Below are positions 1-64,000 of a DNA stretch of 64,000 bases, in pieces (positions within the stretch are counted from its first letter, which is position 1; each line of letters begins with the position of its first letter). The notes under the pieces are model-generated. The model was not told the DNA's origin, did not search any database, and worked only from the letters and a program-made list of their open reading frames with translations. Source of the DNA: Limonium bicolor (Eukaryota > Streptophyta > Magnoliopsida > Caryophyllales > Plumbaginaceae); NCBI GenBank assembly GCA_023374045.1, contig CM041779.1, positions 272,400,062 to 272,464,061 on the forward strand. Reading direction: 5' to 3'. The position numbers were made by a program, and so were the translations under genes.

Positions 1-1622
1 ACAACGCTCTTTAACGACAATCAAAGCTCTCAAATTCTTCATCATCAAAACCATCATCCTCAATTCCATTCATCACACAAACCATCATTGTCGTCGAGGA
101 GAATCGTCAGAAGTGAGTCCACGTTCATCTTCAACCTCGCGTCAACATATCTTCGAATCTGGATAACAAGTGGAATTGGGAGTTTATTTCTAACTCTTGA
201 TGAATTATCTTCCCATAGTATTTATTTGTTTCGTTGATATGTCTGGCTAGAGAGGATTGCTCTATGGGAGGGTTGTTCGTAATGGATATGAACTAGCTAG
301 AATTTTTGCAATTTGAATATGAGGTTTTATCGGATTGTTTCAAGGTTAATGTATAACATTCATCTTCTCTATTAATATCATGAGTTTATAGAGTTGTTTT
401 GCGAATCTTGTTACGATCAGATCAGGTGACTAACAAGAAGTTCAAATTAATCTGAAAAATATGGGGAGAACTAGTTGGATTGATGAGTTTTCCCTGTAAT
501 TGCTAATAATTCTTCGCACTTATTCCGCTTATATGTGTTTTGTCTGCTTCTAGATTAAAGCTGACATGTTCTGATAGGTGAGCTCTTCGTTAACTAGGAT
601 TTAGAATCGAAGAGAGTATAAGAATTGACCAATCTGTTTCTCATAATAAAACTGTAGGTATTGCTAAATTTATCCAGTAAAGAACAACCCAAACCCAGAG
701 TTCCATTCATTTTATCAAACTTATCATTTATTTTCATTAATTGTTCATTTAAAATTTGGTTTGGCTTTACTTTAATTCATTCATAAAAACAATTCACAAC
801 CCCCCTGAATTTCCAGTTTTCTTAGGAGTAGACTTATTTTCTTTCAAGTCTCATGGATTCGATACCTGGTTACTTAATTTCTATACTATAGTGACCGGGA
901 TTTTTGCAACCCGACAGAGACGTTGATTTGTTATTTTCTAGGTTAATTAATTAGTTTTAGCATATCAATTTCCCTGTCTGCAACCTCGAAGCTTAACTTT
1001 TCTCTTAAAGATCATGTAAGCAAGTTGGGATCGAGGGGGCAATTTAGGAACAAATACTTGATAATGCCTCGTAATTCAATCCTGACATAAGCGTTTGAGA
1101 CCACAGTATAGTCAATCCAAACATCACAACCGTTATTAGCCAACTAATGGTACAAATCAGTAACATAAAAAAAACATTAAGAAAAGAAAATAAAGTGATC
1201 ATATTTCCTATAGATTGTTGCTAATAATGGAACATTTTTATCATCTTGGCCATAATACTAGTTTCATATTATTGTATTATTTCATATTATTGTATTATAA
1301 TTTAACATTCTTTCTTCAGTCCTGAATCTCGAAGTCACTTTATATTTAGTTTATAAATAGAAGAATGTTATTATATGTCCAGCTAGCAACAAGTTCTTTA
1401 GATAAACAACAAATATTATGTAGTTTATAAAGTTTCATATGTGACTGCTCAAGAACATTAACTAATCTTCCAACTCAATACACTAGTTTAATACATTCAC
1501 CCAGATAGATAAAAATCCAGGTTCCACTCTTTCACACATAATCCACAATACAATGTATCTATAAATGCAACAAGTTAAGGACAGTAAAACACCCAAGTCG
1601 TATAAAAGTTTAGTGACTTAAA
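1..1622. other. Unassigned sequence, no gene recognised
   Basis: This AT-rich stretch has no long open frame and no repeat terminus that I recognise. The first 120 bases are rich in TCATCA and CATCAT runs, like a plant 5' leader, and a GTGAGT-like donor follows near 113. A leader exon of a gene outside the window is possible, but nothing here proves it. Confidence 0.3.
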
Positions 1623-4600
1623 TGAAATACCCTGAACTTAAATGTGCTAATAAATGGTATAATTATGGTTTTCAAAGGCTAATTAAGTCCTTAAGAACAT
1701 TGGTTTAGAAAATGAAAACCAAAAGAAAGAGTAAAACGCGTTAAAGTCACAAAAATGCAAAAACACGTATTTAATTATCTTAGGAGGTATATAACCTTGA
1801 AAAGGATCCGAGAGGGATTCCTAGGGCTTAATTAGGCCTAAATAGTATGTGGGAACAATTCCCGAAGAAAACGGATCCAAATAAAGGGTTAAAACGCTAA
1901 CGGAGTCTTAAAGCGCGTTTTTCGAGAAAACCCAAAAACATGACTTTAAACAGTTAAATGACCCCATAAAAATTATAGTTGATCATATAACTATAATTAA
2001 ATATTAATGGGAGCCTAATAACCATTAAAATTAATTAAACGGAAAAAAATCCGGAAAACGCCCCGGTTATTGAATAGTGCCAAACGGGGACTTATGGAGT
2101 GTTAGTTGCTAAAAGACCAAAATGCCCTCACTTATTTTTGTTAAAATCTGGCCCCTTCCATGTTTTCCCACGTTTTTCCCCCTCTCTCCCATTAATTGAC
2201 TCTTAAGTCACAAGAAGACAAAAACAAATAAAGTAAAAGGTGTAAAAGTACAAAACTCACTTTTGAGACTCTCTCTCCTCATTTCCCCTCTCTCTCGTTG
2301 GTTTCTCTTCGTTTCTGTAGACCCACTGCTCTATCTCTTTCCTCCCTTCTTCTTGAACGATTTCAAACTCTCACATGCCTTCCTTGCCTTCCTCTTCATG
2401 CCCAAGCTTCAATAAAGCTCCAAATCGAAAATAAACTACATATTCTTGCTCCCCTCAACAAGAGCTTCACTTCTCTCTTTTCAAAATCATCAAAGGATGA
2501 ATTTGGTCTCCATGGGTATAGCCCATTTGAAGAGGAAATCACATGTTCATGAACTAGGCTGCATCCTCCTTGTTCCGAGGTAAGAAAAATCCAAAATACT
2601 CATCTTTTCTCCATTTCCTAGCTTGACCGATTTTGCCCAGCTTTGAACCTCCATTGTTGCTCCTATTATAGCTTTGTTTTATCTTCAAGAAAGGAGCTGG
2701 AGCCTTGCCTTGATGATTGACAAAAACTCAATTCTAGGGTTACAAGGTAATGCCCTAAATTTTGTGCTTTAAGCACCTTCCTCTTGTATACTAGATTAGT
2801 TCATGAATCTAAGTGTGATAATTAGTACTCATTGCCCCCATTTGGATATTGGCTAGAGGTTAGCAAGGGTGCATTGCTTCCTTGGCCGAAAATGACATGA
2901 GAAGAGGAGAAGAGAAAGAGAAGTTTGAGGCTTAAGGTAAATGGCTTACCTTAATGACTATCTATATGTTTTAGAGATTTTGGGATGGGAATTTAAAATG
3001 AATGAATAAAAAATTGTGTTGGAAATGTGTTTAGTGAATATAAGAGGAAATTTTGTGATGATGTTTAGTGTTTGGTGCAATGGTGAGTTCTGTTTTGAAT
3101 TAAGGGCCTAAGTGCCAAGCTATTTAAGTTGAAGTGTTTTGTGAAGGTTTATGTGAATATGTTGAACCTTGTGTGCTGGTAGAATTCATTATGGATTTGG
3201 CTAGTTGAGTTTTGGTTTAGGTGATGGAGATGATGAAATTGTGGATGTGTTAGTATAGTAACGAAGTTATGGCGAATTTTCTGTGGAAACCTAAGAGATT
3301 TAGGTGACTTGGTGAGTTGATGCTACCTAGGGTGAACTAGGTGTTTGGAGAGACCAATTGGAGTAGCTAAGCACCTTGGGGTGTTAGTTGGAGAAGTAAA
3401 TAGAGTGGTGTAAAAATCTGTAGCAAAAGTTTATGTTTTTAGTGGTTAAAATTCTAGGAAAGAGCTTAGTGTGCTTGACCTTGTAAATGGTGAGTGACTT
3501 AGGTATTGAGAATGCAAAAGACTAGGAATGAATATGGTATGGTCAAATGGTTAGGAGAAGGTTGAAAGCTATCATGGGGATGGTTTGAGAGTGCACTGAT
3601 GTGCATGGTGTGTAGAGAATGAGAAATAAGAGTGCAAAATTGTAGGATTAAGCTAGAATTGAAGGAAGAGTTTGATTAATGTTTTAGGAAGTTTTAGAGC
3701 ATGTTTAAGGTGTTTTAACATGTTTGGAAACATGTGGAAAGATTAGAAAAAGATTAGGTGAGGATTAAGGTTGGATTAGGAATTGAAAAATGGTGTTTTA
3801 GCAGCTTTTTAGCAGGGTCCAGGACCTAGCCCTTGGATAAGGTCCCGGACCACCCTTAAAAATGAGCCGAAAATCACTTCTGTAGGTGGTCCGGGTCCTT
3901 AGTCCAGGACCAAGACCCGGACCAAGTGAAAAAAATGGCCGAAACTACATTCCAGTGTTGGACCGGGACTTTAGGTCCGGACCAAGTCCAGAACCAGACC
4001 AAAAATTGTATTGAAAGTGTTTTAAAGCCTCTAAAAGTGTGGGGATTGATGGGTAATGGTATTAGATGATGTTTAGGACTTGTTTGGTGACATGTAAAGG
4101 TCATTAAAAGTGTAAACAAGTGATAGATTAAATGTGAAAGTTGTGAACCTAAAACCCCCATGAGTAAAATTAAGATTTACGGGACAATGGGGTTAAATAT
4201 GGGCGTACCAATTGTTTACGTACCGTATAGTCTTAATGTTAATAGGATCACTTGAAATGTTATCAGTGATTCAAGGATTAGCCGAGAACGTAAGACGACA
4301 CGTTAGGAAATCCCATGGTGAAAGGTATGGTATTCTTGCAACCTGTGTCCTATCGAGTTATACTCGGCTTGTGTGTCTGTGTGTTTTTATGAATGTTTAT
4401 GACTTTATAAGATAAAGCATGTAATGAGTTTACAGTAATTCATTTATGTACCGCGTTGTTCTTGATACCGTCTAAACTCGAGTAAGTGTTAACCCGTTAC
4501 CTAACCAAGTTAGGAGCACATAAGAGAACGGTATTCGGTTATAAACGTCCCAAACCACGGGAACGTTCTAACTACGGCTATTCATGTGTAAACTGTGGAT

Positions 4601-5714
4601 TGTGTTGTATGAATGTGTTACCTCCCCTGTGTGTGTCTAACTAGACTTATAACACTATGATGTGTCATGATGTAATAAATTTCATAAAGGAGCTTCTAAT
4701 CGATGTATAATTGGGGGGTGAGGAATCTGGTAGTTCTGGTCGCGCGCGTATGTATGGGAGTTGGTATCTATAGCAGATTCAACTCTCTCCCTGTTCGGTT
4801 GTTTTCCTTCTTGGAATTCAACCTTCCCACGAGCCTCATGAATGGCTCTCCTACCTTGACTTATGATTGAGGATAGGGGGATATTGTGTACGGTGTGTTC
4901 GGGCCTATACTATACCCGACACATCTAAGTAAAGTAATTGTGCACGGTGTGTTCGGATCTATATTATATCCGACGCATCTTAAGTAAAGTGTACATTCAC
5001 TAAGAAGAACGGTAATATGTTATGTACTGGGCACGACATGAGAATGAGGATATTCTCTAGGCTCTATAAAATTGGCTAACTCTTATTTCGGTCTGAGTCC
5101 TCACGTGACTCGTTCCTAAGATATGTTGTGTGTATGTTAATGTGTGATGTACGTTATTATGTTCGTGTACGTTGATCACTGAAATCAAACCTATGTTCAT
5201 TATGAGAAACACTACGGGTAGCCCGACTAAAACGGACAATTCTTGACTAATAAAAATGAGGTTTTGTTAAGGTAAAAACCCTCAAGGGCCTAAGCACACA
5301 GTAATGTAATCTAACAAGCAGTGATGTGGTAGTTTTATTATTTGTATTCCATTATTTGGAAATGTGTTGATTGTGAGTACGATGCGTGTTTATAGCGTTC
5401 CATGCATGATTTAAATAAATTAATCGCATGCTCAGACGACAAATAGTTGTGTGTGGCCCGGTAGCAGCGGGTAGCACGTCTACCATATCAGCAAAGGTGC
5501 TGAGCCCCTTTTGGGGTCACCCATTACTTTTCAGGTACAATGCAGTTGCCCTTCGTTCGAGAGTAGGATGGGAATTGCGATGCACGGGTAGTCTGTGTTA
5601 TGTTAGATGTATTTGTTAGTAGAGTGCAATTAGTTAGTGAATTCATGGATGTCATTCCTCTCGACTTATTCTCAGTTATGCTTGATAATGATTTCTAGCA
5701 GATTTGTGGTTTAA
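1623..5714 (+). mobile_element. Family A LTR, plus strand, lacking its 3' end
   Basis: The start TGAAATACCCTGAAC aligns with the start of the family A LTR at 20188. Shared landmarks follow in the same order: the segment ending in cccgaagaaaacgg, the ATAACTATAA block, a pyrimidine-rich leader, the three-hairpin repeat (3816-3995), the ACGGGACAATGGGG block (about 4178) and the GGTGCTGAGCCCC block (about 5496). The visible length is 4092 bp against 4358-4376 bp for complete copies. The last 250-300 bp, including the GGGTGTTACA end, are replaced by a minus-strand fragment at 5715. No gag-pol is attached. A Tekay/Del-type chromovirus is my best guess for the family, based on LTR length, terminal sequence and the Met-type primer-binding site of the copy at 20188. 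The small open frame at 2298-2552 is leader sequence and is not supported as a gene. Confidence 0.75.
3816..3995 (+). repeat. Three 36-nt hairpin units at 72-bp spacing (family A LTR)
   Basis: Units lie at 3816-3851, 3888-3923 and 3960-3995, so starts are exactly 72 bp apart. Each unit can fold on itself. In the second unit GGTCCGGGTC at the left pairs with GACCCGGACC at the right. The arms differ from those in the other LTR copies of this window but remain complementary. The function is unknown. Confidence 0.75.
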
Positions 5715-5930
5715 TGTAACACCCCAACTATAAACACTTACTTAACCACTGATCGCAGCGGATATACTACACAACAATTAACACAACCGACTGGTGTTAC
5801 ACGCTGTTAGCCACCCACGTGGCTAACAAGGCCAATACATACATAATGTACCGGTCTGATGGATAATAACTATAAAACCCAAGTAGCTGGGCAAGTGGAC
5901 TGAGAGTAAAGCAAAATAACTCTTCTATAT
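5715..5930 (-). mobile_element. Family A LTR 3'-end fragment, minus strand
   Basis: On the plus strand it begins TGTAACACCCCAAC, the reverse complement of the GGGTGTTACA end of family A LTRs. It continues through the family landmarks CGCAGCGGATAT, a GTTAGCCACCCACGTGGCTAAC block and CCGGTCTGATGG. Similarity fades at about 5880-5930. It abuts the truncated plus-strand copy head-on. Confidence 0.65.
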
Positions 5931-6908
5931 TTATCTGATAGTAACCATGAATGAATGAAAAAAAACTTAATTAAAATTTGGCATGGGTATGAGGGTTTTT
6001 CATGTGTAATGCTTCATCAAATTTTAATTCAACATAAATATTATATCACAAAATATGAATTCAATTTTTTTATTCATCCAAAACCATTCAAATAGGAGAA
6101 TGAAATTACAACTTCATATAATTAATTGATAACTCGTCGAGCTAGATACCTATGTAATATCAAAGTGGGGAGATGGAAAGAAAGACGTAGGAAGTGAAGA
6201 GAAGAGAGCACCCCTGCTTGTGTTCAAGGTTATGATCAATTTCACAACCAATCGAGCTTGATACCTACATAGCTACTACTATTCAAAGATGAACATTCAC
6301 AAGGGGAGTGGACGATGATGGTTTGGTTCACAATTAAGCAAAATCCCTAAATTTGGAACCTCTAACCTTTTCTGGTGGCAGGGAGTACGGTTTAGATGAC
6401 AACAACCATGAAAGACAATAACGATAGTTGGGAAGCTTACCATGGAAATATGTCTACATTGCGAGCTTGCAACGAACATCTTCAACTTGCTTGCTGGATC
6501 GCAGACATAGAAAATGAACGAATAGACCGATAGGGTGTGCCGGAGGGGAAATGGTGGTTGCGCGCCGGAAGTTGTCGAAGTCTAGCAAGGTAAGAGAATG
6601 TAGAGAGAAGGGAGGAGAGACACAAAAAGTTGTAAAGGAATGTCAAAGAAGATAGCAGAGAGAAGAGAGGTGAGAATAAGTCACATTTAATTGAAATAAA
6701 AATTAAACTTTAAAGTTACAAAAAGTAATCCTTATATAGCCACCTATAGCTAATTGTAGCCAAGAAAATGGGTAAGTAGAAGGGGGTGAAAATGGATAGT
6801 CAACTGATTTGGTATTTGAACTTCTTTTGAATACAATAATGAATGGCTCTTCAATTAGTTTTGGTGATCAGTTTACCGATTGAAAAAACTAAACAATCAC
6901 TATAATAA
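5931..6908. other. Intergenic, no gene recognised
   Basis: This is AT-rich sequence downstream of the ELMO gene. Open frames are under 65 codons and look like nothing I know. It ends at the TAA that precedes the GGGGG terminus of a MITE. Confidence 0.3.
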
Positions 6909-7210
6909 GGGGGTGTTTGTTTTGGGGTAATCAGGATAGGGAATCGTGTTGTTTGTTCAACCAGGTTTTCCTATTTCCAGGAAAGGAAAAGGGAATGAGA
7001 TTATCCCAAAATCCTCTATATTGATTCCCCACCCCCTACTAGGGAATCTCAGTCCCTTTCCCTAGTACACTTTGATTGGTCACTTATGACCATTGACCGG
7101 CAACTAATGACCTTTGACCGCTGACTGTTGAATGTTGACCGGCAATTAATGTCATTGACCGGCAACTGAAAGCTTTTGACCATTGATCGTTTATTTATTT
7201 CATTTTCACC
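6909..7210 (+). mobile_element. Truncated PIF/Harbinger (Tourist-like) MITE with W-boxes
   Basis: The left terminus GGGGGTGTTTGTTTTGGGG after TAA matches the terminus of the intact element at 52663-53072. The interior is also shared: TCCCAAAATCCTCT-like sequence, CCCTACTAGGGAATC, then a run of TGACC-type repeats. No right terminus is found before similarity ends near 7210. Five TTGACC motifs (the WRKY W-box core) lie between about 7093 and 7182. The end lies about 75 bp downstream of the ELMO stop codon, so it may lie in or near that gene's 3' end. Confidence 0.7.
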
Positions 7211-7284
7211 AGCTCCGAGTTTTAATTATAATCCCGCATATATTCATTAAATAATGTTAAACGAAGGCTGTAATACATCAGAAG

Positions 7285-10200
7285 TTATCGTCTCAACAGA
7301 TTATAGGCCGGCAAATCCTTCACATTACACACGTCTTCCAGTGCGAGCTCTCTTTCAAGCTGTGTCCTCGTCGACTTCAGGACATCCTGAGAGGAGACCA
7401 CAATACAAACACATTAGTTACATATATTTCTTAAGTCAAGCTTAAAATAAAAACGGTTAAACGGGAAATACAGATTATGACTTTACATTGAACTCCATAT
7501 ATGATGCGCGCTTTGCTAACCATTGAGCATCCATCATCTGAAACGCTACGCAATAAAGCTCATCAAATGCCATTTCATCTGCTGCGAGTAGCTCAAGAAA
7601 CCGAACCCCTGCTAAAGTGGTCGGTTTACCTGCAATGACAATATCAAGAATTGCAAACTTTAACCCCAGCCCAGTGAATAGCAACTAATGGTGCCTAGAT
7701 TCAAGCTTGTAAAACTTGACATTGGATTTAAAAAAAAAAAAAAAAAGAAGAAGAACAATAGCAGATATGGTGAGCAAATCAAGAAATCCATTTGCAAGGG
7801 TCACTTTACCAGATTGGAGGTCCAACATTTGTGCCAACACAAAAGATATGTTTACACCAGCTACAGCAAAAGGATACTCCCATTCAGCTCTCCTTCCATC
7901 TACTTTGTGAAGCAAACTCTGGAAACATGCCTGCAATCAGGACAAAATAATTGGCTGCAAATTGTCATACATTCAAGCTAATGAAGGATTAAGGCGTGTA
8001 TGCAACACAATGACCCCCAGGCAAATCAAATTCTCATTCTGCCCGTAAAAGCAAGCATCAGACAACCTTTTGACAACTACACATTTACACATTGTTGTCA
8101 GATAATCTGACCACTAAAAATCAGACTAAGATCAACAAAGAAATACACCCATGAAGATAAATGTATGAGACGAAGAGTCAGGCCACAACAAAATGACAAT
8201 TTTCCACCAATCAATGACACTTGTAAGTAGATAACTGCATGCTGAGAGATGAACATACTGGATACTTCTCAGCAAAGTATATAAGATTCTCAAGTGATAT
8301 GAATCCTCCGCCCCTGCAACAAAGAGAAGACTATAAATTGATTATCGCTCTAAGACAATATATTTCATGCTATATTATTGTACAGCTCACCAACTACGTA
8401 CCTAAAGTCCGTTGAAGGGTCTGTACCTTGCCAACCCATCTCCTTCCACAGCTCTGATTGAAGAGGTGGAATCTCTCTATAAGGATAAGCCAGACTCCAC
8501 AGTCGTCTGAGGGCATCCTGAAACCATCAGCATACTTAATTTCTTCATTTGAACACCATTAAATATTGAGTCAAAATGCAAAATCATGGAGTCAGCCGTT
8601 GCAAAAAGTTCAAAATATTTAAGCAACATAACCATCCTCATTTGCCTTGCCTCGTCTGTCCTGAAATGGACCAAAAATCATTGAGCCGAAGTACACTACT
8701 AATATGTAGTTGTTCAAATTTTACATATAAGGACAACGACTATCAAGTTTAGAGCCTGGAATATGAAGTTTCAAATCAAACAAACAAAAGGTCACTTTTT
8801 TAATTGAGACAAAAATTGACTACAGTAATTAAGACTATTTTATCATTCAAACCCCAAGCATAAACGGAGCGCCAAGACATTCTAGTGAACAACATGCTAA
8901 GTCAATAGCATCTACCACTAATTGTCGATAATGAATTCCTTTCTTACACATTGCCGGGAGCACCTATTGCCCTTGATTTCTGGATTCTTCCTAAGATTAT
9001 CCAAGCCAGAAGCTTTAGCTAGGATTATAGGCAAGGCACTCAGAAGCATATAGCTAACCCAGACCCAGGTAAGAAAATTCACACTGCCCAGATGCAATGC
9101 AGAGGAAACAGCTCAGTTCAATATGGTTCCTTCTGAAAGGTTTAAAAAACAATCTTCTAACAACAGGGTCAGCACATAAGCTCAAAAAGCTACTGTGGCT
9201 TGATCTGTAGAGCCAGCAACCTTCTTAGGCTTTTTTCTCAGAAACTAGTATGCTAAAAAAGAAGCCCACAGAGCCATACAGCCTCACTACCAGATGGTGT
9301 ATGTACTGATCGGACTGAAAAGTGTATAAAGATACAAATTGCAATGAAGAAAAATGCACAAATTCGATGGCCATAAAGGACCTTACCTGATGTTCGAGAA
9401 GGGTACCATCAAAGGAAACTTGGACCCTCATCTGCAGCCTTCTGAGTCTTTCTTCCTGCATCAAAACCAGTATTCAATTCATAAAGTATTCACGATCATA
9501 ATGATACTCTCAAAAAAACATAGCACATTTATAAACTAGAAGTTATTGGTTGTCTATTTTCATGCTATATAATGTTCATTGAAGGGAAGGAGCAAAAAAG
9601 AATGGCCAGCTACAGCTTTTTGAATGACAGACTGTATAATGCAAAACCATAGCCTAGCAGAAGAACATACAAGAGATTATTTCACGTTAAATACCCACGC
9701 AAGAGGCAAACCAAACCACTCAAATTAATATTACATATATACAATAATATATGTGAAAATGGGATCAGTTGCCTAGAGAGTTGTGGTCACAAACATAACA
9801 CAAGATTTCAGTATGGCTCTTTAATTAGAATGTGCTTCGCCTATGGTGAGAAGCAAGAAGTTAGCCAAAGGATACTGCAGTTATCATATCGAAGTAACCA
9901 CGTAGGATACAGATCATAAACAGTGGATGGGACATAAGGGCCTTAGAGGAAGATAATTCATGAGCTGGGTCAGCTAACCTCCAAATAATAAGAAAGATGC
10001 AAACCTTTTACTGAGGTCAGGGGTTCTAGTTCAGTGCAATTAAGATTGTACCATCCCATTGTCGTCACTAATTTGAATGTTCAGATGACTAGATCACAAA
10101 ACACAGTGCTTGAATCCCACAAATATAAGCCAAAACCAGAAGGAAAGAGAAACAGTACTAGAGGCATGATTCCAGAATAACCACTAATTCCGGTAGACCA

Positions 10201-12612
10201 TCCCCAGTGGGGTGGTGAAGGAAAAGCCGCAATTGGTAGAAAAGGCCCAACTATTAAATGGTCCTTTCCTACACGTGGAGGTAGAGCTAGAAAAAGGAAT
10301 AAATTTCAGTTATAATTTGATTATTCATAGACTTGGTAATAACAAGTGGGAGATAAATTTAGTTTCTTCATTTTGAACAAAAAATAGTAGTGCATCGTAG
10401 CATGTTCACTATAAAACATCATTATGTAGCGAATCATGTTAATAAGAAAAAATGATAGATAAGACATTTTCTTGGTCAGGTCTGAAGGTGCACCTGTAAA
10501 GAGCTAAGCGGAGGAACAAGCAGCTTGCTCCCACCAGGAGTAGCAGAAAAACAAGCGAAAAGGTGTCCCAAAATAGAGCCAGATCCAGCCAAAGCATTTG
10601 CTGTAAAATTAGGAACAACCTTCAGATTAGCTAAAGAAAAAAGAAAATGCAATAGTAGCATAATAGCCATGTCTGGAATTACAATAAATGAGGTTGAAAA
10701 TAGGAGAAGACGCGATTAATGTCAACAAAACATTCAACAGAATACAAAAGAAGATGATTTCAGGATAAACAAGACAGATAAAAAATGTCAGCAATGGAAA
10801 AAATTAGGAGATTTGCACAAATAAACCTGCACGAAAGAGATGCAGTAGGAAGGAAACAAATATATTCTCAAGAGAGAATTAAGTCATCCAGAACATTAAG
10901 ATCCATGTTTCTTTTCTTTTTTGAGAACTAAGAAAACAGGTTCATTGTCTCTGAAACAAACAAACGAGATGCTAGACCTTAATGTCATCGCCATGTGTTC
11001 TCATTGCAAAATCATCAGTTGCCAAAGTGTGGAAACTTTACTCATCACCTAAAGGCTGTACTAAGTCGGGGTTTAAATGATGACAATGTGATGTTGGAGA
11101 ACAAGTGTGAGTCTCACATTGAAAATTTATATAGCTAGTAAGTAGTTCATATAACTCATGGGCTACTGCACCTAAAGTCAATTGGTTTTAGGATAAAACC
11201 TCATGGGTTATTGGATCTTACTAGTCTATATTGATATTTTTTTATATAATTCTCTCCATTTGACATATTCTTCCCCCATAATATTTCTAACATGGTATTA
11301 GAGCCCGGGTTAAGCCTTGGGTAATGCACCACTAGTGGTGGATCTAAGAGCTTTGTTTCGGGAGGGGGCAAAATTATTTTTTGACACTATCACTCTTTAA
11401 AATATTATGTCATTTTGTATTTTTTTAAAAATTTATAAAAACATTTGACAAATTTTCAAAAGTTTCACGGGACAGCACCGCCCCCTTGAAAAAAATTCTG
11501 AAATAACACTCCACAACAAAAATATTACATATATTAATCTCCAACCAAAACTAATTCCTAAAATAACACTCCCGGGAGAAATCGTCTCTTCAAAAGACGA
11601 TTTCATTAATTGTAGAAGCTGAAATCGTCTCTTCAAAAGATGATTTCACTTATTTCTGAGAAACTGAGAAATCGTCTTTTCAAAAGACGATTTTAGAAAT
11701 CGTCTTTTGAAAAGACGATTTCTCTCTGAGTCAAACCGAACCATCGCAACGTTTCAACACTTGAAATTTTCTTAAGTGTTGGGTAATAGGTGAAATCGTC
11801 TTTTCAAAAGACGATTTCAATTTCAATAATTTGTGAAATCGTCTTTTGAAGTGACGATTTCTACCGGAAGTGTTATTTTAGGAATTAGTTTTGATTGGAG
11901 GTTAATATGTAATATTTTTGTTGTGAGGTGTTATTTTGGACTTTTTTTCCCGCCCCCTTTGGATTCACCATGCAGGTGAAAGACTCACACTTGAGGGGAT
12001 GTTGAAGAATAAGTGTGAGTCCCAGATTAAAAAATTATATAACTAGTAAGTAGTTCATATAATTATGTCCACCTAATGTCAATTGGTGTTAGAATGAAAC
12101 CTGTTATTGGACCTTACTATTCTTCCCCCACAATATTTCTAACATGTGAATTTCTATCTAGATTATTGAGAGCGAGGGAACACCGCAAAATGATAATAAC
12201 TCCTATCTTACAAAAAAAATAACCCATTCAAACAAGCTAGTACCTAACCATTGAGCCCACTGTGCAAGTATATGGGAGAATAAAATTGTCCAATGAAGCT
12301 GCACCTGCACCCGCACTGTACTCCTTTGATCATCACCCAGAAGATCTTGAAGTGCAAACTGCTATCACATCGACAACACAGATAATATATTTTTAAAACC
12401 AAATTCCCGCATCTACTATACAAAACATATCAAAAACGAAGTTATTCTTTTAAAGAGCTTACCTTCTTGTTCAAGTATTTATCATCAAAATCGAGAGCAT
12501 CACCAAGTAACGGTTCATTCAGATCGTCAAATCCGGAAGCATCATAATGCTCACGCTTACGGCCGTCGACATCTCCATGATGAAGCCTTCTCCTTAAATT
12601 CGGTGTCGGCAT
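7285..12612 (-). CDS. ELMO/CED-12 domain-containing protein (ELMOD family), 9 exons, 326 aa
   Basis: ELMO-domain proteins act on small GTPases. In animals ELMODs are GTPase activators for Arf/Arl proteins, and in Arabidopsis ELMOD members control pollen aperture formation; the role of this copy is inferred. Coding exons in order: 12463-12612, 12244-12361, 10494-10600, 9387-9455, 8402-8517, 8259-8313, 7810-7930, 7487-7629 and 7285-7386. They sum to 981 nt with consistent phases and GT-AG introns. An in-frame TAA lies 9 nt upstream of the ATG, which fixes the start. Residues 1-50 are charged and variable. A hydrophobic segment ([16 protein letters not shown], about 78-93) follows. The ELMO domain runs from about 149 to 300 and includes [19 protein letters not shown]; Arg187 in DFRGGG is the probable arginine finger. 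[13 protein letters not shown] and [12 protein letters not shown] are further family hallmarks. Intron 2 carries two nested transposable elements. I saw no frameshift or stop, so it appears intact. Confidence 0.93.
11488..11950. mobile_element. Mutator-like MITE with long terminal inverted repeats
   Basis: The 9-bp target duplication CGCCCCCTT occurs at 11479-11487 and 11951-11959. About 85 bp at each end are inverted copies (GGAAAAAAAGTCC then AAAATAACAC and CACAACAAAAATATTACATA), with a few mismatches. A 9-bp duplication plus long inverted repeats is typical of Mutator-type elements. The centre contains six short palindromes. There is no transposase. It interrupts the TRIM-like element, so it inserted later. 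Confidence 0.85.
11578..11861. repeat. Six 27-28-bp palindromes in the MITE core
   Basis: Palindromes built on GAAATCGTCTTTTC and its inverse lie at about 11578-11604, 11621-11647, 11668-11694, 11695-11722, 11792-11818 and 11835-11861. The first, second and sixth carry one or two arm mismatches. The third and fourth are adjacent and can pair with each other as well as fold alone. Transcription through the intron would give a set of short hairpins. Confidence 0.85.
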
Positions 12613-13490
12613 GGAAAATTACTGCCCAGTAGTGGATGCAGGAAGGAAACTTATCCCAAATTGAACTTTTCAACAAGTCAAACGAGGTCAAGCCGTCAAG
12701 GGCGCAATAAGGTGGAGCAAGAGCCCAAAAAACCAAGCTAGCAGTTCAGAAATCTCGTCAAATACCTGTAACTGAAATTGATTTCCTTGTACCTAAGTTT
12801 GGAAACTTAAGCGGGTCTGAATGATACTGATTATAAAGAAAAAGAAAAATGCTATCAAAAGCAAAGTGAAACCCAAGTTGGAAAACGGGGAGAAGCTTTT
12901 TTCTCCCAAGTTAGTGCATATATATTAATTAAACAAGGTCAGCTAACGACCAGTGATTTTTTATTGAGTAAAACCCTCTTTAGGTTTTGGTATAATACGG
13001 TATTGTGTTTATTATGGATAACCAGTTTGAGGTTAAGTATCTCTAACTACGAGCCTGTGAGCTATAGCTCTGTTAATAAATCATTAACCTTTTGATGACC
13101 TGTCAGCTTATTCACTAAATAATGTCAGACTGAACAGAAAACACTGCTTAAACAACATCATCTAAGTCCCTCCCATCCCACTGCTATTTTCCTAAAAACG
13201 TCAACCCTAACCCAAGAATGGTCCACACATTTTTAGGAGGTTGTTTATCTGCTACGCATATGATAAGGATAGATTTGTTCTTGGTTGTAGACCATTCGTG
13301 AGTTAAGGTTGAAATTTTTTATAAAAGGAAAATTTCACCAAATACCATTGAGTTTTTGTTTAATTCACGATATACCACTATGTTTATAAAATTACACAGG
13401 ATAACACTAAGTTTTTACTTATTTCATCAGATAACACTCTATCTCATATTTTATTAAATGTTCCATTAATATTCTAGGAAAATACATTAA
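12613..13490. other. Upstream region of the ELMO gene, plus unassigned sequence
   Basis: 12613 to about 13000 should contain the 5' UTR and promoter of the minus-strand ELMO gene; I found no clear TATA box. 13330-13480 (TTTCACCAAATACCA, then GATAACACTAAG and GATAACACTCTATC) looks like a degenerate repeat remnant, but I cannot assign it. The family A LTR begins abruptly at 13491. Confidence 0.35.
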
Positions 13491-15299
13491 CGGTCTGATG
13501 GACCGGAATACCCGAGTACTTAAACAAATACAATCAACACTTCATTTCCAAACCGAGTCAAACACAACTCTCCAATCAATATAGTACTCAACACTTACAA
13601 TTCAATATACCGAGTCTACTAGCGTACAATCCAAAATACATTCCGTTCTCACAAGTCTAAACAAAAGTATCCATGAGTTTAATACCCTACTCAAGTCTCA
13701 TAGAGTCTACATACTTCCCAAAATATGAAAGGGTGTAGAACGTGGTACACCGGCTACTAAAAAGGGCTACAAGCCCATGTATAACTCAATACGCTATCCA
13801 AAACAATCCTAACTACCAAAGCATAACATCCCGGTCTCTCTCTCGACCAATCATCCATCTCGAGTACCTGAAATAAAAACGATGGCCCCAAAGGGGCTCA
13901 GCACAACTTGCTGGCATGAAATTCGCATACCCCGGGTGCTAACGGGGGTACGCCTATTACTTGGTCGAATACATGAGGTTCATTTTATTTCAAGCAAACA
14001 TGCTAATATGAACAACATCTTAATCATGCAATGGCAACACTCATGCATAGAGTATAACACAAACAAATGGAAAAACAATTCACAAGTCATCCATTCATTA
14101 GTCACTGAGGCCTTGAGATTCTCTTTCTTAAGCACTAACCTCACATATTGTTAGTTAATTTCTCATCCGGGTTAATCGGATGTTTTCTCAACTCTTTTAC
14201 TCCTGATCAAGACTCACACTAGTCTTGATCTTACTTTACCAATTATCCTTCTCTTGAATAATCTTAAGTCAAGTCGGTTAACCTCCTGGTAGAGACAAGA
14301 CTATCTCACCACCGGGCTTTAGGTTGGCTTACTTCTCCGGGTTGCTGCCCATAAAGGGTCTGGACCTTGTTGGGAAGGTTAGGCCAGGATTTGGAAAACA
14401 ACCTCTCGTGTCTCCTCATCCTCACGCGTGGCCAAAACTATATCGGGCTTCTCACAACTCCAAGTTACCATTTTCTCAAAGTTAGGACGGTCTCATAGTT
14501 AGGGAGTTAGTGAGAATCTTTCATTCCATACCTCATGGTTAGCACACTTACACATCCACGCAAATAAGTACTTCATCCAACAATTATAACTTTCATGAAT
14601 TATACAAACTTCATAGTCTTGCCACAACTCGATCAATGGATAGTAAATCACAAGACATACGGAAATTGTAACACCCAACCGTTAATCTCGTCATTACCTC
14701 TTAAACCGTTACTAAATACTCCTACTCACGCAGCGGAACTCTAATTACAAGAGGGTGGAACAACGCCATTAGCCACCCATGTGGCTAACCAGGCCTTTCT
14801 TACTTACCGTAACGGTCTGATGAACTGGAACAACCGAGTACTAACTTCATAACAACACAATACTCAATTCCTTTCTTTACTATACCGAGTCTACAATATA
14901 CGGATGCCGATAACATACTCGGACTTTACACCTCTTTCAAATGCATTAGTAATTACATCTAACTACCATGCTTCATAGCAGTCCCCGTCATACTCTCTCG
15001 AACGGTGGTCAGCTTCAGTACCTGCACACTAAACGTTCCCCCTAGGGGTCAGCTTACGCTGCATATGAAATTCGCATATACCGCTGCTAACCCGGTACGC
15101 CGACTACTTTGGGTCGGATATACATGGAGTTCATTTTAATCAAACAACATGCGTCATGGCAATACAATATATATGTATATCACACAAGGAATCTACATCC
15201 AATCACGGAACACGATTCCTAACTAACATAACAAGGTTGTTAGTGGTAACTGGTTACTCTTAGGCATTGAGGGTTATTCCTCACTATGCCTTGTTTACT

Positions 15300-15485
15300 T
15301 ATTCAATACCTCACCCGCTCTCTCGGGTTACTTATTCGTATACACCCCATTCTCTGGGCTACTCATTCTTATACTACCACCCATTCTCTCGGGTTACTCA
15401 TACATATACTCACCCTTTCTCTCGGGTTATTTATACTCGTTATCTCACCCACACTCTTGGGTTATTCATACTCAAGCTCTCGTAG
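15300..15485 (-). repeat. Short tandem repeat in the solo LTR (unit about 36-40 bp)
   Basis: About five imperfect units are built on CTCTCGGGTTACTCATTC followed by an ATACTCACCC-like part. The same LTR position in the plus-strand copy (44715-44945) shows GAGTA-rich repetition, so this is a fast-changing tandem zone of the family. Confidence 0.6.
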
Positions 15486-16709
15486 ATTCTCGAGACACAC
15501 AGGTCTCCTACTCCGCTTGTTACTCTTATTACATACTTAAGCCAAAACTCATGGCTCTCTAGCATAGTCTTACTTCCCCGGTTTCGACCCTACTCTGGGT
15601 CTAGCATGGTGGGAAGGTTCAACTAGCTCACGGAACTCTCTCTTAGTTCCTATCTCTTTTACTTAGGTCCGACTACTCTCAGACTACTCTCGTTCCCATA
15701 CGCTCCCCTCTCAGAGTTTTAATAATCTCATGTATATTAGTCTAGAAGCATCATTCTCGATGTTTCTAATGACTTTGGGAACTTTACTTAAATTCGGGTA
15801 ATCTTAGGTTTAAGGGTTACCCTCACAATCATATGATTATACTTTAGGATATTTTCTTATACCGGGTAAAATTCCTCATATAAGAGTCGACCGTATCTCA
15901 GGGAGTCACATAGTCCCTTAGGTCTCTTTTAACCTTTCTTATATGTTTACATTATTGGACTAACTTCGATCCTCTCGATGGAGGTCATTTATCTCTCCAC
16001 TCATATTTATTTCGTGGATTTGTTCAATAAGGTTCTCTAACCGTTATCGGGTATTTACTCAACCGCACATCTCCTCACACTCTAGGGAGTTCATATGTTT
16101 ACGATATCGTTATACTTTATCGATAGTTTATGTGTGTTTGCATATTTCCATTGCTTATGAGACTACCCGTACTACGGGTTATTAGTCAATCATTACTCAC
16201 TATGAGTCGGTCTTAGGCACTCTGTTAAACCACACCGGCATACAATATTTAGCTCATACAACATACTTCAAGGCATACATAATCAAACAGGGATTATTTT
16301 CATGCTTTACTCTTGATTAAGCCGGCACACAAACACACAATCAGAGTAACTCGGTTAGCATACGGGGCATGAGAAAATCATACCTTTCACCGGGGTTTTT
16401 ACTTTACCGTGGCATCTCACCATGCTCGGGTCACGCACGACTCTCTGATAATGTTTCAAACATTATTATTAATACTAAGATCATGCGGAACATAATTAAA
16501 TGTTATTCCCGTAGTTACCCCGTTATCCCGTTTATCTTGGTTTCACTCTTGTTCATTTGAGTTCTCACTTCTCAAACACTTCTAACACTTCTACACTTCT
16601 TAAGGCCTTACATCTCACCAAACAAGGCCTTAACATCTTATAACATCATTAACATTCAAACCCCCCTCATTTAAAACCTTTAAAACACTCTCTGTAGGTT
16701 TCTGGGGGT

Positions 16710-16889
16710 GATCCGGGACTTGGTCCTTACCCTAAGTCCCGGACCAATACTCATCACAACTCTCGGGTGGAATTTCAACACTGGTCCGGGACCTTGTCCC
16801 TATCCCAAGTCCCGACCAAACACAGCTTGCACTCTCGGCCTAAATAAATGGGGTGGTCCGGGTCCTTGTCCATGGACTAGGTCCCGACC
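16710..16889 (-). repeat. Three hairpin units in the solo LTR
   Basis: Units lie at 16710-16745, 16783-16817 and 16855-16889, with 72-73 bp spacing; two units have lost one base. The arms are of the TCCGGGACTT / AAGTCCCGGA type. They occupy the same LTR position as the units at 3816, 19465 and 43402. Confidence 0.75.
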
Positions 16890-19464
16890 GACCCTGCTAA
16901 AACCTGCAACATACATCATTTTTCAACCCCAATCAATCTTAATCCACCTTAATCTTTCCATAAACTTTCCACAAGTTTTCCAACATTTTAATCACCCTAA
17001 AACAGCTCTAAAACTCTTCAAATCATAGGCTCAAACCTTTCAAACTCTGCTCAATTTCACACATTTTCATTCTCATTTAACACTAATGCGCACTTGTGCA
17101 TTTCTAACTTCTCCTCAACCCTTTCATTAGGCTCTCTTTTCATTTTGACCATTCCACATCTTCTAAGGTAATGCACAACCATACCAAGTTCCAAGGCTCA
17201 CTCTTTAAGCCTAAATCTCCTTTGTTTTTTATAAACTCCTAAGGCACCTAACCACTCTTTTGCTACAGATTTTAGCATCAATTTCCTCCCCTTGAACAAG
17301 CCTTCCTACAGTGGTTAACTAACCCAATACAAATCTCCATACATACCTAGCCATTCCTAGTTATTCTCCCCACAAATCATCACTTAAACCACTTAGATTA
17401 CCCACATAAATTTTGCCATAACTTGGCTACTTTTCTAACATTGCCAAGTTCATACCACCATATAAATCATCCTAAAACTAGCCAAACCACAAGGGTTTCT
17501 ATCAGCACCAATAATTCCCGTTAATCAAACAAAACTCATTAAACACCATAAAGCATTATTCATCAAATACATAGCTCCAAAACAAACATTAACTCACAAA
17601 TGTTTTCTCACTTGCATTTATTTCTAAGCAAGCACATTATCACCACAAATCAAGTGGGGTTCATTCATTTTATCACCCTCCCAATTCCTAATACATATAG
17701 GATACCACTAAGATAGGTTTCTTACCTTAAATTTCTTAAGTTTCCTTTTATTTCTCTTCTCCTCTTCTCCCCTCTTCTCTTCATTTCCCTCGGCCAAGGC
17801 AATTCAATTGCCCAGTCCTCTAGCCACATCAAATTGAAGTAAGCACTAAGGAACTCTCTTAGGCTCATCAAATAACCTAGATTCACAAGGATGCTTAAAG
17901 CACCAATAGGTTTTACCTTTGGAGTTTCTTGAATGGTTTTCAACTCTTGAATCTTAAGAGGGACTCCCACCACCATTAAGCTTGGAGAATATCTCAACAA
18001 GGAAGAAAAGCTAGTCATTTACCAAAAGCCAAAATCGGCCAAGGTGGGAAATGGAGAAGCATGACTTTTTCATGGATATTTTTACCTTGTTAGGAAGAGG
18101 AAGCTTCAACTTCAGATTATGTGCTTTTCTCCTCAAATGGGCACACCCATGAAAATGAAACTCACCTTTTTGAGTTTTGAAAATAGGGAAGTGTAAGGGT
18201 TTGATGAGAGGAGTTCAAATATACAATTATTTTTCGATTCGGAGCAAGGATGAAGCTTGGCAAGGAGAAGAAGGTGGAGAAGCCATGTGTGGAGCTTCCA
18301 TGTCGCCACACACAGAGAGGAGGAAGGAACCGTGGAGAAGGGGAAATAAAGAAGAAGAAGAAAGTGAGAGGAAAGAGAGTGAGAGAATAGTTTTATGTTT
18401 TTACTTTTACTACTTTTCTCTCTCCTCCTTACTTTCTTTTCTTTCTTTATTTGCTAACTAATAAACATGAGAGGGGAGTCGTCTTATTAATAAAACCGGC
18501 CCCCACTAGCTAGTTAAGCTGGAGCGTTTTTCGGTTTCTGACAGAAAACGCTCGTTATTTTACCCGGTTTGGCACTATTCACTAACCGGGCCCGTTTTTG
18601 GATTTTTCTCGTTTCTTTATTTTTAATGGCTATTAAGCTTCATTATACTTAATTATAGTTTATAATCAACTATAATTTTTACGTTACGGGTCCATTTGAC
18701 CACTTAAAGTCACGTTTTCGGGTTTTCTCAAAAACGTGCTTTAAACTCCGTTACGTTTTAATCCATTATTTGGATCCGTTTTCTTCGGGAATCATTCTCG
18801 TATACTTATTAGGCCTACTAATCCTTAGGAATCCATCTCGGACTCTCGAGATCATATATCTCTTATACTCGTTTAAACGCGCATTTTAGCGTTTTTCGCT
18901 TTTCAAGCGTTTTCTCTTTTCTTCTTTGGTTTATTCTTTTTACCAATACTATTTAGGCACCATTAGGCCTTTTATAATCATATTAGAGTAATTTAATCGC
19001 CATTTTTAGATCCGGGGTATTAAAGAAATGCAATAAATCATTTTCGTGCATTTATCTTGATTAGGTGATTGCATATAAACACACAAACACACAAATCAAG
19101 GAAACCTCGTTAGCATACAGGAGATGAGAAAATCATACCTTTAACCATGGAATTACTCTACCGTGTCATCTTACGTTCCTCGGATTATTCTCGATTCACT
19201 GATAACATTTCAAGTGGTTCTATTAACATCAAGACAAAACGGTATGTAAACGACTATTACTCCCGTACTTAACCCCGTTGTCCCGTTAATCTTAACTTTG
19301 CTCAAGTGTTCTTCTCAACTTTCTCATTCTTTTCTCATACTTGTTTATACTTCTAATGACCTTTACATGTCACCAAACAAATCCTAATCATCATCTAATA
19401 TCATTACCCATCAATCCCCATTCACTTAAGGGCTTTAAAACACTCACGGTTCAATTTTAGGTGT

Positions 19465-19644
19465 GGTCCGGGACTTGGTTCGGCCCTTAAGTCCCGTACC
19501 AACACAGAATACAACTTTCGGGTGCAAATTTAGCCTGGTCCGGGACTTGGTACTGGACTAAAGTCCCAGACCAACTCACTATGTTACTCTTAGCTTAAAT
19601 TTTAGGGTGGTCCAGGACTTGTTCCTGGTCCTAAGTCCCGGACC
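19465..19644 (-). repeat. Three 36-nt hairpin units in the outer minus-strand LTR
   Basis: Units lie at 19465-19500, 19537-19572 and 19609-19644, again exactly 72 bp apart. The arms are GGTCCGGGACTT and AAGTCCCGGACC with single mismatches in each unit. The central loops differ between units. Confidence 0.75.
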
Positions 19645-19766
19645 ATAGCAGAAATCTATCAAATTTGACAGTTTTGAATCCTACTCCAAATCTCACCCAA
19701 CTCTTTTCCAATCTTTCCACATGCATCCAAACATGTTATAACACCTTAAACACTCATTAAACCTGG

Positions 19767-20187
19767 ACTTTTCCTGTCCGTGGCCCTGGACTTTTCAAAA
19801 TTTTGTTTTCTTTTCGATTCGACTTTTTTGTATAACTAGGTTAACTGGGATCCGTGGTCTCGGACATTAGGTCCGTGGCTACAGACATAATTCAAATTTG
19901 ACCTAATTCTGCCTCCGAAACCCTAGTTTAGGTCGTTTTAATTTCCACTTTAATTTTCTGTCAAAAATATCAAAAATACAAAAAAAAATCAGAAACTTGC
20001 GCTCTTAGGTTAAAACAACTTTGTAGTAAGCCGTAAATAAACTAAGTAGAGGAAAATGACCTAGGAGGGGTAATGAAAATAATTTTAACCCTAAATAAGT
20101 CATATACCAAGCCCCCGAACCCGAACTCTCCTTTCCTAATTTAATATAGGTCAAAATTAGGTGGCGACTCATGATAGGTTCCAGTGA
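19767..20187 (+). mobile_element. Fragment of an Ogre/Tat-like LTR 3' region
   Basis: CTTTCCTAATTTAATATAGG followed by GTCAAAATTAGGTGGCGACTC (about 20130-20170) resembles the segment near 27900-27940 inside the 6.86-kb LTR. It is a divergent relic between two family A LTRs and codes for nothing. Confidence 0.45.
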
Positions 20188-21931
20188 TGTAATACTCCGA
20201 ACTTAAAAATGGTGATTCAATTATTATAAATATGGTATTTAAGGGCCTAATAGTTCCTAAGTAATTTTGGTAAGGAAAATAAATCCAAAAGAAATAAGAA
20301 AACGCTTAAAAAGCGAAAAACGCTAAAATAAGCGTTATATAGGCATGGGATGTACGAGACCTCGGTTAGAGTATTAGGTGGATTCCTAAGGCTTATTCAT
20401 GCCTAATTAGTATACGGGAATGATTCCCGAAGAAAACAGATCCAAATAATGTGTTAAAACGCTAATAAAGCTTTAGCGCATGTTTTTCGAGAAAACCCGA
20501 AAACGTGACTTTGAGTGATCAAATGAACCCGTAAAAATTATAGTTCATTAAATAACTATAAGTAAGTGTTAATGGAAGCTTAATAACCAATAAAATTAAA
20601 GAAACGAGAAAATTCCGGAAAACGGGCCCGGTTAGTGAATAGTGCTAAAACCGGGCAAATTAACGAGCATTTTCTATAAAAGACAAAAAACGCTCCAATT
20701 AGTATTACTGTAGTGGGGCCGGTTTTTATTGCCTAAATAAGTCTCCCCTCTCTTACTAAATAAGCTAGTTAAGAAAAGAAAAAGAAGAAAAGTAAAAAGC
20801 AAAAAGTAAAAAGCAAAAAGCAAATAAATCCTCTCTCTCACCCTTATTCCTCTATTCTCTCTCCTTCCCTCCTCTCTCCCAGCCGATTCCTCTCTTCTCC
20901 TCCCTCTGGTTGCTGCGATTTTGAAGCTCCCAAATAAGCTCCAATGGCTTCATCTCTTATTCTCCATGCTCTAGCTTCATTAAGGCTCCAATCACAAAAA
21001 TAAGTACATATTCTTCATCTCGTCATCATCCTCTATCATTCTCTCTTTTCAAAATCTAAAAATGAGGAAGTTCATCTCCATGGGTTCTACCCATTTGAAG
21101 AGAAAATGGTACCAAATCGAAGCTTGGAGTCTCCTCTCTCCATTAAGGTAAAACTTTCCATGAAAAACTCATGTTTCCTCCATTCCTCTTGGTAGCCGAT
21201 TTTTCCCCATTGTAATGCTCTATTTTTCTCTCTCTTTTGAGCATTATTCCAACCTTCTAATGGTGGTGGGATCACCTTCTTGGATCAAGGATTAAAACCC
21301 CTCTTAAAAGACTCCAAAGTGTAGACACCAAAAATTCTCACCCCCATAAAGCAAATTTCGAAATAATAAGAGGGGTCGTCGCCTTTCTTTTTTCGAAACA
21401 TATTAGCGTGCGTGCCATAACGAAACCGTCATTTTATAACCTTTTTCAAAGCATTTCATAAAAAAAATGATTTTTTAAAAATGAATTTTCAAACAATAAT
21501 CCGGTTTTAAACCCATTCATTTTATTTTATTTACTTATCTTATTATTATTTTATGTATTCCATTATTATCACTCGTTTGTTTTATCTATTCAATTTTATT
21601 TTCATTTTCATTTACTTTATCCCATGTATGCTATTTCTTACTATATTCTATCATGTACTCTTCATTTTATCATCATCATTTTAGTACTATTTCATTATTT
21701 TATGTACTTTATATTGCGTTAATTCATTTGTTTTTCATATTGTTATGTTTTACACTTTAATGATTATACTCCATGATCTCATGTCTCTTAGGAAGAAACA
21801 TTTCATTTTATTTAAACTCTTTCGTTTTACTGTATATCTTCATTTATAGCGCTAGCGTTTTTGAAAGGATTACTCAGCTCGAGGAAAGGCTCTTGTATTA
21901 TTTCTCTACTTTATATGTCAAGTTCAGTCAT

Positions 21932-21988
21932 TAGCTCAACCGGTTGAGATTGGTGAGGGAGAGATTAGAGGTCCCGAGTTCGAATCTC
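21932..21988 (+). other. tRNA-like pol III promoter boxes in the 5' LTR
   Basis: TAGCTCAACCGG (21932-21943) fits an A box and GAGTTCGAATCTC (21976-21988) fits a B box, with spacing like that of a tRNA gene. No cloverleaf with an acceptor stem could be drawn with confidence, so it is tRNA-derived sequence (perhaps a SINE head) and not a tRNA gene. Confidence 0.5.
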
Positions 21989-22009
21989 AGGAGGAACAAA
22001 ATCCAATTT

Positions 22010-23900
22010 TATTTTTTGACAAAGCAATCCAAATGCAGCCTTGACCCCGGCCCATACCAAACACGACCTTGACCTCGGTCAAGACCGGACGCGGCCCACT
22101 GGCGCCCATACTCCATACTCCATTCTTCTTGTCTCTCGTTAATTGTGCAACCCATACTGGCGCCCATACTCCATTATTCTTGTCTCTCGTGCAACCCATA
22201 CTGGCGTGCGAACTCCATACTCCATCGTTGAAACCTTCAGACACAAAAAACCCAGCCTACGCCTTCATCTTCTTCCGGCTTCTTCTTCGATTTTTCATCC
22301 GCCTCCTGCCCTTCAACATCGATCTCGTCTCCATCCTCTTCTTCAGACGTTCTTCTTCAAAAGAGCAGGACCCATCTCCTTCCATCCCTCTCTGGATCCC
22401 ATAGCCAGAAAACCAAAAAAAAAACGAAACCCTCTCCAACTCTTCCACCACCATTTCCGGCTTCGTCTCAAAGCAATCGAGAAAAACCCCAACTATGCCT
22501 TCTCCCTCGTTCGACTGCAACTTCAATCCCTTCCACTCTAACTCTTTCTCCACCCTTCTATTCCTTCTCGGATCTCTCTCCTCACAACAGTAATTTACAA
22601 CCCAAAAATGGTGAACGGGGAACGTACATAACTCGCCCCTCCTTCGTCGGCGGTAATTTTGCAACCCGACTAGCGAACAAGGAGATACATGCTTCCTCTA
22701 TTGATGTCCTCACTGACGCTTGCAGACAAGGAACATACATATGCCGCCACCATCCCATCACCTTCGTCACTCCATTCTTCAATTCAAAACGGGGTAGACA
22801 AAAAATTTCACGGTCTGTCTGTCTGTCTCCATCCCGTCAAGACACTGCTCATCTTCTTCGTTTTTCCACAACCATTCTTCTTCCTCAATTTTTCGCCAAC
22901 AACACTTCCCCACCTCTCAAAATCCGGCCGCTTCCCCCCAACTTCATCCTTCTGCGCCCTCAAGATCGATAGCTAGGAGAACCCACATCCAGAAACAACA
23001 AAAATAAACTCACGCCAGCCTCACTCCCTCTTGAATCACCACCAAATCGGCTAGGTCACTGGGAAATCATCCCCTCTGCATCGTCTTTGTCATTACGTTT
23101 GACATCCAAACAGAATAAGTTAGTTCTAGTTTTCCGTTCCGACAAAAATCGATTTCAAAATCCCTCTCTCGGTTTCTCCTTTCTCTTTGTGTATTTAATT
23201 TCTTCTAGCCAAATGAACTGCACCGGTGATGGCTATCGGTAAAGAGAAACTAAGAACGTGGCTCTATCAAGAAGCAACGCGAGCCATGTCCCCTCTATTT
23301 ATTTGTTTTGGCACCACTCACTTTTTTTTTTTACTTGTTGAAAATGTTGTAAGCAAAGCTTTGAAGAATACAAGACTCATCGTGAATCCATGGGTTCTGG
23401 TCAAGCGAAATCGGAGCATGAATAAAGGTCCTAACCAGTTTTGGGGGCTCATTCGTCTTCATTGTTTATCCTTGTTTAAATGCTTGACGAGATAGGTCCA
23501 ATATAGTCAAGAATCGGAGGGCTGAACCTTCACATGTTGTCTTTACGATGCTCTTTGACTGATCATACTCTCTGCCTTGTTTTTGTTGTTTTTGGGTTTG
23601 GTAAACCCATAAGTACAAGAAACGCAGAATGTTACTTCCTTGCTCTAGCCCTTTTCTTCGATTTGTCCATTCTGATTATGAACTAACACTCCTAACCTTC
23701 TGTTTTGTTGCCTTCCTCTTTTTTGTGTTAAGTTTCGTTTTGCAGGATACTCTCACTTGCTTTTCAATTCGGTACCTAAACTTCTTATGAAATCGCCTCA
23801 ATTTGTTGTTGAATTTTGTTTAGGCGCTTCGTTTATAGCTTGATGTCATTATCGACCATGCTCTTGTCCTCTTTCTCTCTGATTTTAAGATTGTGTTTTG
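22010..23900 (+). other. Gene-like, pyrimidine-rich segment of the 5' LTR
   Basis: The segment is CT-rich and less AT-rich than its surroundings, with frames up to 135 codons on both strands (for example 22143-22541 plus, 22257-22664 minus). None resembles a known protein, and the same stretch recurs at about 36225-38130. It could be a captured leader or exon of a host gene or simply promoter/leader sequence of the element. I could not identify a source. Confidence 0.35.
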
Positions 23901-23995
23901 CTTCGTGAACACTGCGGTTACTTTCCTTGAAACAGTCATCATTTTATTTATTGTTTGGTAGCCCATGACTTGCGACCGGAAGAAAATAAATTACG

Positions 23996-24170
23996 ACCAA
24001 TGACGCGTTGGTGCAGTGGTGTTTGGGGCTGCACTTGGTAGGGAGAACCACGGGTCGATCCCCCACAACGTCCATTGGGAGGGGACTTACCTTGCCATTA
24101 GGCTACCCAGTGCCGATCCCCGAACCGGATGTAGCCCAATGTGGTGAACCGGTGGGAAACCAAAAAAAAA
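23996..24170 (+). mobile_element. tRNA-derived SINE inside the 5' LTR
   Basis: The 17-bp target duplication GAAGAAAATAAATTACG is exact at 23979-23995 and 24171-24187. The head carries an A-box-like TTGGTGCAGTGG and a B-box-like GGGTCGATCCCC. The tail ends in nine A residues. The length is about 175 bp. The same SINE with the same duplication lies in the 3' LTR, so it was already in the LTR before the element's last transposition. Confidence 0.9.
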
Positions 24171-25077
24171 GAAGAAAATAAATTACGGTTGCTTCGTTCT
24201 CTACTGCTTGTTTATTTCAACCTGTATAATTAAGTGGTAGGATCTTTGACTGGAAATAGGACTGCAAGAATAGTTTTATGCGCACTCTTTTATTTATCAT
24301 CCGTTCGGTTAATGACTACCAAAGATGAGAATTAGTTGGTCTGTTTGGTCGGTTTTGACTCATTCAAATGGATAAAAGAGTGGTAACGATCAATAAAGAG
24401 ATCACGAAGGAGCACATAGACTCGAGCCATTATCTGCTTAATCGTTTCTCACTTCATTCGACTTTATAACTTTGACTTTAGTTGGAATGCAAACCCGATT
24501 CCTTTTAGGTCTGAAACTTTTGAATTAGATTTGGAGCACCCACCTGTTCTTCAATAACAATGAAGATATTTGATTTTCTTATTAGTTGTTATCAATTTTT
24601 GACCTGTTCATCATGTGTTCTTGTGTTCTGAATTTACCTCGGCACTGTACATGTACATATTCCATATTCAGTTTTACTGTAATTTTACATTCATTTCTTT
24701 ATATTTTCGCTTATTCTTAAGCCTTAGTTATTACCCCCTATGACCCAGCACTGACAGATAAGTTTTGGATGAATTGTTGCCCCGCATCTAACGGGTCTCT
24801 CATTCGTTTCGTGGGGCAATAATCTCCTATAACTTCATGAGACACCCAAACCACCCTTATATGTATATAAGAACAAAAGCTTCAAAAAACAAGCCCTTAA
24901 GGCTAATTTAGGAGGGTTTAGGATGTGAAACCACCACATGCCTAGCGGATCTCTCATTCGTTTTATTTGGGTGGAATCCTCCTTTACCCTCAACACACCC
25001 GTAATCAAGAGTTAATAAATCAATAAATTGATCCATCTCACTTGTTAATATCTTACAAATCAAGCCCAAAAATCAAT

Positions 25078-25870
25078 TAGCTCCATCTTTGGCCCATTTC
25101 TTAAAAGCCCATCATCAAAAGCCCAAACCAACTCAAAATTAATCCTCATTTTGGCCCCACATCAAACAAAGCCCAATTTTGGCCCAACTCCAAACAAGGC
25201 CCTATTTCGGCCCAACTCCAAACAAGGCTCCATTTCGGCCCAACATCAAACAAAGCCCAATTTTGGCCTAACTCCAAACAAGGCCCCAATTTTGGCCTAA
25301 CTCCAAACAAGGCCCCATTTTCGGCCCAACTCCAAACAAGGCCCCATTTCGGCCCAACTCCAAACAAGGCTCCATTTCGGCCCAACTTCAAACAAGACCC
25401 AATTTCCAACAAAGCCCAAAATAGGCCCAATTCAATTCCAAAACCCAATCGCTCCAAGGCCCATATCCATTTAGGCCCAAATTTCGAACCCAAAATTCCA
25501 AGGCCCATCTCGGCCCAACATCTAAGGCTCCTTTCAGCCCAACTTCTAAAGCCCATTTAAGGCCCATTTCAAAAGCCTAACTCTAAGGCCCACTCCAGCC
25601 CAATCACCCCAGGGCCCAAACCCAATTCGGGCCTAAACCCACTATGGCCCATTAAAGCCCAATCTAGGCCCAAAACCTCCAACAAGGCCCAATCCGGCCC
25701 AAAACCTCAAATAAAGTCCAACTCGGCCCAAAAACCCGACCAAGGCCCAACTTGACCCACAAGCCCAATCAAGGCCCACTAGACCCAAATCCCCAACATT
25801 AGGCCCAATTCGACCCAATTCGACTCGATCAATCCAACCCGGCCCATTTTCCAACTTTGGCCCAAACCCA
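25078..25870 (+). repeat. GGCCCA/AGCCCA-dense tract in the 5' LTR
   Basis: The motifs GGCCCA, AGCCCA and close variants occur dozens of times in about 800 bp, often in units such as GGCCCAACTCCAAACAAGG. The long frames on both strands (for example 25146-25556 minus) are translations of this repeat. GGCCCA resembles the site II / TCP-binding type of plant promoter motif, so a regulatory role is possible but unproven. Confidence 0.7.
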
Positions 25871-26362
25871 ATCAAATCCGAAATTCAAATCAACTCAATG
25901 CCAAACCTAAGTCCAATTCTAACCCAATCCAATTCAAACTCGACTTGTAAATTCCATTCAAAATCCAAAAATCCAAAAAAAAACATTCCTCATTATTCAG
26001 CTTTAATCCAAAATCTTGAAAATCTCTTATCTCAAACTTTCAAACGATCATTTTATTCAAACTTCATCAAGTTTTCAAAAGAAACCATTTTGTGGAATTT
26101 TAAAGGAAAAACTCTTCTCACATCACAGAAAACTCTTCTCAAACGCAGAAAGTTCTTCTCACATATACAGAAAGTTTTCTCCTAAAATATTTCTCAAAAT
26201 CAGTGTTTCTTCATCAAGAATTCCGAACAACTTCAAAAGTTTTCCAACTAAAATTTCAAACTCAAAACTAAACCGTTTTCAGGGAACAGGAGATGTCTAA
26301 CATTTTCAAAATGTTTTCTCCTAGTTAGACATCACTTGTCTCCCTTCCAAGAATAAAAATCC

Positions 26363-26518
26363 GAGGCGGGGCACTGGGGTCGTCTCATCCCTTGTCGCAG
26401 TCTGGACTTCTTTAGGCGGGGCATTTGGGTGACAAACATCCCCTAATTGCAGCCTAGATATTTTACGAGGCGGGGTGCTAGGGATGTGACTGCCTTCCTA
26501 GTTGCAGCCGGGATTTCA
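26363..26518 (+). repeat. Three-unit tandem repeat, 5' LTR
   Basis: Three imperfect units of about 52 bp each start with AGGCGGGG and end in a TTGCAGCC- or TCGCAGTC-like part. The same three units lie in the 3' LTR at about 40586-40741. Confidence 0.7.
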
Positions 26519-27180
26519 GAATCGTCTAACTCTCTTCTACTCGATTTCATTATTTTCGACTTTTAATGTTTTAAACCCGGGAGTTAGAGACGTTATTAGG
26601 GTTTGATCGAGAACATCTCATTCATGGTGTTTCTCTCTAAATCCTATTTTTTGACATAAATTCCTTGCCCCATCTTTCGAGCCTCGGCACTTACCATTAA
26701 TTAAGTGTTGTGTTCGAGGGGGTACATAGGGTAATCCCTCGGGATTATCCGCCCTTTTACAATAAAATGATTTTCCACAATCGTTTTCAAACCTCAAATT
26801 TAAAAAACTCGGGATCTCTATTCAAATACCAATTGCCTCACACACTCAAATAATCTTCAAAACTCCAAATCACTTCATACCCAAATCATCATTCAAACTC
26901 TAACTCGCATTAAACTCAAATCCTCTTACAAATTCCAACTTCATTCAAACTTCCAAAGTCTCACAGGCCCGAGAGTCTCATAGACTCGAACATCTCACGA
27001 ACTCGAATGTCTCACAGACCCGAGCGTCTCACAGACTCAATCATTCTAATATTTCATGTCTCACAGACTCTAACCTCCCAAAACCCGAAACTTCTTGAAA
27101 CTTCGAACCCTTCTAAATCTCAAACATTATAAATATCCTCAAGCTCCACAAACATCAAAACTTCCAAAACCCAAAGAGCT

Positions 27181-27419
27181 GAACTACGTAAGGTCTGATC
27201 TCAGCGGAGAGTTGAGTACGTAGGCAACCCGCACAGGGTGCGACCCCACACCAATCAAAATACTCTTTTGTCATCATCCGTCTCACCTTCAAACAACCTC
27301 GTTCGCTTCCAACCCTCGATTACCTCAAAAAAACGCAACCATCTTAAAGACGTGAACTACGTAAAGTCTGATCTCAACAGGGAGTTGAGTACATAGGCAA
27401 CCCACACAGGGTGCGACCC
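27181..27419 (+). repeat. Two copies of a nested-hairpin module, 5' LTR
   Basis: Copies at 27181-27246 and 27354-27419 start GAACTACGTA and end CAGGGTGCGACCCC. Each can form an outer stem (CTACGTA with TACGTAG) and an inner stem (CTCAGC or CTCAAC with GTTGAG). The second copy here has TACATAG where the 3' LTR has TACGTAG, a change that breaks one outer pair. A third, diverged copy lies in the internal region at 33288-33352. Confidence 0.75.
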
Positions 27420-28177
27420 CATTCCAAACAAAAAAAACTTTTCCCCTTCTAAGGTGACTCTCATATCTCTCAAAACACTCACACCTTCTTCGGTTCCCAC
27501 AAATTTCAAACCATCAGACTCCAAGTCTTGTTTATTCACTAAACTCTAGACTTTCCTAGGTCTTTATCCTATACTCATCCGAATTCTTCAATTCCCTCTT
27601 CTAGGCGTTGGCTTGGCAGAAAAGCTCGCCTCATCCACTCTCTCTCTCCCTCTCTTTTCTCATCCTAATCCTATCCTTTGGCTTTAACTGAATCTCTGTA
27701 ATAAGGTTTTGAAAGAAGGTAATCCCGACAATTGGAGACCAAGGTTTCCTCGGGCACCAATCCGAAGTCGTGGTCGTTGCCACTTCTAAGGGGTGTAACC
27801 CAGTGCGAACCCACACAGAATCTTTGGTATGACCAGATAAGTCCTATCCATAGGCAACAAATCATAGAGTCAATTAACGGTTCTTAGAATCCTTCTCCTC
27901 CCTTCCTAGTTCCTTAGGTCAAACTAGGTGGCGACTCTAGTCAATTTCCGCCCTTAGGGCATAAGTCCGCGTGGGGCCCATTGAGAGCGGGTGTAGTGCT
28001 CACTAGCATTCCCCTTAAGCTTTCTGGGAAAGACGGACGATGTAGTAGGTATTTGAGGGATGCCGAGAATAACGGGTTTTCACCCTCCACAGAATGGCAT
28101 TTCAGGATCTAGGCTTTTCAGTCAGGCCATAGTTAGATAGACCCCCCCTTCATACCGAAAAATCACCCTCCACAGAA

Positions 28178-28195
28178 TGGCGACTCTGCTGGGGA
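28178..28195 (+). promoter_or_regulatory. Primer-binding site of the 21-kb element
   Basis: TGGCGACTCTGCTGGGGA lies 3 bp after the 5' LTR end. It matches the primer-binding site usual for plant Ogre/Tat elements, described as complementary to a tRNA-Arg 3' end. It would prime minus-strand DNA synthesis. Confidence 0.85.
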
Positions 28196-29299
28196 GAACT
28201 TGAGTAAGTTTTTCTCAAACTCAAGGAAGACTGAACTCCATTCAAAATTGTCGGGACTTCCCCACTTCTTTCAAAACCTTCAAGAGATTCTTTTCAAAGC
28301 CTTTAGGATTATTCTACTCCACACTTAGAGTGTGTAGCTGATGAGGACAATTAGGACTTGATAGATCCTCAACAAACATTGCAACAATTGGGTTAATAAT
28401 TAGCTCACGATTAGAAAGAGACACTTAGGATTAAATGAAGCTAACTTCCCTTTAGGTTAATACATAACCAATCTGGGAATCACCTTCAAGATAAAACTCT
28501 TAGCAGATAGGCTGGTGCTAACTTCATTGCTCTTATGTTCATATTATGATTGTTGGGTGCATTAGGTGGGTAGCTTAGGACATGCATTCCTCTGTGTCAC
28601 CCATTTTATCCACGATGTCATGGGATCCCCAACCGGTCCACGGTTGATTCCCCATGAGCTAGGGTCACTCTCTCAGTGAACAAACCCATGAGGCGGTACG
28701 GTCTCTGACCAACACCTTGAGCTCATGATCCAAAAATATCCTCCATTATCTGAGTCGAAGCCAGCATATAGTGAACTCTGAGCCTTCAGTGTCCAGCTGC
28801 CTGATCCGGTGTCTAAGACGGGTTTATGGAAGTCACCCCTTGTATGCCGCCTGTCTGACCGCCCTTCTGCCTTACCCTGAAGATTGTGTGGGCTCAGTTC
28901 TCCATTGTTCCTCTGCACCACGGGTGTCTTTAAAGCCCAATGTCACGCTATACGTCCATAGAGGATCCCGTATTTACCGGATACCCATACATGGCACAAC
29001 ATAGTCAGTGAATAAGTTGGACTTTAGACACACCTGACTGTACAGACGAAGGGAGACCCGTTCCCATGCAGTACTTCCCCGAGTTTCCCGAAAAGTGAGC
29101 GTGTTGTCGGATCATCACTGGCCGTGGCGTATGTTTCCTTATCATCTCGGGTGTCCTGACCTTTCGAACTTAAGCACTCCGGACTTTCTTGATAACGTGC
29201 CCCACAAAGGCATAGCAGAGAAAAAAACCCCGAGAGATGATAGTGAAGGGATGATGGTTCCCCCGGTGAGACGGAAACATAATTGACCTGGAAAGTGAT

Positions 29300-30608
29300 T
29301 ATCCCAACATTAACACTTACAGCTCCACATCAAATATAGCCACGATTTACTATTTGTTATACATGTGTGCAAACCACTTTTTCAAACCAATCTGTTTTTA
29401 AAATGTTCGGAATTCTCTTTTGTGTGTCTCCTAAAGCTTTCTTACGGGCTCGTCTAATTTAGAACCTCACCAAAATTTCACTCATAAACATTCGGGGTTT
29501 TGAAACCTGTCGCTTCATCTTTAAAAACTTTATTTTACCAAAATGATTATTTCCAATACAATTTTCAAAAAAATAGATTCCGCAAAACCTACTTCCGACA
29601 AACGAATTTCAAACAACTTTCTTTACCAACATTGTTTTTTAACGGTTTTCGAAAACAATTTTCAATGTGGATTTTCACAAATGTATTTCAAAATAAATGA
29701 TTTAGTCCCCATGTTGTGACCTGCTATTTTTGAAGTTCTACTCACCTTCAAGAGCAGCGGTCATTACCATGGAGCGTACTAGTCATTTCGTGTTTTCACA
29801 AAAGTGGTGGATTTTCACATAAGATTTTGTGCTCGATCATTCATCTTTCCTTTCTCAAAAATATCATTCATTCCCCTCGTCAGAGCAAGTGGAGCAGCAT
29901 GAAGATCGACTACATGGTACTAGCCGAAAGCTAGAGACGCACCAACCTATGGAACTAGTCAAACGACATGAGGACCTACACCAACGGTTCAAATACAAAA
30001 TCAGAGCCATACCAACCCGGGTCAAGCGACATGAAGACTAGCAACGATTGTCCGAGTTCAAGCTGTTGAAAATCAGAAGAACACCAGCTCGTTTTGTTTG
30101 ATCACAATACCGCTTCGCCGCAATAGCCTGACATCCGGTAATGAGCCCGATGATGAGCAAGCAGCCGGTCAAGAGCCCGAAAACGAGCAAGCAGACAACC
30201 AGGAGCGTGAGCAGTCAGCCAGAAGCCTTAAGACGGACCAGAAGAGTTCAGAAGAATTTTAGCTCAAAATTCCCCCTTTTAATGACTTTTTAGAATTGAT
30301 TATGTATAGGTTTTCTCCTATGATTCTTTTCTCTCTTATCCATTTCTGAATAGACTACATGTATAGGCTTATGCATTCCCTTCGAGTTTATTTAGATCAA
30401 TATGTATAGGGTTCCCCACCCCTTATTTTATTTGCGAATGACCGAGCATCAAAATTCATATTGAGAAAATCCACCACTTTGAAAACACGCGTTTTCAAAT
30501 TGTTTTCAAAAAACTTGGTTTCTTTTGGCATGCACATAAGGGACGACCCCTCACATCTATATATCATTCATCAACTTTGCTTTATGGGGTGAAAATTCAC
30601 GGTCTACA
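29300..30608 (-). mobile_element. Inverted, diverged relative of the element's own LTR start
   Basis: Read on the minus strand from 30608 the sequence is TGTAGACCGTGAATTTTCAC, then CCCATAAAGCAAA, then GAGGGGTCGTC and GTGCATGCC. These are counterparts, in order, of the first 100 bp of the 6.86-kb LTR. Similarity beyond about 100 bp is weak, so the lower boundary is a guess. The frame at 29829-30041 and a GAGCAAGCAG-repeat stretch (about 30120-30230) lie here without a recognisable product. Confidence 0.5.
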
Positions 30609-32929
30609 GGAGGCATCCCCTAAATAAACAACGCCAACAAATGCAATCGAGCACAAAACAAAAAAACGTGCATTGCATTTATTACAAAAAGTCCTATGCA
30701 TCCTCGGTCAGTCCAAATTCGTCAAACATGCACAACTCTTGTCCACATTAGAAAATTTCACAATCATATGTTTTGTTGTCACCACACCACACACCAGCTT
30801 TTATCCCAACATCTCAATCTCCAAAGCCCGATCTCAGAAGGATAGAACAGAAGACCAAGTTCAAAGCTCTCCCAATCATAATCACCATGTGCGTCAATGA
30901 CCAAAAGGGAAAGAGTGTGTCATATCAGTGGATCATCATGCGGGAGTTGTCACTCCCTAAAAGTCCAAAACACCAGGAGCTGATTATCAGCCGAATACCA
31001 TTCTGAAATAGCTTCTCGCATCACACCCAACAGCCAGACCATCTGCAGGGCCGATATTAACAGGATGAGCTTCATGGACCATCAACTGGAACCGACTCAA
31101 GCGAGACTAGGTGTAGCCTTACCACGCATGCATTGCATAAAAAAACACTAAAAAAATAAACATTCAGTCAAAACTTGAAGTCAACCATCTTCATTCATCA
31201 CTTTCAGCATTTCACGCATCTTATACGTAGTAATTCCATATTACCACAATAGATTGCATTGTAGATAGCCGTGTTTGCATACTCTCGTATCGAAACGACG
31301 TCTTTGGTGAAAATCTTGATTGATTGTTTGAATAGAGCGTGTGAACCGCTAAACTCTCGACCCGTCAACGAACACAAGGGTCTCATCAAAATCAGCACCA
31401 CAAACCAAGTAAGTAGTGTGCGAAGAGCGGTATTTTCTCTTGAATTCCAAAAGAGGGTATTGGACCATCCACCGAGCGATGAGGGAAGATAGAGCGAGTC
31501 CATAGAGGTAAAACCATGAGCGACTTGTGCATTCCTTCAGCACATGGAGAGGCACAATTCATAGCGAGATCAACGTTGATAACAAGACACAAACTGTGAT
31601 TCATGCAAAGATTCGAGAAGGAGTAAGAAAACAATCATTGACTAATGAGAATGACGAGGCACTTAGGAATAAAAACCTCCACAAAACCAAAAAAGCTTTG
31701 ACTGCCCTGTACATAATCCCTTAGTGAGCCCCGCTGAGCCTTTCATGAAAAACTCTTTCTGCAAAAAAAAGGGAAAACTCCACAACATGCCAACTCACAC
31801 ATACACTTACTTTCCCCTGCAATAGAGGATTTCGAAGGAGCCGGAGCCATGGCCCCTCCCCACCATTTCCCACAAAAAGAACAAATGAAACGTCCGAAGA
31901 AATCAGTGAGTCAATGCAAATTCAAAGTGAACACCAATAAAAAAACCCCAAAAATAGTCAAAGAAATCAATGAGTCAATGCAACTCCAAAGCTGAAAGCC
32001 AAAATACAAAGCAAAGAAAAAGTGCTTGAGAAGGTTGATGAGCCAAATGCAATTTCAAAAACACAAAAATGAGAAGGAAGTCCAAACCATACATCAGAAG
32101 AGACAAGAAGGAGAAAACTGAATCCAAAGGACCAATGATGTCCCGTAGAAATTAATAAAAAGGTTATCAAAACCTGTCTAATCATTCCACCCATGGCAGA
32201 GGCGAAACATACCCTTTATTGCGCAAAAGCTCCACAACTCTCCAAACAAATCCTCCGGTCCCATGTGACATACATCGCACCCCTCAGCCCCGTTATAACC
32301 CAATAAAGACCTCTGACCCATGAATCGATGAGTGTTAACTGAAAGTACCAGATCTGAAACATGAATCATAAGCTTCGTACTTGTTATCAACATGTCCCGT
32401 CATACCAAAGGGACCATGAGCGAATGAGTGTGACCTTACATCACAAGGTCTTATGAGTGCGAGTGAATCTTCATTCTAAACACCAAGGCATAAACAGCCT
32501 ACCCCATTATAGGTGAGAAATTTGTAAGGATCGGAAAGTCCAGAACCTCAAAAGGAATTCTAAGGAAAATACTACTCCGACCATCGAGAGTATCATCACA
32601 CCATTTAGCACACACGGCCATACTCACGAGAGATTGACCTACATCCCACCATGAGAGGAAAGCGATTCACGCATTTCAGTTCAACAGTCACTCAAGACCG
32701 GACCGAGGATGTCTTATATCCGTAAACCTCATAGTAATAGAGATAGAGCCACCTTCTCTCCTAAAAAAACTATATATGCATCTTGCATCTTATCTAGCAT
32801 TTAATGTCTGCATGCATCATAATAATTTCATCATCAACATCCAACTAGTAGGAACTCTGCCTAATCTCGTTAAGAGTCGACTTCAGTTGCTGTAGTTGAA
32901 GTAAAACTTCCTATCAAAGGAAATCAAGC

Positions 32930-33910
32930 TGAAGCCATTACGGGCTATCTTTAAGCTACGTCGAATCATTATGAAGCCACCCGGGGCCATCCTCGAACTA
33001 TATCGAAGCATTCAGAGCCATCCCGGGCTACCTTTAAGCTACATCGAACCAAAATAAGGCCATTCTAAGCCGTACAAAGACAATCTCGGAGCCATCCACT
33101 GTCATACTTGAGTCTCATCGACACCCCTCCCAAAGCCAAATTGGAGCCATACGGGAGCCGTCCTCAGACATTGTGACCATCTTTAGAGCTACACAGGAGC
33201 CATCTCAACAGTTCGAGAACAATATAGGAGCCACCTAACATCCCTGTTAGAGCAATTTCATCACCAGGGTCTTGCCTACACAGTTTCGAACTACGTATGG
33301 TCTGATCTCAATACGAAATTGAGTACGTAGGCAGCCCGCTCAGGGTGCGACCACCTCAAAGGAAAAATCCCCTTTGTTCCTCACCATCACCAAACAGAGT
33401 CATCTTGTAGCCCTCCCTAGAGCCATCCCGAGCTATCTTGGAGCCACTATGAGAGAACCCTAAAGTCATAACCGGACCGAAATCATTCATCCATGACTAA
33501 GAAGTTATCTACCACATCAAAATACGTCAAACACAACAACGGTCCACCAATCACATCAACCCACCATTCGTCTCAAAATCTGAACTAGATCGAAACCCCG
33601 CAACGATCCCGAAAATCCCCATTCGAATCAAACCCACCAACCATCCCAGAGTCGTTGCTCACAAGGGAGTCACATATCAAACCGGAGCCAGCTGACCACA
33701 CCGGAGCCATCTCAGGGCCATGTCGGAGCCATCCAATCACATCGGAGCCATCTGATCATACCAAAGTCATCCGGTCATATCAAAGCCATAAGGTTCCAAA
33801 GCCACTCATTAAAAAACAAAAACAAAAACAAACATCCATTCAAAAGACCGATCACAAAATCACAGAACCAAAAACAAACTCAAGAGCCACACCGGAGCCA
33901 TCTCGGACTC
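32930..33910 (+). repeat. Degenerate GAGCCAT-type repeats
   Basis: GAGCCAT or AAGCCAT recurs every 20-40 bp, mixed with AGCTAC and TCGAAC words. The 114-codon frame at 33655-33999 is partly a translation of it (repeated DHT and EPS words) and I do not call it a gene. Confidence 0.55.
33288..33352 (+). repeat. Internal copy of the nested-hairpin module
   Basis: It starts GAACTACGTA and ends CAGGGTGCGACC like the LTR copies, but the inner stem is CTCAAT with ATTGAG instead of CTCAAC with GTTGAG. Both arms have changed together, which keeps the pairing. The outer CTACGTA/TACGTAG arms are intact. Confidence 0.75.
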
Positions 33911-34460
33911 TGGAGCCTAGAGTCCTACCAAATCTCGAGACTACAGTGCACATCGGGCAAGACTGTCAAAGCAAAACCAAAACACAAGTCCCACACTGAC
34001 AACGTCAAGGACCACATCAACAAGAAAAGAACACTCGACTATCACATCCCTCAGGAGAATAATCAAAAAGCATCCAATCCCGGACCAATCCACAGCCAGA
34101 ATCATCCTCAAATCAACCACTCAAAGCAGCAAGTTTCGTACAACTCCGTTAAAGTATTATAGGCACTTCTAAGTCCTCGTACCTTCAATCGCATTCTAGG
34201 CCCATCATAAGTCCTAGGACTGGATATCAAGAGGTCCAGTTGAGGCACTCCTAAGCCCTCGTGCACAAACAGGAAGTTTGATTCGATTAATGCATTTGCT
34301 AACCAAGCCATACCTTATTTCATTTGCACATGGGAATCCTTTCAAGGGTACCACAAAATCACTCACGTCTTTCGATCAATTGTTCCACTCAGGTTTAAAA
34401 TATAACTTTCATTCCATTCAGGTGGCCTTTCACTCGTAAAACTCTTTTACTATTCAATTC

Positions 34461-34860
34461 ACTTTGTTCATTTCAAACCCGCTAGGCAGCTATTGCGCTA
34501 CTAGTGCGGTCGACTTTTCGTTTTACACCCGCCAGACAGCTATTGCGCTACTAGTGTGGTCGACTTTTTGTTTTACACCCGCTAGACAGCTATTACGCTA
34601 CTAGTGCGGTCGACTTTTCGTTTTACACCCGCTAGACAGCTATTGCGCTACTAGTGCGGTCAACTTTTCGTTTTACACCCGCTAGACAGCTATTGCGCTA
34701 CTAGTGCGGTCGACTTTTCGTTTTACATCCGCTAGACAGCTATTGCGCTACTAGTGCGGTCGAATTTTCGTTTTACACCCGCTAGACAGCTATTACGCTA
34801 CTAGTGCGGTCGACTTTTCATTTTACACCCGCTAGACAGCTATTGCGCTACTAGTATGTT
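34461..34860 (+). repeat. 50-bp tandem array, 8 units
   Basis: Units begin at 34461 (diverged), 34511, 34561, 34611, 34661, 34711, 34761 and 34811. Each contains TTTTACACCCGCTAGACAGC and then CTACTAGTGCGGTCGA. Units differ by only one to three bases apart from the first and last, which suggests recent expansion or homogenisation. Confidence 0.92.
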
Positions 34861-34862
34861 AC

Positions 34863-35402
34863 TTTCATTCGCATTCTAGGCCCGTTATAAGCCCTAGGAC
34901 TGGATATCAAGAGGTCCAGTTGAGGCACTCCTAAGCCCTCGTGCACCTTAAACCAAATCGGGTTGTTAGTATTATAGGCTCGTCATAAGTTCTATAGCTA
35001 GATATCAAGAGGTCTAGTTGAGGCACCCCTAAGTCCTCGTACTCTCAATCGCATTCTAGGCCCGTCATAAGCCCTAGGACTGGATATCAAGAGGTCCAGT
35101 TGAGGCACTCCTAAGCCCTCGTGCACCTTAAACCAAATCGGGTTGTTAGTATTATAGGCTCGTCATAAGTTCTATAGCTAGATATCAAGAGGTCTAGTTG
35201 AGGCACCCCTAAGTCCTCGTACTCTCAATCGCATTCTAGGCCCGTCATAAGCCCTAGGACTGGATATCAAGAGGTCCAGTTGAGGCACTCCTAAGCCCTC
35301 GTGCACCCTAAACCAAATCGGATTGTTAGTATCCTAGGCTCGTCATAAGTCCTAGGGTTAGATGTCAAGAGGTCTAACAGAGGCTCGTCATAAGTCCTCG
35401 TA
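34863..35402 (+). repeat. 180-bp tandem array, 3 units, each a 90-bp dimer
   Basis: ATTCTAGGCCCGTCATAAG-type starts recur at 34873, 35053 and 35233. Each unit has two related halves: CTGGATATCAAGAGGTCCAG, and a TAGATATCAAGAGGTC variant. A lone related piece lies at about 34139-34272, before the 50-bp array, so that array appears to sit within an older 180-bp array. Confidence 0.9.
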
Positions 35403-35483
35403 CTTTCAATCACATTCATACACTCACGGTCGCGTCCCAATACAGCAGTAAACCCGCAGTGAGAATTTTTGGTGCCCTCAACC

Positions 35484-35532
35484 TTGATCCAATTCTGCAA
35501 GTGCTTGCAAAATTGAATCAAGGGGAGCCATA
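35484..35532 (+). promoter_or_regulatory. Hairpin and polypurine tract before the 3' LTR
   Basis: TTGATCCAATTCTGCAAG (35484-35501) and CTTGCAAAATTGAATCAA (35504-35521) can pair at 16 of 18 positions around a 2-nt loop. AAGGGGAG directly follows and overlaps the stem's last bases, and the 3' LTR starts at 35533. The purine tract would prime plus-strand synthesis. Confidence 0.75.
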
Positions 35533-36146
35533 TGTAGACACCAAAAATTCACACCCCCATAAAGCAAATTTCGAAATAATAAGAGGGGTCGTCGCCTTTC
35601 TTTTTTCGAAACATATTAGCGTGCGTGCCATAACGAAACCGTCATTTTATAACCTTTTTCAAAGCATTTCATAAAAAAAACGATTTTAAAAAAATGAATT
35701 TTCAAACAATAATCCGGTTTTAAACCCATTCATTTTATTTTATTTACTTATCTTATTATTATTTTATGTATTCCATTTTTATCACTCGTTTGTTTTATCT
35801 ATTCAATTTTATTTTCATTTTCATTTACTTTATCCCATGTATTGCTATTTCTTACTATTTTCTATCATGTACTCTTCATTTTTATCATCATCATTTTAGT
35901 ACTATTTCATTATTTTATGTAATTTATATTGCATTAATTCATTTGTTTTTCATATTGTTATGTTTTACACTTTAATGATTATACTCCATGATCTCATGTC
36001 TCTTAGGAAGAAACATTTCATTTTATTTAAACTCTTTCGTTTTACTGTATATCTTCATTTATAGCGCTAGCGTTTTTGAAAGGATTACTCAGCTCGAGGA
36101 AAGGCTCTTGTATTATTTCTCTCGTTTATATGTCAAGTTCAGTCAT

Positions 36147-36203
36147 TAGCTCAACCGGTTGAGATTGGTGAGGGAGAGATTAGAGGTCCTGAGTTCGAGT
36201 CTC
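36147..36203 (+). other. tRNA-like pol III promoter boxes in the 3' LTR
   Basis: This is the counterpart of 21932-21988. The A box is identical and the B box differs by one base (TTCGAGTCTC here). Confidence 0.5.
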
Positions 36204-38217
36204 AGGAGGAACAAAATCCAATTTGCTTTTTTGACAAAGCAATCCAAATGCAGCCTTGACCCCGGCCCATACCAAACACGACCTTGACCTCGGTCAAGAC
36301 CGGACGCGGCCCACTGGCGCCCATACTCCATACTCCATTCTTCTTGTCTCTCGTTAATTGTGCAACCCATACTGGCACCCATACTCCATTATTCTTGTCT
36401 CTCGTGCAACCCATACTGGCGTGCGAACTCCATACTCCATCGTTGAAACCTTCAGACACAAAAAACCCAGCCTACGCCTTCATCTTCTTCCGGCTTCTTC
36501 TTCGATTTTTCATCCGCCTCCTGCCCTTCAACATCGATCTCGTCTCCATCCTCTTCTTCTGACGTTCTTCTTCAAAAGAGCAGGACCCATCTCCTTCCAT
36601 CCCTCTCTGGATCCCATAGCTAGAAAACCAAAAAAAAAACGAAACCCTCTCCAACTCTTCCACCACCATTTCCGGCTTCGTCTCAAAGCAATCAAGAAAA
36701 ACCCCAACTATGCCTTCTCCCTCGTTCGACTGCAACTTCATTCCCTTCCACTCTAACTCTTTCTCCACCCTTCTATTCCTTCTCGGATCTCTCTCCTCAC
36801 AACAGTATTTTACAACCCAAAAATGGCGAACGGGGAACGTACATAACTCGCCCCTCCTTCGTCGGCGGTAATTTTGCAACCCGACTAGCGAACAAGGAGA
36901 TACATGCTTCCTCTGTTGATATCCTCACCGACACTTGCGGACAAGGAACATACATATGCCGCCACCATCCCATCACCTTCTTCACTCCTTTCTTCAATTC
37001 AAAACGGGGTAGACAAAAAATTTCACGGTCTGTCTGTCTGTCTCCATCCCGTCAAGACACTGCTCATCTTCTTCGTTTTTCCACAACCATTCTTCTTCCT
37101 CAATTTTTCGCCAACAACACTTCCCCACCTCTCAAAATCCGGCCGCTTCCTCCCAACTTCATCCTTCTGCGCCCTCAAGATCGATAGCTAGGAGAATCCA
37201 CATCCAGAAACAACAAAAAATAAAACTCACGCCAGCCTCACTCCCTCTTGAATCACCACCAAATCGGCTAGGTCATTGGGAAATCATCCCCTCTGCATCG
37301 TCTTTGTCATTACGTTTGGCATCCAAACAGAATAAGTTAGTTCCAGTTTTCCGTTCCGGCAAAAATCGATTTCAAAATCCCTCTCTCGGTTTCTCCTTTC
37401 TCTTTGTGTATTTAATTTCTTCTAGCCAAATGAACTGCACCGGTGATGGCTATCGGTAAAGAGAAACTAAGAACGTGGCTCTATCGAGAAGCAACGCGAG
37501 CCATGTCCCCTCTGTTTATTTGTTTTGGCACCTCTCACTTTTTTTTTACTTGTTGAAAATGTTGTAAGCAAAGCTTTGAAGAATACAAGACTCATCGTGA
37601 ATCCATGGGTTCTGGTCAAGCGAAATCGGAGCATGAATAAAGGTCCTAACCAGTTTTGGGGGCTCATTCGTCTTCATTGTTTATCCTTGTTTAAATGCTT
37701 GACGAGATAGGTCCAATATAGTCAAGAATCGGAGGGCTGAACCTTCACATGTTGTCTTTACGATGCTCTTTGACTGATCATACTCTTTGCCTTGTTTTTG
37801 TTGTTTTTGGGTTTGGTAAACCCATAAGTACAAGAAACACAGAATGTTGCTTCCTCTTGCTCTAGCCCTTTTCTGCTCGATTTGTCCATTCTGATTATGA
37901 ACTAACACACTCCTAACCTTCTGTTTTGTTGCCTTCCTCTTTTTTGTGTTAAGTTTCGTTTTGCAGGATACTCTCACTTGCTTTTCAATTCGGTACCTAA
38001 ACTTCTTATGAAATCGCCTCAATTTGTTGTTGAATTTTGTTTAGGCGCTTCGTTTAATATGCTTGATGTCATTATCTACCATGCTCTTGTCCTCTTTCTC
38101 TCTGATTTTAAGATTGTGTTTGCTTCGTGAACACTGCGGTTACTTTCCTTGAAACAGTCATCATTTTATTTATTGTTTGGTAGCCCATGACTTTCGACCG
38201 GAAGAAAATAAATTACG

Positions 38218-38391
38218 ACCAATGACGCGTTGGTGCAGTGGTGTTTGGGGCTGCACTTGGTAGGGAGAACCACTGTTCGATCCCCCACAACGTCCATTGG
38301 GAGGGGACTTACCTTGCCATTAGGCTACCCAGTGCCGATCCCCGAACCGGATGTAGCCCAATGTGGTGAACCGGTGGGAAACCAAAAAAAA
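38218..38391 (+). mobile_element. tRNA-derived SINE inside the 3' LTR
   Basis: It is the same SINE as at 23996, with the same GAAGAAAATAAATTACG duplications (38201-38217 and 38392-38408) and an A tail shorter by one or two bases. Its short frames are not genes. Confidence 0.9.
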
Positions 38392-39296
38392 GAAGAAAAT
38401 AAATTACGGTTGCTTCGTTCTCTACTGCTTGTTTATTTCAACCTGTATAATTAAGTGGTAGGATCTTTGACTGGAAATAGGGCTGCAAGAATAGTTTTAT
38501 GCGCACTCTTTTATTTATCATCTGTTCGTTAATGACTACCAAAGATGAGAATTAGTTGGTCTGTTTGGTCGGTTTTGACTCATTCAAATGGATAAAAGAG
38601 TGGTAACGATCAATAAAGAGATCACGAAGGAGCACATAGACTCGAGCCACTATCTGCTTAATCGTTTCTCACTTCATTCGACTTTATAACTTTGACTTTA
38701 GTTGGAATGCAAACCCGATTCCTTTTAGGTTTGAAACTTTTGAATTAGATTTGGAGCACCCACCTGTTCTTCAATAACAATGAAGATATTTGATTTTCTT
38801 ATTAGTTGTTATCAATTTTTGACCTGTTCATCATGTGTTCTTGTGTTTTGAATTTACCTCGGCACTGTACATGTACATATTCCATATTCAGTTTTACTGT
38901 TATTTTACATTCATTTCTTTATATTTTCGCTTATTCTTAAGCCTTAGTTATTACCCCCTATGACCCAGCACTGACAGATAAGTTTTGGATGAATTGTTGC
39001 CCCGCATCTAACGGGTCTCTCATTCGTTTCGTGGGGCAATAATCTCCTATAACTTCAGGAAACACCCAAACCACCCTTATATGTATATAAGAACAAAAGC
39101 TTCAAAAAACAAGCCCTTAAGGCTAATTTAGGAGGGTTTAGGATGTGAAACCACCACATGCCTAGCGGATCTCTCATTCGTTTTATTTGGGTGGAATCCT
39201 CCTTTACCCTCAACACACCCGTAATCAAGAGTTAATAAATCAATAAATTGATCCATCTCACTTGTTAATATCTTACAAATCAAGCCCAAAAATCAA

Positions 39297-40090
39297 TAAG
39301 CTCCATCTTTGGCCCATTTCTCAAAAGCCCATCATCAAAAGCCCAAACCAACTCAAAATTAATCCTCATTTTGGCCCCACATCAAACAAAGCCCAATTTT
39401 GGCCCAACTCCAAACAAGGCCCCATTTCGGCCCAACTCCAAACAAGGCTCCATTTCGGCCCAACATCAAACAAAGCCCAATTTTGGCCTAACTCCAAACA
39501 AGGCCCCAATTTTGGCTTAACTCCAAACAAGGCCCCATTTTCGGCCCAACTCCAAACAAGGCCCCATTTCGGCCCAACTCCAAACAAGGCTCCATTTCGG
39601 CCCAACTTCAAACAAGACCCAATTTCTAACAAAGCCCAAAATAGGCCCAATTCAATTCCAAAACCCAATCGCTCCAAGGCCCATATCCATTTAGGCCCAA
39701 ATTTCGAACCCAAAATTCCAAGGCCCATCTCGGCCCAACATCTAAGGCTCCTTTCAGCCCAACTTCTAAAGCCCATTTAAGGCCCATTTCAAAAGCCTAA
39801 TCCTAAGGCCCACTCCAGCCCAATCACCCCAGGGCCCAAACCCAATTCGGGCCTAAACCCACTATGGCCCATTAAAGCCCAATCTAGGCCCAAAACCTCA
39901 AACAAGGCCCAATCCGGCCTAAAACCTCAAATAAAGTCCAACTCGGCCCAAAAACCCGACCAAGGCCCAACTTGACCCACAAGCCCAATCAAGGCCCACT
40001 AGACCCAAATCCCCAACATTAGGCCTAATTCGACCCAATTCGACTCGATCAATCCAACCCGGCCCATTTTCCAACTTTGGCCCAAACCCA
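39297..40090 (+). repeat. GGCCCA/AGCCCA-dense tract in the 3' LTR
   Basis: This is the counterpart of 25078-25870, with a handful of substitutions. Both strands are open over 130-170 codons here only because the repeat lacks stop codons. Confidence 0.7.
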
Positions 40091-41400
40091 ATCAAATCCG
40101 AAATTCAAATCAACTCAATGCCAAACCTAAGTCCAATTCTAACCCAATCCAATTCAAACTCAACTTGTAAATTCCATTCAAAATCCAAAAATCCAAAAAA
40201 AAAACATTCCTCATTATTCAGCTTTAATCCAAAATCTTGAAAATCTCTTATCTCAAACTTTCAAACAATCATTTTATTCAAACTTCATCAAGTTTTCAAA
40301 ACAAAACCATTTTGTGGAATTTTAAAGGAAAACTCTTCTCACATCACAGAAAACTCTTCTCAAACGCAGAAAGTTCTTCTCACATATACAGAAAGTTTTC
40401 TCCTAAAAATATTTCTCAAAATCAGTGTTTCTTCATCAAGAATTCCGAATAACTTCAAAAGTTTTCCAACTAAAATTTCAAACTCAAAACTAAACCGTTT
40501 TCAGGGAACAGGAGATGTCTAACATTTTCAAAACGTTTTCTCCCTAGTTAGACATCACTTGTCTCCCTTCCAAGAATAAAAATCCGAGGCGGGGCACTGG
40601 GGTCATCTCATCCCTTGCCGCAGTCTGGACTTCTTTAGGCGGGGCATTTGGGTGACAAACATCCCCTAATTGCAGCCTAGATTTTTTACGAGGCGGGGTG
40701 CTAGGGATGTGACTGCCTTCCTAGTTGCAGCCGGGATTTCAGAATCGTCTAACTCCCTTCTACTCGATTTCATTATTTTCGACTTTTAATGTTTTAAACC
40801 CGGGAGTTAGAGACGTTATTAGGGTTTGATCGAGAACATCTCATTCATGGTGTTTCTCTCTAAATCCTATTTTTCGACATAAATTCCTTGCCCCATCTTT
40901 CGAGCCTCGGCTGTTACCATTTATTAAGTGTTGTGTTCGAGGGGGTACATAGGGTAATCCCTCGGGATTATCCGCCCTTTTACAATAAAATGATTTTCCA
41001 CAATCGTTTTCAAACCTCAAATTTAAAAAACTCGGGATCTCTATTCAAATACCAATTGCCTCACACACTCAAATAATCTTCAAAACTCCAAATCACTTCA
41101 TACCCAAATCATTCAAACTCCAACTCGCATTAAACTCAAATCCTCTTACAAATTCCAACTTCATTCAAACTTCCAAAGTCTCACAGGCCCGAGCGTCTCA
41201 TAGACTCGAACATCTCACGAACTCGAATGTCTCACAGACCCGAGCGTCTCACAGACTCAATCATTCTAATATTTCATGTCTCACAGACTCTAACCTCCCA
41301 AAACCCGAAGCTTCTTGAAACTTCGAACCCTTCTAAATCTCAAACATTACAAATATCCTCAAGCTCCACAAACATCAAAACTTCCAAAACCCAAAGAGCT

Positions 41401-41639
41401 GAACTACGTAAGGTCTGATCTCAGCGGAGAGTTGAGTACGTAGGCAACCCGCACAAGGTGCGACCCCACACCAATCAAAATACTCTTTTGTCATCATCCG
41501 TCTCACTTTCAAACAACCTCGTTCGCTTCCAACCCTCGATTACCTCAAAAAAACGCAACCATCCTAAAGACGTGAACTACGTAAAGTCTGATCTCAACAG
41601 GGAGTTGAGTACGTAGGCAACCCACACAGGGTGCGACCC
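41401..41639 (+). repeat. Two copies of the nested-hairpin module, 3' LTR
   Basis: Copies lie at 41401-41466 and 41574-41639. Both retain the CTACGTA/TACGTAG outer arms and the CTCAGC or CTCAAC / GTTGAG inner arms. Confidence 0.75.
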
Positions 41640-43401
41640 CATTCCAAACGAAAAAAACCTTTTCCCCTTCTGAGGTGACTCTCATATCTCTCAAAACACT
41701 CAAACCTTCTTCGGTTCCCACAAATTTCAAACCATCAGACTCCAAGTCTTGTTTATTCACTAAACCCCAGACTTTCCTAGATCTTTATCCTATACTCATC
41801 CGAATTCTGCAATTTCCTCTTCTAGGCGTTGGCTTGGCAGAAAAGCTCGCCTCATCCACTCTCTCTCTCCCTCTCTTTTCTCATCCTAATCCTATCCTTT
41901 GGCTTTAACTGAATCTCTATAATAAGGTTTTGAAAGAAGGTAATCCCGACAATTGGAGACCGAGGTTTCCTCGGGCACCAATCCGAAGTCGTGGTTGTTG
42001 CCACTTCTAAGGGGTGTAACACAGTGCGAACCCACACAGAATCTTTGGTATGACCAGATAAGTCCTATCCATAGGCAACAAATCACAGAGTCAATTAACG
42101 GTTCTTAGAACCCTTCTCCTCCCTTCCTAGTTCCTTTGGTCAAACTAGGTGGCGACTCTAGTCAATTTCCGCCCTTAGGGCATAAGTCCGTGTGGGGCCC
42201 ATTGAGAGCGGGTGTAGTGCTCACTAGCATTCCCCTTAAGCTTTCTGGGAAAGACGGACGATGTAGTAGGTATTTGAGGGATGCCGAGAATAACGGGTTT
42301 TCACCCTCCACAGAATGGCATTTCAGGATCTAGGCTTTTCAGTCAGGCCATAGTTAGATAGACCCCCCCTCATACCGAAAAATCACCCTCCACACAAAGG
42401 TAAACCCTAGATTTGGTATTTTAAGCATTTCAATGAATTAGTATTATCCCAAGGGTTAGAATTTTAATTACACTTATTTTGTATTCCTTGGGTGATGGGA
42501 ATGGAGTTTGGCAACTCCATTGCCCACTTAGCCAAATTTGAGAAGAGGAAGAGCAAAAGGAGATTGGAAAAAGAAAGAAGAAAGTATGAGCTTAAGGTAA
42601 GAAATCCTTCTTAATGCCAATTTTAATGCATTAGAATAATGAGAATGGGTAAAGTAATGAATGAACCCAAAATATTGTACTAGGAATGTAGTTGGTGGAA
42701 GTTTGAGAGTATTTGTGAATTAATGTTTGGATTGAAGGCCTTAGAGCCAAGTAAATTGGGTATGTGTATTGGTATTGTTGTTTGAGAATATTTTGGTAAA
42801 TTAAGATTGCTTTGAGTGCTGGTAGGACCCCTTGTGGGTGTGGCTAGATTAGGAATGGTAATTGGTGAGAATTGATGAAGTTGAGGATGTAAGATTTATG
42901 GGGAGGTTATGGCAAAATTTTAGTAGAAATAAACATTTTGGGTGACTTGGTGAATGGGAGAACCAAGGTGTGTATTGGGTTGAGTAGAGATGTTTAGTAA
43001 CCATGGAATGGTAGTTGGAGGATGAGAACAAAGAGTGTAAAAATCTGTAGCAAGAAGTGTTGTAATGCCTTGGAAAAATTATAAATGAGTTAGTGTGCAA
43101 GACTTAGGAAAATGAGTGTTGGACTTGGGTATGGATAGTGTATTTATCTAGGAATGAATTGGAATGGTAAAAGGAAACTGTAGGAATGCACATGTGTGCA
43201 AAATGTAAAAATGAGAATGGAAATTTGTAGAATTTGAGCAAGGAGTTGAGTAAGGATTGAACCAATGTTTTGAAGAGGTTTAGAGCATGTTTTAGGGTGC
43301 TTAAACATGTAGGAAGCATGTGGAAAGATTAGGAAATGATTAGAGGTGAATTAGGGGTTGAAAACTAGTGAAAAACTGTAAATTTTGACAGTTCCAGGGG
43401 T

Positions 43402-43581
43402 GGTCCGGGTTTGCAAATCGGTACACAAACCTGGACCATAGCAAAAGCACGGCATGAGATCATCCTAAGGGGTGGTCCGGGTTTGTAAACCCGGACACAA
43501 ACCCGGACCACATGTAAAACTAGCCAGAAACGGACTTCAGTGATTGGTCTGGGTTTGTAACCCCGGACACAAACCCGGACC
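43402..43581 (+). repeat. Three 36-nt hairpin units in the plus-strand family A LTR
   Basis: Units lie at 43402-43437, 43474-43509 and 43546-43581, exactly 72 bp apart. In the second unit GGTCCGGGTTTGT pairs perfectly with ACAAACCCGGACC, and an internal AAACCCGGAC offers a competing partner for the left arm. Confidence 0.8.
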
Positions 43582-44714
43582 AGGCTAAAAATGTAACAGA
43601 ATGTGTTTTAAGGTGTCCTAATGATGGGGAATGGATTGGGGATGGTTTTAGATGTTGTTAAGGCCTTTTTTGGTGATATTTAAAGGTCCTAAGAAGTGTA
43701 AACAAGTGTAGGAAGTGAGTGAGAAGTAAGAACATAAATAGACATGAGTAAAACTAAGTATAACGGGACAATGGGGTAAGTACGGGCGTAGTAATTATTT
43801 ACGTACCGTAGGAACATAGCATTAATAATAATGTTTGAAACATTATCAGTGGAACAAGTGTGAACCAAGGAACAAGGGAACACATGGTAAAGATAACCCC
43901 GGTGAAAGGTATGATTTTCTCATGCCCCGTATGCTAACCGAGCTACATTGATTTGTGTGTTGTATGCCGGCTAATCAAGATTAAAGCATGAAAACGGTTT
44001 ATTGCCTTTCATTGTATGTCTTGTTGTATGTTGTATGAGCTAACCCTTCTTAAATGATTGCGTGGCTTAACTTAGTGTATAGATCGACTCCTAGATGAGT
44101 CTTGTTGATTAGAGACCCGTAGTAAGGGTCGTGATGCGAACTAACGAAAACATGGAAACACACCAAAACTAACGAACCAAGAAACGGTAACGTAAACCAA
44201 TGAACTCACTAGAATGTGAGAGAGTGTACGGGACTAGTAACCTCCCGATAACGGTAAGAGAACCGAAATGAACAATCCACAAAACAATAAGTAGTGGGAG
44301 TATATATATAAGTAAGCTCTATTAGAGGTATTGATGATGGTGCAAGACATAAACAATGAGAGTAGTAAAAAATGATGAGGGATCTCCAAACCCCTTAGAA
44401 AATTAGTCGACCCACAATGAGAGGACCCGACTAATGTGAGTAATGTCCCGAACATGAGAGTATTTGATACGTTGGGGAAACCCTTAAATTTGAGAATACT
44501 AGACGATGGTAATTCCCTAAGCAAGTGGAGGTTATTGAGAGAGATACTTCTAGGCTAATCCATGAGATTGTAAGATACTCCGAGAGAGAAGTGTTGGGAA
44601 TTTGAGTAGTCCGGTAAAAACGGACATTGAGTATTTGAGGAGCTAAGTGTATAGCCCCTTTGTATTTGTAGGCCCGGTGGCGAGTCTTGTGTATGACTCC
44701 GCCTGGAGGCCAAA

Positions 44715-44945
44715 AGTAATGAGTATTGAGTAATGCGTATGTATGAGTAAAGTAATGAGTATTGAGTAAGAAGGAAGTATGAGTATGTAATGAGTATCGA
44801 GTAATGAGTAAGTACGAGTAAGGTAAAGAGTATGGAGTACTGAGTAGGGAGTAAGTATTGGTAGTAGTGAGTATTGAGTAAAGCACGAGTAAGGTAATGA
44901 GTAAGGTAACGAGTGAAGTATGAGTAAAGCAACAAGTAAGTAAGT
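44715..44945 (+). repeat. GAGTA-rich low-complexity tandem region
   Basis: Words such as AATGAGTATTGAGTAA and GAGTAAGTA alternate for about 230 bp. The long minus-strand frames across it (44431-44994, 44555-44935) encode runs of YS, LL and TH and are repeat artefacts. Confidence 0.75.
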
Positions 44946-45648
44946 ACATGAGTTGTGCAAGCCCTATGAACCCGAACGGGGAGAAAGAGAGCATCCGATT
45001 AAACCGGATGAATGAATAACTAACGTGAACGGTTGACTGAATAATTGTCTTCCCTAGTAAGTATCGAATCCTGTATATGTATGTAAGTAATGATGCTTGT
45101 ATTATTGTAATATTAGTATGTAAGTATGCATGTAAATGAACTCCATGTATATCTGACCAAAAGTAGTCGGTTTACCCCGGTTAGCACGCGGGGTATGCGA
45201 ATTTCATATGCAGCAATTTGCTGAGCCCCTAGGGGCACCGTTTTTATATTTACAGGTACTTCGAAGCCGACCGCCGTTCGAGAGTGTAGGACGGGGCTGT
45301 CATGTAAGCATGGGTAGTTGAGTAATAGGAATTGTATTTGTATTGTAATGCGAATTTGGAAGTCCAAACTGTATCAGTAATTTAAGGATTGTAGTAGACT
45401 CGATATAGTAAGATATTGGAATTGTATTTGAATTATGATATGAGTATGAAACGGAAAGTAATGTATTGTGTAGAGTACTCGGTATATTCACGCCATCAGA
45501 CCGATAGTATGTAGTAGTGTAGCTGGCCTTGTTAGTCACGTGGGTGACTAACGGCATTGTACACCCGCCGCTGTGTATGTAATATCCGCTGCGAAGATAA
45601 GTATTTGTACAGTAATGACGGTATTAGCGGTAGGGGTGTTACAAAAAG

Positions 45649-45660
45649 TGGTATTAGAGC
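45649..45660 (+). promoter_or_regulatory. Primer-binding site of the family A element
   Basis: TGGTATTAGAGC lies 5 bp after the LTR end and matches the initiator-Met type of primer-binding site (TGGTATCAGAGC) with one change. It identifies 20188-45643 as a 5' LTR. Confidence 0.8.
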
Positions 45661-46864
45661 GAAGAAAACCTGAAAGAGAAGGTGAAACCCTGGCTGAAGA
45701 TAGCTGAATGTCACTAGCTGGAGTCCCGGCCAAAGTCTCCTCGTGAAAAGAGCACTCATGATTCATTACACCCCCTCTGAAATCTTGTCTTATCAATCTC
45801 ATGAGCCGACCTACCATTACCAAATAAGACACCCGCAATTACAAACTCGCACGCTTCACTAACATGTCATTAATACCCCAAGATAGCGTGTGTTCTTTTG
45901 ATAATTAATGGGGAAGCAAGTAAGGTGAGGAAGCTTCCTCCCTAGCAAGGCCCATATCGGTTAACGTCAACCCTACTCTATGTAGCTACAGTTAACATTG
46001 CCAACTCGACCAGGAGATGAAAGGCAAGCCAGGGAAGCAAGTTAGATTGACTATCATCTTATCTATAAATAGCAATAAATGTATCATTTATTAAGGAGAG
46101 GATGACAGATGACACACAATACATAATAGACTATACACAACTCATGATAGAGAGAAGAGCATAGGTAACACACATAACACGTTCGATACAAAGCAATACC
46201 ACTCTCCCTTCTCATGTACTGAAAAGATTCTACTAAAAATATTTGGCAACTCCCCATGGACTAGATCATTCAAGATTGAACCATGTAAACTCCTATGTCT
46301 TGTTCGGTATTGTCAATCATCATCCTTACGTTGCTAATCACACACCTTACAGAAGTTAATGTATCACCAATCTATGGGTTACACTCTCATCCAAGATTAC
46401 CACCTCTAACAACAATCAAGAGGCTAGAGCTGGGTACGAGCCACACAGGTTGGGATCTTTAGGGCAAGGGACCAGTCTTGATCCTTTTTTAAATGAGAGA
46501 CTGGTCCCGAGCTAATCTTGGGCCTATTTCAGTTCAATAATTTATTTTTTATGTTTGGTTTTGTGTAAATAATGGTTAATTAATAATATTATGATGTTTA
46601 ATTATAAATGAAAATATTTGGAAAATGATAATCTTACATATTGTGAAATATAATATTTTATTTATATTTTAGGCTTACACTATCTTATGATTTTACAAGT
46701 TCTAAGTATCTTAAAGGAACGAAGTCCACAAAATTCTATCATTACAATCCTAATTATATTGCAATTAGACTGATAATATAAATATTAAATTTCAACATTC
46801 AAATACAAAGTTTTACTAATACCTTGATATTTAAAAATTTATTATCATAACTAGAACAAGCTCT
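45661..46864. other. Retroelement leader remnant, then unassigned sequence
   Basis: About 100 bp after the primer-binding site look like family A leader (GAAGAAAACCTGAAAGAG). After about 45770 nothing is recognisable and there is no frame of interest. The family A internal region is missing, so the element is truncated here. Confidence 0.4.
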
Positions 46865-47455
46865 GGGCTGTCAAAATTTGACCCAACCCGAAAACCCGTC
46901 CGTTTTATCCGAACCCGAAACCCGATTGAACCCGAAAATATTTAAATAATAAACCCGAAACCCGATTGGGTAAAACCCGAAATGACCCAACCCGAAATGA
47001 TCCGAAAAATTATAACCCGAAACCGACCTGAACCTGAAATGACCCGAAATAATAGTAATTAAAAATTAGCCAAACTCAAATAACATAAAATAATAGTGAC
47101 CATAAATTGTCCCAAACCTGAATGACCCAAATAAATATGACAAAAAACTTGATTTAAACTTAGTATATCCGAATGAAATTCAGAATAGGCATTGTATTGA
47201 AAGTTCTGTAATCTATATGTTGTATATTCTTATAGAAATTAGGTATATATTTATATTATAATTTTTCCAAAAAAATATTAACTATGACCCGAAATAACCG
47301 AAACCCGATTCTATCTGACACTATTACAACCCAAACCCGAAATGACCCGAACCCGAATGACCCGAACCCGAAATGACCCGAAATTTAATGACCCGAACGG
47401 ATATTGACCCGAAAAGATATACCCAAACCCGAACGGATAACCCATTTGACAGGCC
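46865..47455. mobile_element. CCCGAA-rich MITE-like repeat
   Basis: The ends are inverted: GGGCTGTCAAAATTTGAC on the left and TTTGACAGGCC on the right. The interior is dominated by ACCCGAAATG and ACCCGAACCCG repeats split by AT-rich stretches. I found no clear target duplication, so the class (hAT-like is a guess) is uncertain. Confidence 0.55.
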
Positions 47456-48062
47456 TAGTCCCATATGATCGTGGTCCTAAAAAAGACGAGACCGGACCAA
47501 CCCACTTTTATCTAGTGTCCATCTTAGTCCCTGGCCGACCAAACTTGGACCGATCTTTCATTGGGCCGATCCCGTGAGGTCCCAAACCGGCCCGACACAG
47601 TGGTTACCTCTGTAGTTGCCTCGTGCTGCTTTTAAGAGTTCCATCTACCGCTGCTATACATAACTCTGCGGTCCCGAGCCAGCCCGCCCAGTGACCACCA
47701 CCTCTAGTTGCCTTGCCTGGTTTCGCGCTGCTTTAAGAGTTCTATCAACTGCCAACGTAACTCTCCGGTGTCGTATTCTCCTTTTTCTTTTGTCCTTTTA
47801 CACCTTAATCCTTTCCTGGGTTTAAATATTTTTCTTCCGGTTCAGATTCAAGCTCAGACAAAATTTCCAATGCGTTAAATTCATGTTGACTGTTCGTTCA
47901 TCTCACAGTCACTGCAGTCTTCTCCCGCCACATCTTTTTCTCGTTTTGTTTGTGCCCTAAAATAAATCACCCTGCGAGTAATTACCGCGAAGATCACTGA
48001 AGAAAAATCGCGGACAAAGTGTATTTTTTTTAAAAAAATTCCCTGGTAAGGGCGGGGTAACA
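47456..48062 (+). promoter_or_regulatory. TAR2 upstream region
   Basis: This should hold the proximal promoter and 5' UTR of the TAR2-like gene. TTTAAATATTTTT at about 47821 is a possible TATA-like element. The segment 47620-47760 contains two related stretches (CTTTTAAGAGTTCCATC and CTTTAAGAGTTCTATC), an imperfect local duplication of about 100 bp. Confidence 0.4.
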
Positions 48063-51962
<3,900 letters not shown>

Positions 51963-52035
51963 AAAATATTAGTCATACAAAATACTACTGTTACTTCACC
52001 TGCTAAACTCTTCTTGTTTCACCTCATATTGTGTA

Positions 52036-52272
52036 CTCCCTCCGTCCTGAATTGACCGTCATGTTTACTATTGGACATGTCGTTTTGACTTCAATTTTTA
52101 ACATATAAGATAAATTAATTTTGAAAATTTAAGTTTTGCATATGATTCCTTACATGATAAACTATATGTTACAAAATTTAGTTTTATAAAATTATTTTAT
52201 ATTATATGCTAATATTGAAGTGGAAAAACGTGCCATAAAGCAAACAGGACGGTCAATTCAGGACGGAGGGAG
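52036..52272. mobile_element. Stowaway-like MITE (Tc1/mariner type)
   Basis: The termini CTCCCTCCGTCCTGAATTG and CAATTCAGGACGGAGGGAG are inverted copies, flanked by TA on both sides (52034-52035, 52273-52274). The length is 237 bp. It starts about 73 bp after the TAR2 stop codon, so it probably lies in or close to the TAR2 3' UTR. Confidence 0.9.
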
Positions 52273-52662
52273 TATATTTAACTGTAGTTTGTTTTTATTT
52301 TTATAGATAGTGGCTAACAACTTCAACAAATTCCCTTTCTTTGATGATCACAACTATTTAAAAATCATTAATCTTATTTAGTCTAAATGGGAGAACATTT
52401 TTAACTTGTCCCCTTCAGTTTGTGCTGGGTTTCAAATACTTACTATTATAAGGTAGTCTTCTTACTCAGTTATTCATAAGTTAGGAAAAGTGATTCATAA
52501 ATTAATCCATTTGATGAGTGTCTATGATTCCTTTTCTTCCCCCTTTGCCATTATCAAAATGGGTAACTTAAAGCGCTAAATACCACACAAAGGAATGAAC
52601 TACTAAATGATCCATGGTAAGAGATTGACACATGTCATAAAAGGAAATCATATCTGACTTAG

Positions 52663-53072
52663 GGGTGTTTGTTTTAGGGTAATTATGAAAGAAAATTGGA
52701 ATGATTCAGTTTTACGCTGTTTGTTTAGTCAGTTTTTTCCTATTTTTATGAAAGGAAAAGGAGATGAGATTAGCCAAAAGTCCTCTAACTTGATTGTCCT
52801 ACCCTACTAGGGAATGAGATACCCTTTCCCTTCCTACTTTGACCAATGACATATGACCATTGACTGATCACTAATGACCACTGACTAGTGAATGTTGACT
52901 GATAACTGATGACCGTTGACCGGTAACCGTTGACCATTGGCCGGCAGATGTTGACCGGTTATTTATTTCATTTTTCTCTCCACAAACAAACAACCATCAA
53001 AATTAAAGGGAAGTCTGGTTCATTCCCTTTCCCTATTCCATTCAGTTTCTTCCACTCAAAACAAACACCCCC
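52663..53072. mobile_element. PIF/Harbinger (Tourist-like) MITE with W-box cluster
   Basis: The termini GGGGTGTTTGTTT and AAACAAACACCCCC are inverted, with a TTA duplication at 52660-52662 and 53073-53075. The length is 410 bp. Six TTGACC or TTGACT motifs lie between 52839 and 52956. A truncated relative is at 6909. Confidence 0.88.
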
Positions 53073-53075
53073 TTA

Positions 53076-53448
53076 GTAAAAGCGCACACTGCGCTGAAAT
53101 AGACTTGACACACTGTGCCGAACAGACTCAACAACAATTTAAACTTGCGCCGCGTGCCCAATTGCCAACAAAAAAAAAACAAAACCATCCACGACAACTA
53201 GCCTACCAGAATGTAACCAAGGCCCATCAACCAACCATCAACCACAAACTTATCCCAAAAGAAACTCAAACTTACTAACAATATCTATTTAGTCCCTAAA
53301 AGATGTAATCTATGACCCATCATGCTAATCTAACTGAGTATAGAGACGCTTGGAATCAATGAAGGTGATAACTAAGCCAAGGAGAGTCTCATGAGCAGAA
53401 TCAGATGTGAGATCTTTTATAGCAATAAGTAATTTCAGACAATGCTAG
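53076..53448. other. Unassigned sequence, with a minus-strand coding-like piece
   Basis: On the minus strand 53340-53440 reads KLLIAIKDLTSDSAHETLLG and onward without a stop for about 40 codons, which looks protein-like. It joins the sequence beyond 58321 if the solo LTR is removed. I do not recognise the family. Confidence 0.3.
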
Positions 53449-56400
53449 TGTAACACCCCAACCCGAAATCCAATAACCTGTACGACGATCACTCCCAAAT
53501 AAAACACAAACTGCAGCGGAAATAAATACAACAACCGGGCGGTATTACAATGCCGTTGGCCACCCTTGTGACCAACAAGGCTAACTCCAAATACAATCTC
53601 CAAAAGTCACGGTCTGAATACGAATACAATCCGAGATACTAGGAATCAAACTCAAATGTAAAATACTTAAGTAAAACAAATAACTAGTAGGAGACTCCCA
53701 TAGCTTGAATCTACCCCACCTACACTCGGTGTGGTAATCTTCTCAACTTCAGGTGCCTGAAAAATGGGGGTGCCCCCAAAGGGGCTCAGCAAACAATGCT
53801 GGTATGGAAAACGTGCAGCCCATCGTCTACCGGGCCACACCAACTACTTTGTCGAATACATGCAGTTCATTTTTTTTTGTAAAGCTGTAAACAAGCATAG
53901 TATGATAATAACAAGCATCCATACAAGGACAACAATGTTACATAAAACAAGACTTCAGAAGGTCAAGTTAGATGAACTGTAATCATTTGATAGTTGTTGG
54001 GTCCACACAGTGGGACTGACATGGTATATAAGAGTGTGTCAATATAATGAAGGTATAGTGACCTTGTTATAAGAGGTGGGTACCAGTTCCCTCAGAAGAT
54101 AACGTAGGTTAACTCCTGTACTTCAAATGGTGGGTATCGTACCCTCGAGAGAAATAGAGTCTTCCTCTCAACTTAAAATGTTACGGTACGGTCCCGGTGA
54201 GTGACATAGTGCACCCAGAACTCCCGTTGCGACGTAAATTGAATAGGAGACGACCTGAGACAGGTACAACTCCTGTAGCATGCATGGCCAGATCCAACTG
54301 GGCTCCTCGTTCTCGTAGTATAGAATTGTTAGGTGTTAACCAAGTATGTTAAACCAGAACTCAAAGTGCATTGTCAGTTGTCACGTTTAGGACAACGACG
54401 TTTGTTATAAAGTGAAGTTAGTGAGAGACTTGTGTACAAGTTCTCGGTATAATAAAGCGCAGGTATTTAGTCCACTGGTATAGTAGTGTTTGTATGCGTG
54501 GGACATACACGTCGCAGTTAGCATCATTCACGCACATAAAATAATACCACAGTGCACAAGAGTAAACAACATTTTACATTAATTATCTTGGTCGTTATTT
54601 CAAACAACAGATAGCACACAAGCCGGTGTAATCCGGTAGAAAACAGGTTGCAAGAATCCCATACCGTTCACCGTAGACTGTACTTGTTTTAATTCCCGGT
54701 CAACGTCTGGTCAAACAAAGTCCTAGAATAGGATTAACTGAGAGGGTTAATTTATGTTACCCTTATATAATAATTTTATTGGATCATTCAACAATTTCGT
54801 ATTTGTTATTTCATGTGAGGTTTATTTCCTTTAATTACCTCATGATTTAATGTATAACTTATTTGTTATTCCTTTTGATTTATTTATAAATCCTTTAATG
54901 TACATGTATGTATTTATTTATTCATGTACTATATTTGTTGTTTATTTTAATTGTCTAGGTGACATAACAACTTATAATTTCTGAACTATATTTATATGTC
55001 ATACATGGACATGATATTCTTATAGTTTTTATTATTCACCTTTTAACCATAAGTACTATTTATCGATTACCTTTAAATTCCTTATAACTATATAAGTCAT
55101 AGTTTTGACCTCATGACTCCTTTAACCAAAATTCTTTCTTCTAATTCCTCCAAGTATCCATATAGGACCTATATTTATTTAAATCTAAATTCTTACCCTT
55201 ATATTTCGGTTATTTACAAAACAACCTCATTAATTCATAAACTTTATATTTAAATTCTAATCTCATTATATTATATAGTTTTAATTCCTTATTTAATTAA
55301 ATTCAAAAACTACCATTAATATTTTGGTATATTTCTTTTTGGAATATTTTAACTTTTCAAAAATTACCATTTAGCCCCTTAAATTCTCGGCCTACATATA
55401 TATTTTCTATATTGCAAATTAACCACAAAATCTTATAATCTTTACATAATGCCTTATAAATTATAGTTTTAATTTTAATTCTCCACAAATGCCGAATATA
55501 TATATAAATTCTTAAATTACAAAGCTAACCCAAAGTAATTCAGCTTTGTCATATACTTTTCATTAATTACATTTTCACCCCAAAACTTTATAATAGTTAC
55601 TTAATAACTTATAAACTATAGTTTAAATATTTAATTCCTCATAATTTCGAAAGTGAACTTAATAATTCTCTTAATTATGAATTCGCCCACTAATAAGTTC
55701 CAAACTTTCATAACAACTTTTATAAATTACATAATAGCCCAAAACTTTATAAAATGTATTTTAACACTTGTTTAAATTATCTAAAATTCATAAACTTAAT
55801 TCCTAACCTTATATTATAACATAATTACTCCAAATATACCCTTAACTCTCGGCTTTCACAATTATACACCAAACTTTGTAAAAATTGCATTTTAGCCACA
55901 TAACTTAATTAATTAGCCATTTAAGCACTAATAAAATATTTTAACTCACCAAACTTTGTAGTATAAGTTTATATACATAAGTAGCTCATAAAAATCTATT
56001 TTTCACTTAGACAATTCGGCCATAATTAAATAACTACCATATAGTATATAAAAGTGGATTTATATGTCATAATAAATATACATAAATTCATAGTCATATA
56101 ACTCATGTAAAAATTATTGTAATGTCTTATATTGATTCTTAGCTCAAAATAAAGTATTTTTGCCCTTGACAATTCGGTTTGAATTGATATGTAACATAAA
56201 TAAATTTTGTGACACAAAAATGTGTCTTAAGGTAAATATTTTCCATATATGTTATAGATTATATTTTTGGCATATAATACCATATAGTTTCGGTTTTAAT
56301 TACCCTAGGAGATGTACATAATTTTTGTATAATTTTTAGAAGCTTAACAAAGCTTATAACATAAAGATTTACTTAGTAAACTTACTTCTTAACAAAGGTG

Positions 56401-58316
56401 GTTAAGTGCTTGAACTCTTCTTGAATCTCCAAGCTTTCTCCAAGGAAGTTTTGATGCTCCACTTTGGTTATATGCAAGTGGTGAAGGAGTTTAGGAGTTA
56501 GATCTTCAATAAAGATCTTAAGTAGATTTGTAAGTAGTTTTCCAAGAATTTACCTTAAGCTTTTCTCCTTATAAGTAGATTTGTAAGGTGGATGAAGAAC
56601 AAGTTTTCCTTCATGAAAATGAAGAAGAAAAGAGCCTTAGAAGAAGTAGAATTTGGTTACACATAAAAATGTGCTTTAAGGATTTACAAGCATTAAAACT
56701 ACCTTAAGATAACCTTGAGATGCTGCTTGGATTAATGTTGGTTTAGACAACCTCCTTGGAGTATTAGTTGATGCCGAATTGCTATGGTTGTGCTAGGAAG
56801 AGTTTTGCTTCAAGGCTTGCCAAGAAATGCTAGGAAATTACCTTAAAGATGAAGATAGAAGTTAAAACTCCATTAATGGACTTAAGAGCTTCAAAGAAAG
56901 AAGATGAAGCAAGAAGAGAGAGGAGGGAGCCTTACCAATTTGGAAGTGAAGTGTGCAAGGGGAAGAATGAGACTAAGCTCACGTAAGAAGAAGAGAATGC
57001 AATTGGAATTGATTTTTGTTTTGTTAATTTTTAATGTCAATTGACTATTCTTTTCCTTAGTTTATTACATGGGTTATTGGCTCAATAAATGCCCATGTTT
57101 CCAGCATGTGTTCGGCCATAATGCAAGACAAGGCAAGGTGGACGAAAATAATGTGAGCTAAATGACAAGGTAAGAAAAGTAATGCTTTATTCCTTTGATT
57201 TTTCAATGTTTGTAACTTGTCTTCTTCTTCCTTGTAGGTGGACGAATTCAAGGGCTTATTGGAGCCTCTCAACCGGTGGTGAAGAGCCAAGGAGAAGCAT
57301 GGAAGGTCACATGGAAAAGAAAGAAATCAAAAAGGTGGAATCTAGATCTACTTTTTGCCTTTTTCATTTTATTTTTGTCTAGCCAACATGGCCTTGTTCC
57401 CTTGCATAATTTAGACAGAATGGAGGTCAGATGAGACCTACATTTCTTTGCCATTAAGTATTATAGCACATGGGAAGGTGAGTCACCATGTTTTATGCCT
57501 TTTATAAAATTTTAATGTAAGTTTTATACTAGTTTTTGGACATAAAATCGGCCCCTATAGAGCACCTTGTTTGATAGTGCCTCCAACTGATTTAGTGGGT
57601 CATTTTAACCCTATTTAAGATTCTTAATTCGTGGCATGTCAAAAACTACAAGGCAATTGCGTAAAACGCGTTTTCGTGACACCCGAAGGTGTGTTTTTGT
57701 GCTCTAAGGAAAGTTTTGGGAAATAAATTGTTTTTATGAGTTCAAAGTGTTTGTAAACACTTATTATAGTAAATAATGATATATTAAGACATTAAATTGA
57801 GTTATATGGGGTTACATCAATTTATGACATAATTTACGGGCCATCGGGACACTCCCGGGCAAAAAGGAGCGCTAAGAAATCCTCCTGTGGTTTTTGTTGA
57901 ATTTTGAGAAACCTTTCGTGGGTTCTCTTTAGAATGGTTAATAATGATGTTAGGAACTCTAGGAATTAATTTTATAGGAGTTCGTGCCACCTCGGCACTC
58001 CTCCAAGCTTTTCATGCTTTAAGGAGCGTGCGTGAGCACTCCCGAGCATTTTGCGTTTTTGACTGGATATAGCCTAGGGAATATGTTTATATATTCATAT
58101 AATGAGTGTATGACCATTTGGTGTGAGTTTCATAAGGTCATACAAGGTCATACTTGATCACATGTTTCTAAGGCGTTTTAGCGTTTATGGTGAAACGACT
58201 ATTTTTCCGTAACGTTTTCATGCATGGGTTTGCATGCGTACGTGAAATAATTTATATTTGGATTATATTCCATTAAATAATGTTTTTATAATGTTAATTA
58301 TATTTGGGGTATTTCA
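53449..58316 (-). mobile_element. Solo LTR of a related family (4868 bp)
   Basis: It starts TGTAACACCCCAACCCG and ends TTTGGGGTATTTCA on the plus strand. The flanks GCTAG (53444-53448) and TCTAG (58317-58321) are a target duplication with one mismatch. It shares with family A the blocks GCAGCGGA, the GGCCACC...CAACAAGGC block and AAAGGGGCTCAGC, but its middle (54760-56400) is a very AT-rich tract found in no other copy. I did not find the three-hairpin repeat. There is no second LTR and no internal region. Confidence 0.75.
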
Positions 58317-58321
58317 TCTAG

Positions 58322-58790
58322 ACATCCGACTGAGTCATGGCTGACGCCCTTTGTTGCACACTCTCTGGGTTTTCATCAAAGCTAAGTGATACTGAGCTCC
58401 CATGGGTAGGTTTCTTTGTGCTGATGGTACAAGACTCTTCTTGACTTCAAACTACTATTTTGGAACCAACTTCCCATTAGCTATCAACAACTCCATTTTA
58501 GTTATCATCTCGACTCCAGTTCTATCCCAGCCAGAAGGGATCTTTGCCAAGTGCTCTCCATGTGCTGTAAAAATTATGTTAGGTACCCTCCAAATACATG
58601 TCCTTGATTCACTGTGCGGGACTCAATTATTCTAGTCGTGACCTGATGAGGTAGGTTAACTTGTTCATCATTGTTCATAGCCTCTAAAAGCAACATATCT
58701 CAACGACAAACCTCATTGTGTCTCTATTCATCACAAAGGAATAGGTTGTTGAGGATGAACAATTGCAGGAGTTGTGAGCGTACTATTGTA
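58322..58790 (-). pseudogene. Coding-like fragment of unknown origin
   Basis: On the minus strand, about 58470-58560 reads EHLAKIPSGWDRTGVEMITK and continues to KLVPK, where two stops follow; then FEVKKSLVPSAQRNLPMGAQ is open again. With the piece at 53340-53440 this looks like a decayed gene or element interrupted by the solo LTR. No family is recognised, and it could be chance. Confidence 0.25.
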
Positions 58791-59061
58791 TGTTGGCTAC
58801 TTGAAGTTGGCGCTAAGTATAGGATATGTTTAGGATATTCTTTATATATAGTTTTCTCTCTTCTTTTGTCCAAATCAGAGAACTAGTATTTGCTTGTCTC
58901 CTGTAAGACTCTCTCGGCAGAGATGAATAAACTTCTTGATTAATTCTCTTCTAGATCTTCTGCATTGCTCTCATGGTATTAGGGCTAGATGTTCTCACGT
59001 AACCATCTAGGTCTCTTTTCTCTCCTGATTTTCTTTCTCCTTCCTACTATGGCTTCGCCGG
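58791..59061 (+). mobile_element. Copia-type short LTR, primer-binding site and start of gag
   Basis: A possible LTR runs from TGTTGGCTACTTG (58791) to TCTCTCA (58973); it includes a TTATATATAG box at about 58842. TGGTATTAGGGC at 58974-58985 is a Met-type primer-binding site with one or two changes. An ATG followed by GCTTCGCCG at 59049 would be a gag start. The sequence is cut at 59062 by a minus-strand LTR. Confidence 0.6.
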
Positions 59062-60777
59062 TGTAACACCCCAACTCGTAATTTGCAATTAACGGTAATT
59101 AATAATGTCAAACTTAAATGAAATCGCAGCAGATAAATAAACCAAACTCTAGTGTTACATTAGTCACCCACGTGACTAACTAGGCCTTACTAACTCCAAT
59201 GTAACGCTTTGAATGACTGAATACTTACGAACTTAAACTTCAACAAATACTTATACACACTGATTTTTACTAATCGTTCCAAAATACAAGTTCGTTCCAA
59301 CTTACAGCAACATACATAAATGTATAAGATCTAACCGAGGTAATAACAGACAAAATTACATCTGGTCCAAAAGTCTACCCCACCTACACTTGGTAGGGTC
59401 GAATCTCCATCAAGTACTTGAAAAATGGTAGGCCCAAATGGGAACAACACAACTGCTGGTATGAAAACGTGCAACCCACAAGCTACTAGGCCACACACAA
59501 CTACTTTGTAGTTTACATGCGGTTCATTATTACAATAATATAAATGAAACTGTAACACCCAACATGCAACATATAAAGCAAGCAATCATTCTATACAATA
59601 ATATAACCCAACAGAAACAAGACATCAGCATATCGGGTCAGTGTTCTGTTCCTTCCTGGGTCTTGAGATTATTTTGGAATCTCGTTATAGACCTTAATAT
59701 TTACTTATCATGGACAATCCACACAATGGGATTGCCACTATCATAGTCAGTAACTTAACTTATCCCGTGTATGTTTAAACCCTATTAGAAGAGTACCAAA
59801 CTCTAATGAACCACCGACGTTGTGACATACAATAAGTTGGGTATGATAAACCCTTTAGATGAGATTATGACTCTCGTATTGTATACTTAACCGGGTACGT
59901 TTAAACCTGAAGGGAGTAAAGTAAACTACCTCAACAACCGTCAAAAAGAGACGGACATTTAATTTGGTACATTTAAGAAACCTAGTAGGCAAGTATACAA
60001 CGTCCCCCACAACCACCATCAATGAAAGACGTACATTTAATTGGGTATATATAAACCTAGTGGGCGAGTATAAAACTTCCCCCACAACCACCGTCATGAC
60101 GTACATTTAAAATTGGAGACGATCTGATGCAGATATGACCTCCTAAACTCAGCATGCATGGCAAGGACCTCATGGACTCCTCGCTTCCCCGTTATCCCAT
60201 TCGTGTTAGAATTCTCAATGGAACAATCGTTCGACTTCTAGGGAGATAAGTTCGAACATCACATTTCGGATCTCGACAGGGAAGTTAGTGAGAAACTTGT
60301 ATACAAGTTCTCATTACGTGAGTACGCAAGTTCGTAAACATCTTGTTATTGCATATACCATATGGGTGATTAAACTTACTCTAAGGTATAGTTAGTATTT
60401 CACAACATATAATGTCCAGTTAAACATGAACAATAATACGAAAACACATACAACATATTCAGGTAATTATCTTGGTCATTGTCACATACAATAGATAACA
60501 CACAAGCCGATGAAACTCGGTAGTAAACAGACTGCAAGAATCTATACCGTTCACTGTAGACGGCACTCGCCTAACCTCAGTTGTCGTCCTGTCTATCACA
60601 CTCCTATAATTTGATTAATTGAGTGTTTTAATTCACTAATTACTCTCGTATCATATTTAATCGTATTTACTAAACATTTAAGTGTTTTGTTTCCATTATT
60701 TTGTGAGAGTTATACGATTATCTCTTAATCTTTATTAACCCATCTATTTCATGACTAAGTTATACTTAAGGTATTAT
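59062..60777 (-). mobile_element. Truncated minus-strand LTR related to the 53449 copy
   Basis: It starts TGTAACACCCCAACTCG after a GCCGG flank. It shares CACCCACGTGACTAACTAGGCC and the GAAAACGTGCAACCCAC block with the solo LTR at 53449. It is broken at 60778 by another LTR and does not resume. The frames at 59331-59585 and 59855-60106 are LTR sequence. Confidence 0.7.
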
Positions 60778-62619
60778 TGTAACGCCCCTATCGATAATCC
60801 CTTACTTACCATCTAATTCTCCCGTTCATCCTACTATTCGCAGCGGAAATACTACTACTATGGCGGGTGATACAACGCCGCTAACCGCCCATACGGCTAG
60901 CAAGGCTTGCACTACTTACAGTAACGGTCTGATGTCTAGAAAATACCGAGCTACTACATTACTTACCAAATACAAATATCGTATACTTACAAAAGTGATT
61001 ACCGAGTATCCAAGTATATTCAATTACATCCTTTCACTAGCGTACCAAAAATAATGAGTTTCCACAAACCACTCATCTATACCAATTCTTAATTCTTTCA
61101 ATATCCAAAAGGGTGTACCCCATGGTATACCGGCTAAACAAAGGCCTTTAGCCATGTACAACTTGGTACACTATTCAAAATCTATTAATTACATCAAAAG
61201 AAATCATCTTGATCACACCAAGCCTTCACCCTTCACGAGCACCTGTAAAATATTAAAAATAGTGCCCCAAGGGGCTAAGCAAAAACCTGCATATAAACTT
61301 CGCATATACCGCGTGCTAACTAGGGTACACCGACTATTTTTGGTCGACTATACATGCGGTTCATTTTAGATATGCATACATGCTTACAATTACAAAACAT
61401 TCATACACAATACATTACACACAACTGAAAGCAAATCACAAGCCAAACAGTAATTCAATAGCATACACAATACTTACCTTCTCAAGGGTCAGCCAATTAC
61501 ACATCCGGGTTAATCAGATGTTTTATTACTCTTTTACTCATTACACAATACTTACACAATCATACTCATACTTTACTTACTTACTTTTCCATACTCACTT
61601 ACTTACTCTTACTTACTTACTTTTACTCATGTTAAGTCGGTATGACCTCAGGGCAGGGACTACACCATCCCACCACCGGGCTTTAGGTGGCTCACTAATC
61701 CAGGATGCTACCCATTTAAGGGGTTTGGGCCGTGGAAAAGATTAAAGCCAGGAATTGGATCCAACCTCTTGTGTCCCCGCCTCCTCACGTGTGGCCGAAA
61801 CTATATCGGACTTCTACTCATTCCAATTTATCAATTTATTATGTTAGATTGGTTAGCTTGTTAGGAATTAGTTAGAAGTCCATCACAATGTCATCCGGTC
61901 ACACACAGTACCTCAAGCATACACACACTTCATTATCATCCATACATTTCATGAATTATACAAACTATGATTTAAAGATAATATTCAACCAGGAACAATA
62001 TAATATAATCACAAGTAAGCATAATAGTTCCAATTCGTGCTTAGGTGATCAATTAGCACACAAGCACACAAATCAGGGTAGCCAAGGTAGCATACAGGAC
62101 ATGAGAAGTTCATACCGTTCACTGTTGTACTTGTAACCGACTTTCCTTCGGTGTTCACAATTCAAGTCCTATAACATACATGGAGTTATATGGTTAATGA
62201 CTTATTATTGATTTAACTCTTTATTCTATTACCTTTCCCTATCTATACTTACTAGTTATTACAAGTTCTAAGTGGTTATAACCCTTTTTCATACTTTAAG
62301 TTTTTTTCCTTACTCAACAATGATGTATTTCTATATATATATATGTATGTGTGTATACATATTTGTATATATATACATATGCCTATTACAATTACTCTTT
62401 TTTATATGACTCGACCGACCTTACCCAGGGTCGGCCCCAAGGTCGGTCGAAGTCAGTGTGTTTCATTACCGAAATTTCCAGACCCGACCGACCTTGTCAA
62501 GTCCGGTCCCAAGGTCGGTCCAAGTCAGTGGGTTCTGGTTCTGGTGATTTAAGACTAGAATGACCTTGCAAGGTAGGTCCCAAGGTCGGTCCAAGTCAGT
62601 AAGTTTCCCGGTTTGAATA
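60778..62619 (-). mobile_element. Truncated minus-strand family A LTR
   Basis: It starts TGTAACGCCCCTATCG and follows family A order: CGCAGCGGAAATAC, the GCTAACCGCCCATACGGCTAGC block, GGTCTGATGTC, CAAGGGGCTAAGC, CATATACCGCGTGC and a TTACTTACT-rich tract (about 61520-61640). It ends with the hairpin zone at 62412-62600, then breaks at about 62619 into copia sequence. Confidence 0.7.
62412..62600 (-). repeat. Three hairpin units, diverged copy
   Basis: In the first unit CGACCGACCTT (62412-62422) pairs perfectly with AAGGTCGGTCG (62439-62449). A second unit pairs at about 62486-62520 and a third, weaker one ends near 62591. The base sequence differs from the GGTCCGGG type elsewhere, but the position in the LTR and the architecture are the same. 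Confidence 0.65.
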
Positions 62620-63837
62620 CATGGGGATTTACAAGAGGAAATTTATATGCAAGTGCCAAAGGGTTTAACAGTTTCTCAAGGTCTGAATGCATGTAGATTA
62701 AAAAAATCTTTATATGGACTGAAACAGGCATCCAGGCCATGGTTTTCTAAACTGAGTAAGTTTCTTGAATCTGTTGGGTGTAAACAATCTGACAACGCTT
62801 ACTCTTTGTTTAAAAAGAAAAATGATAAACTTGTGACCTATCTTGCTGTATATGTAGATGATTTGCTAGTCACTGGTAATGATCTTGATGAAATTAAGGA
62901 TCTGAAAGCCAAACTTGACAGTAAGTTTAAAATTAAAGATCTCGGCTGTTTGAGTTATTTTTTGGGTATGCTCTTTGTTCACACAGATAAAGGTCTTATT
63001 ATTTCTCAAGAAAAATTTTGTATAGATATTTTGACTAACCATGAGACACAGGAAAGAAAGACAAGTGTAACTCCCCTGCAGCCAGGAACCAAACTCATTA
63101 CAGAAGAAGGAGAAATTCTTCAAGATCCTACTGAGTATAGAAGTTTGGTTGGAAAGTTCAATTATCTCATTCACACCATACCATACATAGCCTATACTAC
63201 TCAACTTCTGTCTCAGTTTCTACAGCAACCGAGAACATCCCACTTAGCTGCAGCCCACCATACACTACGCTATCTCAGAAAGACATCAAGCTACGACATC
63301 CTTCTGTCCAACAACAACAGTTTCAGAATGCAAGCTTACTGTGACAGTGATTGGGCAGGGTGTCCTAATTCCAGAAAGTCAGCGAGTGGCTATTATATTT
63401 TCCTTGGGAGTTCGCCTATAAGCTGGAAGTCTAAAAAGCAGAGCAGCGTCTCCCTCTCTACAGCTGAAGCGGAATATAGGGCTATGAAGAGTGTGACAAA
63501 GGAGCTAGCCTGGTTAAGTAATCTTCTAAGTGAGTTGGGAGTTCAAGACATAAGCCCAATTCCAGTTCATTGTGATAATCTCTCAGCAATTTATATTGCT
63601 CGAAACCCAGTGCAGCACCAAAGAACAAAACATATAGAGATTGACATTCACTTTGTGAGACAAAAGATACAAGAGGGTCTCATAGAGGTCAGGCATATCT
63701 CCAATAGAAAACAGCTTACAGATTTTCTTACTAAGCCCTTATACGGACGTAATTACACTCACATACTTTCAGACATTGGCCTCTATCTGAATCAAGACTC
63801 TAACAGCAAGAGTGTCGGTCTTGAAGGGGAGTGTTGA
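62620..63837 (+). CDS. Ty1/copia polyprotein 3' part: reverse transcriptase C-terminal half and RNase H (5'-truncated)
   Basis: The reading frame is open from HGDLQEEIYMQVPKG at 62620 to the stop at 63835-63837; the first internal ATG is at 62647. Counting from that Met, the reverse transcriptase catalytic motif YVDD is at 69-72, after SLYGLKQASR (21-30). RNase H follows with Asp233 or Asp235 in CDSDWAG, Glu274 in STAEAEYRA, Asp310 in VHCDN and Asp333 in EIDIHFVRQ. Gag, protease, integrase and the N-terminal part of the reverse transcriptase are missing: copia similarity begins abruptly at the junction with the minus-strand LTR. The remaining part has no stop or frameshift. It is an element remnant, not a host gene. 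Confidence 0.93.
   Translation, partial: HGDLQEEIYMQVPKGLTVSQGLNACRLKKSLYGLKQASRPWFSKLSKFLESVGCKQSDNAYSLFKKKNDKLVTYLAVYVDDLLVTGNDLDEIKDLKAKLDSKFKIKDLGCLSYFLGMLFVHTDKGLIISQEKFCIDILTNHETQERKTSVTPLQPGTKLITEEGEILQDPTEYRSLVGKFNYLIHTIPYIAYTTQLLSQFLQQPRTSHLAAAHHTLRYLRKTSSYDILLSNNNSFRMQAYCDSDWAGCPNSRKSASGYYIFLGSSPISWKSKKQSSVSLSTAEAEYRAMKSVTKELAWLSNLLSELGVQDISPIPVHCDNLSAIYIARNPVQHQRTKHIEIDIHFVRQKIQEGLIEVRHISNRKQLTDFLTKPLYGRNYTHILSDIGLYLNQDSNSKSVGLEGEC
63823..63831 (+). promoter_or_regulatory. Copia polypurine tract
   Basis: GAAGGGGAG directly precedes the 3' LTR and overlaps the end of the RNase H reading frame, as is common in copia elements. Confidence 0.75.
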
Positions 63838-64000
63838 GCCCAAGTCTTCTCTGTGGCTCTGCTGCTATACTGGGCCGGTCAATGCCCCACTTACTAGTCC
63901 ATTCTCTGTTCTCTATCTAGGCCCAATATATTTGTAACGGGTCTGTTTTAGTTAGTACTTGTATATATACTGTTGCTTGACAGTATTAGTAGTTTAATTC
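63832..64000 (+). mobile_element. Start of the copia 3' LTR, cut by the window end
   Basis: It begins TGTTGAGCCCAAG right after the purine tract; the polyprotein stop lies within its first six bases. A TGTATATATACTG box at about 63960 may be the LTR promoter. It does not resemble the short LTR at 58791, so the two copia pieces are probably from different elements. Confidence 0.75.

Follow-up and report, generated by a model that had tools for sequence, protein, structure and literature searches.

What does a set of palindromes in the middle of an LTR stand for: a folded RNA, a row of protein-binding sites in DNA, or only the way in which the sequence was copied? The question is raised by a 64-kb stretch of what we take to be plant DNA, the whole of which was analysed (the window) and which is rich in nested LTR elements. 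The original prediction described three hairpins at 72-bp spacing in five LTR copies and read joint changes in their arms as selection on a folded RNA or DNA structure.

LTR copies and their palindrome array

The LTR copies were mapped by comparing the window with itself and reading the ends from the sequence.

1623..5640, plus strand: LTR copy A, with TGAAATACCC at its 5' end and without a 3' end (limit approximate)
~13480-14661, minus strand: LTR copy C, 3' piece
14667..19024, minus strand: LTR copy B, a complete solo LTR of 4358 bp lying inside copy C; its target duplication is ATTTC
19025..20170, minus strand: LTR copy C, upstream piece with hairpin zone; upstream limit not sharp
20188..21319, plus strand: LTR copy D, 5' piece, split from the rest by a 21-kb element
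21320-42394: 21-kb element inside copy D; target duplication CAAAG
42400..45643, plus strand: LTR copy D, 3' piece with hairpin zone, followed by primer site TGGTATTAGAGC
60778..62605, minus strand: LTR copy E, a truncated, diverged copy that borders on a Copia RT reading frame; its upstream limit is approximate

The hallmarks of LTR retrotransposons (terminal TG..CA, target duplication and primer site) were present. Copy B runs from TTTAATACC to TGTTACA (with TT replacing TG) and is flanked by the 5-bp ATTTC duplication, and copy D runs from TGTAATACT to TGTTACA, where TGGTATTAGAGC follows as a tRNA-iMet-type primer site; the two pieces of D sum to 4376 bp. LTRs A–D are 24–32% diverged, yet all have kept the array, and the kinship of copy E to the other LTRs is confined to its 3' part in the self-comparison. 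A Pfam profile scan of 20 of the 153 listed reading frames recognised no coding region of this LTR family (family A) in the window; four frames at 50.4–52 kb matched alliinase-C, a domain of plant TAA1-type genes. Judging from the LTR termini, LTR length and iMet-type primer site, our guess is that the family is Ty3/chromovirus, probably Tekay-like.

Each of A, B, C and D carries a zone with three palindromes of ~36 nt, spaced 72–73 bp from start to start, and copy E has the same three-palindrome layout in different letters. Calculated from the coordinates, the zone measures 180 bp in A–D and 182 bp in E. It begins 2193, 2135 and 2134 bp from the LTR start in A, B and D, respectively, which is the middle of the LTR. 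Every unit consists of a left arm, a loop module and a right arm of ~12 nt each. The units are given below with the number of paired arm positions; in B1 and B2, a one-base gap was placed in the left arm to keep the register and was scored as unpaired.

3816..3851, plus strand: palindrome A1, 11/12 paired
3888..3923, plus strand: palindrome A2, 11/12
3960..3995, plus strand: palindrome A3, decayed, 9/12
16710..16745, minus strand: palindrome B3, 11/12
16783..16817, minus strand: palindrome B2, 10/12, one position being the gap
16855..16889, minus strand: palindrome B1, 10/12, one position being the gap
19465..19500, minus strand: palindrome C3, 11/12
19537..19572, minus strand: palindrome C2, 11/12
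19609..19644, minus strand: palindrome C1, 11/12
43402..43437, plus strand: palindrome D1, 11/12
43474..43509, plus strand: palindrome D2, 12/12
43546..43581, plus strand: palindrome D3, 11/12
62412..62449, minus strand: palindrome E3, arms CGACCGACCTT/AAGGTCGGTCG
62484..62521, minus strand: palindrome E2
62556..62593, minus strand: palindrome E1, decayed

The predicted geometry was borne out: spacing is exactly 72 bp in A (starts 3816/3888/3960), C (19465/19537/19609) and D (43402/43474/43546), 73 and 72 bp in B (16710/16783/16855), and 72 bp twice in the diverged set of E (62412/62484/62556). The arm pairs quoted with it fared unevenly, since GGTCCGGGTTTGT/ACAAACCCGGACC (D2), GGTCCGGGTC/GACCCGGACC (A2) and CGACCGACCTT/AAGGTCGGTCG (E3) are perfect, whereas GGTCCGGGACTT/AAGTCCCGGACC is perfect in no unit, with one non-Watson-Crick position in each of C1, C2, C3 and B3. 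D2 alone among the 12 units of A–D reaches full Watson-Crick pairing. Most A–D arms contain CCGG or CGG/CCG, and the arms of E contain ACCGAC/GTCGGT.

Hairpins were defined by at least 10 bp, at most one mismatch and a loop of 3–16 nt. By this definition the window holds 28 hairpins, whereas 40 local dinucleotide shuffles gave 6.6 ± 2.7. When an arm GC content of at least 50% was also required, the count was 12, compared with 0.5 in the shuffles (at most 2), with 11 of the hairpins falling inside the five zones. Eleven of the 15 units score under the hairpin settings; A3, B1, B2 and E1 fall short. The palindrome array is thus a real structure, and chance is excluded.

The zones are mostly less conserved than the sequence downstream of them, with a lower identity in five of six LTR pairs (0.63–0.70 vs 0.71–0.83); the exception is the pair B–C (0.76 vs 0.72). 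Special retention of CpG in the zone was rejected, as observed/expected ratios (0.53–0.80) resembled those of the LTR pieces (0.67–0.75). The pairwise alignments place compensating gaps in the zone and so do not demonstrate a special length constraint. In a diverged relative (F), no hairpin of at least 8 bp was found at 54900-55400, the expected place of the zone; in another relative (G), that place is cut off by copy E. Targeting of insertions to palindromes is described in PMC6911290, but both insertions with target duplications here (B into C, and the 21-kb element into D) lie outside the hairpin zones, and palindrome-targeted insertion was rejected.

Covariation and RNA folding

Pairing is kept in the arms while their letters differ. 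Among the 144 arm positions of the 12 A–D units, 15 were unpaired, two of them the gaps in B1 and B2. Independent drift at the observed arm divergence would be expected to break 34.7 ± 5.2 pairs (minimum 16 in 20,000 simulations), a contrast that is optimistic because the model assumed a perfect ancestor, a star phylogeny and independent units. In the alignment of A–D, from which E was left out, 93.7% of pairs were standard, compared with 85.2% after shuffling, and the covariation score was 0.34 compared with 0.19; none of 500 shuffles reached either value, and the tool warns that relatedness alone can produce such a score. Neither the count of pairs with changes on both sides (4 of 12 vs 3.1; reached by 186/500 shuffles) nor that of further pair types (9 vs 9.1; 364/500) was unusual. 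In these counts the aligner had set the B1/B2 gap at the end, breaking some of the pairs of these units.

The joint changes fall nearly all between D (and E) and the remaining copies, with almost none among A, B and C. Within A, B and C, own arms paired at 10.56/12 and arms swapped between LTRs at 10.39/12, so that few independent events carry the covariation; with D included, swapped-arm pairing dropped to about 8/12. One event is a lineage-wide exchange in D, where each of the six arms has gone from ACTT/AAGT-type letters to TTTG/CAAA; others are an A-U to U-A swap in A2, a C-G pair in A1 and B1, and the different arms of E. The predicted joint change of the arms is thus partly supported, as retained pairing with the changes mostly in D and E. 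The selection on folding drawn from it has the pairing and the covariation score on its side, but not the both-sides changes or pair types, which stay at the level of shuffles. The covariation case for RNA is weaker than the original prediction held.

An RNA structure, possible but on balance rather unlikely, would consist of hairpins or between-unit pairings in the sense transcript, with a role in its export, packaging, dimerisation or processing. Within an LTR every left arm can pair with every right arm, and alternative folds or RNA–RNA contacts through such interchangeable arms would therefore force all arms to change jointly. Arms taken from other units of the same LTR indeed come close to own arms in pairing (10.46 vs 10.75 of 12), and pairings between units occur in the minimum-energy folds of all four LTRs A–D. 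On the sense strand all zones fold better than shuffles, with z values of −6.0 (D), −4.9 (E), −4.7 (C), −4.6 (A) and −2.6 (B; 4/200 shuffles fold as well). However, the antisense strand, which was tested in D, folds equally well (z −5.5). The non-Watson-Crick pairs in the arms include six sense-strand G.U and three A.C; purine–pyrimidine mismatches are all sense G.U in B, C and D (6/6), but all A.C in A (3/3). The G.U asymmetry is also confounded, because in all three LTR pairs compared C/T differences outnumber G/A differences per base on the sense strand, an excess that alone would favour G.U.

A second hairpin, ~90–130 nt before the LTR 3' end, is more plausible than the array as an RNA structure in this group, its covariation being cleaner and RNA-like. 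Its 9 bp pair in all six aligned copies, which were chosen by eye for having the hairpin (A and C are without that part), four of the nine pairs are changed on both sides (reached by 2/500 shuffles), and all five non-Watson-Crick pairs are sense-strand G.U. Its 101-nt surroundings, however, fold little better than shuffles (z −0.1 to −2.2).

Nothing in the window reached the Rfam gathering level; below the threshold, LTR D gave two matches in its 3' piece (E 0.26 and 0.48), which were taken as chance. An exact scan with one conserved LTR stretch found no occurrence in IMG/VR or GTDB genomes, as expected of collections without plants.

Arms, spacers and loop modules

Arms are 0.87–0.88 identical within one LTR, compared with 0.75–0.77 for the corresponding unit in other LTRs. 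The two inner spacers of A–D behave otherwise: they are ~0.54 alike within an LTR (A 0.59, B 0.50, C 0.58, D 0.49) and 0.54 alike between LTRs by position. When LTR membership was permuted, the grouping of arms ranked 12th of 576 and that of spacers 119th of 576, the flank after unit 3 being counted as a third spacer. In D, the arms are 0.92–1.00 identical and the inner spacers 0.49.

The loop module shows a likeness to the arms. In A–D it resembles the right arm (7.9/12 alike vs 4.4 ± 0.4 shuffled), and in E the left arm (9–11/12). The D loop modules match the D right arms best (8.8 vs 6.2–6.8), and those of E match their own left arms at 10.0 compared with 6.4 for the left arms of A–D. Loop modules of A and C match another LTR's right arms slightly better than their own, and the own assignment of loops to right arms over the four LTRs ranks 2nd of 24. 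The loop module follows the letters of its own lineage clearly in D and E, and set-wise change as a whole rests mainly on these two copies. Neither the likeness of arms within an LTR nor an arm-like loop module is predicted by a simple hairpin role. That the array changes fast while its parts stay matched suggests a common partner that reads the sites.

Mutational upkeep without function is an unlikely source of this pattern. Here, a template switch from one inverted arm to the other, either in reverse transcription or in DNA repair, would copy arm onto arm and unit onto unit, and the palindromes would correct themselves. Such copying accounts for both the joint change of arms and their likeness within an LTR, and few events would suffice, given the near-absent covariation among A, B and C. 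The homogenisation would, however, have to miss the spacers, as in D, and the array has been kept in four LTRs as diverged as A–D. That each lineage tripled a single palindrome in tandem, recently or independently, with within-LTR likeness as mere descent, is very improbable: although the inner spacers of E are 0.69 alike, so that E may have been partly re-amplified, and position does not group the inner spacers of A–D taken alone (4th of 8 arrangements), the likeness of these spacers within an LTR does not exceed that between LTRs at equal positions, and same-position matching ranks 5th of 216 once the flank after unit 3 is included.

A putative regulatory dyad array compared with known systems

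The most likely reading, still a tentative one, is that the zone is a cis-regulatory dyad array in the middle of the ~4.36-kb LTR. It takes up what is observed directly here: the layout, its excess over chance, the retained pairing, the within-LTR likeness of arms but not of spacers and, clearly in D and E, the loop module with the letters of its own lineage. The three 72-bp units of three 12-nt modules would offer nine half-sites per LTR. Sequence-specific DNA-binding proteins, most likely those of the host, would read the dyads and thereby switch transcription of the element, a role that has also been proposed for the palindromic LTR boxes of Sireviruses. One factor would have to fit all half-sites of an LTR; when the sequence preferred in a lineage shifts, the half-sites would shift jointly, and the complementarity of the arms would be a by-product. 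Spacers would be free in sequence and nearly fixed in length. Symmetric half-sites for a protein account for the pattern no less well than an RNA fold does. The factor itself, the DNA it would target and any change in transcription are inferred.

Promoter and motif searches gave no uniform picture. No TATA-like motif lies at a common downstream distance in A, B, C and D; the nearest TATAWA downstream is at 543 nt in A, 1274 nt in B, 115 nt in C (440 nt searched) and 718 nt in D, and copy E has a TATA-like motif 5 nt past its last unit, within AT-rich sequence. In an exploratory, uncorrected scan of eight plant motifs, none occurred in all five zones: DRE-type RCCGAC was found six times in the E zone, once in B and not in A, C or D, and GGNCCC three times each in the A, B and E zones and not in C or D.

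In anatomy, the array resembles the boxes of Sireviruses (Ty1/copia). According to Bousios et al. 2010 (PMC2829016), the LTRs of Sireviruses contain repeated motifs (RM boxes) that are palindromes with a CGG-CCG core and lie upstream of a TATA box; their sequence is element-specific and commonly >85% identical within an element, and there are at least eight motif copies per element. The array likewise presents several palindromic LTR boxes with a CGG/CCG core, letters that differ by element, high within-element likeness and GC-rich surroundings. Unlike those boxes, it has three units in a 72-bp register, each of three 12-nt modules with a long loop. Three palindromes, or nine modules with the loop included, are counted per LTR, the internal region being absent. 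Sirevirus LTRs measure ~0.5–1.7 kb among the rows of Table 2 of that paper, compared with 4358 bp (B) and 4376 bp (D) here. The consensus LTR/primer junction given there is CA-ATTGG-TATCAGAGC, in which TATCAGAGC is complementary to methionine tRNA, and the junction in D is CA-AAAAGTGG-TATTAGAGC. No TATA box stands close behind the units in A, B and D. Because LTR length, primer junction and TATA box all differ and no coding region was recognised, we did not class the family as Sirevirus.

Two further systems share single traits with the array. In retroviruses and plant retrotransposons, U3 tandem enhancers form two to three direct repeats of 50–80 bp in the LTR; here, unlike there, a long palindrome sits in every repeat, and the stretches separating the palindromes have diverged. 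In maize, PMC10760457 links LTR secondary structures to small RNAs and methylation and describes a hairpin peak in Copia LTRs, with Ty3 elements generally without an obvious peak. Hairpins are concentrated in LTRs in both cases, but the peak there is in Copia, and the family here is probably, not provenly, Ty3/chromovirus.

The palindromic motif is reported to be Sirevirus-specific and absent from the classic Ty1/copia elements compared (PMC2829016), and among the titles and abstract openings of the open-access literature we found no earlier report of such an array outside Sireviruses. It is conceivable, though on present evidence somewhat doubtful, that this LTR, from outside the Sireviruses, carries a dyad array of nine modules in which the recognition sequence is exchanged as a set from lineage to lineage, with geometry fixed and letters free; such turnover would fit coevolution with, or escape from, a sequence-specific factor of the host or the element. 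Covariation in an LTR is by itself not proof of RNA structure. If the array acts like the Sirevirus boxes, palindromic control of the LTR arose in a second group of plant retrotransposons, one with long LTRs, and its fixed geometry with exchanged letters would offer a route to ask whether retrotransposon control sites pursue a sequence-specific factor or evade it.

Nested LTR elements

Two nesting features were located among the LTRs of the window:
13480-20170, solo LTR B nested in LTR C, both of a common family
21320-42394, 21-kb LTR element with 6.86-kb LTRs and the target duplication CAAAG

The 5-bp target duplication around solo LTR B is intact. The 21-kb element is young; its LTRs share 98.1% identity, and it carries the primer-like TGGCGACTCTGCTGGGGA. 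It is probably non-autonomous: the longest frame in its internal 7.3 kb comprised 192 aa, and a Pfam scan of this frame, the sole internal frame covered, gave no match. Tandem arrays with 50-bp and 180-bp units were located just upstream of its 3' LTR (34477-35417). Separately, the ~460 bp at 11488-11949 form a self-inverse stretch that contains repeats of the palindromic unit AGAAATCGTCTTTTCAAAAGACGATTT.

Palindrome zone of LTR E

62600-63837, Copia RT frame, 406 aa, still open

This frame starts mid-domain, right where the diverged LTR E ends at its zone of palindromes, and the junction is a rearrangement breakpoint adjoining the palindromes. The E zone (62412-62593) contained six DRE-type RCCGAC cores, five placed by eye in the palindrome arms and one in a loop module; among the other related LTRs, B had one and A, C and D had none.

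Hairpin near the LTR 3' end

Separate from the palindrome zone, six related LTRs carry a 9-bp hairpin of the type GTTAGYCAC-NNGG-GTGRCTAAC close to the 3' end:
5806-5827, -, hairpin copy
14768-14789, -, hairpin copy
45531-45552, +, hairpin copy
53555-53576, -, hairpin copy
59159-59180, -, hairpin copy
60880-60901, -, hairpin copy

In these six LTRs, picked by eye for having the hairpin, pairing was retained at every pair, with both-sided changes at four of the nine; all five non-Watson-Crick pairs were sense-strand G.U. We regard the hairpin as a good candidate conserved RNA element.
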